Origin: Saccharopolyspora gloriosae
GTDB taxonomy: Bacteria; Actinomycetota; Actinomycetes; Mycobacteriales; Pseudonocardiaceae
Direction of reading: 5' to 3'
Assembly (NCBI RefSeq): GCF_014203325.1
Contig: NZ_JACHIV010000001.1
Coordinates: forward strand, 5,891,501 to 5,955,500
DNA length: 64,000 nt
In this document: one piece after another, positions 1-64,000 of the stretch
Layout: every line of letters begins with the position of its first letter
Position numbering within the stretch: position 1 is the first letter of the stretch
Notes under the pieces: generated by a model
The model's input: only the letters and a program-made list of their open reading frames with translations
The model's database searches: none
What the model was told of the DNA's origin: nothing
Program-made: the position numbers and the translations under genes

Positions 1-739
1 ACTTGTCGTCCGACGCCCCCGGCACCGGCCATCCCGCGCCGACGTCCGACGGCTCCAGCACGTGCAGATCAGGCTCGGGAAGATCATCGCCCAGGCCGAT
101 GTCGGCCACCACGACCGAGCCCGACAGCACCGCGCCCGCTCCCAGCACGTGGCACGGCTTGCGCCCGCCGAAGGTGACGGTCAGGTCCGCGTCGACGGCG
201 GGCCCGTCCACCGCCCCGGTGATCGGGTCGACGCCGCTGGGCAGGTCGACCGCCACGATCGGCGCTTCGACCCGAGCGACCAGCTCGGCCGCCACCGGGC
301 GCAGGCTCCCCCGCGCCGAAAGACCGACGATGCCGTCGATCACCAGGTCCGCGCGCTGCACCGCGTCCGTCGCGGCGGCCCCGATGCCGGCGGTGTCCGC
401 GCCCGGCCCCGACGCCTCCACGACCCGGCCGCCCGCGCGGCGCAACGCCGCCAGCCCGGCCGGGTGCGCCTTGTCCGGAGCCAGCAGGACCGCGGTGACC
501 CCGGCTCCTCGGCGGCGCAGCTCGGCACCGGCCCACAGCGCGTCCCCACCGTTGTTGCCCGCTCCGACCAGCAACGTCACGTGCCGGCCCGCGGTCGCTC
601 CGGTCGTCTCGGCCAGCAGCCGCGCGCTGTGCGCGGCGACGGCGAACGCGGCGCGGCGCATCACCAACGGCTCCGGGGTCCGGGCGAACACACTGCGCTC
701 GGCGGCCCGGATCTGATCCGGCGTCCACACTCCCTGCAC
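1..739 (-). CDS. nnr: Bifunctional NAD(P)H-hydrate epimerase/dehydratase, N-terminal part (cut by window edge)
   Basis: This is the YjeF-type metabolite-repair enzyme that epimerises damaged (hydrated) NAD(P)H; the full-length form also dehydrates it with ADP or ATP. The visible 246 codons cover the epimerase domain. I see the motif GAGNNGGDALWAG near residue 57, LVIDGIVGLSARG and VDLPSGVDP, all typical of YjeF_N. The visible end, ...WPVPGASDDK, is the linker that leads into the dehydratase domain in fused proteins, so the gene should continue past base 1. I place the start at a GTG (737-739) preceded by GGAGGTCTCC. The gene precedes glmS in the downstream direction of the same strand, separated by a repeat array. 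Confidence 0.85.
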   Translation of the reverse strand, partial: MQGVWTPDQIRAAERSVFARTPEPLVMRRAAFAVAAHSARLLAETTGATAGRHVTLLVGAGNNGGDALWAGAELRRRGAGVTAVLLAPDKAHPAGLAALRRAGGRVVEASGPGADTAGIGAAATDAVQRADLVIDGIVGLSARGSLRPVAAELVARVEAPIVAVDLPSGVDPITGAVDGPAVDADLTVTFGGRKPCHVLGAGAVLSGSVVVADIGLGDDLPEPDLHVLEPSDVGAGWPVPGASDDK

Positions 740-820
740 GGAGACCTCCCACTCGCGGTTGCTGCCGTCTTACCCGATCACCGCGCCCCTGTCGCGCCAC
801 CCACCGCACCGACACCGTCT

Positions 821-1175
821 CCGAGTGAACGGACCGTTCGCCCAATCCCGTTGGACGAACAGGCCGTTCGCCCAATCCCGTTGGACGAACAGGCCGTTCG
901 CCCAATCCCGTTGGACGAACAGGCCGTTCACCCCACCTCACCCTCCGGCCGGACAGGAACCGGACGGGAGTGAACGGACCGTCTGCCCAATCTCATCGGA
1001 CGAACAGGCCGTCCACCCCGGCTCACCCCCCGAACCGAGCGAGAACCGGTTCGAGTCAACGGACCGTTCGCCCAACCTCCTTGGACGAACGAGCCGTTCA
1101 CCCCAGCCGGAGAGCGGCAGCGGTTCCGAGTGAACGGACCGTCTGCCCAATCCCGTTGGGCGAACAGGCCGTTCG
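821..1175. repeat. Array of about four 50-bp hairpin repeats with an internal 30-bp tandem triplication
   Basis: Four related blocks begin with GAGTGAACGGACCGT (or GAGTCAACGG): about 823-930, 968-1020, 1053-1105 and 1128-1175. Each block folds as a hairpin: arm GAACGGACCGTTCGCCCAA pairs with TTGGACGAACAGGCCGTTC across a short TCCCG-type loop, with 16 of 19 positions matching. Within the first block a 30-bp unit is repeated three times in tandem (841-870, 871-900, 901-930), the last two bases differing slightly. The array lies between the stop of glmS and the start of the NAD(P)H repair gene. Function unknown. Confidence 0.85.
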
Positions 1176-1210
1176 CTCGGGAGCGAGTTCGCCTCGGCGG
1201 TCCGCGAAAG

Positions 1211-1252
1211 CCGGACGGGCCGCTCGACGCTGTGGTCGAACGGCCCGTCCGG
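1211..1252 (-). terminator. Hairpin terminator candidate after glmS
   Basis: CCGGACGGGCCG (1211-1222) pairs perfectly with CGGCCCGTCCGG (1241-1252), and the loop contains a second short stem TCGAC/GTCGA. It lies 22 bases past the glmS stop on the transcribed strand. There is no U-run, which is common for actinobacterial terminators. Confidence 0.6.
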
Positions 1253-1274
1253 AGGCGCGAAGCGGCGGTGGTGA

Positions 1275-3137
1275 TCACTCCACCGTGACGGATTTGGCCA
1301 GGTTGCGGGGCTTGTCCACGTCGTAGCCGCGGGCGCGGGCGATCTCCGCGGCGAGCACCTGCAGCGGCACCGTCGACACCAGCGGCTGCAGGAGCGTGGC
1401 CACCGCCGGGATCTCGATCAGCTCGTCCGCGAACGGGCGCACCGCCTCGTCGCCCTCCTCGGCGATGACGACGGTGCGGGCACCGCGCGCCTGGATCTCG
1501 CGGATGTTGGACAGCATCTTCGAGTGCAGCAGCGCCCGGCCCTTCGCCGACGGCATCACCACGACGACCGGCAACCGGTCCTCGATCAGCGCGATCGGCC
1601 CGTGCTTGAGCTCGCCCGCGGCGAAGCCCTCCGCGTGCATGTACGCGAGCTCCTTGAGCTTGAGCGCGCCCTCCAGCGCCACCGGGTAGCCCACGTGGCG
1701 CCCCAGGAACAGCACCGCCTTCGAGTCGGCGAGCTCGCGCCCGAGCGTGCGCACCTGCTCCACGGTGGACAGGGTCTGGCGCACCGCCTGCGGCATCGCG
1801 GCGAGCTCCTCGAACTCGCGCGCCACCTCGTCGGAGTACTTCGTGCCGCGCGCCTGCGCCAAGGCGAGGCCCACCAGGTAGTTCGCGGTGATCTGCGCCA
1901 GGAACGTCTTCGTCGCCGCCACCCCGATCTCGGGTCCGGCGTGCGTGTAGAGCACCGCGTCCGACTCGCGCGGGATCTGCGCGCCGTTGGTGTTGCAGAT
2001 CGCCAGCACCCTGGCCCGCTGGGTGCGCGCGTGCCGCACCGCCTCCAAGGTGTCCGCGGTCTCCCCGGACTGCGAGATCGCCACGACCAGCGTGTCGCGG
2101 CCCAGCACCGGGTCGCGGTAGCGGAACTCGCTGGCCAGCTCCACCTCGACGGGGATGCGGCACCAGTGCTCGATGGCGTACTTCGCGAGCAGGCCCGAGT
2201 GGTAGGCGGTGCCGCAGGCGACCACGAAGACCTTGTCGATGTCGCGCAGGTCCTGCTCGGTCATCCGCTGCTCGTCGAGGACGATGCCGCCGTTGACGAA
2301 GTGCCCCCGCAGCGTGTTCTCCAGCGCCTCGGGCTGCTCTTCGATCTCCTTGAGCATGAAGTAGTCGTGGCCGCCCTTCTCGGCGGCCGAGAGGTCCCAA
2401 TCCACGGTGAACGGCTTCGCCTGCACCTCGGCGCCGTCGAAGTCGGTGACCCGGTAGCCGCCGCGGTCGATGGTGACGACCTGGTCCTGGCCGAGCTCCA
2501 CCGCGTCGCGGGTGTGCTCGATGAACGCCGCGACGTCGGAGGCGAGGAAGTTCTCGCCGTCGCCGACGCCCACCACCAGCGGCGAGGACCGGCGCGCGGC
2601 GACGATCTTGTCGGGCTCGTCGGCGTGCGTGACCAGCAGCGTGAACGCGCCTTCCAGGCGACGCGCCACGGCGCACACGCTCGCGGTCAGCTCACCCGCG
2701 GTCGGACCGGAGGCGTAGGCCGCGGCCACCAGGTGCGCCGCGGTCTCGGTGTCGGTCTCGCTGGCCATCTCGACACCGGCGGTCTCCAGCTCGGCGCGCA
2801 GCGCGGCGAAGTTCTCGATGATGCCGTTGTGCACGACCGCGACCTTGCCCGCGGCGTCCCGGTGCGGGTGCGCGTTGCGGTCGGTCGGCGCGCCGTGCGT
2901 GGCCCACCTGGTGTGGCCCATGCCGCTGGTCGCCGTGAACCGGGAGCCGTCCTGCCCGGCGAGCTTGCCCTCCAGGTTCGACAACGCGCCCGCGGCGCGT
3001 TCGACCGCGAGACCACCGGAGCCGTCGAGCATCGCGACGCCCGCCGAGTCATATCCCCGGTACTCCAGCCGCCTGAGCCCGTCCAGCACCACGTCCAGCG
3101 CCTGACGATGTCCTACGTAACCCACGATGCCGCACAC
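1275..3137 (-). CDS. glmS: Glutamine-fructose-6-phosphate aminotransferase (isomerizing)
   Basis: Converts fructose-6-phosphate and glutamine to glucosamine-6-phosphate, the entry step to UDP-GlcNAc for peptidoglycan. The 620-residue protein has the usual length. After the initiator the sequence is CGIVGYVGHRQ, which places the catalytic Cys2 of the class II glutaminase domain; the glutaminase half has GHTRWATHG and HNGIIENF. The C-terminal half holds two SIS domains with SQSGETADT and the ending KPRNLAKSVTVE. I chose GTG at 3135-3137 because the protein must start at Met-Cys; a longer in-frame reading upstream lacks support. A TACGCT box seven bases upstream suggests a leaderless message. 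glmM, the next pathway enzyme, lies about 6 kb away on the same strand. Confidence 0.96.
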   Translation of the reverse strand: MCGIVGYVGHRQALDVVLDGLRRLEYRGYDSAGVAMLDGSGGLAVERAAGALSNLEGKLAGQDGSRFTATSGMGHTRWATHGAPTDRNAHPHRDAAGKVAVVHNGIIENFAALRAELETAGVEMASETDTETAAHLVAAAYASGPTAGELTASVCAVARRLEGAFTLLVTHADEPDKIVAARRSSPLVVGVGDGENFLASDVAAFIEHTRDAVELGQDQVVTIDRGGYRVTDFDGAEVQAKPFTVDWDLSAAEKGGHDYFMLKEIEEQPEALENTLRGHFVNGGIVLDEQRMTEQDLRDIDKVFVVACGTAYHSGLLAKYAIEHWCRIPVEVELASEFRYRDPVLGRDTLVVAISQSGETADTLEAVRHARTQRARVLAICNTNGAQIPRESDAVLYTHAGPEIGVAATKTFLAQITANYLVGLALAQARGTKYSDEVAREFEELAAMPQAVRQTLSTVEQVRTLGRELADSKAVLFLGRHVGYPVALEGALKLKELAYMHAEGFAAGELKHGPIALIEDRLPVVVVMPSAKGRALLHSKMLSNIREIQARGARTVVIAEEGDEAVRPFADELIEIPAVATLLQPLVSTVPLQVLAAEIARARGYDVDKPRNLAKSVTVE

Positions 3138-3144
3138 CCGAGTC

Positions 3145-3150
3145 AGCGTA
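3145..3150 (-). promoter_or_regulatory. -10 box (TACGCT) for leaderless glmS transcript
   Basis: TACGCT fits TANNNT and ends seven bases before the GTG of glmS, the spacing expected when transcription begins at the start codon. No clear -35 hexamer is visible. Confidence 0.4.
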
Positions 3151-3426
3151 GCCACCGCCGCCGAACACCTCAGAACGGGCACGGCGCCCGCACCTGACGG
3201 TGCGACCCGGCACCTCGGTCCCGGGGAGATCGTTCTCGGACGATCATCGGCGCTGGTCAGCGGATCGAGGCGGGATTCGGCGTGGTGAGCGCGGCGGAAC
3301 GATCGCCGCACCGGCACTCGAACGAAGGCGGTCCAGCGGCCCGGGAGAGCCGGTGAATCTCACCCGAGGCGTCCGCCACGTCACGGGCCGTCCGCCTCGC
3401 GTGGGCGAGCCCACTGCCGCGTCGGC

Positions 3427-3432
3427 TACCGT
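3427..3432 (+). promoter_or_regulatory. -10 box (TACCGT) for leaderless hydrolase-like gene
   Basis: TACCGT lies eight bases before the ATG at 3441 and no Shine-Dalgarno sequence is present, so the transcript probably starts at the initiation codon. The 300-bp region between glmS and this gene (3138-3440) is a divergent promoter region in which I see no other gene. Confidence 0.4.
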
Positions 3433-3440
3433 GACCCACC

Positions 3441-4262
3441 ATGGCGCGGAATGCCAAGAAGGCGTTGGAAGAACTGTCCCACCGCGGACCGCACGAGGTG
3501 CTGCACGGCGACCTCGCGCTGGTCGGCCTGCCCGGCATCGTGTGCACGCCGCGCAGCGGCCGCGGGCTGCCCGCCGTGGCGTTCGGCCACGGGTGGCTGC
3601 AATCGCCCCGCCGGTACACCGGGTTGCTGCGCCACCTCGCGTCCTGGGGCATCGTCGCCGCCGCTCCCGGCACCCAGCGCGGCCCGCTGGCCTCGCACCG
3701 GATGCTGGCCTCGGACCTGCGCACCGCCCTCGACATCTGCACCGGCGTGCGCCTCGGCACGGGCGACATCAGCGTCGACGACGGCAAGCTCGGCGTCGCG
3801 GGCCACGCGCTGGGCGGCGGGAGCGCCGTGCTCGCCGCGGCCGACGACCCGCGGGTGCGGGCCGTGGCGACGTTCGCGGTGACCGAGACGATGCCGTCGG
3901 CGCTGGCCGCCGCGCACCGCGTCACGGCACCCGGGCTGCACCTCACCGGCGGGAAGGACCTGCTGGCACCGTCCGTCGCGAACGCCGAACCGATCGCGGC
4001 GGCGTGGGGCGGGCCGGTGCAGCTGCGCGACCTGCCCAAGGCCAGCCACCTCGGGATCACCGAAGGCAGGCACTGGACGGAACTGGTGCTGCACGGCAAG
4101 GCCGAATACCGCACCCAGCGCACGACCCGCGCCTTGATCACCGCGTTCCTGCTGCGCCACCTCAACGCCGACAAGCGGTGGGACGCGCTGCTCGACGGCG
4201 ACGTCTCCGGTGCCGCCATCGACCAGGAGCACAGCCGGACGGCGAAGCAGCTCACGGCCTGA
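3441..4262 (+). CDS. Alpha/beta-hydrolase-fold protein with Ala in place of the nucleophile Ser
   Basis: The 273-residue protein matches the dienelactone-hydrolase/PET-hydrolase-like branch of the alpha/beta hydrolases: oxyanion-side motif FGHGW near residue 50, nucleophile elbow GVAGHALGGGSAV around residue 123, an acid-bearing loop TGGKDLLAPS and a late His in ASHLGIT. In active members the elbow reads GHSxG; here the codon is GCG (Ala, 3807-3809), so the usual nucleophile is absent while Asp and His remain. It may be a non-catalytic member or use another residue. It has no signal peptide. It is transcribed divergently from glmS and followed by a frameshifted membrane protein gene. Confidence 0.8.
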   Translation: MARNAKKALEELSHRGPHEVLHGDLALVGLPGIVCTPRSGRGLPAVAFGHGWLQSPRRYTGLLRHLASWGIVAAAPGTQRGPLASHRMLASDLRTALDICTGVRLGTGDISVDDGKLGVAGHALGGGSAVLAAADDPRVRAVATFAVTETMPSALAAAHRVTAPGLHLTGGKDLLAPSVANAEPIAAAWGGPVQLRDLPKASHLGITEGRHWTELVLHGKAEYRTQRTTRALITAFLLRHLNADKRWDALLDGDVSGAAIDQEHSRTAKQLTA

Positions 4263-4333
4263 CCGGGGTCGAATTCCGCACGGTCGCGGCGAAACGGCCC
4301 GCCGCGGCGATCACGTCGGCCACAATCACCGGC

Positions 4334-4992
4334 ATGAGCGCGCCGCAGCCAGGACCCCACGGTTTTCCGCACGCCGCCCCGCCGCAGCAGGGCCATCCGC
4401 AGCAGGCGTACCCGGTGCAGCAGGGCTACCCGCAGGCACCGAGGCAAGCCCAGTGGACCTACCCGCAGCAGCCGGGTTTCCCGGCGCCGGGCGGACCGGC
4501 GAAACCCGCGTCGAACGGCCGCGCATCACCTTCGCCGTCGTGCTCTGCGTGCTCGCGCTCTTCTTCGTCGAAGAGGGGATCACGTCCATCGTGAGCAGCG
4601 CCGCCGCGTCGAGCATCGTCTTCGACGGGCAGACCCAGGTGGGCGTGAACATCGCGCTGTCGATGCTGCGCGGCGTCGGGATCGTGCTCGCCGGCGCGTT
4701 CGCGCTCACGGCGGCGATCCTGCACTTCGCCCGAGCACGCGCCGCCCGGGTGTTCGCCGTGCTCACGGGCGGCGCGGCGGTGCTCGGCTTCCTGCTCAAC
4801 GCGGCCTACGAAGTGCACACCGTCGCCACCACGCACCTGCGGCTCAACTTCGACGACATCGTCGACACCCGCTTCGTGATCGTCCTGGTGCTCGGCGCGA
4901 TCATCGCGGGCCTCTCGTTCGTCCCCGCGATCAACGGTGGCCCCGCGGCTCGACCACCGATGCCGCAGGGCTACCCGCCGCAGTACCGCTGA
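4334..4992 (+). pseudogene. Pro/Gln-rich four-helix membrane protein, reading frame broken near 4520-4526
   Basis: ATG at 4334 opens a Gln/Pro/Tyr-rich N-terminus (MSAPQPGPHGFPHAAPPQQ onward, with repeated GYP/AYP units) that is read in one frame until about NGR (4513-4521). The transmembrane part ITFAVVLCVLALFF, then IALSMLRGVGIVLAGAFALT, FAVLTGGAAVLGFLL and FVIVLVLGAIIAGLSFV, ending PMPQGYPPQYR, is read in a different frame up to 4992. Third-position G/C follows the first frame up to about 4521 and the second after it. One missing base in GCGCATC would join them as GRA-ITFAVV. It may be a true frameshift, a sequence error, or initiation at GTG 4453 in the second frame. Function unknown; convergent with the next gene. 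Confidence 0.6.
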
Positions 4993-5004
4993 CGCGGCTG
5001 CCGT

Positions 5005-5472
5005 TCACCTCAACCAGCTGCGGTTCGAGAAGTCGTCGTCCTCGTCGTCGAGGACCGGCCGCCGCCGGGCCGCGGGGCGCGGAGCGGGACGCGGCGGCGG
5101 CTGCTGCCAGCCCTGCTGCGGCGGCTCCGGACGGCTCTGCGGAGGAGGTTCCGGCCTGGTCTCCGCGACCGGTTCCGGCCTGCCCGCTGGGGCGGGCCGC
5201 GGGGCCGGGTCGGTGTACTCCTCTTCGTCGTCCTCGATGCCGACGTCGATCTCCGCGACCCGGTTGCGCTCGGCGTTCTCCCGCTCCGTGCGCTCCCGGA
5301 TGCGCTCGGCCATCTTCTTCGCCGTGGCGACCGTGCTCTCGATGGCGGCCGTGGCCTTGTCCGCGCTCTCCCTGGAGCTCTTGGTGAGCTCGTGGCTGCG
5401 GTTCACGTCGTCGCTGACCAGCCGGTTCATCGATTCCCGGAACGCGCGCGCCTCCGGTGTCTCGGTGCTCAT
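5005..5472 (-). CDS. Coiled-coil protein with acidic, proline-rich tail, ESX-neighbour
   Basis: The 155-residue protein is soluble with no signal peptide. Residues about 1-85 are a charged helical segment rich in Lys, Glu and Arg (for example AERIRERTERENAERNRV) that should form a coiled coil; residues about 85-155 are Pro/Arg/Glu-rich and end DDEDDDFSNRSWLR. I do not recognise the family. It starts 27 bases after the large WXG-type protein gene on the same strand, so it is probably co-transcribed and may act with that protein as a partner. Confidence 0.7.
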   Translation of the reverse strand: MSTETPEARAFRESMNRLVSDDVNRSHELTKSSRESADKATAAIESTVATAKKMAERIRERTERENAERNRVAEIDVGIEDDEEEYTDPAPRPAPAGRPEPVAETRPEPPPQSRPEPPQQGWQQPPPRPAPRPAARRRPVLDDEDDDFSNRSWLR

Positions 5473-5499
5473 CTCAGGCGGTCCTTCCCCGCGTCACGC

Positions 5500-8187
5500 T
5501 CATCCCTGCCGGTCCTCACCGAGCACCGCCCGGTGCCGGGCACCGGAGTCGTCCACCACGTCGTCGAACAGCTGCCCCTGGGTGCGCCACGGGCTGGAGT
5601 TCGTCCGCTCCTGCTCACCGCCGCCGCCCTGCTGGCCGCCGCCCATCGCACCCATGCCGCCCATCATTCCGCCGCCCATGGCGCCGCCACCGGACTGCTG
5701 CTGACCGCCCTGCGCGGCGGCCGGGTCGGACATCGTGCCCATCCCGGTCGCCCCCTGCGGGCTGCCGGAGGCCGCGTCGTCCGCGCTGGCCAGCCCCGTC
5801 GCGCCCGCCTGCGGCGGTGGGCCGCCGAACGGTGACGGGTGCTGCGCGGGAGGTTCGGCGCCGAGGTCACCGGCGAACAGCTGCCCGGACATGCTCGCGA
5901 ACGAACCGGACACGCCTTCGCTGGTGAACGCGCTGGCCAAGCCCGCCGACTGCGAGCTCGTCGGCGCCGGACCGTCGGGAACCTCGGGGGCGCTCGTCGC
6001 CGACGCCGCCGGAACCACCGGCTCGGTGCCGCCCGACGCCGGAGCGTCGAACCCGCCGACCTGCGGCGGAGTTCCCACCGGTGCGGACGGATCGAAGCTC
6101 GCGCCGGGGTCGCGTCCGACCGGAGCTCCGGCCGCGTCCGGCCCGAGGGGCTCCGCACCGGGCATCGCGGGCGGAGCGGGCGGAGCGGGCGGAGCGCCCG
6201 GCACGGCTCCGGGAGCGGCGGTGCGGGCGTCGGGTGCGGGCTGGTCGTCCGCGCCGAACTCCACGGTCTCCTGGATCGGCGGCCGGCCACCGCCGGCGTC
6301 CACCTCGACGTTGATCGAACCGTCCGGGGCACGCTCCAGGGTGATCGTGCGATCGCCCTCGTGGATCACGGCCTTGCCGTCCTCACCCGGCACCACCGGG
6401 ATGCCCGGCTGCGGCGGCTGGCCTCCTGGGAACGCGGCGCCCGTACCGAGCGGGGCGCCCTCCTGACCTGGCATCGCGCCCGGCGTCGGGTTGGTCCCCA
6501 CACCCGGCATACCTGGCTGGCCCGGCATCGCACCCGGCGTCGGATTCGTCCCCACACCAGGCATACCTGGCTGACCGGGCATCGCACCCGGCGTCGGATT
6601 CGTTCCCACGCCCGGCATGCCGCCTTCCGGGCCGAACCGCACGTCGTAGGTCTTGGGCTTGCCGTCCTCGCCGATGACCGTGACCTGCGAGGTGCCCTGC
6701 TGGTCCGGCTCCTGGATCTGAACGGCGTCCTGACCTTCGCCGATCGTCTCGACCTCCGGAGCACCCGGCCCGGCCGCGCCGGGCTGCGGCATCCCCGGCA
6801 CCTCGGGCATCTCGGGGGCTTCGGGCATCTTCGGGGCTTCCGGCATCGCCGGAGTCTCCGGCATCGCCGCCGCTCCACCCGGCGAGCCGCCGGGGGATAC
6901 ACCGGGCGAACCTCCCGGCGAACCCCCTGGAGAACCACCGGGCGAACCTCCCGGCGAGCCGCCGGACGGAGCGCCTCCAGGGCCCTGCTGACCAGGACCT
7001 TGCTGGCCAGGCCCCTGCGGCCCGGCACCGTCCTGCGCCGGGCCGGGGTTGCTGAACGGGTTCTCCTCGGCCTTGCCGAGTTCCTCGTTCAGCTTCTTCC
7101 ACGTGTCATCGACCGCGGTCTTGGTGTCGGTGCACTTCTTGTCGAAGTTCTCCCACTCGTCCTCGACCGCCATGGCGAAGCCGTCGGCCATCTCTTGCGC
7201 CTTCTTCTTCGCCGCCTCCTTCGTGGCGTCGTCAGCGTCCCCGCAGTCCTCATTGATCGGGATCTGCCAGATCGCCGCGACCTTGCGGATCACCTCGTCG
7301 TCATCGCTGCCGTTGGCCAGGTCGATCGTGGTGTCCCAGTCCTTGGTGCTCTTGCCGCAGGTGACCTGCTCGCGGCGCTTCTCCAGCTCCAGCACGTAGC
7401 GGGACTTCTCCCGGCACAGGTCGCCGAGGCCCTTCATCGCCGCGGTGGTGCTCTGCGCCGCCGTGCTCACCCTGTTGATCACGCGCTCGTTGACCGTGGG
7501 GGTGAACTTGTCCGCGAAGAACTGCTGCGAGCTCTCCGATGCCGCACCGCTCCAGCCGCCCCACAGCCGGCCGAGGCGCGTCGACATCTCCTCGTGCGCC
7601 TTGCGCATGCCCTTCTCGGCGGCGTTGAGGTCCTCGGTGCCCCGCGCGAACTTCGCGAACTGGATGCCGCGCTGCTCGTGGAAGCGATCTTCGGCCTGCT
7701 TGACCTGACCGACGCCGACGCGCTGGTTCTTGATCGCCCCGATCCGGTGGTACACCGGCAGCAGGTCGCGGAAGAAGCGCAAACCGGCGTTGCCCGCGTC
7801 CAGCAGCTCGTCCGAGGAGTCGGCTCCCGCGCCGCCCTTCTCCCCGTTGTCGGCCGCGCGCTGGGTGCCGTCGATCGTGGCCTGCCCGCCCTTGATCGCC
7901 TCGTCGTGCTTGCGGTCCTTCTCCCCCGCGGCGTCGGCCTGCTTCTTCGCTTCCTCGTAGGACTCCTGGAGATGTTCGTCCGGGTCCCACGTGGTGAAGC
8001 CCTCACCGGAGACCCGCCAACCGCTGTCGTCGTACTTGTCCATGTACGGATCGAGAGCGGAGGTGTCCTCGAAGAAGTTCCGCTGGCGGTAGATCAGCAG
8101 CAGGTTCCGCTTCGCCTCGTCCGAGACGTCGCCGTTGTCCAGGAGCGCCTTGACCTCGTCGACGGTCGGCTGCTTCTCCTCCGCCAT
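5500..8187 (-). CDS. Large WXG-type, Pro/Gly/Met-rich protein, candidate type VII secretion substrate
   Basis: The 895-residue protein has a helical N-terminal region (1-380) containing RLWGGWSGAASESSQQFF around residues 207-224, which resembles the turn of WXG100-type helical hairpins. From about 385 it is low complexity: a GGSPGG tract, AMPETPAMPEAPKMPEAP repeats, then three tandem copies of MPGVGTNPTPGAMPGQ (523-570). The C-terminus is Met/Gly-rich (AMGGGMMGGMGAMGGG) followed by a charged tail with LFDDVVDD and VLGED. Its start overlaps the previous gene's stop (ATGA), so translation is coupled to the EspC-like gene. Position between glmM and glmS recalls the Ala/Pro-rich gene in the same place in M. 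tuberculosis. Exact function unknown. Confidence 0.8.
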   Translation of the reverse strand: MAEEKQPTVDEVKALLDNGDVSDEAKRNLLLIYRQRNFFEDTSALDPYMDKYDDSGWRVSGEGFTTWDPDEHLQESYEEAKKQADAAGEKDRKHDEAIKGGQATIDGTQRAADNGEKGGAGADSSDELLDAGNAGLRFFRDLLPVYHRIGAIKNQRVGVGQVKQAEDRFHEQRGIQFAKFARGTEDLNAAEKGMRKAHEEMSTRLGRLWGGWSGAASESSQQFFADKFTPTVNERVINRVSTAAQSTTAAMKGLGDLCREKSRYVLELEKRREQVTCGKSTKDWDTTIDLANGSDDDEVIRKVAAIWQIPINEDCGDADDATKEAAKKKAQEMADGFAMAVEDEWENFDKKCTDTKTAVDDTWKKLNEELGKAEENPFSNPGPAQDGAGPQGPGQQGPGQQGPGGAPSGGSPGGSPGGSPGGSPGGSPGVSPGGSPGGAAAMPETPAMPEAPKMPEAPEMPEVPGMPQPGAAGPGAPEVETIGEGQDAVQIQEPDQQGTSQVTVIGEDGKPKTYDVRFGPEGGMPGVGTNPTPGAMPGQPGMPGVGTNPTPGAMPGQPGMPGVGTNPTPGAMPGQEGAPLGTGAAFPGGQPPQPGIPVVPGEDGKAVIHEGDRTITLERAPDGSINVEVDAGGGRPPIQETVEFGADDQPAPDARTAAPGAVPGAPPAPPAPPAMPGAEPLGPDAAGAPVGRDPGASFDPSAPVGTPPQVGGFDAPASGGTEPVVPAASATSAPEVPDGPAPTSSQSAGLASAFTSEGVSGSFASMSGQLFAGDLGAEPPAQHPSPFGGPPPQAGATGLASADDAASGSPQGATGMGTMSDPAAAQGGQQQSGGGAMGGGMMGGMGAMGGGQQGGGGEQERTNSSPWRTQGQLFDDVVDDSGARHRAVLGEDRQG

Positions 8188-8498
8188 CAGTTGCTCCCCG
8201 ACTTGCCGACGGTCTCCGATGCGTCCGCGTCGGACCAGTCATAGCCCTGGCCGGTCTGCTCCAGCTTCTGCGAGAAGTCGTCCATCGCCTCGGCCATCGA
8301 CGTCACGCACTTCGCGAGCTTGGCCATCGCGTCCTGGTACCCGCCGAACGCCTGCTGGTGCACCCGGCCGAAGTCCCCGGCCCCCAAGCCAAGGTCGGCG
8401 ATCTTCGCGGCGTGCTCGTCGCGCACCGGATCCGCCGTGCCCCTGATGCTGCTCGCGGCGGCGACCAACTCCCCCGAGTTCGTCCCGAAACCTGCCAT
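8187..8498 (-). CDS. EspC-like ESX-associated small helical protein
   Basis: The 103-residue protein starts MAGFGTNSGELVAAASSIRG and has the heptad-like pattern of small ESX secretion-associated proteins: LGLGAGDFGRVHQQAFGGYQDAMAKLAKCVTSMAEAMDDFSQKLEQT, ending YDWSDADASETVGKSGSN. I chose ATG 8498 over an upstream one at 8516 because AGGAGGGG lies just before it. Its TGA overlaps the ATG of the large WXG-type gene. Members of this group (EspC/DUF2580-like) are co-secreted or act as partners of WXG/PPE-type proteins, which fits the coupled neighbour. Confidence 0.75.
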   Translation of the reverse strand: MAGFGTNSGELVAAASSIRGTADPVRDEHAAKIADLGLGAGDFGRVHQQAFGGYQDAMAKLAKCVTSMAEAMDDFSQKLEQTGQGYDWSDADASETVGKSGSN

Positions 8499-8635
8499 CG
8501 TTGCCCCTCCTCGCACTCCACGCCCCCACCGGATCGCAACGTTGCGACGTCAGGTGGCAACGCCAGGTTCCTCACCCTGGCAGCTGAGCGCGGCGAACGG
8601 GCCGAATCCGATGATCTCCTTGCATACGCGAAGGT

Positions 8636-8902
8636 TCAGCGCGGCGGATACGGCCCCTGCGGCGGGTAGGGCTGCGGCATCTGCTGCTGCGGGAACGACT
8701 GGGACGGCGGTGGCTGCGGCGGAAACCGCTGCGGCGGCGGTGGCTGCGGGAACGGCTGAGCGCCCGGCCCCTGCGGATATCCGGGCGGCGGCCCGTACTG
8801 CGCGGCGGCGCCGCCGAGCTTGACCTTGACGACGAGCGCGGCGGTCAGCGCGCCGGCACCCCCGCCGACGAGCAAGCTCACCAGCAGCATGATCACGTTC
8901 AT
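8636..8902 (-). CDS. Small membrane protein with Pro/Gln-rich cytoplasmic or extracellular tail
   Basis: Starting at ATG 8902 (GGAGAAGAGGGGG upstream) the 88-residue protein has one hydrophobic segment, VIMLLVSLLVGGGAGALTAALV (residues about 3-24), followed by KVKLGG and a tail of repeated PPGYPQGPG, PFPQPPPPQRFPP and QPYPPQGPYPP motifs. The first helix could be a signal anchor. No known family. It lies between the micro-membrane genes and the EspC-like gene on the same strand. Confidence 0.65.
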   Translation of the reverse strand: MNVIMLLVSLLVGGGAGALTAALVVKVKLGGAAAQYGPPPGYPQGPGAQPFPQPPPPQRFPPQPPPSQSFPQQQMPQPYPPQGPYPPR

Positions 8903-9008
8903 GAGTCCCCCTCTTCTCCGCGCACAACGTATCGGAGGGCGCACGCGGACCACCGGCGGCTCGACGCGGCTCAGGACCCGCGGAATCGCCGGTGGCAGGA
9001 GGTTCGGC

Positions 9009-9110
9009 TCAGATCGAGATGATCAGCATCGCGAGGATCACCGCCAGCGCCATCCCGGCCAGCGGCAGCAGCACGATGACGAACAGATCCGCGAACCGCT
9101 CCCCGCGCAT
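9009..9110 (-). CDS. 33-residue single-helix membrane microprotein
   Basis: A short frame begins MRGERFADLF and continues as one long hydrophobic helix with LLPLAGMALAV and ends MLIISI. The start ATG (9108-9110) lies 13 bases after the stop of the preceding small gene, with a GGGGG stretch between. It has strong G/C at third positions and no competing frame. Too short for family assignment. Confidence 0.5.
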   Translation of the reverse strand: MRGERFADLFVIVLLPLAGMALAVILAMLIISI

Positions 9111-9123
9111 CTCAGGCCCCCGC

Positions 9124-9288
9124 TCAGCCGTGCCTGCGGGAACGGCGGTTGACCCACCACTGGCCGCCGTCGTGCACGGCGTTGAGGGCCTTCGTCCCGG
9201 CTATGCCGAGAGCGGAGAGCACGAGGACGGCAGCGACCAGGCCGATGGCGACAAGCCCGACGAGAACGGCGACAACGATGGCACCCAT
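9124..9288 (-). CDS. 54-residue membrane microprotein with basic C-terminus
   Basis: Starting at ATG 9288 the protein reads MGAIVVAVLVGLVAIGLVAA, continues hydrophobic to about residue 30, then TKALNAVHDGGQWWVNRRSRRHG. One helix with a positively charged tail suggests the C-terminus faces the cytoplasm. It follows glmM by 51 bases on the same strand and is followed by the 33-residue gene, so the pair probably forms a small operon. Function unknown. Confidence 0.55.
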   Translation of the reverse strand: MGAIVVAVLVGLVAIGLVAAVLVLSALGIAGTKALNAVHDGGQWWVNRRSRRHG

Positions 9289-9339
9289 GTGAGCACCGTC
9301 TCACACTTTGGCCGATCAAGGGAGACTCAGATCACAAGA

Positions 9340-10674
9340 TCACCGGATGGCAGCAACGACTTCGGCCAGACGCCGCGCCGTGGCGTCCGCGACCTCTTCG
9401 CTGGGCGCCTCCACCATCACCCGGACCAGCTGCTCGGTGCCGGACGGGCGCAGCAGCACCCGGCCCTTCTCGCCCAGCTCGGCCTCCGCCGCGGCGACCG
9501 CCTCGGACACCGACGGCGCCGCCACGGCCAGCGAGCGGTCCACGACCTTCACGTTCACCAGCACCTGCGGCAACCGGACCATCGTGGTGGCGAGCGACGC
9601 GAGCGTCTCGCCCGTCGCGGCCATCCGACCCATCAGGCGCAGCGCCGTGAGCACGCCGTCGCCGGTGGTGGCGTGGCCGGGCAGCACCACGTGACCGGAC
9701 TGCTCGCCGCCCAGCGAGAACCCGCCGGCGCGCAGCTCCTCCAGCACGTAGCGGTCCCCGACCTTCGTGGTGCGCAGCTTCACGCCGTGGTCGCGCATCG
9801 CCAGGTGCAGCCCCAGGTTGCTCATCACCGTCGCGACCAGGGTCTCGTCGGCGAGCTCGCCGGACTCCTTCATCGCCACGGCCAGGATCGCGAGGATCTG
9901 GTCCCCGTCGACGACCTCGCCCGCGGCGTCCACCGCGAGGCAGCGATCCGCGTCACCGTCGTGCGCGATGCCCAGGTCGGCGCCGTGCTCCAGCACCGCC
10001 GCCCGCACCTCGTCGAGGTGGGTCGAGCCCACGCCGTCGTTGATGTTGAGCCCGTCCGGGTCGGCGTGCAGGGCCACCACGTCGGCGCCCGCCCTGCGGT
10101 ACGCCTCCGGCCCCGCGCTGGAAGCCGCGCCGTTCGCGCAGTCCACCACGACCCGGATGCCGTCCAGCCGCTGCGGCGTCGCCACCAGCAGGTGGTCCAC
10201 GTAGCGCTGCACCGAGTCCGGCACGTCCCGCACCCGGCCGACGTGCGACCCGGTGGGCCGCTGCACGTCCTCGTGCAGCCGCGCGGCGATCTCGTCCTCC
10301 ACCGCGTCCGGCAGCTTGTGACCACCGGCGGCGAACAGCTTGATCCCGTTGTCGGGCATCGGGTTGTGCGAGGCCGAGATCATCACGCCGATGTCGGCGC
10401 CCAGCTCGCCCACCAGGTAGGCCACCGCGGGCGTCGGCAGCACGCCGACCCGCAGCACGTCCATGCCCGCCGAGGTCAGGCCCGCCGTGACCGCCGCCTC
10501 CAGCATCTCGCCGCTGGCCCGCGGGTCGCGGCCCACCAGGGCCACCCTGCGACGCGAGTCGTCCCGGTCGTAGAGGACGCGGGCCGCCGAGGCCGCCACG
10601 GACAACGCCAGTTCCGGCGTCAGGTCCGAGTTCGCGAGGCCGCGTACTCCGTCGGTGCCGAACAGCCGGGACAT
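9340..10674 (-). CDS. glmM: Phosphoglucosamine mutase
   Basis: Interconverts glucosamine-6-phosphate and glucosamine-1-phosphate, the second step of UDP-GlcNAc synthesis. The 444-residue protein starts [12 protein letters not shown]. The phosphorylated serine motif [13 protein letters not shown] is at about residue 100, the metal loop is DGDADRC near 240, the sugar-binding loop is GGEQSGH and the phosphate-binding loop is [14 protein letters not shown] near the C-terminus. ATG 10674 is preceded by AGGAGG; an in-frame extension upstream runs into the rpsI terminator and is unlikely. It lies downstream of rplM-rpsI, behind a terminator, as in mycobacteria. Confidence 0.96.
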
Positions 10675-10731
10675 GTGCAGCGAATCCTCCTGGATCGACG
10701 GCAGAGCCATGCCAGGCCCGAACCCGGCATA

Positions 10732-10787
10732 CAAAAAGACCACGGGAGCAGCCCCGGCGTCGCGCGGACGCCACGGCTGCTCCCGTG
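10732..10787 (-). terminator. Intrinsic terminator after rplM-rpsI
   Basis: On the minus strand CACGGGAGCAGCC (from 10787) pairs perfectly over 13 bp with GGCTGCTCCCGTG (to 10741) and is followed by GGTCTTTTTG. It begins 15 bases after the rpsI stop. Confidence 0.85.
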
Positions 10788-10801
10788 AATCGTACGAAAG
10801 G

Positions 10802-11364
<563 letters not shown>

Positions 11365-11368
<4 letters not shown>

Positions 11369-11814
11369 TTCTCGACCTTCGCGTTGATCTGGTACGGCTG
11401 CGGGTTCTGGGCCTCGTGCGGGTGCTCCGGGCCGGCGTAGACCTTGAGCTTCTTGCCCATGGCCCGGCCGAGCTTGGTCTTCGGCAGCATGCCCTTGATG
11501 GCCTTCTCCAACACCCGCTCGGGGTGCTGGGAGTCCAGAACCTGCCCCAGGGACTGCTTGCGCAGACCGCCCGGGAAGCCGCTGTGCCGGTAGTGGAACG
11601 CCTGGTCGCGCTTCTTGCCGGTCAGCGCCACCTTCTCAGCGTTGACGATGACGACGAAGTCGCCGGTGTCGAGGTGCGGGGCGTAAGTCGGCTTGTGCTT
11701 GCCGCGCAGCAGCAGGGCGGCCTGGGTGGACAGCCGACCGAGCACCACGTCCTCGGCGTCGATGACATGCCAGGCGCGGGTCACCTCGCCGGCCTTGGGG
11801 CTGTACGTGCGCAC
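11365..11814 (-). CDS. rplM: 50S ribosomal protein L13
   Basis: Large-subunit protein of 149 residues, the normal size. The sequence starts [20 protein letters not shown] and includes [29 protein letters not shown] and [14 protein letters not shown] chose GTG 11814 because GAGGTAGATCC lies directly upstream; a longer reading is possible but unsupported. It is the first gene of the rplM-rpsI operon. Confidence 0.96.
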
Positions 11815-12232
11815 GGATCTACCTCGTCGTCGTTCGCGTCGGAATCTCGGTGCGGACCCCGTGTGTTCCTCTGGGGAGCCCATCGGAACCGTGCCGGGTC
11901 GGAAGCCCCGGTCTGGCCGGGGAACCGGCACGTCCTGGGTGTCACCAGAGACCTGTGGCCCCGGTTCGGCCTCGGCTCTCGCCGGGCGTTCCGTTGGGCC
12001 GGTCACCGCTCCAACACCGCAGTCGCGCACCGCACAACAAACAATCAGGGTACTCGCTGGCGAAAAGACCCACCGATACGGGGTCCCCCTCATCGGGAAA
12101 CGCCGTCGACGTGTCTTGTCGCCGAGTGGATGCTACCGGGCGCCTCGGACGCTCCGGACACCCGCCCACCGGAACACCACCGACCCCGGGCCACGGAGGC
12201 GCACGGGGTCGGCGACGAGCACGGCGGGAAGA
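11815..12232 (-). other. Leader/intergenic region upstream of rplM with a nested hairpin
   Basis: No gene is evident. The region must hold the rplM-rpsI promoter and a leader. A nested hairpin is visible at 11890-11932: CGTGCCGG pairs with CCGGCACG and encloses CCCCGG/CCGGGG. It lies 76-118 bases before the rplM start and might be a site of autogenous control or simply leader structure. Confidence 0.4.
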
Positions 12233-12520
12233 TCAGCCACCGAAGCGGCCGGCGTTCTTCGCCTCACCGGCCTGGTAGGAGTCGTTCGCGGCGTTGACGG
12301 CCATACCCATCTTCGCGGCGATCTCGATCATGTTCTGGGCGGCCTTGTCCCACTCGTCCTGCGCGGCGCGGTACGCCTCCTGCGCCTGACCCTCCCAGGA
12401 CGCGACGAGCGGCTTGAGCATGTTCTCCAGCTCGTCCAGCTCGGCCTGGATCTTGGTGGCGGCGCCGCCCAGGTCGTCGGCGGCCTGGCTCAGCTGGCCG
12501 AAATCAACCCGAATTTCCAT
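12233..12520 (-). CDS. WXG100 protein, EsxT-like
   Basis: Small secreted type VII substrate of 95 residues that forms a four-helix bundle with its partner. The helix-turn-helix has WEG at about residues 43-45 (LVASWEGQAQEAYRAAQ) and the second helix is followed by YQAGE, a Y-x3-E secretion motif. The start is MEIRVDFGQ with an AGGGGA sequence before it. It follows the partner gene by 61 bases and lies beside rplM, the position of esxT in the mycobacterial ESX-4 locus. Confidence 0.9.
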   Translation of the reverse strand: MEIRVDFGQLSQAADDLGGAATKIQAELDELENMLKPLVASWEGQAQEAYRAAQDEWDKAAQNMIEIAAKMGMAVNAANDSYQAGEAKNAGRFGG

Positions 12521-12581
12521 GGTGAAGTCCCCTCACGTGAAGTGGTCGGAAGAAGGTGGAGAAAGAACGTCGGAGGCGAGC

Positions 12582-12893
12582 TCAGCCGCCGAGCATGCCC
12601 TCGATCTTGGAGATCTCCTGGGCCTGCTCCTCCTCGTTCTGGGTGTACGCCTGACCCGAGGTCTGGATGTTCTCGCTGATCTCGCCCAGCTTCTGGTTGA
12701 TGGTCTTGGCGTTCTCGTTGAACGCGTCCATCAGGCGGCGGAAGACGTCGGACGCGCCGCCCTTCCAGGAGGTCAGGACCGGCTGGATCTGGCCCTCCAG
12801 CGTGCTGACCGCGGTCTCGACGTTGCCCCGAACCTCTTCGACCTGGCCTGCGGCCTTCGCCATCAGGTCCGCGTCGGTACCCATCCCGCTCAT
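12582..12893 (-). CDS. WXG100 protein, EsxU-like
   Basis: The 103-residue protein is the upstream member of the Esx pair. It has TSWKGGASDVFRRLMDAF (WKG turn at about residues 43-45) and, after the second helix, YTQNE followed by an acidic stretch EEQAQEI, another Y-x3-E motif. Starts with MSGMGTDADL. The first M is used because GGGGGCCACCT lies upstream. By synteny with M. tuberculosis it corresponds to esxU of ESX-4. Confidence 0.9.
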   Translation of the reverse strand: MSGMGTDADLMAKAAGQVEEVRGNVETAVSTLEGQIQPVLTSWKGGASDVFRRLMDAFNENAKTINQKLGEISENIQTSGQAYTQNEEEQAQEISKIEGMLGG

Positions 12894-13172
12894 AGGTGGC
12901 CCCCTTCATTCGTTGCTCGAAGATCGATGAACCTACGACGCAGACATTGCCATGTTCGGTTCCGCCCTGTCCCGGCTTTTTCGCAAACGGTTGCTCCTGT
13001 GAACGAAGAACGCGGAACCCGCAGGTCAAAAGCCATTAGCGAATGCGAAATGGAGGCGAGCAGCTCGGCAGAACTCGATTCGCGCGAGTGATTTGCACAA
13101 GCGATTTGCACCCGCTATCGATTCTTCCCTCTCCCGCCCGTGCGAGAAAAGGCCCGCACCGGCGCACCGGGG

Positions 13173-14987
13173 TCAGCCGCCGACGGCGAGCGACGAGACG
13201 ACCTGCTCGCAGGCGGACTCGACCTGCTGCTTGCCCGCGCCGGTGTAGCGGCATCCGACGCTGACCTGGAAGTGCCCCCGGTGCAGCACGAACCACTCCA
13301 CCGTCGCCCTCGGCAGCGACTCGCGGTAGTACACGACGTCCTCGCCCGCGTACGGCAGCCGCTCGTCGAAGTCCGAGAACCGGCCGCCGTCGGCGTTCAA
13401 GCGGTCGTACTGCGCGCGCAGGTCGGCGACGGCGCGGGAACGCCCCTCCTCGGTGTCGTAACCGAGGTCGCCCTGCTGCACCAGGATCAGGTCGTCGCCC
13501 CCGGTGGGCGGCGCGATCACCGTCTGCCACAGCTGCGGGTCGCCACCGGTCTGCTGCCAGTCGCCGGGGTAGTCGAAGGCGTACTCGTACTGCGCGACGT
13601 GCCGAGCGGGCGGCTCGGCCTGCCCGCTGGTGGCCTGGACGGCCAGCAGCACCGCCACGACCACCACGGCGAGCGCCGCCACCGCGCCACCGGCCAGCAC
13701 CCACGGCCGCGCCGGTCGCGGCGGCGGAGCGGGGGTGTGGAACACCGGACGGGTCCGATCGCTGCCGCCGATGACGACGGTCGAGGCCCGGCTCAGCGAG
13801 TCGTCCGCCGGGGCGGGCCGGGGTGCCCAGGCCTGCTGCGGCCCGCCCGCCACCGGGCGGCGCACGGTGGGCGCGTTCGTGCCCCGGTGCCCGCCCGCGG
13901 GAGCGAGCCCGCCGGTGCGCTCCGGGTCGAGCCGCACCGCGCGCAGCGCGCCCCGCGCCACCACCGTCTCCGGCTGGTCCAGGGTGGTCGGCAGGACGCC
14001 GGTGCGTTCGTGGATCAGCCGGGCCACCAGCGGGATCCGGCTGGAACCGCCGACGAGGAACACGCCCGCGAGCCGCTCCCTCGGTACCTGCCCGTCGTGG
14101 AGCGTGGCCGTCACCAGGTCCGCGGCCTTCGCCAGCGGCGCGGCCACCAGCCGCTCCAGGTCGGCGCGGGTGACGTGCGCGTCGGAGAACGGCGGCGGCA
14201 TGGGCACGTCGGTGTAGGTGTGCCGGGACAGCGTCTCCTTCGCGCCGCGCACGTCCTGGCGCAGCACGCGGCGCCGGCGCCGGTCGGCCATCTCCCTGCC
14301 GTCGACGAGCTTGTGCCACGCGGCCGGGTCCATCCCGGACACGACGGCTCCGATGTGCTCTAACAGCGCCTGATCGATGTCGGCGCCGCCGAAGTTCGGG
14401 TCGCCCTTGGTCGCCAGCACCCGGAACGCCTGGCCCTGCTTGCACACGACGCTCGCGTCGACGGTGCCGCCGCCGAGGTCGAGCACGGCCAGCGCTCCCC
14501 CGTCGGGCAGGCCGTGCCCCGCGGAGTGGAACACCGCGGCGGCCACCGGTTCGGGGACCAGCACCAGTTCCTTCGCCAACCCGGCGGCGGCTTGGCGCAG
14601 CACGCCCGCGCGGACGGCGCCCCAGTCGGCGGGATGGGTGAGCACGAGCAGGTCGACGCCCGCGCCGCCCGCGAAGCGGCGGGCCTCGCCCACCGCGCGC
14701 TGCAGCACGGAGCGCACCACGTCGCCGACGCGCAGCACGCTGCTGCCGAGCAGCAGTTCGCCTTCGTCGATGCGGCGCTTGGGGTGCGGTTCGAACCGGG
14801 ACGGGTCGACGGCCGCCTGCCGCTCCGCCTCGTGGCCGACGAACAGGGTGCCGTCGGCCGCGGCGAACACCGCCGACGGCACCAGCGGCTGGCCGTCGAC
14901 GACGACCACCTGCGGTTCACCGCCGCCGACGGAGACCACGGTGCACGTGCTTGAGGTGCCGAAGTCGACCGAGACGTGCAGGGACAC
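13173..14987 (-). CDS. Type VII secretion-associated protein: Hsp70-like ATPase domain, one TM helix, extracytoplasmic domain
   Basis: The 604-residue protein has an actin/Hsp70-type N-terminal domain: phosphate loop VDFGTSSTCTVV at 8-19, second phosphate loop AVLDLGGGTVDASVV near 190 and adenosine motif FLVGGSSRIPLV near 320. A Pro-rich linker leads to one transmembrane helix (LAGGAVAALAVVVVAVLLAV, about 432-452). The C-terminal part (about 465-604), with YAFDYPGDWQQTGG and a Cys pair near the end, resembles the Rv3446c-type secretion-associated family. It sits between the esx pair and eccC, as Rv3446c does in ESX-4. It probably couples cytoplasmic ATP binding to an extracytoplasmic role in secretion; that role is inference. 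Confidence 0.85.
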   Translation of the reverse strand: MSLHVSVDFGTSSTCTVVSVGGGEPQVVVVDGQPLVPSAVFAAADGTLFVGHEAERQAAVDPSRFEPHPKRRIDEGELLLGSSVLRVGDVVRSVLQRAVGEARRFAGGAGVDLLVLTHPADWGAVRAGVLRQAAAGLAKELVLVPEPVAAAVFHSAGHGLPDGGALAVLDLGGGTVDASVVCKQGQAFRVLATKGDPNFGGADIDQALLEHIGAVVSGMDPAAWHKLVDGREMADRRRRRVLRQDVRGAKETLSRHTYTDVPMPPPFSDAHVTRADLERLVAAPLAKAADLVTATLHDGQVPRERLAGVFLVGGSSRIPLVARLIHERTGVLPTTLDQPETVVARGALRAVRLDPERTGGLAPAGGHRGTNAPTVRRPVAGGPQQAWAPRPAPADDSLSRASTVVIGGSDRTRPVFHTPAPPPRPARPWVLAGGAVAALAVVVVAVLLAVQATSGQAEPPARHVAQYEYAFDYPGDWQQTGGDPQLWQTVIAPPTGGDDLILVQQGDLGYDTEEGRSRAVADLRAQYDRLNADGGRFSDFDERLPYAGEDVVYYRESLPRATVEWFVLHRGHFQVSVGCRYTGAGKQQVESACEQVVSSLAVGG

Positions 14988-15413
14988 CCACTACTCCTTC
15001 GCGCACCGCCGCGCGGTCGTGGCGGTGTCTTCGCCGGGCCGCTCTCGCGGCGGGACGAACCGTGCGCGAACCCAGATTCCCCCGAACGGTTCGCGCGAGT
15101 CGGGGCTCCGATCCCGAATCCACCGAGCACCCTAGAGGCCGAGGGTGCGCACGGTTCAACAGTCTGCCCTCGATCGGGTGGCTTTCGCGACCGGCTCTTG
15201 ACGCGATGCCCCGATTGTTCCGGAGCGGTGCGACGCGGAATCGCTGTCGTCTGCCGTCCGGTGCCGACTCGCAGGCTACCGGTCCCGTCGGAGACGACGA
15301 TGCCGGTCGGAGCGGGGAACAAACCGCTCCGACCGGCATCGATGAAGCGGGTTCACGCGTTCCTGCGCGCTCGCGCGGTGAATCCAGGACGCACGTCGTC
15401 CGCTACCGCGGAC
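14988..15413. other. Gene-free region with a perfect 17-bp inverted repeat at 15299-15340
   Basis: No gene is visible. The region should carry the promoter of the Hsp70-like gene. GATGCCGGTCGGAGCGG (15299-15315) is followed after eight bases by its exact reverse complement (15324-15340). It lies past the DUF397 stop and probably terminates that operon, although no U-run follows; an operator role is also possible. Confidence 0.5.
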
Positions 15414-15590
15414 TCAATCGGAATACTTGATCTCGGCCAGGAAAGTGCGCCATTGCTCGCGCCGGAAGCACAACACCTCGGTCTGATCCTTCGAATCCCG
15501 CACATCGACCCGCTTCGCGAGGGACCCCACCTCTACGCACGCCGATTGGCTACCGCTGTAGCTCGATTTCCGCCAACGTCCCGTCCCCAT
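15414..15590 (-). CDS. DUF397 protein
   Basis: The 58-residue protein reads MGTGRWRKSSYSGSQSACVEVG, then VDVRDSKD and a hydrophilic end. This is the DUF397 signature (WRKSSySg...CVEVA...vaVRDSKdp). It overlaps the upstream regulator gene by 41 bases in a different frame. DUF397 genes in actinobacteria nearly always pair with a Scr1/BldB-type HTH regulator, and the two may work as partners in a regulatory switch. Confidence 0.88.
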   Translation of the reverse strand: MGTGRWRKSSYSGSQSACVEVGSLAKRVDVRDSKDQTEVLCFRREQWRTFLAEIKYSD

Positions 15591-16437
15591 GTGCAGTGCC
15601 CTCCCAGCACTCGTACCTGCGCGCATAAGCCGCCACGAGTTCCATTGAACAATTCGGACTCAGCGCCGTCCGGCACAGCCTAGAACGAGCGTGCTGAAAG
15701 GGCGTTACGTCTTCCGGGTCATCCAGGAAAGCTCCGCAGCGGCGCTGTTCCAGATGGACGACCGGTCTGCTCCGGAGGAACTCCAGCAGCAGGAAGGGGC
15801 CGTCCATGCCGGTGTGCGCGCCCGCCGAGAACGGCACCACCTGCACGGTGACGTTCGAGGCCTCGCAGGCGTGCAGCACGGCGCGCAGCTGAGCGGCCAT
15901 CACCGCAGGCCCGCCCACCGCGCGGCACAGCGCGGCCTCGTCCAGCAGGACCAGGTAGCGCACCGGATCCGCGCGGTTCAATATCCGCTGCCGGGACAGG
16001 CGCACCGCGATCAGGCGGTCCAGCTGCTCGACGGCGACATCGGTGGCGGCGAACAGGGCGCGCGCGTAATCGGGAATCTGCAGCAGGCCGGGAATGAGGA
16101 CTTCGGAGACCTCGGTGATGCTCACCGCGCGGTTTTCCGCATCGATGAGTTCGGTGAGCTGCGTGGGCAGTCCGATACCGGATTCCCACCAGACCGGCTC
16201 GTCGATGTCGTACGCGAGCCGAAGCAGTCGATCCCGGTTCGCGCCGCGCACGTCGACCGCATCCAGGAATGCCCGCACCGAATTCGGCGCGAGGCGGCGG
16301 CGTGCCGTCTCCATCCGGCTGACCTTCGCCTCCGAACAACCGATCAGATCACCGAGCTGACGCAATGTCAGACCGGATTGCTCGCGGGCGACGCGCAATT
16401 CCTTTCCTAGCGCTCGGGCGCGGGGGGTATCCGGCAT
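15550..16437 (-). CDS. XRE-family regulator with DUF5753-type ligand domain
   Basis: The 295-residue protein has an N-terminal helix-turn-helix (LRVAREQSGLTLRQLGDLIG then CSEAKVSRMET, residues 10-42) and a C-terminal domain with LIPGLLQIPDYARAL and AVRLSRQRIL that is typical of the large actinobacterial HTH/DUF5753 family. ATG 16437 has no Shine-Dalgarno sequence but a TAGGGT box seven bases upstream, so a leaderless message is likely. It is the lead gene of a pair with DUF397 and is inserted between eccC and the Hsp70-like gene of the ESX-4 locus. Confidence 0.9.
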   Translation of the reverse strand: MPDTPRARALGKELRVAREQSGLTLRQLGDLIGCSEAKVSRMETARRRLAPNSVRAFLDAVDVRGANRDRLLRLAYDIDEPVWWESGIGLPTQLTELIDAENRAVSITEVSEVLIPGLLQIPDYARALFAATDVAVEQLDRLIAVRLSRQRILNRADPVRYLVLLDEAALCRAVGGPAVMAAQLRAVLHACEASNVTVQVVPFSAGAHTGMDGPFLLLEFLRSRPVVHLEQRRCGAFLDDPEDVTPFQHARSRLCRTALSPNCSMELVAAYARRYECWEGTAHGDGTLAEIELQR

Positions 16438-16444
16438 GGCCCAC

Positions 16445-16450
16445 ACCCTA
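16445..16450 (-). promoter_or_regulatory. -10 box (TAGGGT) for leaderless HTH regulator
   Basis: TAGGGT on the minus strand ends seven bases before the ATG at 16437. A hairpin terminator upstream (16508-16540) separates it from eccC, so the regulator pair has its own promoter. Confidence 0.5.
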
Positions 16451-16507
16451 GGCGCGACGACCGGCGAAGATCTTCGCTCGATCGTGTCATTCACCGAGAG
16501 CGACGAA

Positions 16508-16540
16508 GAACCTCCCCCACCGCGCGGATGGGGGAGGTTC
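16508..16540 (-). terminator. Terminator of eccC
   Basis: GAACCTCCCCCA and TGGGGGAGGTTC form a perfect 12-bp stem 28 bases after the eccC stop, followed by TTCGTCG on the minus strand. Confidence 0.75.
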
Positions 16541-16567
16541 TCGTTGCTCACCAGTGCGATCCGCCGA

Positions 16568-19500
16568 TCACTCCGGCTGGATGTGCGCCGCCTGGATCAG
16601 CTGCGGGCCGCCGCGCAAGGTGCGGCTGACCATCATGCCGCGCCCCGTCGGCAGCTGCCGCGACTTGACGTTGCCGACCAGCTGGCCGTCGTCCTTGTTC
16701 GCGCTCATCGCGAGACCGGGCGCCGAGACCTCCCGCATCTTGCCGATGATCGGCTCGAACAGCGCCCGGCTGGCGTTGCCCGAGTTGCGGGCGATCACCA
16801 TGTGCAGCCCCACGTCGGAGGCCTGGGCGACGTACTCCGCCAGCGGTGCCAGCGGGTTGTTGCCCTGGGGCGAGATGAGCTCGTAGTCGTCGACCACGAT
16901 GAACAGGTCCGGCCCCTTCCACCAGGAGCGGTTGCGCAGCTGGTCCTGCGTGACGTCCGGTCCGGGCATCCGCTTCTTCAGGGCCGCGCCCACGTCGCGC
17001 ACGTTGTTCTTGAGCTGGTCGACGCTGACCGCGTACTCCATCAGGTGCGGGGTCTGCACGACGCCCAGCATCGTCCGCCGCACGTCGACCAGGAGGATCA
17101 TCGCCTCCTGCGGCGTGTAGCGGGTCGTGATGCCTTGCACGATGGTGCGCAGCAACGAGGTCTTGCCCGACTCGCGTTCGCCGAACGCGTAGAAGTGCGG
17201 CTCCGCCTTGAAGTCCAGGTAGACCGGGTTGAGCCCGTCCTCGTTGATGCCGATCGGCACCAGGTGCGGCCGGGGCTGCTGCTCCTTGGCGGGCAGCTGC
17301 TCGTAGGGCAGCAGTTCCGGCAGCAGGCGGACCTGCGGCGCGGGCCGCCCCTTCCAGGAGCTCTTGACCCGGTTGACCAGGTCGGCGACGCCGTCGGCGA
17401 GGTCCTCGTTGTAGAGCTCCCACGCGGGCCGCGGGTTCGGCGAGCCCTCGGGGGTGCGGCCCTCCTGCTCGGCCTTCTCGAACTCGGCCACGCGCGCGGC
17501 CTCGGCCTTGACGCGTTCGCTGAGCTGCTCGCTGTCCACTCGGGGCAGTGCCGTGAGGAAGTGCAGGCCCGTCGGGTGCAGTCCGCGGCCGGGGCGGCCG
17601 ACCGGGACGATCTTGGCGATCTTGCGGTCGAACTCGGACTCGCCGGGGTCACCGAGCCGCAGCTCCATCCGGGTGCCGAGCGCGTCCTTGAGCTGGGGGC
17701 GGATGCCCGCCCACCGGTTCGCCGCGAGGAACACGTGGACGCCGAACGCGAGGCCCTGCTGGACCAGGTTGTTGATCTCCGGTTCCAGTGATTCCAGTTC
17801 GGACTCGGCGCGGAACGCCTCCCAGCCGTCGATGATCAGGAAGACGTCGCCGTACGGGTCGTTGGTGATCTCGCCGCGGCGCTTGCGGTTGCGGAAGTCG
17901 GCCATCGAGTCGATGCCCGCCTCCTGGAACCGGCCTTCCCGAGCCGTCACCAGCGACTTGATCTCGGCGATGGTGCGGCGCACCGTGTCCAGGTCACGCC
18001 GGTTGCCGTAGGCGCCGACGTGCGGCAGGTTCCGCAGCGCCGAGAGCGACCCGCCACCGAGGTCGATGCAGTAGAACTGCACCTCCTGCGGGGTGTGCGA
18101 GAGCGCCATCGAAGTGATCATGGTCCGCAGCAGGTTCGACTTGCCGGTCTGCGGCCCGCCGACCACGGCCCCGTTGCCCTCGGAACCGTTCGCGAACTTC
18201 AGGATCAGGTGGTCCTGGCGCTGGTTGTAGGGCACGTCGACCAGGCCGATCGGCACTTCCAGCTTGCCGGCGCCCGCGGACCCGGCCGCGGTGTACCCGC
18301 GGTCGTCGGTCGCTTGCAGCGGCGGCAGCAGGCCGTCCAGCGTGGGCGGCGCGTCCAGCGGCGGCAGCCACACCGAGTGCGCGGGCGGTCCCGCGCCCTC
18401 GACCTTCCTGATCACGAGCTGGAAGTCGGTGGGCGCGAGTTCGTCCACCTTCTTCTCCTTGGGCTCCTCCGCCACCGGGGTCTCCGGCTCCGGGGGCTTC
18501 TCGATGAAGTCCGGGATGAAGAAGCGCGGGCGCTTCTCGCCCGTCACCGGCGAGGCGGCCTGGCCCATCGGGCGCCGGCCGCTGGTCTGGTGCAGGTGCC
18601 CGGAGACGTAGGAGGCGCGGAAGCGCTCCATGCCCTCCGGGTGCTTGAGGTAGCCGTGCCCACCGGAGGCAGGCAGGTCCGCCGCGTCCGGGATGCCGAT
18701 CGCGGCGCGGGACTCGGAGGCGTTGAACGTCTTCAGGCCGATCCGGTAGGACAGGTGCGCGTCGAGGCCGCGCAGCTTGCCCTCCTCCAGCCGCTGGGAC
18801 GCCAGCAGCAGGTGGACCTGCAGCGACCGACCCACTCGACCGATCTTGGCGAACAGGTCCGCGAACTCCGGCTTCGCCTGCAGCAGCTCGCCGAACTCGT
18901 CGATGACCACGAACAGCGCGGGCAGCGGCTCCTGGGCGTTGGCGTCGCCGGCCTCGTAGAGCTTGCGGTAGTCCCAGACGTTCTTGGCCTTCGCCTTGTC
19001 CAGCACTTCCTGCCTGCGGTTGGTCTCCCCGGCCAGCGCGTCCTGCATGCGGTCGACCAGCGTGGAGTCGTCACCGAGGTTCGAGATGCTCGCCGACACG
19101 TGCGGGGCGGACTCGAAGCCGTTGAACGTCGCACCGCCCTTGAAGTCGACGAGGACGAAGTTCAACGACTCGGAGGAGTGCGTGGCCAGCAGGCCCAGCA
19201 CGATGGTGCGCAGGAACTCGGACTTGCCGGAACCGGTCGCGCCGATGCACAGGCCGTGGGGCCCCATGCCGTCGGAGGCCGTCTCCTTGATGTCCAGGTG
19301 CACGATCTCGCCCTGCTCGCCGGGGCCGATCGCGACCCGGTACAGGTCCTCCTTCGGCCGCGGGCGCCAGGCCTCGTTGAGGTCGAAGGTCACCGGGTCA
19401 CCGGCGAGGCCGAGCTGCTCGATGTAGTTGAGCTGGGTGGTCAGCGGCTCGACGGCCCCGCTGTCCTCGACGGCCGAGGCACCGGCCGCGATGCGGTACG

Positions 19501-20695
19501 GCGACATCAGGCGGGCCACCGCGGTGGCCTCCTCCATGGTCAGCGAGTCCGGCTCGCCGAACCACTCCACGCTGCCCGGACCGCGGGCGCCGATGCGGTC
19601 GGCCTCCACCACGATGCGCATGCCGCGGCGCTGGGTGATCTGACCGAGCACATCGGACAGGTCGATCATCGTGACGCCGGCGAGTCCGCCTTCGACGATC
19701 AGCTGCTCCTCGCGGCTGATCTCGGCGTCGTCGAGCAGGATCACGATGTGCGGCTGGCCTTCCGGCGGGGCCGCGTTGCGCTGGAACCGGGCGCGCTCGG
19801 CGAGCTGCTCGTCGAGCATCTCCTCGATGCCCCACAGCGACCCGGCCATCAGGCGCATCGGGCCGATGCCGTCGGTCTCGGTGGGGTGCTGGGCGTGCGG
19901 CAGCCACTTCACCCAGTCCCACTCGGTGCGGGCCCGCCCGCTGGAGGCGACCGCGATGATCACGTCGTTCGGCGAGTGGAAGGTGGCCAGCTGGGTCAGC
20001 ATCGCCCGCGCGAGCCCGCGGGTGAGCGCGCGCTCGCCCTGCAGGCCGACGGCGGCGAAACCGCGCAGCGAGGTGGCGATCGGCAGTTCCGACACCAGCG
20101 AGTGGGCGCGCACGAAGCGGCGCAGCGCCAGCGTGGTGATCGGCTCCAGCTCGTCGACCGGGCCGGTCTGCGGCGGCACCAGGCGGGTCTCCAGCCGCTG
20201 CGAACCGCGACCCACCCGGACCTGGCAGAAGTCGTTGTCGTTCGGACGCCGCTCCCACATCCGCCGCGTGCCGTTGGCGACCGACCACAGCGTCTGCGGG
20301 TCGGGGTGCACCCACTCGCGCGCGAGCCGCTGCTCGTCGGCCGCTTCGCGGGCGCGGTCGCGCATCTGACCGAGGTAGCGCAGGTAGTCCTTGCGGTCCT
20401 CGTTCATCTCGGCCTTCTTCTGGCCGCCGTCCTTGCCGCCGCCCGCGATCATCCCGAAGGTCGACACGAGCATCATCATCGGCATCATCATCATCATCGG
20501 GTTGTCCTTCGCCCGCTGAAGCATGAAGACCATCATCCCGAGGGATGCCACGATCATGACGCCCGGAAGCACCTTCTGGACGATGTTGCCCGGAATCACC
20601 CGGGGGATCTCGGGTGGCGGTTCGAGGTGCACCTCGCCGCCCGGAGGCCTCGGAGCGGCCATGCGTGGCGTTCGCTTGAACTGCAGCGTGCTCAC
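16568..20695 (-). CDS. eccC: Type VII secretion ATPase EccC (ESX-4)
   Basis: The FtsK/SpoIIIE-type motor of the ESX inner-membrane complex. The 1375-residue protein has two N-terminal transmembrane helices around residues 35-80 (with an unusual Met-rich loop NPMMMMMPMMM) and three ATPase domains with P-loops GATGSGKS (about 490), GGPQTGKS (about 850) and GERESGKT (about 1175). Walker B-like segments are FVVIDEFGEL, VFLIIDGWE and LFIVVDDYE. I chose GTG 20695 (VSTLQFKRTPRMAAP), because family members begin in this way; an in-frame ATG lies 30 bases upstream. The single-chain form is typical of ESX-4 and ancestral loci. It is divergent from eccD. Confidence 0.95.
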   Translation of the reverse strand: MSTLQFKRTPRMAAPRPPGGEVHLEPPPEIPRVIPGNIVQKVLPGVMIVASLGMMVFMLQRAKDNPMMMMMPMMMLVSTFGMIAGGGKDGGQKKAEMNEDRKDYLRYLGQMRDRAREAADEQRLAREWVHPDPQTLWSVANGTRRMWERRPNDNDFCQVRVGRGSQRLETRLVPPQTGPVDELEPITTLALRRFVRAHSLVSELPIATSLRGFAAVGLQGERALTRGLARAMLTQLATFHSPNDVIIAVASSGRARTEWDWVKWLPHAQHPTETDGIGPMRLMAGSLWGIEEMLDEQLAERARFQRNAAPPEGQPHIVILLDDAEISREEQLIVEGGLAGVTMIDLSDVLGQITQRRGMRIVVEADRIGARGPGSVEWFGEPDSLTMEEATAVARLMSPYRIAAGASAVEDSGAVEPLTTQLNYIEQLGLAGDPVTFDLNEAWRPRPKEDLYRVAIGPGEQGEIVHLDIKETASDGMGPHGLCIGATGSGKSEFLRTIVLGLLATHSSESLNFVLVDFKGGATFNGFESAPHVSASISNLGDDSTLVDRMQDALAGETNRRQEVLDKAKAKNVWDYRKLYEAGDANAQEPLPALFVVIDEFGELLQAKPEFADLFAKIGRVGRSLQVHLLLASQRLEEGKLRGLDAHLSYRIGLKTFNASESRAAIGIPDAADLPASGGHGYLKHPEGMERFRASYVSGHLHQTSGRRPMGQAASPVTGEKRPRFFIPDFIEKPPEPETPVAEEPKEKKVDELAPTDFQLVIRKVEGAGPPAHSVWLPPLDAPPTLDGLLPPLQATDDRGYTAAGSAGAGKLEVPIGLVDVPYNQRQDHLILKFANGSEGNGAVVGGPQTGKSNLLRTMITSMALSHTPQEVQFYCIDLGGGSLSALRNLPHVGAYGNRRDLDTVRRTIAEIKSLVTAREGRFQEAGIDSMADFRNRKRRGEITNDPYGDVFLIIDGWEAFRAESELESLEPEINNLVQQGLAFGVHVFLAANRWAGIRPQLKDALGTRMELRLGDPGESEFDRKIAKIVPVGRPGRGLHPTGLHFLTALPRVDSEQLSERVKAEAARVAEFEKAEQEGRTPEGSPNPRPAWELYNEDLADGVADLVNRVKSSWKGRPAPQVRLLPELLPYEQLPAKEQQPRPHLVPIGINEDGLNPVYLDFKAEPHFYAFGERESGKTSLLRTIVQGITTRYTPQEAMILLVDVRRTMLGVVQTPHLMEYAVSVDQLKNNVRDVGAALKKRMPGPDVTQDQLRNRSWWKGPDLFIVVDDYELISPQGNNPLAPLAEYVAQASDVGLHMVIARNSGNASRALFEPIIGKMREVSAPGLAMSANKDDGQLVGNVKSRQLPTGRGMMVSRTLRGGPQLIQAAHIQPE

Positions 20696-21015
20696 CGGAG
20701 GCAGCAACCTTTCAAGTCGTAGCAATGTGGAGCGGCGGGCTCAGTGGCGACGCCCCTACTGCCGCAGGCGGCATTCTGTACCGTCCACGGCACTGACTTC
20801 AGCAGGACCCAGGGCGTTCCGGTTCGTCCGTGACCAACCGGATACGAACCCGTTGGCACGAGTTCGACCAAACCCTTCACTCCCGCGTGGTCGGTGCGGC
20901 CATACTAGGGGCGCTCTTCGGCCGGGCGGGCCGCTTTCGGCGAGAAAAGCCGCACTTGGCCGGATCGAGGCGCAGAAGGACCCAAATGCAAGGACCTAGG
21001 AAGTAGGGGGCCTCA
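20696..21015. other. Divergent control region between eccC and eccD
   Basis: No gene is visible in these 320 bases. Both secretion operons must start here. I see no convincing hexamer pair; a GTAGGGGG stretch immediately before eccD is its likely ribosome binding site. Confidence 0.4.
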
Positions 21016-22431
21016 GTGGCGACCGGGACCACGGTGTTCAGCCGCGTGACAGTGGTGGCGCCGAATACTCGCATCGACTTGGCGCTGCCCGCCGACGTCG
21101 CGGTGGCGGACTTGCTGCCGATGCTGCTGGACATGGCCCGCGAGGGCAGCGTCGACGGCGGTTCGCGACACGGCGGCTGGTGCCTGGCGAAGCTCGGCGA
21201 CGAGCCGTTGGACAACAGCCAGACGCTGGCGTCGCTGGGCATCGTGGACGGTGATCTGCTCCAGCTGCGGCGTCGTTCGGACAATCCGCCCCCGCCGCTG
21301 TACGACGACGTCGTGGACGCGCTCGCGGAGGCCGAGCCGGGCAGCTACCGGCCGTGGACGAAGGAGACGGCGGCCAAGATCGGGCACACCGCGGGCGTGC
21401 TCGGGCTCGTCGCCGCGGCGGCGTCGTTAGGGCTCGCCGGCCAGTTCGGCGGCATCCTGTTCCACGTCATCACCGCGATCGTCGCGGTCGTGGTGGCGGT
21501 GTTCGCCACCGGCATCGGCTCGGTCGTGACGCGCGCCTACGGCGCCGCGACGACCGGCACCGTGATCGCCGGGGCGGGCGCGTTGCCGATGGCCTTCGTG
21601 GCCGGGCTCAACGCGGTCCCCGGCAACGACCTGCGTCCGGCGCTGCTGCTGGCCAGCGCGCTGGTCCTGATCTTCGCCGCGATCTCGCTGATGGTGATCG
21701 GCACCGGCATCGTGACGTTCATCGCCGCGGCCACCGTGTCGGCGTTCGCGGTGCTCGCGTTCATCGCCACGCTCCTGCTGCCCAGCGGTGCCAGCGCCGC
21801 CGGTGTCGCGGCGGGCGCGGGGGCCGTCGGGCTCGCCGGGATCTCGCTGCTGCCGAGGCTGACCATCCAGCTCGCGAAGCTGCCGCTGCCGCACGTGCCG
21901 GGCAACGCCGACGACCTCAAGGAGGACGAGGGCTTCCCGGACTACCGCATGATCGAGCGCCGCACCGGCCTCGCCCACCAGTACATGACCGGCCTGATCA
22001 TCGGCTGCGGCCTCACCGCCGCGCTCGGCGCGATCCTCGCCGTGACCGTCCCCGGCGGCGGGGTCTGGGGCGCGCTGTACGCGATCGTCGTCGCCGCGGT
22101 GCTGCTGCTGCGCGGGCGCAACTACGCCAACGGCAGCCAGGCCGTGGCGCTGCTGCTCAACGGCCTGCTCGCCGCCGTCGGCGTGGCTGCCGGGCTGCTG
22201 GTGCAGACCGCGCTGATGCCGGTGGCCGTGGCGTGGGTGTTCCCGCCGCTGGTGCTGCTCGGCGTGCTGGCGCTGGTGTTCGGCGTGGTGTTCCCGAACC
22301 GCCGGTTCTCCCCGGTGCAGCGCCGCACGGTGGACATCCTGGAGGCGGTGCTGATCGCGCTGGTGCTGCCGCTCGCGCTCGGCGTCATGGATCTGTACAT
22401 GACCATCCGCGACCTCAACATCTCTCTCTGA
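21016..22431 (+). CDS. eccD: Type VII secretion membrane protein EccD
   Basis: The 471-residue protein has a ubiquitin-like (YukD) N-terminal domain (about 1-95, VTVVAPNTRIDLALPADVAV) followed by a linker and about eleven transmembrane helices from residue 120 to the end. In ESX complexes EccD dimers form the membrane vestibule next to EccC. It begins with GTG and is followed 11 bases later by the mycosin gene, so the two form an operon, the same order as eccD4-mycP4. Confidence 0.93.
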   Translation: MATGTTVFSRVTVVAPNTRIDLALPADVAVADLLPMLLDMAREGSVDGGSRHGGWCLAKLGDEPLDNSQTLASLGIVDGDLLQLRRRSDNPPPPLYDDVVDALAEAEPGSYRPWTKETAAKIGHTAGVLGLVAAAASLGLAGQFGGILFHVITAIVAVVVAVFATGIGSVVTRAYGAATTGTVIAGAGALPMAFVAGLNAVPGNDLRPALLLASALVLIFAAISLMVIGTGIVTFIAAATVSAFAVLAFIATLLLPSGASAAGVAAGAGAVGLAGISLLPRLTIQLAKLPLPHVPGNADDLKEDEGFPDYRMIERRTGLAHQYMTGLIIGCGLTAALGAILAVTVPGGGVWGALYAIVVAAVLLLRGRNYANGSQAVALLLNGLLAAVGVAAGLLVQTALMPVAVAWVFPPLVLLGVLALVFGVVFPNRRFSPVQRRTVDILEAVLIALVLPLALGVMDLYMTIRDLNISL

Positions 22432-22442
22432 GGGCGAATTCG

Positions 22443-23834
22443 ATGCGCTTCAACTCGCGTGGCGGGAAGCTGCGGTGCGGCCTGGCGTTGATCTCCGTGC
22501 TCGGCCTGACCGCGCTGGGCCCCGCCCAGCCGGCCATGGCCGATGAAGTGGAGTTCCAGCCGCCGCCGCTGTCCCCGGCGACTCCGCCGTCCGGTCCGCT
22601 GTCGGTGAGCGGCAACTTCGAGCCGACCCAGGGCTGCATGCAGGCCAACACCAGCGGTTCCTCCGTCGAGGAGAAGCCGTGGAGCCAGCTCGTGCTCGGC
22701 TTCGAGCAGGCCCACGAGGAGGGTCTGACCGGCGCGGGCAAGACGGTCGGCGTGATCGACACCGGGGTGAACCCGCATCCTCGGCTCAACCTCAACGGTG
22801 GCGGCGGCAGCGCCGTGCCGGACGGCGGGGCGAACTCGGACTGCGACGGCCACGGCACCGTGGTGGCCGGGATCATCGCCGCCTCGGAGGACCCCAGCAC
22901 CGGTTTCGTCGGGGTGGCGCCGCAGTCGACGATCATGTCGCTGCGCCAGTCGTCCTCGCTGTTCCAGGACAAGGCGCAGAACAAGACGATCGGCGACACC
23001 CGGACGATGGCGCAGGCCATCCAGTACGCGGCCGATCAGAACGTCGACGTCATCAACATCTCGCAGTCGTCGTGCCAGTCGATGGCCGCGGCGATGGCCG
23101 ACGGCGGCGGCTACAACAACCTGCTCTACAACGCCGTCAAGAACGCCTACGACAAGAAGATCGTCATCGTGGCGGCGGCGGGCAACACGCAGGACAGCTG
23201 CCAGAAGAACCCCAGCGGCAACCCGACGACGGCCGTGCTGCCCGCGTGGTTCGACGAGTACGTGCTGACGGTCGGTTCGATCGGGCAGCAGGGGCAGCCG
23301 TCGGAGTTCACCGTTCCCGGCCCGTGGGTGGACGTCGCGGCACCGGGCGAGGACCTCGCCGCGCTCGACCCCGGCAGGGGCGGCTCGGGCGTGGTCAACC
23401 AGCTCGCCACCGGTCCGCAGGGCGAGCCGGGGCCGATCCAGGGGACCAGCTTCGCCGCGCCCTACGTGTCCGGGCTGGCGGTGCTGATCAAGGAGAAGTT
23501 CCCCGAGCTGTCGGCCAAGGAGGTCATGGATCGGATCGAGAAGACCACGCTGAGCCCCGGCGGCCCGAACGGGCGCAACGACATCGTCGGGTACGGCATG
23601 ATCGATCCGATGGCGGCGCTGAGCGACGTCGTGCCCGCCGAGCACGGCAAGCAGCCCGCACCGGCCAAGCCTGCCCGGCTCGGTGCGGACGCCATCCCGC
23701 AGACCGACTGGGCCGCGATGACGATCGCGGTAGGCGGCTCGCTCGGCGGCATCGGCGCGGTCCTGTTCACCGCGTTCCTGCTCAACGCCGTGCGCACCGT
23801 CCGCGCTCGCCGCGCGGGCGACGACGAGGACTGA
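22443..23834 (+). CDS. mycP: Type VII secretion mycosin, membrane-anchored subtilisin-like protease
   Basis: The 463-residue protein has a signal peptide (LISVLGLTALGPAQPAMA, about 14-31), a subtilase domain and a C-terminal membrane anchor (GGIGAVLFTAFLLNAV, about 437-452) followed by a basic tail. The catalytic triad is visible: Asp106 in GVIDTGV, His137 in CDGHGTVVAG and Ser336 in GTSFAAPYVSG. Cys residues near 59 and 135 and near 207 and 257 could form the disulfides seen in mycosins. Mycosins act in the periplasm and stabilise the ESX complex. It lies directly after eccD and ends at a strong terminator. Confidence 0.95.
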   Translation: MRFNSRGGKLRCGLALISVLGLTALGPAQPAMADEVEFQPPPLSPATPPSGPLSVSGNFEPTQGCMQANTSGSSVEEKPWSQLVLGFEQAHEEGLTGAGKTVGVIDTGVNPHPRLNLNGGGGSAVPDGGANSDCDGHGTVVAGIIAASEDPSTGFVGVAPQSTIMSLRQSSSLFQDKAQNKTIGDTRTMAQAIQYAADQNVDVINISQSSCQSMAAAMADGGGYNNLLYNAVKNAYDKKIVIVAAAGNTQDSCQKNPSGNPTTAVLPAWFDEYVLTVGSIGQQGQPSEFTVPGPWVDVAAPGEDLAALDPGRGGSGVVNQLATGPQGEPGPIQGTSFAAPYVSGLAVLIKEKFPELSAKEVMDRIEKTTLSPGGPNGRNDIVGYGMIDPMAALSDVVPAEHGKQPAPAKPARLGADAIPQTDWAAMTIAVGGSLGGIGAVLFTAFLLNAVRTVRARRAGDDED

Positions 23835-23848
23835 GCCCGCGAACGACG

Positions 23849-23888
23849 AAGGCCCGGCGGAGTCCCCTCGGACTCCCCCGGGCCTTTT
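23849..23888 (+). terminator. Intrinsic terminator after eccD-mycP
   Basis: AAGGCCCGG and CCGGGCCTT form the stem (the loop has a further GGAGTCC/GGACTCC pairing) and are followed by TTTTCG. Confidence 0.88.
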
Positions 23889-23940
23889 CGCGTCCGCAGC
23901 CGGACTCCCGCCCGATGTCACGGTGTGGACGATTCCGCCA

Positions 23941-24074
23941 ATTTCGCGAGAAATTGAACCACCCGGACGAGGCGAACCGCCCGATCCCGCCCCGCACACC
24001 CCCTCCTGAACAGCCAGAACAGTTGTCCACAGGGGGTGTACGACACGCTGGTCCCGTTCAATTTCTCGCGAAAT
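23941..24074. repeat. Perfect 19-bp inverted repeat flanking a 96-bp core with a DnaA box
   Basis: ATTTCGCGAGAAATTGAAC (23941-23959) recurs as its exact reverse complement GTTCAATTTCTCGCGAAAT at 24056-24074. The arms are A/T-rich in a G/C-rich setting. The spacer carries TTGTCCACA at 24023-24031, identical to the actinobacterial DnaA-box consensus. The element sits between convergent genes. It could be a small mobile-element remnant or a protein-binding site; no target-site duplication is visible. Confidence 0.8.
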
Positions 24075-24081
24075 CGCGGGA

Positions 24082-25287
24082 CTACGGGTGCTTCTCCTGC
24101 TGCTTCTTCTTGGTGTCGCCGAGGACGGGTTCGGCCGCGGGCGCCGGGGTGCCGAACAGCTCGGACGGGTCCGCTTTGGCGCGGGGGCGCTTCGGGCGGC
24201 GTTGGCCGCCGCCCGCACCCGCTCCGGCCATGCCCGCCATCGGCATCATGCCGCCGACCATGCCGCCACCGGCCATCGCGCCGCCGGTGGCCGCCGCCGC
24301 GGGACCGGCCGCGGGGACGGCGTCGGCGCCGTTCGTGGCGTCCGGATCATCGGCCTGCGCGGAGACCGTGGCGGCGGGATCGTCGGCCTGGGCTGGAACG
24401 GCGGTGTCCGGTTCGTCGGCCTGCGCTGGAATCGTGGCGGCCGGTTCGTCGGCTTGCGCGGCGACCGTCACGGCCGGAGTGGGGTCCGCCGAGTCGCCGG
24501 GCGCCGGTTCCGCAGCGGTACCGGTCCCGAAGTCCGTCCACAACGGACTTCCCGACACCGTGGCGAGGTCGGGTGCGGACGGCAGCGCGTCCTCCTGCTC
24601 GGCGCAGAACCGGCCGAAGGCGGCCATCGTCTCGGTGACGGACTCCGCCAGCCCGGCGGCGGGGCGCCGGATCCGCATGAGGTGTTCGCGAGCCGCCGGC
24701 AGGTCGGAATCCGGTTCGCGCAGCGCCGCGTGCACCGGCCCGGCCACCGAAGCGATGAGCTCCCGCATCTCCCGGCCCAGCACCCGCAACGACTCGGCCA
24801 CGCCGTCGAGCTCGTCGGCCAGCGCGGTCACGGCGACCGCCAGCTCGCCGCCGCGCGCGCCGATCCGGCGCACCTGCGCGACGAACGCGTCGGAGTCCGC
24901 CCCGTCCCAGCAGCCGTCGATGCCGCTGACCTGATCGGACACCAGGGACATGCTCGGGTGCAGCACGGACGCCGCCGCCCGCCAGGACTCGGCGGCGGGT
25001 CGCAGCTGCTCCCCCGCCCCGGTGGCGACGGCGAACTCGGGCCCGAACGGGTCGGGCACTTCGAGGATTCCGATGGCCTGGCGCAGGAATTCCAGCTGCA
25101 CCAACACGTCCTGCCGGTCGATCTCGAACGCGGGCTCGGCGGGCGGCGCGGCCTCGGCGACCGGCGGCTCGACCGGAACCACCGGGTCGCCTTCCGCGTC
25201 CGCGGGCTCCGATCGCACCGCCGCGCGAACCGTCCACAAGTCGTTCGACTGCAACATCCCGGAGTCCCCCGGGTCCGCCGACGCCAT
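24082..25287 (-). CDS. WXG-type large protein with AQAD repeats and ELFG tail, candidate ESX substrate
   Basis: The 401-residue protein begins MASADPGDSGMLQSND and has a helical region with CWDGADSDAFVAQVRRIGAR near residue 128, a WXG-like turn. Residues about 271-312 carry degenerate repeats of (I/V)xAQAD(E/D)P(A/D). A Met/Gly-rich stretch (MAGGGMVGGMMPMAGMAGAG) leads to the tail KADPSELFGTPAPAAEPVLG and a Lys-rich end. Similar DPxELFG...P(V/A)xG tails occur on actinobacterial WXG/PPE-type proteins. It starts inside the stop of the EspC-like gene (ATGA), so the two are coupled. It is probably a secreted protein of this ESX system. Confidence 0.75.
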   Translation of the reverse strand: MASADPGDSGMLQSNDLWTVRAAVRSEPADAEGDPVVPVEPPVAEAAPPAEPAFEIDRQDVLVQLEFLRQAIGILEVPDPFGPEFAVATGAGEQLRPAAESWRAAASVLHPSMSLVSDQVSGIDGCWDGADSDAFVAQVRRIGARGGELAVAVTALADELDGVAESLRVLGREMRELIASVAGPVHAALREPDSDLPAAREHLMRIRRPAAGLAESVTETMAAFGRFCAEQEDALPSAPDLATVSGSPLWTDFGTGTAAEPAPGDSADPTPAVTVAAQADEPAATIPAQADEPDTAVPAQADDPAATVSAQADDPDATNGADAVPAAGPAAAATGGAMAGGGMVGGMMPMAGMAGAGAGGGQRRPKRPRAKADPSELFGTPAPAAEPVLGDTKKKQQEKHP

Positions 25288-25592
25288 CACGCCTCCCCCT
25301 CGCGACCCAGCTCTGCGGCGTGGTCCTCGTCGTCGGCCTCGTGCCGCGCGAGCACCGCGGCGAGCTCGTCGCCCGCGTCCGCTACGGCGTGCGCGGTCCC
25401 GAAGATCCGCTGCCGCAACGCCCCGACGAGCCGGTCGTAGGGCTCCGCGGCCGCCGCGCCCCAGGCGCCGAAATCGGCACCGCTCGGCGCCGCGCCCCGT
25501 TCCCGGCCGGCTTCCCCGACCGCGGATCCGGCCGCCCGCAACGCTTCCGCGTGCCGCGCCAGCTCGTCGGTCTCGATCCGGATCCCCGCCAT
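25287..25592 (-). CDS. EspC-like/type VII target small helical protein
   Basis: The 101-residue protein reads MAGIRIETDELARHAEALRAAG, then LRQRIFGTAHAVADAGDELAAVLARHEADDEDH and an acidic tail. This matches small helical ESX-associated proteins of the EspC type. GGGAGG lies before ATG 25592. It repeats the arrangement at 8187-8498: a small helical gene coupled by ATGA to a large WXG-type gene. Confidence 0.7.
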   Translation of the reverse strand: MAGIRIETDELARHAEALRAAGSAVGEAGRERGAAPSGADFGAWGAAAAEPYDRLVGALRQRIFGTAHAVADAGDELAAVLARHEADDEDHAAELGREGEA

Positions 25593-25641
25593 CCGGCACC
25601 TCCCAGTAGTCGTCGTCCCCGGCCCCGAGGGCCGGAAAGCG

Positions 25642-25677
25642 GTCCGCCCGCAGATCCGAGTGGACCTGCGGGCGGAC
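25642..25677 (-). terminator. Hairpin terminator candidate after eccB
   Basis: GTCCGCCCGCAG pairs perfectly with CTGCGGGCGGAC. It lies 49-84 bases past the eccB stop on the transcribed strand and before the start of the EspC-like gene. Confidence 0.65.
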
Positions 25678-25725
25678 GCACCATCCCTGGGACGGGAACC
25701 GAGGCGCAACGGTTCCCCCTACGAA

Positions 25726-27312
25726 TCAGCTACCGGTCGCGGAACTCCCGGACTGCTGCTGGGCCTGGGGATTCGGCGGCGGTCGGTTCACCCCGCCCGG
25801 CGGCACCGGGACGGAGTCGTAGACGTAGCTCGCCTGCGCCGGGTCGAGCAGGTCGCCCTTGGGCAACGTGCGCAGAATCCCCGACGGACCCGCCTGCAGC
25901 CCGACCGGACTGTTGATCACGCCGAGCCCCTGCGCGGTCGCGGCGTCCTTGATGCCGTAGATCACGCCCTGGTCGGAGACCAGGTACAGCGGGCCCGAGT
26001 CGGAACCGGCCTCGTTGGACGCTCCCCGCACGACCGCGGCCTTGCCCGCGGGCATGAAGAAGTAGTCCACCTTCGGCCCGGTCCCGTCGTGCTGGGCCAG
26101 CTTCACCGGGGCGGTCTTCGCGGGCGACTTCTCGCCCGTGGTGACCGTGATGTGGTGCTGCCCGTTGATGTTGCGCCAGCTCACGCAGGACGTCGCCGCC
26201 TGCTGGAAGTTCAGCGGCTTCGGGACCACCGTCGGGAACGCGTCCATGTCGAGCTTCTGCGTGTCCGCCGTCGGCGCCTCCGTGATGGTGCCCGTGGAGT
26301 TCGGGATCTCCTGGCTGCCGCGCTTGCTGGCGTGCAGCACCGCCGCCGCACCAGGGCTGATCTCCTGCTTGCCCTCGGGCAGCAGCGCGTAGAACTTCTC
26401 CGGCGCACCGGCGACGGTCTGCTTGACCACATCGCCCGAGTCGTACGGGTTCTGCATGTAGCCGACCGGACCGCTCGGAGCCTCCGGGATCTGCAGCGCG
26501 GGCGCGTCCGGCACGGAGTTCAGCATGTTCGTGCTGATCGTGCGCGGGGTCTGCCCGTTGAGCCCGTAGATGTCCATCACGGCCTGCTCGGAGCGGTCCA
26601 CCTGGGCCTTGACGGCCTTCGTGTTCGGACGGCCCGGCAGGTTCTCGACCCGGTAGATCAAGTACTCCTGCCCGGAACTGGCGTCCTGCACGAACAGCGA
26701 CTCGTCCGGCGCCAGTTCGGTGCCGTGGTCGGCATCGCCGCCGATGACCGTGGTCTCCACCTTGGTCGACCGCTGCGCCTGGTCCGCGTCGACGTTGTCC
26801 CGGACCTGGCCGACATCGCAGATCGCCCACGCGGGCTCGGCGATGTTGCCGGGATCCGGCAGGTAGTTGGGGGCGTTGACCATGCCGGTGCGGGGACCGC
26901 GCGGGAAGTCGGCCAGCGCCGACTCCTTCACGGTGGTCGCCTGCACGGCCTGACCGCCCTGGCCGCCGCCTTGCGCCATCACCAGGAGCTTCGCCGACGC
27001 CATGTTCAGCATCGGGATCAGCCGCTTCTGCGCCGCGTCGTCGGCGGTGACGACGTACACGCTGCCGCTCTCCTTGCCGACGACGATCGACCCCGGATCC
27101 GGAACCGAGCCCTTCCCGCCGAACAGGCCCCAGACCAGGAACCCGATCAGCCCGATACAGGCGAGGATGGCGCCGGCGACGGTCGCGCGCTTATGCGAGC
27201 CCATCGGATCGTGCAGCATCACCGCGTCTTTGCGCACCAGCGCCGATTCCATGCGGCGAAGGACGAACTGATACGCCTGAACCTGTGACTTCGTTGTGGG
27301 TGTTGATGCCAT
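25726..27312 (-). CDS. eccB: Type VII secretion membrane protein EccB
   Basis: The 528-residue protein starts MASTPTTKSQVQAYQFVLRR, the conserved EccB N-terminus, followed by one transmembrane helix (AGAILACIGLIGFLVWGLFGG, about 45-65) and a large extracytoplasmic domain with repeats. A conserved Cys pair is visible (AICDVGQ near 165 and TSCVSW near 380). It ends with a Pro/Gln/Ser-rich tail. ATG 27312 was chosen by homology to the family start; GTAGGCGAAGA lies upstream. EccB forms the periplasmic part of the ESX complex. It is divergent from eccE. Confidence 0.94.
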   Translation of the reverse strand: MASTPTTKSQVQAYQFVLRRMESALVRKDAVMLHDPMGSHKRATVAGAILACIGLIGFLVWGLFGGKGSVPDPGSIVVGKESGSVYVVTADDAAQKRLIPMLNMASAKLLVMAQGGGQGGQAVQATTVKESALADFPRGPRTGMVNAPNYLPDPGNIAEPAWAICDVGQVRDNVDADQAQRSTKVETTVIGGDADHGTELAPDESLFVQDASSGQEYLIYRVENLPGRPNTKAVKAQVDRSEQAVMDIYGLNGQTPRTISTNMLNSVPDAPALQIPEAPSGPVGYMQNPYDSGDVVKQTVAGAPEKFYALLPEGKQEISPGAAAVLHASKRGSQEIPNSTGTITEAPTADTQKLDMDAFPTVVPKPLNFQQAATSCVSWRNINGQHHITVTTGEKSPAKTAPVKLAQHDGTGPKVDYFFMPAGKAAVVRGASNEAGSDSGPLYLVSDQGVIYGIKDAATAQGLGVINSPVGLQAGPSGILRTLPKGDLLDPAQASYVYDSVPVPPGGVNRPPPNPQAQQQSGSSATGS

Positions 27313-27486
27313 TCTTCGCCTACAGCTCTCCCGTCCGAGGTACGGTTCCGCAGGATAGCCGTAGAGAGGCGCCGCACGGGTCCGGTTCGATGGAACCCTT
27401 CCGCATTCTCTGGGAACGGCTGCCGAATGACCTGGTTGGCGCACCTACCGCGTGCGCACTACCTGCGAGGGGAAGAGACCGAACGG

Positions 27487-28785
27487 ATGTCCGTCAGTAC
27501 GCAACATCCGGCCCAGCCGAACGCCTCCGGTACCGGCGGTGGTCGTACGCGCATCCGAGCGCGTCGGCGCACCATCGGGGCCAGCCTCGGGGCGATGCCG
27601 GTGGCCAACATCGTCGTCATCGAGGTCGGCCTGGCGCTCGGCCTGATCCTCGTGTTGCTCAACGAGATGCTGTGGCCGGTGGCCGCGGGCGTCGCCGCGC
27701 TCGCGCTGATCATCGCGCTGCTGCGCAGGCGCGGGCGCTGGTTCACCCAGTGGTTCGGCCTCGTCCTGGACTACCGCACCCGCAGCCACACCCGCCGTTC
27801 CGTGCCGCCGTCGGACGACGTCAGCGAGTTCGCCGAGGACAAGAACGGCGACGGCATCATCGGTCCGGATGAGAACCACCGGGTGGCGCTGCTGCGCATC
27901 CTGGTGGAGGACCTCGTCGTCGCCCGCGGCCAGGACCACGACCGCAATCCCGTCGGATTGTCATGGCACAACGGCAAATGGACCGCGGTGCTGATGGTCG
28001 ACCCGACGCCGCCGCTGCTCAACCCCGCCAACTCCGCGCCGAACCTGCCGCTCGGAGTGCTCACTCCGTGCTTGGAGGACCGGGGCGTGGTGCTCGACGC
28101 GATCCAGGTGATCTGGCACTGCTACCCGGGCAGCACCGCGCTGATGCCCGACTCGCCCGCGCTGAACTCCTACTTGGAGCTGATGGGCAATTCCTCCGCC
28201 GCCGCGCGTCGCACCACGTGGGTCGCGGTGCGGCTGGATCCGCAGACCTGCGCGAAGGCCATCGGGGAACGCGGCGGCGGCATCATCGGCGCGCACCGGG
28301 CGCTGATCGGCGCGCTGTCCCGGGTGCGCAACGCGCTCGCGGGGCAGGGCATCGTGACCCGGCCGCTGGACCCGGACGAACTGCTGCAGGCCGGGGTCGC
28401 CTCCGCCGAGCTGCAGGACGCGCTCGGCACCCAGCGCCCGATCGGCTTGAAGGAGCGGTGGAGCGGCGTCACCGCGGACCGCTTCAGCCACTCCAGCTAC
28501 GCGATCACCGGCTGGCCGAACCACATGAGCGAGAGCATCAACGCGCTCACCGGGGTCCGGGGGCGCTCCACGAGCATCGCGCTGTCCATCGCACCGACCG
28601 GTGAGGACGGTGAGGTCGGGCTGCGCGGCCTGGTCCGGATCAGCGCGCGGAGCCCGGAGGCGCTCGGCACCGCCGACCACCAGCTGCGCAACATCAGCAA
28701 CAAGCTCAACCTCACGCTCACCCCGCTGCGCGGGATGCAGCTGGCCGGGCTGACCGGAACGCTTCCGCTGGGAGGTGCGGCATGA
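27487..28785 (+). CDS. eccE: Type VII secretion protein EccE
   Basis: The 432-residue protein starts MSVSTQHPAQPNASG, has two transmembrane helices at about 38-80 (VANIVVIEVGLALGLILVLL, then VAAGVAALALIIALL) and a large soluble C-terminal domain with conserved elements such as VGLSWHNGKWTAVL and TTWVAVRLDP. EccE sits on the edge of the ESX membrane complex. I chose ATG 27487 rather than 27427 because GAGGGGAAGAG lies just upstream. Mycobacterium tuberculosis ESX-4 lacks eccE, so its presence here marks a fuller, ancestral-type locus. Confidence 0.88.
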   Translation: MSVSTQHPAQPNASGTGGGRTRIRARRRTIGASLGAMPVANIVVIEVGLALGLILVLLNEMLWPVAAGVAALALIIALLRRRGRWFTQWFGLVLDYRTRSHTRRSVPPSDDVSEFAEDKNGDGIIGPDENHRVALLRILVEDLVVARGQDHDRNPVGLSWHNGKWTAVLMVDPTPPLLNPANSAPNLPLGVLTPCLEDRGVVLDAIQVIWHCYPGSTALMPDSPALNSYLELMGNSSAAARRTTWVAVRLDPQTCAKAIGERGGGIIGAHRALIGALSRVRNALAGQGIVTRPLDPDELLQAGVASAELQDALGTQRPIGLKERWSGVTADRFSHSSYAITGWPNHMSESINALTGVRGRSTSIALSIAPTGEDGEVGLRGLVRISARSPEALGTADHQLRNISNKLNLTLTPLRGMQLAGLTGTLPLGGAA

Positions 28786-29528
28786 GCCGGACCCGCACGC
28801 TCGACACTCCGGGCAACAGCACCGGTACCGCCCCGGAATTCCTGGTGCGGCCCGAGATGCTCGACCTGGTCGCCCCGCCCGGGGACCGCGGCGGCATGAT
28901 CATCGGGGCGGGGCCGAACCGCGAACCGATGACGGCGTCGATCCTGCGTCCCGAACCGACGCGCCTGGTCACCGTCGGCGGCCTGTACCTGGCCCGGCAG
29001 ATCGCGCTGCGCGCCATCGCCGCCGGCGCCTGGGTGCACGTGGCGACGGGGCGGCCCGCGGCGTGGCGGGCGGTGGAGCAGGCCGCCGGGCGCACCCCGG
29101 ACGGCAAGCCCGCACCGGTGTTCAGCTTCCGCAGGCTCGCGCCGTACGACCTGCCGCGCGGCAGCGAGGACGCACCGCTGCTGATCATCCACGACGGCGG
29201 CGCGGTGCCGCAGGAGATGTTCGCGCCGCGCACCCCGTGGCAGACCACGATGTACGTGCTGCCCTACCTGCACCCGCAGGCGGGCAGCGGGACCGCGGCG
29301 AACGCCGCCGACCTGATCCTGCTGCAGCGGTTGCCGTTGCAGCAGGCGCAGCTGGCGGCCCGGTTCTGGTACTTCGAGCCGCAGCGCCGGCAGCAGCAGA
29401 TCCAGCAGCTCACGCAGCTCTCGGACGACAGCGTGATCGCGCTCGGCGACATGATGTGGCGGCCGATCACCCTGGTCAGCGGCGCGAAGGAACGCGAGAT
29501 CCTCGGTCCCATCCGCCGCGGCGACTGA
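28782..29528 (+). CDS. Unrecognised protein translationally coupled to eccE
   Basis: The 248-residue soluble protein has no signal peptide or transmembrane helix. Recognisable pieces are VGGLYLARQIALRAIAAGAW, HVATGRPAAWRAVEQAAGR and LLIIHDGGAVPQE, then a Gln-rich helix QQAQLAARFWYFEPQRRQQQ. It gives the impression of a Rossmann-like fold without a P-loop. The ATG overlaps the eccE stop (ATGA), so it is almost certainly made with EccE and may be a cytoplasmic accessory protein of the ESX machine. I cannot name the family. Confidence 0.75.
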   Translation: MSRTRTLDTPGNSTGTAPEFLVRPEMLDLVAPPGDRGGMIIGAGPNREPMTASILRPEPTRLVTVGGLYLARQIALRAIAAGAWVHVATGRPAAWRAVEQAAGRTPDGKPAPVFSFRRLAPYDLPRGSEDAPLLIIHDGGAVPQEMFAPRTPWQTTMYVLPYLHPQAGSGTAANAADLILLQRLPLQQAQLAARFWYFEPQRRQQQIQQLTQLSDDSVIALGDMMWRPITLVSGAKEREILGPIRRGD

Positions 29529-29547
29529 GTCCACACCGCACCGCAGC

Positions 29548-29587
29548 ACGGCCCGCGCCTCCGCGAAGGAGAGCGCGGGCCGTTCTT
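29548..29587 (+). terminator. Terminator after the eccE operon
   Basis: ACGGCCCGCGC pairs with GCGCGGGCCGT over 11 bp and is followed by TCTT. Confidence 0.8.
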
Positions 29588-29612
29588 CGTTGCGGGGCAA
29601 CGCTGCGCGCCT

Positions 29613-29670
29613 GCCAGCGGCGACCCAGCACGCGGGTCGGCCACCGGCGGGTTCTCAGCGGTTCCTAGTG
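29613..29670 (+). repeat. Partial copy of the dispersed hairpin element (copy F)
   Basis: The stretch CAGCGGCGACCCAGCACG, then GGTC.GCCACCGGCGGGTTCTCAGCGGTTCC, matches the 5' half of the element at 52582-52738. The central hairpin and right arm are missing. Its orientation places the truncated end toward the photolyase stop codon, as in the full copies. Confidence 0.65.
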
Positions 29671-29701
29671 CGGACGGCTTCCTCGTTCGGAGCACCGGTC
29701 T

Positions 29702-31069
29702 TCACGTCGAGGTCTTGATCTCGCCGTAGCGGGCGAGGGCTTCCTGGCGTTCCACCCCGTGCTCGACCATCGGCGGCGGGTACCCGTTCGGCGGGCCCTC
29801 CGGCAGGGTCCACGGCTGGTGGGTCCGCTTCGCGTCGAGACCGCGCAGCTCCGGGACGTGCTCGCGGACGTAGCTCCCGTCCGGGTCGAACTTCGTTCCC
29901 TGCGTGATCGGGTTGAAGATCCGGAAGTACGGGGAGGCGTCGGTGCCCGAACCGGCCGCCCACTGCCAGCCGTGCTGGTTCGACGCGAGGTCCCCGTCGA
30001 CGAGGTGCCGCATGAAGTGCCGCGCACCCCACCACCACGGCAGGTGCAGGTCCTTGACCAGGAAGCTCGCCACCACCATCCGCACCCGGTTGTGCATCCA
30101 GCCCACCGCGAGCAGCTGCCGCATCCCCGCGTCGACGATCGGGAAACCGGTGCGGCCCGCGCACCAGTCCTCGAACCGCTCCCACGCGTCGTCACCGGTG
30201 TCCAGCCGCATCCGGTCGAACCGGGTGTCGAAGTTGTGCCGCGCGCTGCCCGGCCAGTTCCACAGCACGTCGGCGTAGAACTCGCGGAACACCAGCTCGT
30301 CGCGGTAGCTGCTCGCGCCGTCGCCGGTGCTGCCGTCCAGATCGGCGAGCAGGGTGCGCGGATGCACGCAGCCCCACCGCAGGTACGGGGACATGCGGCT
30401 GGTGCCCGCGCGGTCCGGGCGGTCCCGGTCCCCGTCGTAGCCGGTGAGCGCGGAGTCGCGGAAGTCGTCCCAGCGCTCCAGCGCGGCCCGCTCCCCCGCG
30501 GGCGGCAGCACGGTCCCGCCCAGGTCCTCGTCCTCGGGGATACCGGCGGCGCGCACCTTCCGCGGCAGCAGCCAGTCCACCGCGGACTCGTCGGTGTCCG
30601 CGGGAGCGGGCCTGCCGTGCTCTTCCCAGGCTCGCCGGAACGGCGTGAACACCTTGTAGGCGGTGCCGTCGCGCTTGGTGATCCGCCCCGGCGTGACCGC
30701 GTACGGCGAACCGGTGACGACCCAGTCGACCCCCAACGCGGCCCGGACCCGCTCGTCGCGTTCCCGGCCGTAGGGCCCGGCGTCCGCGGAGACGTGCACG
30801 GAGTCGGCGCCGACCTCCGCGACCAGCTCGGGCAGCACCTCCGTCGGGTCTCCGCGCAGCACCAGCAGCCGGCCGCCGATGCTCGCGTCGAGCTCCCGCA
30901 GGCAGCGGTACAGGAAGGTGCGCCGAACCGGGCCGGACGGCGCGAGCAGCGCCTCGTCCAGCACGAACACCCCGATCACCCGGCGACCGCCGTCCCCGGC
31001 CGCCGCCAACGCCGGATGGTCGCGGACCCGAAGGTCACGCCGGAACCACAGGATCGCGGGTGCGCTCAT
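29702..31069 (-). CDS. phr: Deoxyribodipyrimidine photo-lyase (class I, CPD)
   Basis: Repairs UV-made cyclobutane pyrimidine dimers with light and FAD. The 455-residue protein has an N-terminal antenna domain (AILWFRRDLRVRDHPALAAA) and a C-terminal FAD domain with SPYLRWGCVHPR, RTGFPIVDAGMRQL, GWMHNRVRMVVASFLVKDL and DGDLASNQHGWQWAAGSG, the FAD-binding and electron-transfer Trp signature. It starts at ATG 31069, with a TAGGGT box eight bases before it and no ribosome site. It is a monocistronic gene between convergent and divergent neighbours. Confidence 0.94.
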   Translation of the reverse strand: MSAPAILWFRRDLRVRDHPALAAAGDGGRRVIGVFVLDEALLAPSGPVRRTFLYRCLRELDASIGGRLLVLRGDPTEVLPELVAEVGADSVHVSADAGPYGRERDERVRAALGVDWVVTGSPYAVTPGRITKRDGTAYKVFTPFRRAWEEHGRPAPADTDESAVDWLLPRKVRAAGIPEDEDLGGTVLPPAGERAALERWDDFRDSALTGYDGDRDRPDRAGTSRMSPYLRWGCVHPRTLLADLDGSTGDGASSYRDELVFREFYADVLWNWPGSARHNFDTRFDRMRLDTGDDAWERFEDWCAGRTGFPIVDAGMRQLLAVGWMHNRVRMVVASFLVKDLHLPWWWGARHFMRHLVDGDLASNQHGWQWAAGSGTDASPYFRIFNPITQGTKFDPDGSYVREHVPELRGLDAKRTHQPWTLPEGPPNGYPPPMVEHGVERQEALARYGEIKTST

Positions 31070-31077
31070 GCCCGCCG

Positions 31078-31083
31078 ACCCTA
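31078..31083 (-). promoter_or_regulatory. -10 box (TAGGGT) for leaderless phr
   Basis: TAGGGT on the minus strand ends eight bases before the ATG at 31069, fitting leaderless initiation. Confidence 0.45.
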
Positions 31084-31287
31084 CGCACCGCGTCGGGACG
31101 TGGCCGGGCACGAGTCGGCCCCGGGACCGGCTGGGGAGCCGGGCACCGGGGCCTGGACGGAACGAGCGGGCCGATACCCGCCGCGGCCGGAGCCGCTAGG
31201 ACGATTCAGCTTTCGATTCAGCTCCGCCGAAGACGAGTCCCGTCGAGCCCGCACGGCTCGCGGGGCGCGCCCGCCGGCGGCGCGGGC

Positions 31288-32592
<1,305 letters not shown>

Positions 32593-33032
32593 TCGGGAAC
32601 CTCTCGCGCTCGTGATGGGGGCTGGCGCTCCGCCGACGACTGCGCACTTCCCGGCACCGCAGTGCTCGAGCAGCGTGGTCGGTCGCGCGCGTGCGCCGGT
32701 CGGGGGTTTCCGGACCGCCGCAGCACCACCCCGTTGGGGTCCTGTCACGTGCCACGCTAGACCGCTCCAGGCCCCTCGCGCAGCAATCGTGTTAGCCCTT
32801 TTGGGCAGGTGGGACCACGATCACATCACCGATCAGCCCGGACGCCGGGTGCCCGGCACCCGACTGCCGCAACCGGCCCTCCGGCGCTGCTCCTCCGGCG
32901 CCGCCGCGGCGCGGACCGGTGATCCACCGCCTCGCACCCGCGTCCGGAATGCCCGAACCGCAGGCCCCGGCGCTCCCGGGCGCGGCGGAGCTGCCCGCGG
33001 AGAACGCCGGGGCCTGCGGTTGCGGGCCGGTG
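32593..33032. other. Promoter region of gltA and terminator of the PfkB gene
   Basis: No gene is supported. The right part holds a perfect 15-bp stem (32958-32972 with 33005-33019) past the PfkB stop; the left part must hold the gltA promoter, with no hexamers I can defend. Confidence 0.5.
32958..33019 (-). terminator. Hairpin terminator after the PfkB gene
   Basis: CCGCAGGCCCCGGCG pairs with CGCCGGGGCCTGCGG without a mismatch; the loop is 32 bases. It starts 13 bases after the stop codon. Confidence 0.65.
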
Positions 33033-33965
33033 TCAGACGAGTTCGGCGGAGGTGGGAGGTTCCGCTCCGGGACGGGAGACGGTGATGGCCGCCGCGCGGG
33101 CGGCGAAGCCGAGCGCCTCGCGCCACTGGTCGTGGGTCAGGCCGCGCACCGCCTCCGGGGAGAGCGCGTCGGCGCGGTGCAGCCAGGCGAGCAGCGCCGC
33201 GTGCACCGTGTCCCCGGCGCCGATGGTGTCGGCGACCTGGGCGCGCACGCCGGGCACCTCGACGAGCTCACCGTCCCCGACCAGTGCCGTGAGCCCGTCC
33301 GCGCCCTTGGTGAGCACCAGGCCCGCCGGTCCGGCCTGCTGCCAGCGGCGCAGCGCCGACTGCAGGTCCTCGTCCCCGGCCAGCCACTCCGCGTCCTCCA
33401 CCGACAGCTTCAGCAGGTGCACCGACGGCAACCAGCTCTCGAAGCGCTTGCGGTAGGCGGCGGGGTCGGCGATCAGGTCGGCGCGGATGTTCGGGTCCAG
33501 CGCCACGAACCGGCCGCGCTCGGCCTCCCGGAACAGCACCGCCTCGTAGGTGGTCGCGCCCGGCTCCAGCACCATGCCGAGCGTGCCGAACGAGACCGCG
33601 GTGACCTCGTCGGACAGCGGCCCGGGGTCGGCCACGAAGCGCGCGGCGGTCCCCTCCGTGTGGAAGCTGTAGCGCGCGGAGCCGTCCTCGCTGAGGCCGA
33701 CCACGGCCAGCGTCGTCGGCTCCGGCCCGCGCCGGACGAGGTCCGTGCTCACCCCGGAGTCGACCAGCCGCTCCAGCAGCTTGTCGCCGAACTGGTCGGT
33801 GGACAGGGTGGCGTGGAAACCGGCGGGCACGTCGAGCCTGCCCAGTGCGATCGCCACGTTGTACGGGCCGCCCCCGAGGCGGGGGTGCAGCGGCCCCAGT
33901 TCGCCGCCTGCCGTGGCGGAGTCCGGGACGAGGTCGACGAGGGCCTCTCCACCGATGACGATCAC
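33033..33965 (-). CDS. PfkB-family sugar kinase (fructokinase-like)
   Basis: The 310-residue protein starts MIVIGGEALVDLVPDS, the N-terminal glycine motif of ribokinase-family kinases, has the substrate segment GGGPYNVAIALGRLDVPAGF and the ATP/catalytic signature DTIGAGDTVHAALLAWL near residue 250. Fructose or a related sugar is the likely substrate; this is not decided by the sequence. The start is a GTG at 33963-33965 with GGAGG four bases before it. It lies downstream of a TetR gene on the same strand. Confidence 0.88.
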   Translation of the reverse strand: MIVIGGEALVDLVPDSATAGGELGPLHPRLGGGPYNVAIALGRLDVPAGFHATLSTDQFGDKLLERLVDSGVSTDLVRRGPEPTTLAVVGLSEDGSARYSFHTEGTAARFVADPGPLSDEVTAVSFGTLGMVLEPGATTYEAVLFREAERGRFVALDPNIRADLIADPAAYRKRFESWLPSVHLLKLSVEDAEWLAGDEDLQSALRRWQQAGPAGLVLTKGADGLTALVGDGELVEVPGVRAQVADTIGAGDTVHAALLAWLHRADALSPEAVRGLTHDQWREALGFAARAAAITVSRPGAEPPTSAELV

Positions 33966-34057
33966 GATTCCTCCGTGCTGGGTGCTGACGTGCTGAACTT
34001 CCGTTCCGGCCGGGGCCGGACACCGCGCCCGCGGCATCGCCGCCGGCCGGTCGGGGA

Positions 34058-34744
34058 TCACGGACCAGTGTGCTCCGCGACAAGTGGGGTGATCCGTGAA
34101 TCGTCGGCGACCGGTTCGAACAGGCCGCCCATCAGGAACTGGGACAGTTCGGCGAAGGCCTCCGCGTCGGTGAGGCCGGTGCGTTCGGCGATCTCGCCGC
34201 GCTGGATGGCGCCGATGGTGCCGCTGACCATTTCGGCGACGAAGGCGGCGTGGACCTCGCGGAACACGCCGTCGCGGACGCCGTCGCGGATGTAGCGGCG
34301 CATGTTCTCGGCGGCGGCGCGGGCGTTGGCCTGGTAGGTCGCGCTGGTGGCGGCGTTGGCGGCCATGTCGGCGATGAACCGCCGCGACGCCGGGCGCAGC
34401 TGTTCGGCGGCGGCGTCGAGGTAGGCGCGCATCCGGGCGCGCACATCGGTGACCTCGGCGACGGAGCGCTCGATCCCGGCGGTGGCGTTCTTGAAGAACT
34501 GCCCGACGACCCGGACCGCGAGCTGCTCCTTGCTGCCCGCGAGCGTGTAGAGCGTCGACTTCGAGCAGTGCAGGCGGGCGGCCAGGTCGTCGAGGGTGAA
34601 GCGGGCGAACCCCTCCTCCAGGAACAGCGCGCACAACCGGTCGAGCAGGTCGGCGCGGCGTTGTTCCTGGGTGCGCGCGGTGCCGCGGCGGGCCGCTCCG
34701 GCGGTCGCCTGGTCGGCGCGCGCGGCCGGGTCGGGGGCGTTCAT
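34058..34744 (-). CDS. TetR-family regulator
   Basis: The 228-residue protein has a TetR helix-turn-helix at about 35-80 (LCALFLEEGFARFTLDDLAA then LHCSKSTLYTLAGSKEQL), followed by an all-helical ligand domain. It is divergent from the acyl-CoA dehydrogenase gene, and the 200-bp region between them holds a palindrome GTACTG-N4-CAGTAC. It probably represses itself and the dehydrogenase in response to a fatty acyl ligand. Confidence 0.9.
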   Translation of the reverse strand: MNAPDPAARADQATAGAARRGTARTQEQRRADLLDRLCALFLEEGFARFTLDDLAARLHCSKSTLYTLAGSKEQLAVRVVGQFFKNATAGIERSVAEVTDVRARMRAYLDAAAEQLRPASRRFIADMAANAATSATYQANARAAAENMRRYIRDGVRDGVFREVHAAFVAEMVSGTIGAIQRGEIAERTGLTDAEAFAELSQFLMGGLFEPVADDSRITPLVAEHTGP

Positions 34745-34832
34745 GCGCACGAGACTGCCACAGCGCGGGACCTCGGTGGGTCTCCGGGCCTGGCGCGAAA
34801 CGGACATCGACAGTACTCTGACGAGTCCTGCA

Positions 34833-34848
34833 GTACTGCTATCAGTAC
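34833..34848. promoter_or_regulatory. Candidate TetR operator GTACTG-CTAT-CAGTAC
   Basis: A perfect inverted repeat with 4-base spacer lies between the divergent TetR and acyl-CoA dehydrogenase starts. CAGTACT occurs again at 34811 and 34831, giving three related half-sites in 40 bases. Confidence 0.5.
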
Positions 34849-34946
34849 CGTTGATCCATCCCGGTGTTCGCGACCCGCGGACCCGTTCGACGCGAACCAC
34901 CACCCCGGCTCGCCTCCCACCTCGGTTCCGCCCAAGGAGCGCCACC

Positions 34947-36110
34947 ATGGCCGTCGACCGCCTCTTGCCCAGCCAGGAAGCCACCGACCTGCTCGAGCTG
35001 ACCGCGGAGATCGCCCGCGACGAGCTCGCCCCCGCCGCCGCGAGCGCCGAAGAGCAGGAGCGCTTCCCGCGCAAGGCGTTCCAGCTGCTCGGCGCCTCCG
35101 GCCTGCTCGGCCTGCCCTACCCGGAGGAGCACGGCGGCGGCGCCCAGCCCTACGAGGTCTACCTCCAGGTGCTCGAAGAGCTCAGCAGCGCCTGGATGAC
35201 CGTCGGCGTCGGCCTGTCCGTGCACACCATGTCCTGCTACCCGCTCGCCCACCACGGCACCGCGCAGCAGCGCGAACGCTGGCTGCCGGAGATGATCGGC
35301 GGGGAGCTGCTCGGCGGCTACGCGCTGTCCGAGGCGCACGCCGGTTCCGACGCCGCCGCGCTGAGCACCCGCGCCGAGCGCGACGCCGACGACTACGTCG
35401 TCACCGGCAGCAAGTCGTGGATCACGCACGGCGGCGTGGCGGACTTCTACACCCTGATGGCGCGGACCTCCGACGACGGGCCGCGCGGCATCAGCTGCCT
35501 GCTCGTCGACGGCGGCACGCCGGGGCTGTCGGCGGCACCGCCGGAACGCAAGATGGGCCTCACCGGCTCCCCCACCACGGAGCTGCGGTTCGAAGGCGCC
35601 CGAGTACCGGCGGAGCGGCTCATCGGCGACGAGGGCCAGGGCTTGTCCATCGCGCTGGACGCCCTCGATTCCGGCCGGCTCGGCATCGCCGCCTGCGCCG
35701 TCGGGCTCGCCCAGGGGGCGCTGGACCTCGCCGTGGACTACGCGCGGCAGCGCACGCAGTTCGGGAAGGCGATCATCGAGTTCCAGGGCGTGGAGTTCCT
35801 GCTCGCCGACATGGCCGCCGCCGTGCAGTCCGCCCGCGCCGCCTACCTGGACGGGGCGCGGCGACGCGACGCGGGCCGGCCGTTCGGGATGCAGGCGTCG
35901 GTGGCGAAGCTCGTCGCCACCGACGCCGCGATGAAGGTGACCACCGACGCGGTGCAGGTCCTCGGCGGCGCGGGCTACACCCGCGACTTCCCCGCCGAGC
36001 GCTACATGCGCGAAGCGAAGGTCCTCCAGATCTTCGAAGGCACAAACCAGATCCAACGCATGCTCATCGCCCGCCACGTTCGATCTTGTTCTGCTCGGGT
36101 GTCCGGGTAG
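34947..36110 (+). CDS. Acyl-CoA dehydrogenase with a repeat-derived C-terminus
   Basis: FAD enzyme that desaturates acyl-CoA. The 387-residue protein has the family signatures YALSEAHAGSDAAAL near 130 and the C-terminal QVLGGAGYTRDFPAERYMREAKVLQIFEGTNQIQRMLIARH. The catalytic Glu is probably the one in IFEGTN. Family members normally end a few residues after RH; here the frame goes on with VRSCSARVSG and its TAG stop lies in the conserved edge of the dispersed hairpin element. The start ATG has AAGGAGCGCC upstream. It is divergent from a TetR regulator. Confidence 0.92.
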   Translation: MAVDRLLPSQEATDLLELTAEIARDELAPAAASAEEQERFPRKAFQLLGASGLLGLPYPEEHGGGAQPYEVYLQVLEELSSAWMTVGVGLSVHTMSCYPLAHHGTAQQRERWLPEMIGGELLGGYALSEAHAGSDAAALSTRAERDADDYVVTGSKSWITHGGVADFYTLMARTSDDGPRGISCLLVDGGTPGLSAAPPERKMGLTGSPTTELRFEGARVPAERLIGDEGQGLSIALDALDSGRLGIAACAVGLAQGALDLAVDYARQRTQFGKAIIEFQGVEFLLADMAAAVQSARAAYLDGARRRDAGRPFGMQASVAKLVATDAAMKVTTDAVQVLGGAGYTRDFPAERYMREAKVLQIFEGTNQIQRMLIARHVRSCSARVSG

Positions 36111-36262
36111 CGGAACCTCAGCTGTCTTCTCGCTGCGGGATCTTTTTCCCAAGTGGCTCCGCCACGAGGGAAAAAGCTGTCCTCGCGAGAAGACAGCTGA
36201 GAACCCGCCGGTGGTCCGGCTGCGTGCGTGGTCGCTGCTCAGCGGCTCCGCCGCTGACAAGA
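36098..36262 (-). repeat. Dispersed hairpin element, copy A (full)
   Basis: Read on the minus strand it contains TCAGCGGCGGAGCCGCTGA, then CGGCGGGTTCTCAGC, outer stem CAGCTGTCTTCTCGC with GCGAGAAGACAGCTG, internal-loop constants GAGGACAG and ATCCCGCA, inner hairpin CTTTTTCCC/GGGAAAAAG and end GGTTCCGCTACCCGGACAC. It adjoins the 3' end of the acyl-CoA dehydrogenase gene and supplies its stop codon. Confidence 0.9.
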
Positions 36263-36310
36263 CAATGCCTGCCTGGCGCGCGGCTTACCGAGGTCGGACG
36301 AGCGAGCCGC

Positions 36311-37240
36311 TCAGAACGGACGCAGGCCCCACTGCGCTATCCAGTCCTCGCCGGGGGCGAGGGTGATGAGGTCGGTGCCGGAGTTGAGGGCGTCCGGTGG
36401 GCAGGTCATGGGTTCGATGGCGACGGCCCGGCCGCGGCCGGGGAACTCGTCGTTCGTGTAGACCTGCACCCACTTGAACACCGGGTCCGCCCACAGCTCC
36501 ACGCCGTGCCCCGAGGGGTCGGTCAGCGAGTGCCGGACCAGGGAGTCGCCGGGCGCGGGGACGGCGCCGCCGAAGGCGGTGTCCAGCAGCACGCCCGCCA
36601 ACCTGCGACCGCGGCGGAAGTCCTGCTCGTCGCCTTCCAAGGCGCGCGGCGGGCGCACCGGCAGCAACCGCTCCGGGTCCACCGGCAGCACCGTCGCCGC
36701 CGCCAGCCGCAACGTGCAGTCGTCGGTCTCGGCCAGCCCGGCGCGCGGGTACGGGTGCACGCCGACGCCGAACGGGACGGCGCGCTTGCCCAGGTTCTCC
36801 ACGGTGTGCGTGACGGTCAGCCCGGCATCGTCCAGGGCGTAGCCGATGGAGGTCAGCAGCGGCACCGGCCAGCCCGGCTGCGCAGGGACCATCGCGTGCA
36901 GCACGATCGTCGACTCGGCGTGCTCCACCACCGTCCAGGCTGTGTGCCGGAGCAGGCCGTGGATGGCGTTGTGCCGCTCGGGTTCGGTGAGCGCGAGCTG
37001 CTGCGGCTCCCGCTCCAGGGTCCACGTGCCGTCGGCGACCCGGTTCGGCCACGGCACCAGCACCGCACCGGCGCCGCCAGGCGGGCGCTCGTCGGCGTCG
37101 TAGGTCTCGGAGTACGCCACCCCGTCGACGTCGTAGGAGCGCAGCGCGGCGCCGACCTCGGTGACCACGGCGCGCGCGGCGCCGTGCACGATCTCGAACT
37201 GCCTGCCGGTGGCCGCGACTGGATCATTCACACCGACCAC
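36311..37240 (-). CDS. Aldose 1-epimerase family protein (mutarotase-like)
   Basis: The 309-residue protein has the GalM-type beta-sandwich signatures NRVADGTWTLER (Arg), ERHNAIHGLLRHTAWTV (His) and FGVGVHPYPRAG (second His), with a late acidic site in IEPMTCPPDALNSG. It should interconvert alpha and beta anomers of hexoses. Start GTG 37240. It lies between an APC permease gene upstream on the same strand and copy A of the dispersed repeat; a strong terminator at 37279-37317 separates it from the permease. Confidence 0.88.
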   Translation of the reverse strand: MVGVNDPVAATGRQFEIVHGAARAVVTEVGAALRSYDVDGVAYSETYDADERPPGGAGAVLVPWPNRVADGTWTLEREPQQLALTEPERHNAIHGLLRHTAWTVVEHAESTIVLHAMVPAQPGWPVPLLTSIGYALDDAGLTVTHTVENLGKRAVPFGVGVHPYPRAGLAETDDCTLRLAAATVLPVDPERLLPVRPPRALEGDEQDFRRGRRLAGVLLDTAFGGAVPAPGDSLVRHSLTDPSGHGVELWADPVFKWVQVYTNDEFPGRGRAVAIEPMTCPPDALNSGTDLITLAPGEDWIAQWGLRPF

Positions 37241-37278
37241 TCTAGAACGTGCGCGCCGCGGCCGTGGCCGACGCGAAA

Positions 37279-37317
37279 AAGCCCCGCCCCGCGGGTTTTC
37301 ACCGCGGGACGGGGCTT
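37279..37317 (-). terminator. Intrinsic terminator after the APC permease gene
   Basis: On the minus strand AAGCCCCGTCCCGCGG pairs with CCGCGGGGCGGGGCTT and is followed by TTTCGC. This is one of the strongest terminators in the window. Confidence 0.88.
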
Positions 37318-37354
37318 CGGGGTCCTTCCAGAATGATCTTCTGATCGGTGTCTC

Positions 37355-37403
37355 GTCAGCGGCGAAGCCGCTGAGGTTCCGCTGAGCGACCCGCTGCGCA
37401 GGT
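37355..37403 (+). repeat. Truncated copy of the dispersed hairpin element (copy B), inside a larger inverted repeat
   Basis: GTCAGCGGCGAAGCCGCTGA is joined directly to GGTTCCGCTGAGCGACC, as if the central part had been deleted. It is enclosed by GTCCTTCCAGAATGATCT (37322-37339) and the near-perfect reverse complement AGGTCATTCTGAAAGGAC (37400-37417). Confidence 0.7.
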
Positions 37404-37434
37404 CATTCTGAAAGGACTCCTTCGGCGAGACCGG

Positions 37435-38829
37435 TTACTTGGCCAGCTTGTCCGGGTCGAAGTCGACGCGGCCGGCGATCAGCCGGTTCACGCCCCAGAA
37501 CACGACGCCGATGAGCAGCAGGGCCCCTGCGACCAGGTATTCGGCGACGGGACGGCCCGACAGCGGGCTCGCGAAGAACAGGCACAGCACGGCGCCCAGC
37601 GCCGGAATCCACGTCGGGGCCTTGAAGTGCTTGTGCTCCACGACGTCCTTGCGCAGCACCAGGACCGCGACGTTGACGATGGCGAACACGACCAGCAGCA
37701 GCAGCGAGGTGGTGCTGCCCAAGTCCTCGATCTCCAGCAGGCTCACCAGGACCACGGCCAGGATGCTGGTGAACAGGATCGCGACCCACGGCGTCTGCCG
37801 GGAGCGGTGCACGCGGCCGAACACCGACGGGATGATCCGCTCGTTCGACATGCCGTAGACGAGGCGGCTGGCCATCAGCATGTTGATCAGGGCGGTGTTG
37901 GTGACCGCGAACAGCGCGATGATGGAGAACAGGATCGGCGGGAACCACGGCGCGGCGGCCTTCACGACCAGCAGCAGCGGCGCGTCGGTCGCCGCGAGCT
38001 CGTCAGTGGGCACCAGCGTCGAGGTGATCACCGCGATGATCAGGTAGATGGCGGCGGTGATGGACAGGCCGAGCAGCAGCGCGCGCGGGAAGACCTTCGC
38101 CGGGTTGCGGGTCTCCTCGGCCATGTTCACCGAGTCCTCGAAGCCGACCATCGCGAAGAACGCCAGCGCGGTCGCCGAGGTGACGGCCAGCAGCGGGCTG
38201 GACTCGGGGTTGAACTCCAGCAGCCTGCCCGGGTCCGGCGCGACCGCCGGGTCATTGGAGCCGCTGATCAGCGCGTAGGCGCCGAAGAGGATGACCAGCA
38301 GCAGCCCGCCGAGCTCCACGCAGGTCAGCACCACGTTCATCTTCACCGACTCGCCCACGCCCCTGAAGTTGATCAGGGCCAGGACGATCAGGAAGGCCAG
38401 CGCGACGACGATCGCGGCCGGACCCACGCTGGGGAAGATCTCCTCCAGGTAGTTGCCGCTGAACGCCTGCGCCGCGGAGGCGGCGGAAGTGATGCCGGAG
38501 CACATCACGGCGAACGCGATGATGAAGGTGATGAAGTGGATGCCGAACGCGCGGTGCACGTACAGCGGCGCGCCACCGGCCTTCGGGTACTTGCCCACCA
38601 GCTCCAGGTAGCTGCACGCGGTGAGGAACGCGACCACGAAGGCGACCACGAACGGAATCCACAGCGCGCCGCCGACCTTGCCTGCGACCTTGCCGGTCAG
38701 GGAGTACACCGTGGTGCCGAGGATGTCTCCCACCACGAAGAACAGGAGCAGTTTCGGCCCCATGACCTGCTTCAGGCCGGGCTGCGCACCGTCGGGCGCC
38801 TCGTTGTCCATGGTCGTGTCGTTGGCCAT
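37435..38829 (-). CDS. APC-superfamily amino acid permease
   Basis: The 464-residue protein has about twelve transmembrane helices. Helix 1 reads LLLFFVVGDILGTTVYSLTG, the unwound glycine region typical of APC permeases, and AFFAMVGFEDSVNMAEETRNP is the helix 6 signature. The substrate is probably an amino acid or amine; the sequence does not decide. ATG 38829 is chosen so that the protein starts MANDTTMDNEAPDG with a short cytoplasmic segment. It is followed by repeat copy B and a terminator. Confidence 0.9.
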   Translation of the reverse strand: MANDTTMDNEAPDGAQPGLKQVMGPKLLLFFVVGDILGTTVYSLTGKVAGKVGGALWIPFVVAFVVAFLTACSYLELVGKYPKAGGAPLYVHRAFGIHFITFIIAFAVMCSGITSAASAAQAFSGNYLEEIFPSVGPAAIVVALAFLIVLALINFRGVGESVKMNVVLTCVELGGLLLVILFGAYALISGSNDPAVAPDPGRLLEFNPESSPLLAVTSATALAFFAMVGFEDSVNMAEETRNPAKVFPRALLLGLSITAAIYLIIAVITSTLVPTDELAATDAPLLLVVKAAAPWFPPILFSIIALFAVTNTALINMLMASRLVYGMSNERIIPSVFGRVHRSRQTPWVAILFTSILAVVLVSLLEIEDLGSTTSLLLLVVFAIVNVAVLVLRKDVVEHKHFKAPTWIPALGAVLCLFFASPLSGRPVAEYLVAGALLLIGVVFWGVNRLIAGRVDFDPDKLAK

Positions 38830-39100
38830 GGCAGGAAAGTGTGCCGGTTCAGCTGGGGCGATCTTGGGGCACCCCTGGTAGAACGCCTGCGCCACCGGAC
38901 GCACCGGGTGCGGCCGAATGTCGCAGTGACAGTCCGCGGCCTGCGCTTTTCACGTCGCGCGGTGATCGGATCGCCGACCCGATCGGCAGATTCCGCGGCC
39001 GGATCGGAACCGGACCGTCACCGCCTCCCGCAGCACCGCGCGTTCGCTGCTCCGATCCGGTGAGATCGCGGGCCGCTCCGCGACGGCCGCCGCAAGAGGG

Positions 39101-40390
39101 TCAGGCCGTCGGCGCCCGGTACCGCCAGAACGCGGGGATCAGCAGCGCCGCGGCGAGCGCGCACACCACGACGAGCACGCCGCCCGCGGCGATGGTGGCC
39201 TGCGCGCCGATCGCCGCGCCCCCGCTGCCGTGCAGCACGTCCGCGAGCCGCGGGCCGCCCGCGACGACGACGGTGAACACGCCCTGGATGCGCCCGCGCA
39301 TCTCGTCGGTCGCCGCCGCCTGCAGCATCGAACTCCGGTAGACCATGCTCACCAGGTCCGCTCCGCCGCCGATGGCGAGGAACAGCACCCCGAGCCACAG
39401 CGAGTCCGCCAGCCCGAACCCGATGATCGCCACGCCCCACACGAGCACGCCGATGGTGACGCCGACGCCGTGGCGCAGGATGCGGTGCAGCCAGCCGGAC
39501 AGCACCCCGAACACGAAGGCGCCCAGCGGGATCGCCGCGTACAGCCAGCCCAGCGCCGCGCCGCCGCCCGGCGGGTCGCCGTAGACGCGCTCGGCCAGTT
39601 CGGGGAACAGGGCGCGCGGCATCCCGAACACCATCGCGATGATGTCCATCAGGAACGACGCGAGCAGCACCGGGTGCGTGGCGAGGTAGCGGAACCCGTC
39701 GATGACGGAGCGCAGCCCGGCCTTCGTCGGCGCCCCTTCCAGCGGCGGCAGCGCGGGCAGCCGGAACACCGCCCACACCGCGACGGTGAGCGCGAGCGCG
39801 TCCACCAGGTACAGCACCGACAGCCCGAGCAGCGGCAGCAGGACACCGGCCAGCAGCGGCCCGACGACTGATCCGAGCTGGAACACGGTGGAGCCCAGCG
39901 CCTGCGCCGAGGGCAGCAGCGGGGCCGGAATGATCCGGGCGATGGCGGCGCTGCGCGTCGGCATGTTCACGGCGAAGCAGGTCTGCTGCAGCGCGAACAG
40001 CACCAGCACCAGCCACACCGAACCGGTGCCGCTCGCGGCCACCAGCCACAGCAGGATCGCGGTCGCGGCGAGCCCGCTGTTGGTGACCAGCAGCAGCTTC
40101 CGGCGGTCCACGATGTCGGCGACGGCGCCGCCCCAGAGGCCGAACACCAGCAGCGGCACCAGGCCGAAGATCCCCGCGAGGCCCACGTAGGCGGAGTTGC
40201 CGGTGAGGTCGTAGAGCTGCTTGGGCACCGCGACAGCGCTGAACTGCGCCCCGACGGAGGTGACGATGCTGGAGGTCCACAGCCGCCGGTACGCCGGGTA
40301 CTGCAACGGCCGGGTGTCGAGGACGACCTTGCCGAGCACCGATCGCCAAGATCGCCGGGTTTCCGTAGCGCGCCCGCTGTCCTCGTCCAC
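39101..40390 (-). CDS. MFS exporter, EntS-like
   Basis: The 429-residue protein has about twelve transmembrane helices and the pattern of drug/siderophore exporters of the EntS-like group: RRLWTSSIVTSVGAQFSAVA in helix 1, ADIVDRRKLLLVTN after helix 2 (a loop 2-3 motif) and MYRSSMLQAAATDEMRGRIQG between helices 10 and 11. The substrate is not known. GTG 40390 has a TAGGGT box eight bases upstream, which suggests leaderless translation. Its upstream region is an 800-bp gene-free zone full of repeats. Confidence 0.88.
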   Translation of the reverse strand: MDEDSGRATETRRSWRSVLGKVVLDTRPLQYPAYRRLWTSSIVTSVGAQFSAVAVPKQLYDLTGNSAYVGLAGIFGLVPLLVFGLWGGAVADIVDRRKLLLVTNSGLAATAILLWLVAASGTGSVWLVLVLFALQQTCFAVNMPTRSAAIARIIPAPLLPSAQALGSTVFQLGSVVGPLLAGVLLPLLGLSVLYLVDALALTVAVWAVFRLPALPPLEGAPTKAGLRSVIDGFRYLATHPVLLASFLMDIIAMVFGMPRALFPELAERVYGDPPGGGAALGWLYAAIPLGAFVFGVLSGWLHRILRHGVGVTIGVLVWGVAIIGFGLADSLWLGVLFLAIGGGADLVSMVYRSSMLQAAATDEMRGRIQGVFTVVVAGGPRLADVLHGSGGAAIGAQATIAAGGVLVVVCALAAALLIPAFWRYRAPTA

Positions 40391-40398
40391 GAAGGGCC

Positions 40399-40404
40399 AC
40401 CCTA
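40399..40404 (-). promoter_or_regulatory. -10 box (TAGGGT) for leaderless MFS gene
   Basis: TAGGGT on the minus strand ends eight bases before the GTG at 40390. Confidence 0.4.
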
Positions 40405-40624
40405 GCCATGAGCCTGGCTAAAGAAACCATCCGTTGTGACGCACCCGACGCCCCGCACCACCATCCAGGTGAACCCCCGAACCCACTCCCCCCAGCACGC
40501 CCACCCCAAGCCGAACAGGGCCAGCGGCCGAAAACCAAGCACCACAAGAAAAACCGAACCCACCCGCCCGGGAGGCCGTGCCTCCCAGCAGCAAAACCAC
40601 CCCGCCTCACGACCGAAACCCACA

Positions 40625-40950
40625 CCTAGCGGCGAAGCCGTGCCTCGCGACCGAAGGCCGCGCAGTGGGCGAGCGAACCCACGCATGCGTAGCGGCCATG
40701 CCCCGCGGCAAGGCCGTGCAACGAACGGCGAAACAAGCCTGCTCAGCACCGAAGGCCGCGCCGAGCGGCAAAACCGTGCAGTGAACGGCGAAGCCGTGCT
40801 TGCCTAGCGGCGAAGCCGCGCCTTGGGCGGGCGATAGCCACGCCTGCCTCGCGGCCGAAGGCCGTGCCGTGCGGCGAAGCCGTGCCTTGGGCGGCGAAGC
40901 CACGCCTGCCTTGCGGCCGAAGGCCGTGCCTGTATTCGCGCAGCGAATAG
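40625..40950. repeat. Degenerate array of GCGGCGAAGCCG mini-hairpins
   Basis: Roughly a dozen units of the type GCGGCgaaGCCGtGCC alternate with CGGCCgaaGGCCG units. Each is a short stem closed by a GAA loop; several contain GCGAAGC, a DNA heptamer known to fold into an unusually stable mini-hairpin. The array ends with TATTCG/CGAATA (40932-40949). No open frame is supported through it. Confidence 0.7.
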
Positions 40951-40969
40951 CCCACGTCCAAAAGCCGCC

Positions 40970-41090
40970 CACCCGCGGGTTCTCAGCGGCTTCCTCGCGA
41001 GGACAGCTTTTTCCCTCGTGGCGGAGCCACTCGGGAAAAAGATCCCGCAGCGAGGAAGCCGCTGAGGTTCCGCTAAGCGACCACCAAAGC
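40970..41090 (+). repeat. Dispersed hairpin element, copy C
   Basis: CCCGCGGGTTCTCAGC is followed by outer stem CAGCGGCTTCCTCGC and GCGAGGAAGCCGCTG, constants GAGGACAG and ATCCCGCA, inner hairpin CTTTTTCCC/GGGAAAAAG with apical GTGGCGGAGCCAC, and GGTTCCGCTAAGCGACC. The right end points to the pdxH stop. The usual leading hairpin is replaced by the mini-hairpin array. Confidence 0.9.
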
Positions 41091-41218
41091 AGAACGAGCC
41101 GTGGAAGCACTCAGTGAACCCGGCATTCCACGCACCACAGCAACCACACGCCCAAACCGGGGAAGGCCTTAAAACCCGACGCCACACGCCAAGCCGAACC
41201 CGGCTCCACAACCGCGGC

Positions 41219-41881
41219 TCACGGAGCCAACCGCTCCACGGACCAGCGTTCGTCGTTGCGGCGGAAGCGGAGCCGGTCGTGCAGCCTGTCGGGCCGCCCT
41301 TGCCAGAACTCCACGGCTTCGGGCCTGATCCGCCAGCCGCCCCAGTGCGGCGGCACCGGCACCTTCTCGGCGTCGGCGAAGCGGCGTTCGATGCCGTTGA
41401 GCGAGGACTGCAGCGCGTCGCGCCCGGTCACGACGCGGGATTGCGGCGAGGCCCACGCGCCGAGCTGGGAGCCGCGCGGGCGCACCGCCCAGTATTCGGC
41501 GGTCTCGTCGCTGCTGACCTTCTCGACGGTGCCGCGCACGTTGACCTGGCGTTGCAGCGTGAGCCACGGGAAGGTCGCGGCGGCGACGCGGGTCGCGGTG
41601 AGGTCGTGGCTCTTCGACGAGGTGTAGTTGGTGAAGAAGACCACCCCGCGTTCGTCGAATCCTTTGCACAGCACGGTGCGCGAGGAGGGGAATCCGTCGG
41701 CGTCCGCCGTCGCGAGCACCATCGCGTTGGGCTCCGGCACCTCCGACCGGACGGCCTCGTCGAACCAGATCCGCAGCTGTTCGTGCCAGGTGTCGGCGAG
41801 CAGGCCCTCCTGCAGGGAGCCAGCCTCGTAGGACACCCGCATGGACGACAAAGTGCCGGTGCTCACGGTGCTTTCGGACAT
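41219..41881 (-). CDS. pdxH: Pyridoxamine 5'-phosphate oxidase
   Basis: FMN enzyme that makes pyridoxal 5'-phosphate from PNP or PMP. The 220-residue protein has the family order: RVSYEAGSLQEGLL, PNAMVLATADADGFPSSRTV, GVVFFTNYTSSKSHDL, VRGTVEKVSSDETAEYWAVR, and the C-terminal WGGWRIRPEAVEFWQGRPDR with LHDRLRFRR...WSVERLAP. All are FMN- or PLP-contacting segments. ATG 41881 has GGGAGG upstream. It stands alone; repeat copy C lies beyond its 3' end. Confidence 0.95.
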   Translation of the reverse strand: MSESTVSTGTLSSMRVSYEAGSLQEGLLADTWHEQLRIWFDEAVRSEVPEPNAMVLATADADGFPSSRTVLCKGFDERGVVFFTNYTSSKSHDLTATRVAAATFPWLTLQRQVNVRGTVEKVSSDETAEYWAVRPRGSQLGAWASPQSRVVTGRDALQSSLNGIERRFADAEKVPVPPHWGGWRIRPEAVEFWQGRPDRLHDRLRFRRNDERWSVERLAP

Positions 41882-42091
41882 CCGTCATTTCCTCCCTGAC
41901 CCGACTGGTGTGCCTGTTGATCGGCGGCGCCGGAGGATACGAGCCGAACCGGTCGGCGCGGCAACCGCGGTGCGCCACGGGCACCGCTATGACGGTAAAC
42001 GGCTTGGGAACGCACGCCGAACCGGTCGAAACGTCACGATCGATCCCGCAAACGATGCAGTGACGGCGAGCACACTCGAATGGCAGCAGGT

Positions 42092-42919
42092 TCAGGGCCG
42101 GTTCGTCCGGTTCCGTGCGGGCGCGCTGACCGCGATGTCGCCGTCCGGGTTGTCATCCGACGCTTCCGGGGGTTGCACTGCTGCTTCCGGGTGGTGTTGG
42201 AGTGCTCGGGTGAGTCTGCGCCGCGCGGTGACGACGTCGGCGGCGAGCGCGGTCGCGAGCGCTCCCCCGGCGGGCAGCGGCACCAGGGACCACCACGGGC
42301 CGCTGCTCGGGGTGGCCGGATCGGTGCCGCCGAGCAGGGTTTCGGTGCCGAGCACGCGGGCGCCCGCGAGGTGACCGGCGCTGTCCGCGAGCGGTCCGGG
42401 CCCGAGGTCGAGGTGCTGGCGCAGCAGCGGCACGCCGTCGCGCACGAGGTCGGTGGTGGTGCGCAGCTCTCCGGATGGTTCGCCGTGCCTGCCGAGCACG
42501 AGCACTTCGCGGCAGCGCAGCCGGGCGTCGGCGGCGAGGTCGGCGCGGAACGCGGCGCGGTGCTCGGCGCGGGCGGTCACGACGGTCGTTCCGGGCCGGT
42601 AGTCCACGCTGCCGCCGGCGCCGATCTCCATCCGCACGTCGGCGCTGCTGGCTCCGCCGCACCGGCCGGGCAGCGCGACGGTGGCGGCGGTGCCGCGCAG
42701 CTGCAGCCGCGCGCCGGGTCCGATGTGGACGCGCAGCCGCAGTTCGTCCCCGCCGAGCGGGGCGGCCGCCGAGCTCACCAGGTGCACGATCGCCCCGTCC
42801 GCGCCTGCGACGGCCGCGCGCCGGTGCACCAGCGTCAGCGGGGCCGCGCAGCGCAGTTCCCGCACGACGCTGCGGCCGCGCGCGTCGAGCTCCACCCGCA
42901 GCACCGCCGAGGCCTTCAC
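42092..42919 (-). CDS. ureD: Urease accessory protein UreD
   Basis: Scaffold chaperone that binds apo-urease and, with UreF and UreG, delivers nickel. The 275-residue protein starts KASAVLRVELDARGRSVV and has LTLVHRRAAVAGADGAIVHLVSSAAAPLGGDEL and VDYRPGTTVV, consistent with UreD/UreH, though this family is divergent. The start is GTG 42919, 13 bases after ureG. It is the last gene of the ure operon, so the order ureABCFGD is that of other actinobacteria. The Ser/Ala/Pro tail is longer than usual. Confidence 0.85.
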   Translation of the reverse strand: MKASAVLRVELDARGRSVVRELRCAAPLTLVHRRAAVAGADGAIVHLVSSAAAPLGGDELRLRVHIGPGARLQLRGTAATVALPGRCGGASSADVRMEIGAGGSVDYRPGTTVVTARAEHRAAFRADLAADARLRCREVLVLGRHGEPSGELRTTTDLVRDGVPLLRQHLDLGPGPLADSAGHLAGARVLGTETLLGGTDPATPSSGPWWSLVPLPAGGALATALAADVVTARRRLTRALQHHPEAAVQPPEASDDNPDGDIAVSAPARNRTNRP

Positions 42920-42932
42920 CGCGAGCCCCGCC

Positions 42933-43643
42933 TCACCGGGGGTCCTGGCCGGGACCGCCGAGCCGCGCCCGGACCCAGGCGGAGACGTCCGGGGCGTTCG
43001 GGGTCTCGGTGAGCGATTGCGCGATCACCGGCAGCTCGCCGCGCATCCGGTGCGCGTCGGCGAGCATCACCGCCATGTCGGCGCCGACGCGCTCGGCGAG
43101 GTCCACCTTGTTGATCACGAGCAGGTCGGCGGTGGTGACGCCGGGGCCGCCCTTGCGCGGCACCTTGTCCCCGCCCGCGACGTCCACGACGAAGATCTGG
43201 TCGTCGGCGAGGCCGCGGCTGAACACGGCGGTGAGGTTGTCCCCGCCGCTTTCCACGATGACCAGTTCCAGTCCCGGGTGCCGGTGTTCGAGGCGTTCCA
43301 CCGCGTCGAGGTTCGCGGTGATGTCGTCGCGGATCGCGGTGTGCGGGCACGCCCCGGTCTGCACGGCCTCGACGCGGTCCGGGTCGAGCACCCCGGCGGA
43401 GCGCAGGAAGTCGGCGTCCTCGGTGGTGTAGATGTCGTTGGTGACCACCGCGAGCCGCACTTCGGCTCCGAGCGCCCGGCACAGCGCGGCGGTGAGCGCG
43501 GTCTTGCCGCTGCCGACGGGGCCGCCGATGCCGAGCCGGAACGGCCGGCCGAGGCGGCTCACCGCGGCGTGCGGGTCGGGTCCGGCGGAGGCCGGGTCGA
43601 AGTCGACCTCGTGGGTGTGCCCGTGGCCGTGGTCAGGAGGCAA
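42933..43643 (-). CDS. ureG: Urease accessory GTPase UreG
   Basis: Nickel-binding GTPase that powers urease metallocentre assembly. The 236-residue protein has the P-loop [13 protein letters not shown] near residue 40, the metal-binding [12 protein letters not shown] (CPH motif) near 100 and [24 protein letters not shown] as later G motifs. A short His-rich N-terminus ([11 protein letters not shown]) may bind nickel. The start appears to be TTG at 43641-43643, overlapping ureF by 11 bases, which suggests coupled translation; a start further inside is possible. Confidence 0.94.
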
Positions 43644-44322
43644 AGAGACGCACCTCTTCCTGGTGGTGGCGGTCGTGCGATTCGGCGAGCAGGTCCAGCG
43701 CGGGCGAGCCCGGCGCGGGCAGGTCGGCCGGGTCGGCCCCGGCGGTCGACGCCGCGGTGTCGGCGATGCCGGCGATGTCGGCGGCGAAGTCGGCGACGAC
43801 GGCGTTCACGGCCATCGGGTCCAGGCCCAGCAGCCGCACGCCCGCCGAGGACGGTCCGCTGATGGCGAGGTACCCGGCGGTCAGCGCCGCTTCGCGGGGC
43901 GCGGCTCCGGCGGTGGCCGCCAGCACGCCCAGCACGATCGGGTGGTGCGGGCGCGGGGTCGCGGCGATCAGGTCGTCCAGCGCCGCCGACGGCCACGCCA
44001 CCGTCCCGGACCGCACGGTGCCCCGCCCTTGCGCGCGGGAGGCCGCGCGCTGGGCCGGGGAGGGGGTGCGCGCGTCGAGCTCCGCGTCCAGCACCGCCCA
44101 GTGCCCGCGGGGAACGGCGCGGTGCGCGGCGTGGGCCGCGGCGGCGGCGAACACCGCCTGCACCGCGCCCGCGCCGCGCAGCCTGCCGTGCAGGAACTCG
44201 CGCAGGCTCGGCACGTCGGTGAGCAGTCCGCGCGCGGCGGCCTCCTCCACACCGCCGGAGTGCACGTGGCCGCCGCCGGGGAACCGCGCGTCGGCGAGCG
44301 CCAGCACCGCGAGTCCCGTCAT
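43633..44322 (-). CDS. ureF: Urease accessory protein UreF
   Basis: Helical accessory protein that joins UreD and UreG to urease. The 229-residue protein starts [24 protein letters not shown], the conserved N-terminal part, and has [10 protein letters not shown] and [29 protein letters not shown] in the core. It is preceded by ureC (18 bases apart) and overlaps ureG. Confidence 0.92.
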
Positions 44323-44340
44323 CCGCCGCCTCCGATCAGG

Positions 44341-46068
44341 TCAGAACAGGAAGTACCGCTGGGCCATGGGGAGTTCGCGCACCGGCTGCGGTTCCACCAG
44401 ATCACCGTCGATGCGCACCGCGAAGCTGTCCGGGTCCACCTCGATGTCCGGGGTGGCGTCGTTGAGCAGCATCGACGCCTTCGTCACCTGCCGCGTGCCG
44501 CGCACCGCGACGAGTTCCCGCTCCAGCCCGAGCCGGTCGCCGAGCCCGGAGTCCACGGCCTCCGGCGCCACGAAGTGCACACCGGCGCGAGCGGCGGCCC
44601 GGCCCGCCGCACCGAACATGGGGCGCCCGAGCACGGGCTGCGGCGTGGGGATCGAGGCGTTCGCGTCACCCATCTGCGCCCACGCGGGGAAGCCGCCCTT
44701 GAACACCACGTCCGGCCGGACGCCGAAGAACTTCGGTTCCCACAGCACGAGGTCGGCGAGCTTGCCCACTTCGACCGAGCCCACCAGGTGGTCGATGCCG
44801 TGCGCCCGCGCCGGGTTGATCGTGTACTTCGCGAGGTAGCGCCGGGCGCGCAGGTTGTCGGCGGCGCCGTCGCCGGGCAGCGGGCCGCGCCGGTCCTTCA
44901 TCACGTGCGCCGTCTGCCAGGTCCGCACGATCACTTCGCCGATGCGCCCCATCGCCTGCGCGTCCGAGCTGATCATGGAGATGGCGCCGAGGTCGTGCAG
45001 CACGTCCTCGGCGGCGATGGTGCTCGGCCGGATCCGGCTCTCCGCGAACGCCAGGTCCTCCGGCACCGCCGGATTCAGGTGGTGGCACACCATCAGCATG
45101 TCGAGGTGCTCGTCGATGGTGTTCACCGTGTGCGGCCGGGTCGGGTTCGTCGAGGACGGCAGCACGTTCGCGGCGGCGGCGACCCGGATGATGTCCGGCG
45201 CGTGCCCGCCGCCGGCGCCTTCGGCGTGGTAGGCGTTGATGGAGCGGCCGTTGATCGCCGCGAGCGTGGACTCCAGGAATCCGGTCTCGTTGAGCGTGTC
45301 GGTGTGGATCGCCACCTGCACCCCGGAGCGTTCGGCGCAGCGCAGCGCGGCGTCGATCACCGCGGGCGTGCAGCCCCAGTCCTCGTGCAGCTTCAGCCCG
45401 CCCGCCCCGGCTCGCAGCTGCTCGTCGAGGGCGTCGCCGCGCACGGTGTTGCCCTTGCCGAGCAGCAGCAGGTTCACCGGCGCCTGCTCCAGCGCGGTGA
45501 GCATCCGGCCGAGGTTCCACGCGCCCGGCGTGACCGTGGTGGCCTTGCTGCCCTCGACCGGGCCGGTGCCGCCGCCGATGAGCGTGGTGAGCCCGGAGGC
45601 GATGGCGGTGTCGATCTCCTGCGGGCAGATGAAGTGCACGTGGCAGTCCACCCCGCCGGCGGTGAGGATCTTGCCGCCGCCGCCCACGACCTCCGTGGAC
45701 GGCCCGATGACCAGCGCCGGATCCACCCCGTCGGTGATGTCCGGGTTGCCCGCTTTGCCGATGCCGACGATGCGCCCGTCGCGCACGCCCACGTCGGCCT
45801 TGACCACGCCCCAGTGGTCCAGCACCACGACTCCGGTGATCACCAGGTCCGGGGTGCCTTCGGCGCGGGTGGCCGCGGATTGGCCCATCGACTCGCGGAT
45901 CACCTTGCCGCCGCCGAACACGGCTTCCTCGCCTGATCCGGCGGGCCCCGTGCTGCGGTCCTCGGTGACCTCCACCAGCAGATTCGTGTCGGCGAGCCGG
46001 ATCCGGTCGCCGGTGGTGGGCCCGAACAACTCCACGTAGCGGGCGCGGTCCACGGACGGAGTGCTCAC
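44341..46068 (-). CDS. ureC: Urease subunit alpha
   Basis: Catalytic subunit that hydrolyses urea to ammonia and carbamate at a dinickel centre. The 575-residue protein has the nickel ligands in [12 protein letters not shown], the carbamylated Lys in [13 protein letters not shown], further ligand and flap motifs [30 protein letters not shown] (mobile flap His) and [15 protein letters not shown] (ligand Asp). It begins with GTG 46068, overlapping ureB by four bases. No key residue is missing. Confidence 0.97.
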
Positions 46069-46442
46069 GCGTTGCCCTCCCCCACCGCGCCGTAGCCGGG
46101 ATCGCCGGGCGCGGCGTCGCGCGCGTCCAGCTCCCCCGCGTACTCCTTGCGCAGCCCGCGCACGATCCGCGCGCCGCCGATCGGCACCAGGTCGACCTCC
46201 CGGTCCACGCCGGGTTCGAACCGCACCGCGGTGCCCGCGGGCACGTCCAGCCGGTGCCCCCACGCGGCCTCCCGGTCGAACGACAGACCGGAGTTGGCCG
46301 CGGCGAAGTGGTAGTGCGAGCCGACCTGCACGGCCCGGTCCGCGGTGTTCACCACGACCAGCCGCACGCGTGGGCGGCCGGGGTTCAGCGGCACCGGCTC
46401 GGCACCGGGCAGCACCTCTCCCGGGATCACGGGATCCGGCAT
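46065..46442 (-). CDS. ureB: Urease subunit beta
   Basis: The 125-residue structural subunit starts [20 protein letters not shown] and contains [20 protein letters not shown] and [17 protein letters not shown], the conserved UreB core. The C-terminal tail ([20 protein letters not shown]) is somewhat long. It lies 91 bases downstream of ureA. Confidence 0.96.
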
Positions 46443-46533
46443 GACGCCTCCCTGCTCATCGAGAACGACTCGGGCCCGGACCGCGGGCCCGCACGGCCCA
46501 CGTCGAGGAGCCGACCACCAGCGCGGAACGCCC

Positions 46534-46836
<303 letters not shown>

Positions 46837-47128
46837 GACACCTCTGTAGCACGGTCACCCGAACGCCGAGTGCCGATCAGCGCGGGAATTGATCCTGGTT
46901 AACACCCTTTTCGCGGGATTGTCACAACCGTCCCGCACCGGAGGCCGTGTGATCTTCGCCATCGGGACCGTCCGCACCGATTGCCTCCGCCCGCGCGCCG
47001 GGTGCAGTGTTACCGGCACAGCACAGGCTGCGACCGATCGCATTCGTGCTCATGCACCCCGCCACGTCCCGCCGAGCGCCGCAGCGCGCCCGGCCATCCG
47101 AACGACTCAACGAGGAGACGAGGCAATC

Positions 47129-48262
47129 ATGGGCACCAGCACAGGCGGCTCCGACTTCCGCCCCGGCCTGGAAGGCGTCGTCGCGTTCCAGACCGAGATC
47201 GCCGAACCCGATCGGGACGGCGGCGCGCTGCGCTACCGCGGCGTCGACATCGAGGACCTGGCGGGCAAGGTCTCCTTCGGCGACGTGTGGCAACTGCTGG
47301 TCGACGGCCGCTTCGGCCGGGGCCTGCCGGACGCCGGAACCGCCGAGCTGCCGGTGCGCACCGGCGACGTGCGCGCCGACGCGCAGGCCGCGATCGCGAT
47401 GCTCGCGCCCGCGCACGGGTTCGAGCCGCTGCTGGACATCACCGAGGACACCGCCCGCGACCAGCTCGCGCTGACCACGACGCTCGGACTGTCCTACGTG
47501 GCCCAGTCCGCTCGCGGCACCGACCTGCCCGCCGTGCCGGCGGCACGCGTCGCCGAGGCCGCGACCCTCACCGAAGCGTTCCTCACCCGCTGGCGCGGCG
47601 AACCCGACCCGGCCCACGTGCAGGCGCTGGACGCCTACTGGGTGTCGGCGGCCGAGCACGGCCTCAACGCCTCCACCTTCACCGCCCGCGTCATCGCCTC
47701 CACCGGCGCCGACGTGGCGGCCAGCCTCTCCGGCGCGGTCGGCGCCATGTCCGGTCCGCTGCACGGCGGCGCTCCGGCGCGGGTGCTGCCGATGCTGGCC
47801 GAGGCCGAGCGCACCGGCGACGCCCGCGGGGTCGTCGAGTCCATCCTGGACCGCGGCGAGCGGCTGATGGGCTTCGGCCACCGCGTGTACCGCGCGGAGG
47901 ACCCGCGGGCGCGGGTGCTGCGCAACACCTGCGAGCAGCTCTCCGCTCCGCGCTACGAGGCCGCCGCCGAGCTGGAGCGCGCCGCGCTGTCGGTGCTGCG
48001 CGAGCGGCGCCCGGACCGGCCGATCGAGACGAACGTGGAGTTCTGGGCGGCGGTGATCCTGGACTTCGCCCAGGTGCCGACCGAGATGATGCCCGCGATG
48101 TTCACCTGCGCCCGCACCGCGGGCTGGTCCGCCCACGTGCTGGAGCAGCAGCGCACCGGCCGCCTGGTGCGCCCGTCCGCGCAGTACGTCGGCCCGGAGC
48201 CGCGCTCGCCGCAGCACGTCGAGGGCTGGGACTCGGTCAAGTTCCTGCCGGTCGCGGTCTGA
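47129..48262 (+). CDS. citA: Citrate synthase 2 (CitA-like)
   Basis: The 377-residue protein is a shorter citrate synthase. It has MSGPLHGGAPARVLPML and MGFGHRVYRAEDPRARVL, the two active-site His segments; the third segment reads NVEFWAAVILDFAQVP, with Glu in place of the usual Asp. The related mycobacterial CitA is a citrate synthase with the same general build, so activity is likely, but 2-methylcitrate synthase activity cannot be excluded. ATG 47129 has GAGGAGACGAGG upstream. It is divergent from ureA. Confidence 0.88.
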   Translation: MGTSTGGSDFRPGLEGVVAFQTEIAEPDRDGGALRYRGVDIEDLAGKVSFGDVWQLLVDGRFGRGLPDAGTAELPVRTGDVRADAQAAIAMLAPAHGFEPLLDITEDTARDQLALTTTLGLSYVAQSARGTDLPAVPAARVAEAATLTEAFLTRWRGEPDPAHVQALDAYWVSAAEHGLNASTFTARVIASTGADVAASLSGAVGAMSGPLHGGAPARVLPMLAEAERTGDARGVVESILDRGERLMGFGHRVYRAEDPRARVLRNTCEQLSAPRYEAAAELERAALSVLRERRPDRPIETNVEFWAAVILDFAQVPTEMMPAMFTCARTAGWSAHVLEQQRTGRLVRPSAQYVGPEPRSPQHVEGWDSVKFLPVAV

Positions 48263-48373
48263 TCCCGCCCTCCGGCCGCGCGGGGCTCGTGCGGAGTTCG
48301 CCCTCCGCACGAGCCCGCGGGAACGCTCCGTGACGGAGCGGCGGCGCCCTGTCACTACGCGTATCGATCTCGG

Positions 48374-48379
48374 TACAGT
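48374..48379 (+). promoter_or_regulatory. -10 box (TACAGT) for leaderless SEC-C gene
   Basis: TACAGT lies six bases before the ATG at 48386, without a ribosome binding site. Confidence 0.45.
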
Positions 48380-48385
48380 GGCGGC

Positions 48386-49330
48386 ATGAGCGGGGACAGC
48401 AGCCGCGAGGCCGCCATCGCGCGGGCCGAGGAACTCGAAGCGGACGCCGAGCACAGCGGCGAACGCACCGATGACCTGGTCGAAGCCGCGAGCTACTGGC
48501 GCAACGCGCACGAACCGGATCGGGAACGCGCCGCGCTGCTGGCCGCGATCGACGCCGACTCCGGTGATTCGCTGTTCGACCCGCGCGCCACCTACGCCGA
48601 GATGCTGATGCGGCGCGGCCAACGCGCCGAAGCCGACGCGCTGCTCAACGAGCTCATGGACGATCTCACCGCCCGCGAGCACACCTACATCGCCGCCTCC
48701 ACCGCCTACCAGCACGCCGGGGACACGGCGGCGGCGTTGCGCTGGCTCCACATCGGCATCGGCCGCCTGATCCCGGACGTGACCGACCCCGATGCCGATC
48801 TCGGCGTCGACGACCCGGGCGTGGAGCTGCTGCGCATGCGGCGCGAGATCCGCACCGGTCTCGGCGAGCAGCCCGACGACCTCGACCGCGCGCTGGACAT
48901 GATCTCCGACGCGGCGTTCGACCGGGACCTCTCCGAGGCGTTCTTCGAGGAGGTCGCGGACCGGCACGACGTGGTCGTGCTGCACTGGCCGGCCGACGCC
49001 CTCGCCGAACTCCGCAGCCGCGAACCGGAGCTGCCCCTCCCCCAGGACCACGACGCGCACCTGCTGGAACTGCAGCGCGAGATGCTGCTCGCCGACCGCG
49101 ACGGCAAGCGCGCGACCGTCGTGGACGGCTCCGCCGACGGCTACGCCGCGTTCTGCGCCGAGGTCGACCTGCCCACCGGTGCCGCGGGCTCCCTGGAGCA
49201 GTACCGGACCGATCTGCTGCTGCGCGGCGAATGGCGCAGCTGGCCGCCGGAGCGCAACGCTGCGTGCTGGTGCGGATCGGAGCGCAAGTACAAGAAGTGC
49301 TGCGGCGCACCCGGCCGCACCGATGCCTGA
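48386..49330 (+). CDS. TPR-like protein with C-terminal SEC-C zinc motif
   Basis: The 314-residue protein has helical repeats in its N-terminal half (EELEADAEHSGERTDDLVEA, then YAEMLMRRGQRAEADALLNEL and ASTAYQHAGDTAAALRWLHI) and ends with NAACWCGSERKYKKCCGAP, a SEC-C zinc-binding motif of the form CxCxnCC. SEC-C motifs serve as protein- or translation-machinery contacts. The function is unknown. It lies between citA and serC and is probably leaderless. Confidence 0.85.
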   Translation: MSGDSSREAAIARAEELEADAEHSGERTDDLVEAASYWRNAHEPDRERAALLAAIDADSGDSLFDPRATYAEMLMRRGQRAEADALLNELMDDLTAREHTYIAASTAYQHAGDTAAALRWLHIGIGRLIPDVTDPDADLGVDDPGVELLRMRREIRTGLGEQPDDLDRALDMISDAAFDRDLSEAFFEEVADRHDVVVLHWPADALAELRSREPELPLPQDHDAHLLELQREMLLADRDGKRATVVDGSADGYAAFCAEVDLPTGAAGSLEQYRTDLLLRGEWRSWPPERNAACWCGSERKYKKCCGAPGRTDA

Positions 49331-49463
49331 AATGCCTGGTCACACGGCCTAGTTTCGATCACCTGAAGGTCCGGTTGCTGGCCAAAGCGCCTCCCGCGCA
49401 GTAAGTTGCCAAGCGGCTCAGGCACCTGCGGCGCACCCGGAAATTCACCTTTCCGACCCGTAG

Positions 49464-50753
<1,290 letters not shown>

Positions 50754-50829
50754 GCGCGGCGCGCCTGTCTCACGAGGTCGCCCGCGCACCATGGCGACCG
50801 GCACATCCGTGTCACCCGAACTGGCTGTT

Positions 50830-50846
50830 GATCACTTGCTGTGATC
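50830..50846. promoter_or_regulatory. Inverted repeat GATCAC-N5-GTGATC upstream of sepH
   Basis: A perfect 6-bp inverted repeat with a 5-base spacer, 76 bases past serC. It may be a transcription-factor site; the regulator is not known. Confidence 0.35.
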
Positions 50847-50937
50847 GGAATAGTGGTCGGATTTCGCCAAGTGTTCGCATGTCGACCGCTATTCAGGCAA
50901 GATCGGGTAGGGAGAGGATGGTCACGAAGCGACACCG

Positions 50938-50977
50938 AACCCGGCGTGGCTCCTCCGTCAAGAGGGCACGCCGGGTT
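50938..50977 (+). terminator. Strong two-part hairpin in the serC-sepH gap
   Basis: AACCCGGCGTG pairs with CACGCCGGGTT (11 bp, perfect) and the loop contains CCTC/GAGG. It lies 40 bases before the sepH ATG. It may end serC transcription or form a leader structure of sepH. A further GTCAC-N6-GTGAC pair (50981-50996) follows. Confidence 0.5.
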
Positions 50978-51017
50978 ACGGTCACAGCTTGGTGACAACG
51001 ACCGGGGAGGCTGGCGT

Positions 51018-51947
51018 ATGCGCGCGCTGCGGGTTGTCGGGCTTGATGAGGACGGTGAGACCGTCATCTGTGAAGACCCCGAGAACGGCGACCGTTTTTC
51101 GGTGCCCGCCGACGAACGGCTACGTGCCGCCGCGCGCGGTGACCTGACCCGTCTCGGCCAGGTGCAGATCGAGATGGAGGCGCAGATGCGCCCCCGCGAG
51201 ATCCAGGCCCGGGTGCGCGCGGGCGCCTCGGTCGAGGACGTCGCCACCGCCGCCGGCATCCCGGAGCAGCGGGTGGAGCGCTACGCCTACCCGGTGCTGC
51301 TGGAGCGCGCGCAGATCGCCGAGCGCTCGCAGCGCGCCCACCCCGTCCGCGAGGACGGCCCCGACGTGCAGACCCTCGGCGAGGTCGTCGCGCACACCTT
51401 CGGGATGCGCGGGCACGACTTCACCGACGCGAACTGGGACGCGTGGCGCGGCGAGGACGGCAAGTGGGTCGTCCGGCTGCACTGGCAGGCCGGTCGTTCC
51501 GAGAACCACGCGCACTGGGTGTTCCACCCGGGTGCGCACGGCGGCACCGTCGCGCCGCTCGACGACCACGCGGTGGACCTGCTGGACCCGTCGCCGAACC
51601 GCCCGCTGCGGACGGTCCGGCCGGTGACGGCGCTGGCCCGCGAGGCCCTGGAACTGGACGAGTCCGAGGAGGAAGCGGTCGAGGACGAGGCCGCCACCCC
51701 GCCTCCGCCGGCACCGCCGAAGCAGGCGAGCCCGGTGATCCCGTCCCTGGACCTCGAACCGACTCCCGCGCCGTCCGAACCGGAACCGGAGCAGTCGGCA
51801 CCGCTGGCCGAGCAGGCCGGTGAGGACGACCTGGAAGCGGTGGAGGACGAGGCCGCGCGCAAGACCGAACCGGCGCGCAGGCGCAAGAACCACCCGATGG
51901 TCCCGTCCTGGGAGGACGTCCTGCTGGGAGTGCGCTCCCACCGTTGA
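51018..51947 (+). CDS. sepH: Cell-division regulator SepH (DUF3071)
   Basis: SepH-type proteins support FtsZ assembly at division septa in actinobacteria. The 309-residue protein begins [20 protein letters not shown], the DUF3071 start, and has an internal helix-turn-helix-like region [20 protein letters not shown] with [24 protein letters not shown]. The C-terminal third is acidic and Pro-rich and ends [21 protein letters not shown], the conserved SepH ending. GGGGAGGCTGGCGT is the ribosome site. It neighbours serC as in mycobacteria. Confidence 0.9.
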
Positions 51948-52045
51948 CGCACGTGCGCGAGGCCCCTTCGCCGACGGCGGTGCCGTCCGGAGGGGCCTTT
52001 CGCGTGTGCGCGCTCGACCGCCGCGACAGCCTGGAGGAGATCGCC

Positions 52046-52507
52046 ATGTCCGAGCCCCGTCCGCCGTTCCCGCCCTTCGACGAGGAGACGGCGGCGCGGA
52101 AGGTCCAGGCCGCCGAGGACGCCTGGAACACCCGCGATCCGCACCGGGTCAGCCTCGCGTACACGCCGGATTCGGTCTGGCGGAACCGGGACACCTTCGT
52201 CACCGGCCGCGAGGAGATCGTCGCGTTCCTCACCGCCAAGTGGGAGCGCGAACTGGACTACGCGCTGCGCAAGAGCCTGTGGAGCTTCACCGGTGATCGC
52301 ATCGCGGTCCGGTTCCAGTACGAGTGCCGCGATCACGACGGCCAGTGGTGGCGCAGCTACGGCAACGAGCTGTGGGAGTTCACCGGCACCGGCCTGATGC
52401 GCCGCCGCGAAGCCAGCATCAACGACGTCCGCATCACCGCCGCCGAACGCCGCTGGTTCGGCCCCCGCCCAGCAGACCAGCACGGCGAAGACATCCCGCT
52501 CGCGTGA
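52046..52507 (+). CDS. DUF1348/NTF2-like small protein
   Basis: The 153-residue protein reads [48 protein letters not shown] and [40 protein letters not shown], the pattern of the DUF1348 family with an NTF2-like fold. Its substrate or role is unknown. ATG 52046 has CTGGAGGAGATCGCC upstream. Dispersed repeat copy D follows its 3' end. Confidence 0.88.
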
Positions 52508-52581
52508 GGCGTCAGGGCCTGCCGGACCGGGAGGCTGCCTTTGATCTCGTCGTTGCGGCCGGGCAGGGTTCTTGATCCCTG

Positions 52582-52738
52582 TCTTGTCAGCGGCGAAGCC
52601 GCTGAGCAGCGACCCAGCACGCAGGTCGACCACCCGCGGGTTCTCAGCGGTTTCCTCGCGAGGACAGCTTTTTCCCTCGTGGCGGAGCCACTCGGGAAAA
52701 AGATCCCGCAGCGAGGAAACCGCTGAGGTTCCGCCACC
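52582..52738 (+). repeat. Dispersed hairpin element, copy D (full)
   Basis: CTTGTCAGCGGCGAAGCCGC, GACCACCCGCGGGTTCTCAGC, outer stem CAGCGGTTTCCTCGC with GCGAGGAAACCGCTG, constants GAGGACAG and ATCCCGCA, inner hairpin CTTTTTCCC/GGGAAAAAG, apical GTGGCGGAGCCAC and GGTTCCGC. The right end is 40 bases from the stop codon of the DUF2537 gene. Confidence 0.9.
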
Positions 52739-52778
52739 CGCCCCACCTGGCAAGCCGAGTCGACGATTCCGATCTCGA

Positions 52779-53399
52779 TCAGCCCAGCAAGGAGAGCAGC
52801 AGTGCCAGCCAGGCTAAGAGGACTCCGCCGGCTGCTCCGAAGGCGACCCAGCGCCAGACGGGGACTCGCCTGCCCAGCCAGATCGACGGGGCGAAGCCGC
52901 CGACCACGACGGCGTTGACCAGCAGCGCCAGCACCAGGCTCACCTCGGCCAGGCCGCGGCTGACCACCACCAGCGAGACCGTCACGATCGCGGCGATCAC
53001 CACGCTGATCGTGATCCCGGTGGCCCACGGCACCGGTTCCGGCGGTCCGTCGGCGGGTGCCGCCCGGCGGACCCGGCTCATCCGGCCGCGGGAGGGGTCC
53101 CAGTAACCGACCTCGCCGCCGGTCTCGGCGGCGAGCCGCGCCGCGAGCTGACGGCCGCGGCGCGACATCAGGACCGCGGAGGTCTCGCCGGAGATGTCCT
53201 GGTCCGGCGGCACCGTGTGCACCACGTGCGCCCACTCGTGCAGGTCTTCCACCAGCGTCGAGGGCAGTGCGAGCCGCGCCGGGTCGTACTCGTGGACGGC
53301 TCGCCGCTCCTGATCCTCGGTCGCGGCTCGGTTGACGAGCACGGCGCGTCCTCGGCGCACCCGCAGTTCCCACCGCGAGCGCTGCGCTGCTCGGGTCAT
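52779..53399 (-). CDS. DUF2537 membrane protein
   Basis: The 206-residue protein has a soluble N-terminal part (MTRAAQRSRWELRVRRGRAV, LVEDLHEWAHVVHTVPPD, LMSRRGRQLAARLA, VGYWDPSRGRM) and about four transmembrane helices from residue 120 (ITISVVIAAIVTVSLVVVS, VSLVLALLVNAVVVGGF, VAFGAAGGVLLAWLALLLSLL). This fits DUF2537 proteins, which accompany the spoU-type methyltransferase gene in mycobacteria. Its ATG overlaps the methyltransferase stop. Function unknown. Confidence 0.82.
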   Translation of the reverse strand: MTRAAQRSRWELRVRRGRAVLVNRAATEDQERRAVHEYDPARLALPSTLVEDLHEWAHVVHTVPPDQDISGETSAVLMSRRGRQLAARLAAETGGEVGYWDPSRGRMSRVRRAAPADGPPEPVPWATGITISVVIAAIVTVSLVVVSRGLAEVSLVLALLVNAVVVGGFAPSIWLGRRVPVWRWVAFGAAGGVLLAWLALLLSLLG

Positions 53400-54202
53400 C
53401 GTGCTCCGCTCATCGCGTGGAACACGATCGCACCGGCGGTGGCGACGTTGAGCGAGTCCACTTCGGGGTTCATCGGGATGCGCACCGGCAGGTCCGCGGC
53501 GGAGATGGTGTCCTCCGCCAGGCCGGGCCCTTCCGAGCCGAGCAGCACCGCGACGCGGCCCTGGTCGAGCCCGGCGTCCCGCAGCGAGGCGGCCGTGGCG
53601 CGCGGCGTGAGCGCGGCGATCCGGTAGCCGTGCTCGGTGAGCGTCCGCAGCCCGCCGGGCCAGGCGTCGAGGTGCGCGAACGGGACGCGCAGCACGTGAC
53701 CCATGGACACCCGGATGCTGCGCCGGTAAAGCGGGTCCGCGCAGCCCCCGCCGAGCAGGATCCCGTCGATGCCGAGCGCGGCGGCGTTGCGGAACAGCGC
53801 GCCCAGGTTCTCGTGGTCGCCGACCCCTTCGAGCACCGCGAGCCTGCGGGAGCCGCTGATCAGCTCGTCGGCGTCGACGGTGTGGGCGCGGTCGGCGACG
53901 GCGAGCACGCCGCGGTTGAGGTGGAAGCCGACGATCCGGCTCATCACGTCCGCGGACACCTCGTACGCGGGCACGTCGACGCCGGTGAGGTGGTCGGCGA
54001 GCGCGTCGAGGCGCTTGCGGACGCCGAGCAGCGCGCGCACCGGGTACGGGGAGTCGAGCAGTCGTTCGACGACCACGGTGCCTTCGGCGATGACCAGGCC
54101 GCGGCCACCGGGGCGGTCCGGGCGGCGGTCGGCGGTGGCGAGGTCCCGGAAGTCGTCGACCCTCGGGTCGTCGACGTCGGTCACCTCGTGCACGCGTGCC
54201 AC
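53396..54202 (-). CDS. TrmH/SpoU-family RNA 2'-O-methyltransferase
   Basis: The 268-residue protein is a SPOUT-type methyltransferase with the three motifs: NLGALFRNAAALGIDGILLGG, RVAVLLGSEGPGLAEDTI and IPMNPEVDSLNVATAGAIVF, which form the trefoil knot and SAM site. The target (tRNA or rRNA) is not evident. GTG 54202 (VARVHEVTDVDDPRVDDF) is the most likely start, but no strong ribosome site is present; the in-frame ATG at 54286 is longer than needed. It is coupled to the DUF2537 gene. Confidence 0.9.
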   Translation of the reverse strand: MARVHEVTDVDDPRVDDFRDLATADRRPDRPGGRGLVIAEGTVVVERLLDSPYPVRALLGVRKRLDALADHLTGVDVPAYEVSADVMSRIVGFHLNRGVLAVADRAHTVDADELISGSRRLAVLEGVGDHENLGALFRNAAALGIDGILLGGGCADPLYRRSIRVSMGHVLRVPFAHLDAWPGGLRTLTEHGYRIAALTPRATAASLRDAGLDQGRVAVLLGSEGPGLAEDTISAADLPVRIPMNPEVDSLNVATAGAIVFHAMSGAR

Positions 54203-54544
54203 GCGTGCATTTTGGCATTCCGCATCGCCCCGGCCGGAACGGTGTCGCGATCTTGCCGGGCCGCGGCCCGTGATGATCGAGCTCACAACGGTCGGGTGTG
54301 GGCGCTGGGCATAACGGGGACTCCCACATTGTTAGTTGCAGAGAGCAAACTGTCGTCGTCGCCCGTCTCGTTCCGGAGGCCCGGGCGACGCCCGGAACTC
54401 TGAGGCGTCCGGCTCGCCCGCGAGCGATCGCGACGCGGTGAGGCGGTTCGCAGGTGGCGTGCCGGGGGGCGCCCACCACCGACCGCACTCGCACCGATTC
54501 CGCCGGGCCGCAGCACGTCCGGTGGCAACCCGATGAGGAGACCC

Positions 54545-55861
54545 ATGTCCACCGCCGAGGACACCACGATCGATGGGGCCCAGCGCCGGTTGGGGAGCAA
54601 GACCAAATTCGCGCTCATCCTCGGTGGGCTGACGGCTTTCGGGCCGCTGTCCATCGACATGTACCTACCTGCGCTGCCGCAGCTGACCACGGAGCTGGGG
54701 GCCACCGAGTCACAGGCGCAGCTGACGCTGACGGCGGTCCTGCTCGGCCTCGCGCTGGGCCAGCTGGTCGCCGGGCCGATCAGCGACTCCGTCGGCAGGC
54801 GGCGCCCGCTACTGGTCGGGCTCGCCGTGTACATCGTCGCGTCGGTGCTGTGCGCGCTGTCCGGGTCGATCTACGCGCTGGCGGGCCTGCGGCTGTTGCA
54901 GGGCGCGGGCGCCGCGGCGGGCATGGTGATCGCCCGAGCGGCGGTCCGCGACCTGTACTCCGGTGTGGAGGCCGCCCGGTTCTTCTCGTCGCTGATGCTG
55001 GTGACCGGGCTGGCGCCGATCTTGGCGCCGGTCGCGGGCGGGCAGATCCTGGCGCACACCACGTGGCGCGGCGTGTTCGTCGTGCTGACCGCGTTCGGCA
55101 CGCTGCTGCTGCTGGTCGCGGCGTTCCTGCTGCCGGAGACGAAGCCGAAGCAGTGGCGCCAGCCCGCGAACCTGGGCAGCACCTTCCGGACGTTCGGTTC
55201 GCTGCTGGCGGCACCGTCGTTCCTGGGCAACGCGCTGACCGGCGGCCTGGGCATGGCGGCGATGTTCGCCTACATCTCCGGTTCGTCGTTCGTGCTGCAG
55301 AACATCTACGCGATGTCGCCGCAGACCTACAGCATCGCGTTCGGGGCGAACGCGATCGGCCTGGTGCTGGCCGGGCAGGTCAACGCGCGGCTGGTCGGCC
55401 GGGTGGCTTCGGAGGCGCAGCTGCTGGTGGGCGCGCTGCTGACCTCCTCGGTGGCGGGCGCGGTGCTGCTGTCGGCGGCGGTGCTGGACCTGCCGCTGCC
55501 GTTCCTGCTGGGAGCGCTGTTCGTGATGGTCTCGGCGCTGGGCTTCGTCATGCCGAACACGACGATGCTGGCGCTGGCCGACAACCGCGAGGTCTCCGGG
55601 AGCGCGTCGGCGCTGCTGGGCGTGTGCCAGTTCATCGTCGGCGCGCTGGCCGCGCCGCTGGTCGGGCTGGGCGGCACGGGGTCCGCGGTGCCGATGGCGC
55701 TGGTGATGTTCGGCGTCGTGGTGGCCGCGACCGCCATGTTCCTGACGCTGGGGCGGCGCGGGCTCAATCGCACGGAGGTCGTCGCCAGCTCCGCCGAGGT
55801 TCGCCACGGCACCCCGGCCGAGGCCCCGGCGGAGCCGGACCGGACCGGTTCCGACCGCTGA
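54545..55861 (+). CDS. Bcr/CflA-family multidrug MFS exporter
   Basis: The 438-residue protein has about twelve transmembrane helices. The start MSTAEDTTIDGAQRRLGSK leads to LSIDMYLPALPQLTTELGAT, which is the Bcr/CflA signature, and GPISDSVGRRRPLLVGLAVY is the MFS loop 2-3 motif. A proton-coupled export role is expected. GAGGAG lies six bases before the ATG. Upstream (54290-54544) is a divergent promoter region with an imperfect AGTTGC-AGAGA-GCAAACT palindrome. A GC-rich hairpin (55876-55917) follows. Confidence 0.92.
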   Translation: MSTAEDTTIDGAQRRLGSKTKFALILGGLTAFGPLSIDMYLPALPQLTTELGATESQAQLTLTAVLLGLALGQLVAGPISDSVGRRRPLLVGLAVYIVASVLCALSGSIYALAGLRLLQGAGAAAGMVIARAAVRDLYSGVEAARFFSSLMLVTGLAPILAPVAGGQILAHTTWRGVFVVLTAFGTLLLLVAAFLLPETKPKQWRQPANLGSTFRTFGSLLAAPSFLGNALTGGLGMAAMFAYISGSSFVLQNIYAMSPQTYSIAFGANAIGLVLAGQVNARLVGRVASEAQLLVGALLTSSVAGAVLLSAAVLDLPLPFLLGALFVMVSALGFVMPNTTMLALADNREVSGSASALLGVCQFIVGALAAPLVGLGGTGSAVPMALVMFGVVVAATAMFLTLGRRGLNRTEVVASSAEVRHGTPAEAPAEPDRTGSDR

Positions 55862-55875
55862 CCTCGTGGTCCGCC

Positions 55876-55917
55876 GCGCGCGCGTCGTGCACCCCACGCA
55901 GGTGGACGACGCGCGCG
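55876..55917 (+). terminator. Long GC hairpin after the Bcr/CflA gene
   Basis: CGCGCGCGTCGTGCACC pairs with GGTGGACGACGCGCGCG with one mismatch; it begins 15 bases after the stop codon. Confidence 0.6.
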
Positions 55918-56082
55918 GGCGAGGAAATATCGTGCGGCCCGGAGTCGCGATCACGCCCGGCTCCGGCACGGCTGTGCCGCCGACCTCCGACCGCACGCCG
56001 CACCCCGCTCCGGTGAGAGCTCCGGGAGGTGCGGGCCGGGCACGCGCCCGGTGAGGACACGACGACCGAAGGCAGGGTTTCC

Positions 56083-57018
56083 ATGGCCCCACTGGGCACC
56101 ACCGACCTCGACGTCCACCCGATCTGCCTGGGCGGCAACGTCTTCGGCTGGACCGCCGACCGCGACGACTCGTTCGCCGTGCTCGACGCGTACGTCGCCG
56201 CGGGCGGCAACTTCATCGACACCGCCGACCTCTACATGGCCTCCGCGCCCGGCAATTCCGGCGGCGAGTCCGAGACGATCATCGGCGAGTGGCTGCGGGC
56301 TCGCGGCAACCGCGGCCAGGTCGTCATCGCCACCAAGGTCGCGAAGCTGCCGGGCCGCCGCGGCCTGTCCCCCGACAACATCCGCGCCGCCGCCGAGGAT
56401 TCGCTGCGGCGCCTCGGCGTCGACCACATCGACCTGTACTACGCGCACGAGGACGACGAGTCGGTGCCGCAGGCCGAGACGATGGCGGCGTTCGACGGCC
56501 TGGTGCGCGAGGGCAAGGTGCGCCACCTCGCGGCCTCGAACTTCACCGGTGACCGGCTGGCGTCGGCGCTGGCGGCCTCCGACCGCGAGGGCCTCGCCCG
56601 CTTCCAGGCGGTGCAGCCGCACTACAACCTCGTCGAGCGCGCCGAGTACGAGACCGATCTGGCCGAGCTGGTGGCGCGGGAGAAGCTGCCGGTGCTGCCG
56701 TACTTCGCGCTGGCGAAGGGATTCCTCACCGGCAAGTACCGGCCGGGCGACACGTTCTCCGACAGCCCGCGCGCGGATGCCGCGCGTAGTTATCTGGACG
56801 AGCGGGGTGTCAAGATCCTCACCGCATTGGAGGAGATCGCAACGCTGCGTGGAGTGCCGGAGGCGTCGGTGGCGCTGGCCTGGCTGCGCGCCCGCCCGTC
56901 GATCGCGGCCCCGATCGCCAGCGCCCGCAACACCGATCAGCTCACGGCGCTGCTGGTAGCGGCCGAGCTGGAGCTGACCGGAGCGGAGCTGGAGAGGCTC
57001 ACCACGGCCTCCGACTGA
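56083..57018 (+). CDS. Aldo/keto reductase
   Basis: The 311-residue protein has the TIM-barrel signatures GGNFIDTADLYMASAPGNSGG (Tyr in the active site), ATKVAKLPGRRG (Lys), DLYYAHEDDESVPQ (His) and VQPHYNLVERAEYE, plus the NADPH loop SARNTDQLTAL at the C-terminus. It belongs to the group of AKRs whose N-terminus is MAPLGTTDLDVHPICLGGN. Substrate unknown. ATG 56083 with AGGG ten bases upstream. Confidence 0.93.
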   Translation: MAPLGTTDLDVHPICLGGNVFGWTADRDDSFAVLDAYVAAGGNFIDTADLYMASAPGNSGGESETIIGEWLRARGNRGQVVIATKVAKLPGRRGLSPDNIRAAAEDSLRRLGVDHIDLYYAHEDDESVPQAETMAAFDGLVREGKVRHLAASNFTGDRLASALAASDREGLARFQAVQPHYNLVERAEYETDLAELVAREKLPVLPYFALAKGFLTGKYRPGDTFSDSPRADAARSYLDERGVKILTALEEIATLRGVPEASVALAWLRARPSIAAPIASARNTDQLTALLVAAELELTGAELERLTTASD

Positions 57019-57166
57019 GGTCTGGAAAGTCACTTTTCCCGCTGGTCAAGTGCGGTATTCGAGTGCTCGCTCGAACACCGTTTTGGACGCTGGTCCGCCG
57101 GGTACCGATGTGTCACGGTTGGTGTCCACCTAGCCGGCGTGCTGGCCGACCGAGCAGGGAGACGGC

Positions 57167-58663
57167 ATGGGGAAGCACGTGACCAGTCGGGCTTTCACTC
57201 CTGTGGACCGGCAACGCTATCGAGACAAGATGCAGCGCGGCCTCGACGCGTTGGCGCGGATGCTCGCCGAGGGCAACTTCTCCTTCCCGCACCAGCAGAT
57301 GGGGCTGGAGATGGAGCTGAGCCTCGTCGACGAGCGGATGGAGCCGTCGATGTCGAACGCGGTGGTGCTGGAGAAGATCAACGATCCTTCCTTCACCACC
57401 GAGTTGGGCCAGCACAACATCGAGCTCAACGTGCTGCCCCGCGCGCTCGCCGGGGACGGCGCGCTGGAGCTGGAGCACGAGCTGCGCAAGGCGCTGCTGC
57501 GCGCGGACGGCAAGGCGCAGGACGCGAACGCGAAGCTGGTGCTGATCGGCACGCTGCCCACGTTGCAGCGCGGGCACTTCGACCCGGGCTGGTTGTCGCA
57601 CAACCCGCGGTACTCGCAGCTCAACGAGCAGATCTTCACCGCCAAGGGCGAGGAGATGCTGCTGGACATGGAGGGCGCCCCGCTCGGCGACGGCGGCCCG
57701 GAACAGCTCCGGTGCTACGCGGACTCCATCGTTCCCGAATCCGCGTGCACATCAGTGCAACTGCATCTGCAAGTGGCACCCGAGGACTTCGCCGCGCATT
57801 GGAACGCCGCACAATGCCTGGCCGGAGTGCAGCTGGCGATCGGCGCGAACTCCCCGTTCCTGCTCGGCAAAGCGCTCTGGCACGAGACGCGGGTGCCGCT
57901 GTTCCAGCAGGCCACCGACACCCGGCCGCAGGAGCTCAAGAACCAGGGCGTGCGCCCGCGGGTGTGGTTCGGGGAACGCTGGATCACCTCGATCTTCGAC
58001 CTGTTCGAGGAGAACGTCCGCTACTTCCCCGCCCTGCTGCCGGAACCGGAGGAGGAGGACCCGGTGGCCGCGCTGCAGGCCGGGCGGGCGCCGACGCTGG
58101 CGGAGCTGCGGCTGCACAACGGCACCATCTGGCGGTGGAACCGCCCGGTGTACGACCTGGTGGACGGCGTTCCGCACCTGCGGGTGGAGAACCGGGTGCT
58201 CCCGTCGGGACCGAGCGTGCCGGACGTGATGGCCAACGCCGCGTTCTTCTACGGCGTGCAGCGCGCGCTGACCGAACAGGACCGTCCAGTGTGGACTCAA
58301 ATGTCGTTCGCCGCGGCGGAGGAGAACTTCTACACCGGTGCCCGGCACGGCATGGACTCGCACCTGTACTGGCCGGGCGCGGGCTGGATCACCCCGGATG
58401 AGCTGGTGCTGCGCCGCCTGCTGCCGATGGCGCACGAGGGCCTGCGGCTGTGCGGGGTCTCCGACGCGGCGCGGGAGCACACGCTCGGCGTCATCGAAGC
58501 GCGCTGCCTGCGCAAGCAGACCGGCTCGTCGTGGCAGCGGGACGTGGTGGCGCGGCTGGAGCAGCGCGGCCACGACCGGCAGGCGGCGCTGACGGGAATG
58601 CTGCGGCGCTACGTGGAACTCACCGACGCCGGCGAACCGGTGCACGACTGGCCCGTGGAGTGA
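57167..58663 (+). CDS. GCS2-family glutamate-cysteine ligase-like enzyme
   Basis: The 498-residue protein has GLEMELSLVDERMEPS near residue 47, ELGQHNIELNV near 84 and QLHLQVAPEDFAAHWNAAQ further on; these resemble carboxylate-amine ligases of the GCS2 family. Members form gamma-glutamyl bonds, but the substrate of this group is not known; the mycothiol pathway does not need a glutamate-cysteine ligase. The start ATG 57167 has CAGGGAGACGGC before it. No signal peptide. The upstream 148 bases hold its promoter. Confidence 0.85.
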   Translation: MGKHVTSRAFTPVDRQRYRDKMQRGLDALARMLAEGNFSFPHQQMGLEMELSLVDERMEPSMSNAVVLEKINDPSFTTELGQHNIELNVLPRALAGDGALELEHELRKALLRADGKAQDANAKLVLIGTLPTLQRGHFDPGWLSHNPRYSQLNEQIFTAKGEEMLLDMEGAPLGDGGPEQLRCYADSIVPESACTSVQLHLQVAPEDFAAHWNAAQCLAGVQLAIGANSPFLLGKALWHETRVPLFQQATDTRPQELKNQGVRPRVWFGERWITSIFDLFEENVRYFPALLPEPEEEDPVAALQAGRAPTLAELRLHNGTIWRWNRPVYDLVDGVPHLRVENRVLPSGPSVPDVMANAAFFYGVQRALTEQDRPVWTQMSFAAAEENFYTGARHGMDSHLYWPGAGWITPDELVLRRLLPMAHEGLRLCGVSDAAREHTLGVIEARCLRKQTGSSWQRDVVARLEQRGHDRQAALTGMLRRYVELTDAGEPVHDWPVE

Positions 58664-58801
58664 GGCGCGAAAACCCCTGTGCGCGGGCCTTCGGTCCCGG
58701 TGATTGAGATCAACCCCGCCCGGACTGCGGCGGCCGGACAGTTGCTACTAGATTTGCCATTGCTAGGGACTGTCAGCGATACGCGCACAGGGAGACGCTC
58801 A

Positions 58802-59431
58802 ATGGCTCAGTACGTGCTGCCCGAGTTGGATTACGACTACGCGGCGCTGGAGCCCGCGATCTCGGGTGAGATCAACGAGCTGCACCACAGCAAGCACCAC
58901 GCGACTTACGTGAAGGGCGCCAACGACACGATCGAGAAGATCGCGGAGGCGCGGGACAAGGGCGACTTCGGGTCGATCGTGGGGTTGGAGACGACCCTGG
59001 CGTTCAACCTGGCGGGGCACTCGCTGCACCTGGTGTGGTGGAAGATCCTCTCGCCGAACGGTGGCGACAAGCCGACCGGTGAGCTGGCGGCGGCGATCGA
59101 TCAGGACTTCGGTTCGTTCGACAAGTTCCGCGCTCAGCTGGAGGCGGTGTCGACCACGATCCAGGGCAACGGCTGGGGCGTGCTGGCGTGGGACCCGGTG
59201 GGTCAGCGGTTGATCACGCAGCAGCTGCGCGACCACCACTCGAACCTGTCGATCGCCACGACGCCGCTGCTGGTGTTCGACATCTGGGAGCACGCGTACT
59301 ACCTGCAGTACAAGAACGTCAAGGCGGACTACGTCAAGCAGCTGTGGAACGTCGTGAACTGGGACGAGGTCGGCAAGCGCTTCGCCGACGCGCGTGCCGG
59401 CTACAACGGCCTGCGCCTGCCCACCGCTTGA
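58802..59431 (+). CDS. sodA: Superoxide dismutase (Fe/Mn family, mycobacterial Fe-type pattern)
   Basis: Dismutates superoxide. The 209-residue protein has the metal ligands in [19 protein letters not shown] (His), [15 protein letters not shown] (His), and [20 protein letters not shown] (Asp, His). QLRDHHSNL carries a His at the place where Mn-type enzymes have the second-sphere Gln, as in the Fe-loaded SodA of M. tuberculosis; metal use is inferred. No signal peptide. GGGAGACGCTCA precedes the ATG. Upstream, GACAGT and ACTGTC lie 27 bases apart in inverted order. Its 3' region has three hairpins and faces an iron box. Confidence 0.96.
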
Positions 59432-59470
59432 TCCCGCCGCGCCGGGCACCGGCGCACCGCGGACGCTCGA

Positions 59471-59507
59471 CACTTCGGGGCCTTCCTCTCGGGAAGGCCC
59501 CGAAGTG
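59471..59507 (+). terminator. Terminator after sodA, hairpin 1
   Basis: CACTTCGGGGCCTTCC pairs perfectly with GGAAGGCCCCGAAGTG over 16 bp with a 5-base loop, 40 bases after the stop. Confidence 0.8.
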
Positions 59508-59569
59508 CTGTCCGGGGTGGTGCCGGAGCACCGCGCGTAGTGCTCCGGCGACGCGGGTCCGAACGCGAA

Positions 59570-59601
59570 CGAACCCCGCCTCCCGGAGGAAGCGGGGTTC
59601 G
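59570..59601. terminator. Bidirectional hairpin between sodA and the MFS gene
   Basis: CGAACCCCGC pairs with GCGGGGTTCG around a GC-rich loop. A further hairpin GCCGGAGCAC/GTGCTCCGGC lies at 59522-59549. They can serve either strand. Confidence 0.6.
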
Positions 59602-59648
59602 CTCTGTTCCCGAACTGACTGCCGCTCCCACCACGAAGCGGACATGTA

Positions 59649-59667
59649 TTAGGTTAGCCTAACCTCC
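59649..59667. promoter_or_regulatory. IdeR/DtxR iron box
   Basis: TTAGGTTAGCCTAACCTCC matches the 19-bp palindromic iron-box consensus TTAGGTTAGSCTAACCTAA at 17 positions (the two end bases differ). It overlaps the stop codon of the MFS gene at 59654 and lies in the -10/spacer region of the minus-strand promoter, so iron-loaded IdeR would block it. No protein gene starts nearby on either strand. Confidence 0.85.
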
Positions 59668-59679
59668 CAGGCTCTGCAA
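59651..59679 (-). promoter_or_regulatory. Minus-strand promoter overlapping the iron box
   Basis: TTGCAG (59679-59674) and TAACCT (59656-59651) are separated by 17 bases. TAACCT fits TANNNT and TTGCAG is close to TTGACA. The expected start is about 59644. Confidence 0.45.
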
Positions 59680-60994
59680 CCCCCGATCTCCGCCCCCGCC
59701 ACAGCAGCAGTCCGCAACCCACCGCGGCCAGCAACGAGGCGAGCCCGCCCAGCAGCACCGGCGACCGCGGCCCCAGCACCTCCGCGAGCCAGCCCGAGGC
59801 CAGCCCGCCCAGCGGTTTCCCGCCGAGGAACAGCAGCATGTAGAGGCCCATCACGCGCCCGCGCATCGACGGGTCGACGCTCAGCTGCACGGTCGAGTTC
59901 GCGCTGGTCGTGAAGGTCATCACCGCCACCCCGACCGGGATCAGCATCACCGCGAACGACCAGTAGCCCGGCATCAGCGCGCCCACCGCCTCCAGCAGCC
60001 CGAACGCGGCGGCGCCGAACACCATCAGCCGCAGCCGCGAGCCCTCCTTGCCGCTGCGGCGCGCGGCGAGGGTGGCGCCGGACAGCGTGCCGACCGCGAG
60101 CATCGTGATCAGCAGTCCGTAGCCGTCGGCGTCGCGGCCGAACACGTTGCGGGCGATGACCGCGAAGGTGCTCTCGAAGTTCATGCCGAAGGTGCCCACG
60201 CAGAACACCAGCACCATCACCGCGACCAGGTCGGGCCGCCGCCGCACGTAGCGCAGCCCGGCGAGCACCTGGCCGCGCTCCTTCGGCACCCGGTCCGGGC
60301 GGTGCAGCTGCGCCGCGTTCATCAGCAGCAGCCCGCCCACCACGGCGGCGGAGCTGATGCCGTTGGCGAGGAACACCCAGCCGGTGCCGACGGCGGTGAT
60401 GAGCACGCCCGCGATGGCGGGGCCCACGATGCGCGCCAGGTTGAAGGTCATCGAGTTCAGCGCGACGGCATTGGTGAGCTGCGACGGCCCCACCATCTCC
60501 ACCACGAACGACTGGCGGACCGGGGCGTCGATCGCCGCGAACGCGCCGAGCACGGCGCACAGCGCGTACACGTGCCAGAGCCGCACGACCCCGGACACGT
60601 CGAGCAGGCCGAGCAGCAGTCCGCACGCGCCCAGCGCGATCTGCGTCGCGATCAGCAGGCGCCGCTTGTCGAACCGGTCGGCCGCGGTGCCCGCCCACAG
60701 CGTCAGCAGCAGCGTCGGCAGGAATTGCAGCGCGACCGCCACGCCGAGCGCGCCGGCGCTGCCGCCGGAGAGTTCCAGCACCAGCCAGTCCTGCGCGGCC
60801 CGCTGCATCCACGTGCCGGTGAGCGAGACGACCTGACCGGAGGCGTAGTAGCGGTAGTTGCGCACCCGCAGCGAGCCGAACATGCCGCCGCCGGAGCCCT
60901 CCCGGCCTGGCGGAGCGGCGAGCTCGCCGGTGGTGGATGTGCGGTTCGCACCGTCCGGGCCGTGCCCTGACGGGTGCAGCGATTCACCTGACAC
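59654..60994 (-). CDS. MFS exporter (EntS-like) in an operon with MarR
   Basis: The 446-residue protein has twelve expected transmembrane helices; FGSLRVRNYRYYASGQVVSL begins the fold and ADRFDKRRLLIATQ is the loop 2-3 motif; PVRQSFVVEMVGPSQLTNAV lies in helix 4-5. It is similar in build to the exporter at 39101-40390. The substrate is unknown; an exported drug or siderophore is plausible. It starts with GTG 22 bases after marR, so the regulator and pump form an operon. Its last codons and stop lie in the iron box. Confidence 0.9.
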   Translation of the reverse strand: MSGESLHPSGHGPDGANRTSTTGELAAPPGREGSGGGMFGSLRVRNYRYYASGQVVSLTGTWMQRAAQDWLVLELSGGSAGALGVAVALQFLPTLLLTLWAGTAADRFDKRRLLIATQIALGACGLLLGLLDVSGVVRLWHVYALCAVLGAFAAIDAPVRQSFVVEMVGPSQLTNAVALNSMTFNLARIVGPAIAGVLITAVGTGWVFLANGISSAAVVGGLLLMNAAQLHRPDRVPKERGQVLAGLRYVRRRPDLVAVMVLVFCVGTFGMNFESTFAVIARNVFGRDADGYGLLITMLAVGTLSGATLAARRSGKEGSRLRLMVFGAAAFGLLEAVGALMPGYWSFAVMLIPVGVAVMTFTTSANSTVQLSVDPSMRGRVMGLYMLLFLGGKPLGGLASGWLAEVLGPRSPVLLGGLASLLAAVGCGLLLWRGRRSGVAEPGRLG

Positions 60995-61016
60995 CGCCGA
61001 CGTGCTCAGCTCCCCT

Positions 61017-61451
61017 CTAGCGCTCCGAGATCCGTTCCATGATCTCGGCGGCGCGACTCAGCGTCGCGCGCTCTTCCTTGGTCAGCTCGGCGAGCTGGAT
61101 GTCGAGCCAGCGCTCCCGAGCGGAGATCTCCTCATCGATGCGGGCGCGGCCCGCGTCGGTGAGGTCGACGACGGCCTGCCGCCCGTCGGTGGGATGCGGG
61201 GTGCGCACCACCAGGCCGAGGTTTTCGAGGGCGGCGATGACCCTGGTCATCGACGGCGGCTGCACGCCTTCCTTCGCGGCGAGCACGCCCGGTGTCATGG
61301 CTCCGGCCTTGTGCAGGCAGGACAGCGCGGACAACTGGGAGAGCGTGACGACGGAGTCGGTGCTCTGCGCCCGCAACCTGCGGTTGAGTCGGACGGAGGC
61401 CATCCGCAGCCGAGTGGCCAGCGTGCGCTCACGTTCAGCGATCTCGGACAC
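61017..61451 (-). CDS. MarR-family regulator
   Basis: The 144-residue protein has the winged helix SQLSALSCLHKAGAMTPGVLAA, QPPSMTRVIAALENLGLVVRTPHPTDGRQAVVDLTDAG, with the wing motif DGRQ. It starts at GTG 61451; a TAGACT box six bases upstream and no ribosome site point to leaderless translation. It probably represses its own operon with the downstream MFS gene. Confidence 0.93.
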   Translation of the reverse strand: MSEIAERERTLATRLRMASVRLNRRLRAQSTDSVVTLSQLSALSCLHKAGAMTPGVLAAKEGVQPPSMTRVIAALENLGLVVRTPHPTDGRQAVVDLTDAGRARIDEEISARERWLDIQLAELTKEERATLSRAAEIMERISER

Positions 61452-61457
61452 GTCGTT

Positions 61458-61463
61458 AGTCTA
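61458..61463 (-). promoter_or_regulatory. -10 box (TAGACT) for leaderless marR
   Basis: TAGACT on the minus strand ends seven bases before the GTG codon's first base at 61451. Confidence 0.5.
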
Positions 61464-61470
61464 CCAAACT

Positions 61471-61484
61471 ATTTGACGACAAAT
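61471..61484. promoter_or_regulatory. Candidate MarR operator ATTTG-ACGA-CAAAT
   Basis: A perfect 5-bp inverted repeat with a 4-base spacer lies just upstream of the marR -10 box, in the place where a repressor would block the promoter. The A/T content is high for this genome. Confidence 0.5.
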
Positions 61485-61603
61485 CGGACGATCGACCCAT
61501 GGTCGGGCGCGATGCGCGGAGCTTAGGGGACTCGACGTCCGACGATCACCCGAGGTGGCGAATTCGTACCCGATCGTCAGCCGTTGACGACTTCCGCCCC
61601 GGT

Positions 61604-61768
61604 CGATCTTGTCAGCGGCGGAGCCGCTGAGCAGTGACCACGCTCGCAGCAGGACCACCGGCGGGTTCTCAGCGGCCTTCTCGCGAGGACAGCCCGTTTG
61701 CCCAGTAGGCGGCTACTTCAAAACGGGATCCCGCAGCGAGAAGGCCGCTGAGGTTCCGCTACCCGGAC
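61604..61768 (+). repeat. Dispersed hairpin element, copy E (full, with a different inner hairpin)
   Basis: CTTGTCAGCGGCGGAGCCGC, CCACCGGCGGGTTCTCAGC, outer stem CAGCGGCCTTCTCGC with GCGAGAAGGCCGCTG, constants GAGGACAG and ATCCCGCA, and GGTTCCGCTACCCGGACAC. The inner hairpin differs from the other copies: CCCGTTT with AAACGGG and apical AGTAG/CTACT. It lies 30 bases from the stop of the purine permease gene; the rest of the 347-bp gap (61452-61798) holds only the MarR control region. Confidence 0.9.
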
Positions 61769-61798
61769 ACCTCCGCGAAGCAAGCTCAACAACGGCTT

Positions 61799-63406
61799 TC
61801 AGCCCGCGAACAGCGCGGAGACCGGGTCGGCGACGAAGTACAGCACGAACGCGGCCGAGACGACCCACATCAGCGGGTGCACGGTCCGCACCTTGCCGGT
61901 GGCCGACTGGATCAGCACGTAGCTGATGAAGCCGACGCCGATGCCGTTGGCGATGGAGTACGTGAACGGCATGACCACGATCGTCAGGAACGCGGGCAGC
62001 GCGATGGTGAAGTCGGACAGGTCGATGTCGCGGATCTGGGCCAGCATCATCGCGCCCACCACGACCAGCGCGGGCGCGGCGGCTTCGACGGGGATCACGC
62101 TGTAGAGCGGGGTGAGGAACATGGCGGCCAGGAACAGCAGCCCGGTGACCACGTTCGCCAGCCCCGTGCGGGCGCCTTCGGCGATGCCGGAGGCCGATTC
62201 CACGAACACCGTGTTGGAGCTCGCCGAACCCGCACCGCCCGCGACGGCGCCGACGCCCTCGACGGCCAGCGCCTTGCCGATGCCGGGCAGGTTGCCCTTG
62301 CGGTCGGCGAGCCCGGCTTCCTTCCCGAGGCCGGTCATGGTGCCCATGGCGTCGAAGAAGTTCGCCAGCACCAGCGTGAACACCAGCATCGCCGCGGCCA
62401 GCGCGGGCAGCCGCGTCCACGCGCCGAAGGAGATGTCGCCGACGAGCGAGAGGTCGGGGAAACCGAAGATCTGCTCCGGCGGCGCCGGGTAGCCGAGGTT
62501 CCAGCCCTGCGGGTCGGTGCCCTCCGAGGGGCCCGCGTGCACCAGGGCCTCCACGGCGATCGCGACCAGGGTGTTGATCACGATGGCGATCAGGATGCCG
62601 CCGCGGACCTTGCGCGCCACCAGGATCGAGGTGAGCACCAGGCCGAACGCGAACACGGCGGTGGGCCAGGACGCGATGGAGCCGTCGATGCCCAGCCCCA
62701 CGGGCACGGTGGTGTTCGCGGCGTCCGGCAACCGGCGAACGAACCCGGCGTCGACGAGGCCGACGAAGCTGATGAACAGGCCGATGCCGACCGCGATGGC
62801 CGCTTTCAGCTCGGGCGGCACGGCGTTGAACACGGCGGTGCGGAACCCGGTGGCGACGAGGATCAGGATGATGATGCCGTCGACGACGACCAGGCCCATC
62901 GCCTCCGGCCAGCTCACCTGCTGGGCGATGGTGACGGCGAGCAGCGTGTTGATGCCCAGGCCCGCGGCGATGGCGAACGGGTAGTTCGCGACGAGCCCGA
63001 ACAGCAGCGTCATGACGCCCGCGACGAGCGCGGTGCTCGCCGCGACCTGCGGCACCGTGAGGATGTCGCCGAGCACGTCGCGCTTCGCCGTCGGCGAGTC
63101 CGCGGAGTAGCTGCCGAGGATCAGCGGGTTGAGCACGATGATGTAGGCGACGGTGACGAAGGTGACGAGCCCGCCGCGCAGTTCCCGGCTCAGCGTCGAA
63201 CCACGCTCGGTGATCTTGAAGTAACGGTCCAGCACCCCGGTTCCGCCCCGAGCTCCCGATTCGTTCCCACTCGCCATGCGTGGATCTTCGGGACCGCGAT
63301 CCGATCCCGCAACCGGCTGCGCGTCGGGTTTACCGGAACGTTCCCGCGACTGCTCGGAGCCGCTGTCCGGCCCGGTGGGCGAATCGTCCGGATTCCTGTC
63401 CGCCAT
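61799..63406 (-). CDS. AzgA-type (NCS2) adenine/guanine/hypoxanthine permease
   Basis: The 535-residue protein has a long hydrophilic N-terminus (about 1-60, rich in Ser, Asp, Gly) and about fourteen transmembrane helices. The AzgA pattern is seen in TFVTVAYIIVLNPLILG, IAAGLGINTLLAVTIAQQ, LANFFDAMGTMTGLGKEAGL and FVESASGIAEGARTGLANV. It should import purine bases with protons. ATG 63406 has GTGAGGTAGTG upstream. Divergent from the DUF2530 gene. Repeat copy E follows its stop. Confidence 0.93.
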   Translation of the reverse strand: MADRNPDDSPTGPDSGSEQSRERSGKPDAQPVAGSDRGPEDPRMASGNESGARGGTGVLDRYFKITERGSTLSRELRGGLVTFVTVAYIIVLNPLILGSYSADSPTAKRDVLGDILTVPQVAASTALVAGVMTLLFGLVANYPFAIAAGLGINTLLAVTIAQQVSWPEAMGLVVVDGIIILILVATGFRTAVFNAVPPELKAAIAVGIGLFISFVGLVDAGFVRRLPDAANTTVPVGLGIDGSIASWPTAVFAFGLVLTSILVARKVRGGILIAIVINTLVAIAVEALVHAGPSEGTDPQGWNLGYPAPPEQIFGFPDLSLVGDISFGAWTRLPALAAAMLVFTLVLANFFDAMGTMTGLGKEAGLADRKGNLPGIGKALAVEGVGAVAGGAGSASSNTVFVESASGIAEGARTGLANVVTGLLFLAAMFLTPLYSVIPVEAAAPALVVVGAMMLAQIRDIDLSDFTIALPAFLTIVVMPFTYSIANGIGVGFISYVLIQSATGKVRTVHPLMWVVSAAFVLYFVADPVSALFAG

Positions 63407-63437
63407 CACTACCTCACCCTGCTGACGACTACCGGGG

Positions 63438-63443
63438 TAGCCT
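63438..63443 (+). promoter_or_regulatory. -10 box (TAGCCT) for leaderless DUF2530 gene
   Basis: TAGCCT lies seven bases before the GTG at 63451. Confidence 0.45.
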
Positions 63444-63450
63444 GCCCGAC

Positions 63451-63756
63451 GTGACCGAAGACAGCGCACGCACCCCCGCCTCACCAGCGACGACGACCGC
63501 CGAGGCGCCACGCACCGTGCCCGCGCTGCCACGCAGGCTGGCCCAGCCCACGCCGGTCGTGCTGGCCGGGACGGGGATCTGGCTCGCGGGCCTCGTGCTG
63601 TTCGCCGTCACCGCCCCCGGCGGCTTCGAGTTCTGGACCTGCGTAGCCGGGTTCGTCCTGGGCTTGACCGGGTACGGAGTGTTCCGCTGGCAGCGCAACG
63701 CGTCGCGCCGCGGCTCCCGCGGGGCGTGGAAGGGTTTGTCCGGTCTGGACGGATAG
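63451..63756 (+). CDS. DUF2530 membrane protein
   Basis: The 101-residue protein starts VTEDSARTPASPATTTAE and has two transmembrane helices (VVLAGTGIWLAGLVLFAVT and FWTCVAGFVLGLTGYGVFRWQR) followed by a basic tail NASRRGSRGAWKGLSG. This matches DUF2530, which lies beside MarR-type and spoU-type genes in mycobacteria. Function unknown. The start is GTG with a leaderless -10 box. Confidence 0.85.
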   Translation: MTEDSARTPASPATTTAEAPRTVPALPRRLAQPTPVVLAGTGIWLAGLVLFAVTAPGGFEFWTCVAGFVLGLTGYGVFRWQRNASRRGSRGAWKGLSGLDG

Positions 63757-63840
63757 TGCGATACCGGAAAGGTGCTCTCCGGAAGTGGTCCATTCGCTAG
63801 TCTGCTGCTCGCGAAGTACCTACGACTGGGGGAGCAAGAA

Positions 63841-64000
63841 GTGGCGTTCAAACTCGATGTCGATCGCCTTGAGTTCGCCGTCCTCGCCGGCTGGGCGGGC
63901 CTGAAGCGCTTACCGCCGGTCGTCCAGTTCAGCCACTACGGCACGCCGGTGCAGGACATCAACGCCGAGCTCGACGCGGCCGACGCGCGGTGCCGCCAGC
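63841..64000 (+). CDS. Start of a gene cut by the right edge, possibly EspG-like
   Basis: After GGGGAGCAAGAA a GTG opens a frame that reads VAFKLDVDRLEFAVLAGWAG, LKRLPPVVQFSHYGTPVQDI and NAELDAADARCRQ, then leaves the window. The pattern of short strands and a YGT/GxT turn resembles EspG-family ESX chaperones (strand, helix, then LPxxLxxxxxGxT), but the 53 visible residues do not prove it. If correct, a further type VII component lies to the right. Confidence 0.45.
   Translation, partial: MAFKLDVDRLEFAVLAGWAGLKRLPPVVQFSHYGTPVQDINAELDAADARCRQ

Follow-up and report, generated by a model that had tools for sequence, protein, structure and literature searches.

The window analysed here, 64,000 nucleotides of the Saccharopolyspora gloriosae genome, contains four copies (A to D) of a non-coding element and an internally deleted derivative of it (Table 1). 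The whole element measures about 220-250 bp and its core about 160 nt with two internal loops; the fold runs from a 5′ hairpin through a linker, a GUU/GUU internal loop, a 17-bp stem and an asymmetric internal loop to an inner and an apical stem. All four copies claimed by an earlier, sequence-only reading were recovered. The one at 40970, to which it had given a shorter interval, is copy B (left out of alignment A1), untruncated and with a different 5′ hairpin, TATTCGC GCA GCGAATA (40933-40949), in place of TCAGCGGCGAAGCCGCTGA; its 'Copy E' is the copy at 61604. As had been noted, the outer stem pairs perfectly in each of the four, with differing middle pairs. For the plus strand, three window copies have RNA fold z-scores of -7.3 to -8.9, a stability that no shuffle out of 200 equalled; in copy C the minus strand has the slightly better fold.

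Table 1. The element and its parts in the window.
Feature	Position	Strand	Evidence
Copy A, interval not common with G137	36075..36305	-	alignments with G137, G120, G101
Copy A, structured core (5′ hairpin, linker, two-loop hairpin)	36104..36262	-	R1 185.6 bits
Internally deleted derivative, about 100 bp, inverted-repeat ends GGTCCTTCCAGAATGATC / GATCATTCTGAAAGGACTCC	37321..37420	+	partial R1 match 37351-37393
Copy B, second subfamily, two-loop hairpin as in the others	40928..41079	+	R1 137.2 bits; sequence
Copy C, structured core	52582..52740	+	R1 182.3 bits
Left TCA flanking copy D	61577..61579	.	comparison with G137
Copy D, whole insertion, 219 bp relative to G137	61580..61798	+	comparison with G137
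Copy D, structured core	61607..61765	+	R1 179.4 bits; fold z -7.3
Copy D, left arm of the 17-bp outer stem, then loop GAGGACAGC	61668..61684	+	
Right TCA flanking copy D, the TGA stop codon of the permease gene 61799-63532	61799..61801	-	

The presence of the element differs between close relatives. Copy D, with a TCA on each side and a short inverted repeat at its ends (GCCGTTG / CAACGGC), is absent from the close relative G137, which has one TCA there, and the derivative is absent at its place from five relatives of the same genus, G137 and G120 included. Mobility had been missed by the sequence-only reading. The copy D locus also lacks the element in G120, which like G137 is nearer, and in the more distant G101 the corresponding gene is followed by a copy whose ends and stem are different, so that a loss in G137, instead of a young insertion, is possible. 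At the copy A site G137 has about 250 bp of other sequence, and hence not a clean empty site; a TCA just past the copy A interval (36311-36313) is the stop codon of an aldose epimerase gene. G137 has a copy at the copy C locus. Two insertions, copy D and a copy of Saccharopolyspora soli, could be read exactly, and in both the outside triplet is the TGA stop codon of the neighbouring gene.

One end sequence occurs at 60 sites in the genome, against none for the reversed control. Only 26 of 157 copies have both ends of the two main types (1 or 2), and 64 of 108 own-genome copies have neither. A TNA triplet lies outside 24 of 52 recognised ends, and the triplets on the two sides are equal in 5 of 26 copies, a weak result that 93 of 2,000 shuffles reached; an untargeted 18-mer search for inverted ends returned mostly chance-level pairs. 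The ends differ between subfamilies, which would be odd if a transposase reads them, and the same core, whose interior loops hardly vary, is found with ends of several kinds. Some copies are internally deleted. We read the element as MITE-like with a conserved structured core.

The family of the four window copies numbers at least 150 members in this genome. It is present in 53 of 200 Pseudonocardiaceae genomes (13 of 46 genera) and, in a class-wide sample, in only 2 of 393 genomes, both Pseudonocardiaceae. The earlier remark that no matching named family came to mind holds for Rfam, where nothing over the element reached the gathering score and the best overlap of a permissive search was ilvB-OMG (22 bits, E 0.007, with 95.9 needed). 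A phage or plasmid origin was rejected: a plasmid search with one own-genome copy and a phage search with one copy from another genus gave no match, and two exact pattern matches in viral contigs are probably due to chance, because neither matched the model. A literature search found nothing on this element; an RNA-seq study of S. erythraea gives 190 putative ncRNAs (PMC3610266), and stem-loop families have been listed for other genomes (PMC2267715).

The 17-bp stem is variable in sequence and nearly fixed in length, with arms of 17 + 17 nt in 91 of 95 copies. Uncompensated stem changes, which the sequence-only reading had expected to count against selection on the fold, do occur genome-wide: among the 108 own copies read, from which those whose arms misfit the search patterns were left out, 12 have one to three unpaired positions, some being mosaics, and 96 are fully paired, with 31 different arm pairs. 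The joints it had called invariant, GAGGACAG and ATCCCGCA, are identical in the four window copies but only nearly constant across the genome, the first being GAGGACAGC in 84 copies and GAGGACGGC in 24, and the second GATCCCGCA in 103 of 108. Outside the genus, where the extraction pattern itself permitted few changes, 41 of 44 copies have GAGGACAGC, and in 39 of them GATCCC stands before GCA, GGA or ACA (39 of 44); almost no change in the loops is seen over 12 genera. The conserved unit extends beyond the two-loop hairpin to the small 5′ hairpin and to flanks of some 15-35 nt on both sides.

The covariation is real against shuffled and slid controls. In the own-genome alignment 99.1% of cells are paired and 14 of 44 pairs have changed on both sides, with a covariation score of 0.194 against 0.065 when shuffled (reached by none of 500 shuffles) and 0.03-0.06 when slid. 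The family alignment gave 97.1% of cells paired, 26 of 43 pairs changed on both sides and a score of 0.451 against 0.132 (again 0 of 500). A model that rewards pairing had chosen many of the copies. Because the paired stems change and the unpaired loops are nearly fixed, the sequences suggest that the fold itself is what is kept.

Covarying stems alone, however, are not proof of selection, since stem alleles are exchanged among copies and template switching is a published process. The stems of an ordinary palindromic MITE could be matched by mutation, through template switching between arms and gene conversion among copies, and not by function. Template switching creates and maintains RNA hairpins, and the hairpins it produces have perfect stems, paired changes and few intermediates (PMC8794818). 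One-sided intermediates are likewise few in the S. gloriosae genome, and the mosaic stems of L028, L040 and L230 show exchange between alleles. In eight same-locus comparisons over six loci, 26 pairs had kept their pairing through changes on both sides and 20 had changed on one side; paired and unpaired positions diverged at about the same rate, as the mutational explanation would have it. Left out of this set were L226/L117, where the own copy is without core, and L208/L023, L214/L009 and L220/L258, because their ends differ and re-insertion is possible. Of 30 loci in relatives compared with 120 own sources, 8 matched both flanks (the four pairs just named among them), 2 one flank and 20 neither, which is no sharing rate, as the own sample is incomplete.

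Template switching, on the other hand, is a mutation mechanism and not an element, and leaves the near-constant loops and the strand-biased wobbles to be explained. The asymmetric loops have not been overwritten, and the arms keep their length. In 34 distinct arm pairs from other genera (L062 and arms misfitting the search patterns left out), G.U wobbles outnumber A.C by 44 to 13 (p 5e-5), and 42 of 44 hairpins from other genera have the better fold on the plus strand. Next to the first loop are two pairs that have remained G.U in 28 and 30, respectively, of the 30 sequences of the family alignment (one copy has G-C). The few imperfect pairs of the own genome are without clear strand bias (G.U 5, A.C 3 of 1,836 cells). 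Wobble pairs and folding energy favour one strand, which fits RNA or single-stranded DNA. We consider a purely mutational origin of the matched stems unlikely, if a contender to be reckoned with; what stands of the earlier claim of selection on the fold is the covariation, the near-constant loops and the strand-biased wobbles.

The copies tend to sit behind genes. Compared with a genome sample, they are in excess between convergent genes; the right-hand neighbour faces the copy in 33 of 44 cases, and only 2 of 44 lie between divergent genes (a 45th, the second copy in L019, was left out as it is without a gene on both sides). This placement would suit a hairpin useful to the host, protecting mRNA ends or separating convergent genes behind stop codons and kept locus by locus, and pairing is indeed kept at shared loci, for example behind gatB in genus g34. 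Against such a role, copies differ between close relatives, no more than 26 of 44 copies have a left-hand gene that reads into their plus strand, and copy C shows one-sided decay relative to G137. An intrinsic terminator (a GC stem followed by a T run), a class that the earlier reading had named as able to explain the symmetry, was rejected in a scan of copies C and D, which gave a single weak match, on the minus strand of copy C, and none in copy D. We find a host-useful 3′-end hairpin improbable.

The orientation of the element follows the replication strand in 102 of 150 copies among the matches listed (permutation p <0.001), and it flips where GC skew flips. A replication origin at the contig start was rejected, as no exact DnaA box lies within 12 kb on either side. 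The orientation bias, the better fold of one strand and the variable ends around a hardly varying interior would agree with single-stranded DNA at the replication fork, moved, as IS200/IS605 elements are, by an enzyme that reads hairpins but is not Y1. A Y1 (tyrosine HUH) transposase (PF01797), however, has no match in the own genome (controls matched in 5 of 14), by which REP/RAYT and IS200/IS605-derived elements were also rejected, and a DDE enzyme is indicated by the flanking TCA repeats and the inverted-repeat ends that some of the copies have. We hold this explanation to be quite improbable. Around the transposase genes themselves, no pair of element ends was found when all five DDE_Tnp_1 loci in the own genome and 15 of 25 DDE_Tnp_4 loci in 12 genomes were scanned; single near-matches to one end occur at the scanned loci. 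A retron or group II intron derivative was rejected, the own genome having no match to reverse transcriptase PF00078 (controls matched in 3 of 14). In integron attC sites the motifs are inverted; an attC-like site was set aside because the GTT motifs of the element are in direct orientation.

The explanation that we favour, with some reserve, is a small, non-autonomous, MITE-like mobile element of Pseudonocardiaceae with a conserved core that is recognised by its fold and moved in trans. Its plus-strand fold, as RNA or single-stranded DNA, would be recognised by the mobilising machinery or by a partner protein, the two near-constant loops serving as binding sites and the stem as the spacer between them. 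Selection on the fold would keep the stems paired as their sequence turns over, and may be helped in this by arm-to-arm template switching and copy-to-copy gene conversion. The mobilising enzyme would act in trans, and copies would persist behind genes because they do least harm there. That the identity of the element is its shape and not its sequence, a one-strand two-loop hairpin read as RNA or single-stranded DNA at the replication fork, seems to us rather unlikely; if true, stems and ends would be free to turn over even among the copies of one genome, while the two loops and the distance between them would stay nearly fixed.

BOX, RUP and SPRITE of Streptococcus pneumoniae are likewise small, dispersed, non-coding repeats with predicted folded transcripts, over-represented between convergent genes and thought to be mobile (PMC3049150). 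They differ in sequence, host and layout, and here covariation of the stems, next to loops that hardly change, is seen both inside a single genome and in an alignment of 12 genera; no word beginning with 'compensatory' or 'covari' stands in the main text of that report. Bacterial MITEs, as reviewed in PMC10969869, whose main text does not contain 'Actinobacteria' or 'Saccharopolyspora', share with the element the lack of coding capacity, the short length, inverted-repeat ends (here in part of the copies) and stem-loop transcripts, whereas the element is GC-rich, is conserved in its interior and not at its ends, and has several kinds of ends on the same core.

REP/BIME elements, which have RAYT enzymes, are also dispersed palindromes, but REPs are 20-40 bp long, against a core of about 160 nt with two internal loops here, and the own genome is without the Y1 transposase. 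With these copies, a family of actinomycetes that make antibiotics gains a large group of structured elements for which Rfam has no match; they also point to an enzyme that would mobilise them. In a single genome the same hairpin can be followed through more than 100 histories in parallel, which include 31 arm pairs and mosaics, and species can be compared locus by locus, so that a question of long standing can be tested directly: whether compensated stem changes come about through selection on the fold or through copying of one arm onto the other during replication.

The covariance model R1, built from 44 copies of the Saccharopolyspora gloriosae genome (alignment A1), found four full-length matches in the window, and the four copies that the sequence-only reading had reported are all present in the sequence as it described them. 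An internally deleted derivative is a fifth trace of the element. Copy B, whose 5′ hairpin differs (TATTCGC/GCGAATA), represents a second subfamily. The statement that no named family matches was upheld by an Rfam search, in which no threshold-level match lay over the element, so that a known Rfam family was set aside; across four loci, a permissive search gave a top overlap of 22 bits (E 0.007) against the 95.9 needed. No match was found when one copy was searched against plasmid records and one against phage records, nor was a description of the element found in the open-licence PMC papers searched.

Traces of the element in the window
Feature	Position	Strand	R1 score (bits)
Copy A, full-length	36104-36262	-	185.6
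Internally deleted derivative	37321-37420		
Copy B, full-length	40928-41079	+	137.2
Copy C, full-length	52582-52740	+	182.3
Copy D, full-length	61607-61765	+	179.4

Other repeats and matches lie nearby. Directly before copy B, at 40573-40930, short hairpin units (CTTGCGGCCGAAGGCCGTGCC and variants) form an array; this seems to be a second dispersed, REP-like family, because 40573-40800 has matches at many sites in S. gloriosae and in its relatives G120 and G137. The segment 58790-59422 has a second copy (98% identity) at G000:C1:4387801-4388430 of the same genome, and further separate copies exist in G137 and G120. An Rfam match to 5_ureB_sRNA at 45606-45895 (+; 44.8 bits, cut-off 40), antisense within a long predicted gene, is possibly a GC-rich chance match.

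In the consensus fold a 7-8 bp 5′ hairpin is joined by a ~30-nt linker to GCGG/CCGC. A first internal loop, GUU/GUU, which the program pairs as G.U, U-U and U.G, precedes the 17-bp stem; next come the asymmetric loop GAGGACAGC / GATCCCGCA, containing two G-C pairs, an inner stem of 7 bp and an apical stem. Fold z-scores of three window copies on both strands were -5.4 to -8.9, equalled by 0 of 200 shuffles. The covariation of the stem claimed from the sequence was borne out against both shuffled and slid controls. The copies in A1 were collected through DNA similarity to a single query or as neighbours of other copies, with no structure model involved. In this alignment 99.1% of cells are paired, both sides have changed in 14 of 44 pairs, and the covariation score stands at 0.194, compared with 0.065 when shuffled (reached by 0 of 500; a comparison inflated by relatedness, as the tool warns) and 0.03-0.06 with slid partners, which preserve relatedness. 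In A3 (30 copies from 12 genera, picked by R1 score and thus biased to pairing) the values are 97.1%, 26 of 43 and 0.451, versus 0.132 shuffled (0 of 500) and 0.06-0.09 slid.

The loops of the element are nearly constant, and its stem varies in sequence but hardly in length. Of 44 copies outside the genus, 41 have GAGGACAGC, and 39 have GATCCC with GCA, GGA or ACA after it. The claim that the joints do not change stands as near constancy, but not in full: among 108 distinct S. gloriosae copies with 17-nt arms, drawn from 120 sources, 84 carry GAGGACAGC and 24 GAGGACGGC, and 103 carry GATCCCGCA. The near constancy is partly built in, because the extraction patterns tolerated few loop changes. 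When arm lengths were free to vary from 15 to 19 nt, 91 of 95 copies had 17 + 17. The same 108 copies hold 31 different arm pairs. Uncompensated stem changes, named in the sequence-only reading as a sign against its interpretation, do occur, in 12 of them (one mismatch in ten, two in one, three in one); the remaining 96 are fully paired, although weakly paired copies are under-counted, since most were selected by similarity or model score. The arms of L028 and L040 correspond to two different alleles seen elsewhere, and these copies are mosaics, as is L230 in G137.

The fold is strand-biased. Outside the genus, 34 distinct arm pairs have plus-strand wobbles that are G.U in 44 cases and A.C in 13 (p 5e-5), and 27 versus 12 without the most frequent G.U column (p 0.02). 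The plus strand folds more stably in 42 of 44 hairpins of other genera and in 40 of 46 of S. gloriosae, with copy C trimmed to 111 nt as an exception, and A3 keeps both wobble pairs beside the first loop, one in 28/30 and the other in 30/30 copies. The S. gloriosae stem cells (n=1836) contain five G.U and three A.C, and the imperfect pairs of this genome alone gave no clear strand bias. Our reading is that the functional form is RNA or single-stranded DNA of the plus strand.

Copies are present in some relatives and absent in others. At the site of copy D, G137 reads ...CCCGATCGTCAGCCGG..., and S. gloriosae has 219 bp (61580-61798) flanked by two TCA triplets, the right one being the stop codon of a permease gene (TGA, opposite strand); a target duplication of up to 6 bp is possible, because the element begins with the following target letters. 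This copy is absent in G137, G046 and G079, and G120 has unrelated sequence there. Behind this permease gene G101, too, carries a copy (L202 1321-1473), with different outer ends and stem allele; copy D is therefore not necessarily young. Two histories fit: two hits on one stop codon, or the loss and alteration of a copy once shared. Movement is implied either way, and the stop codon may be a repeated insertion target. The internally deleted derivative is absent in G137 and G120 (alignment) and in G101, G046 and G079 (BLAST gaps). In Saccharopolyspora soli a copy begins right after a gene's TGA; the gene's counterparts in S. elongata and the window are without it (L119, L123). Where an insertion could be read exactly, its target is a stop codon.

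End type 1, GCCTGTCTTTGATCTTG, occurs at 60 S. gloriosae sites (≤2 mismatches) and its reversed form at none; elements enclosed by paired ends measure 224-256 bp when full and 65, 114, 118-119 or 154 bp when deleted. End type 2 is GGAGTCCTTTCAGAATGATC, and a third type, at copy D, is GCCGTTG. Types 1 or 2 stand at both ends of 26 of 157 copies, with a TNA triplet just outside 24 of these 52 ends, and equal triplets at both sides in 5 of 26, barely above the shuffled mean of 2.5 (93 of 2000 shuffles reach 5); 64 of 108 S. gloriosae copies have neither type. Movement is well supported by these sequence comparisons, and a cut-and-paste mode is probable, though not proven. None of the five DDE_Tnp_1 matches in the genome, and none of the 15 scanned among 25 DDE_Tnp_4 loci in 12 genomes, is enclosed by a pair of element ends. 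REP/RAYT and IS200/IS605, with their usual enzymes, were set aside because no Y1 transposase was found in the genome, and retrons because no reverse transcriptase was. The element behaves like a structured MITE, and BOX/RUP/SPRITE of pneumococcus, as described in PMC3049150, are its closest counterparts in kind; it agrees only partly with MITEs sensu stricto, since only a minority of copies shows clear inverted ends and duplications.

The element is dispersed over the genome. Forty-four copies fall into 17 convergent, 25 co-directional and 2 divergent gaps, compared with 58, 122 and 59 in twenty 20-kb background samples (genes called by a GC-position heuristic rather than annotation): divergent gaps are depleted (p 7e-4) and convergent gaps enriched (p 0.03 by count, 6e-6 by length). 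In 33 of 44 the gene to the right points towards the element, its stop codon lying ≤45 nt from the core end in 29 of 33. Orientation of the best 150 copies switches near 3.2 and 6.5 Mb (102/150 agree; permutation p <0.001, split optimised). Sampled GC skew is positive in 9/9 at 0.1-2.8 Mb, negative in 9/10 at 3.2-6.2 Mb and positive at 6.56 Mb; skew and orientation thus switch together at ~3.2 and ~6.5 Mb of G000:C1, near whose start no exact DnaA box was found. Gene direction does not explain the bias, because plus-strand genes make up 45% and 40% in the two skew regions. G120 has the same pattern (63/92 among copies listed, p 0.007), some insertions being common to both genomes. Searches with covariance models, proposed in the sequence-only reading, placed the element in 53 of 200 family genomes and 13 of 46 genera, with at least 150 copies each in G137 and G120; a class-wide search (family-wide model R2, stricter filters) found it in 2 of 393 genomes, both Pseudonocardiaceae.

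G137 and G120, with ~96% and ~90% DNA identity to S. gloriosae, are close relatives and allow the same locus to be compared between species. Over six loci (the L038 trio, copy C, copy A, L007/L229, L281/L230 and the gatB locus L061/L066), eight comparisons, three of them from one locus and hence non-independent, yielded 26 pairs in which both sides changed with pairing kept, and 20 in which one side did. Summed differences are about equal at paired (79/701) and unpaired (61/569) positions; paired changes therefore arise in step, not slowly. The stem of copy A is CTCAGCTGTCTTCTCGC in S. gloriosae and CTCAGTGAGCCTCTCGC in G120, each perfectly paired, and both genomes diverge from G137 at one identical point, which falls in the 3′ end of the gene for an acyl-CoA dehydrogenase. 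At 36075-36110 this reading frame terminates within the element (TAG 36108-36110), and the C-terminus in G137 differs. Copy C differs from G137 by three one-sided and zero paired changes, which looks like decay.

Template switching within the hairpin and conversion among copies are the most likely source of new, pre-paired stems; PMC8794818 proposes template switching as such a process for RNA genes. The paired stems by themselves are no proof of the claimed selection on the fold, whereas the near-constant asymmetric loops and kept wobble pairs still speak for it, because template switching and conversion leave their survival unexplained. The two loops would be putative binding sites, with the stem as spacer between them, and the fold would promote the element's own spread, since it recurs at >100 loci and no single host use fits every orientation. 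We lean towards this combination, a mobile structured element shaped by selection on its fold and by template switching and conversion. In g34, another genus of Pseudonocardiaceae, a copy lies behind gatB (identified by Pfam) at L066 1501-1658 and L061 1501-1658, in genomes with few matches (1 and 4). Six paired stem changes separate these two copies, and the gatB locus is a good site for testing per-locus constraint.
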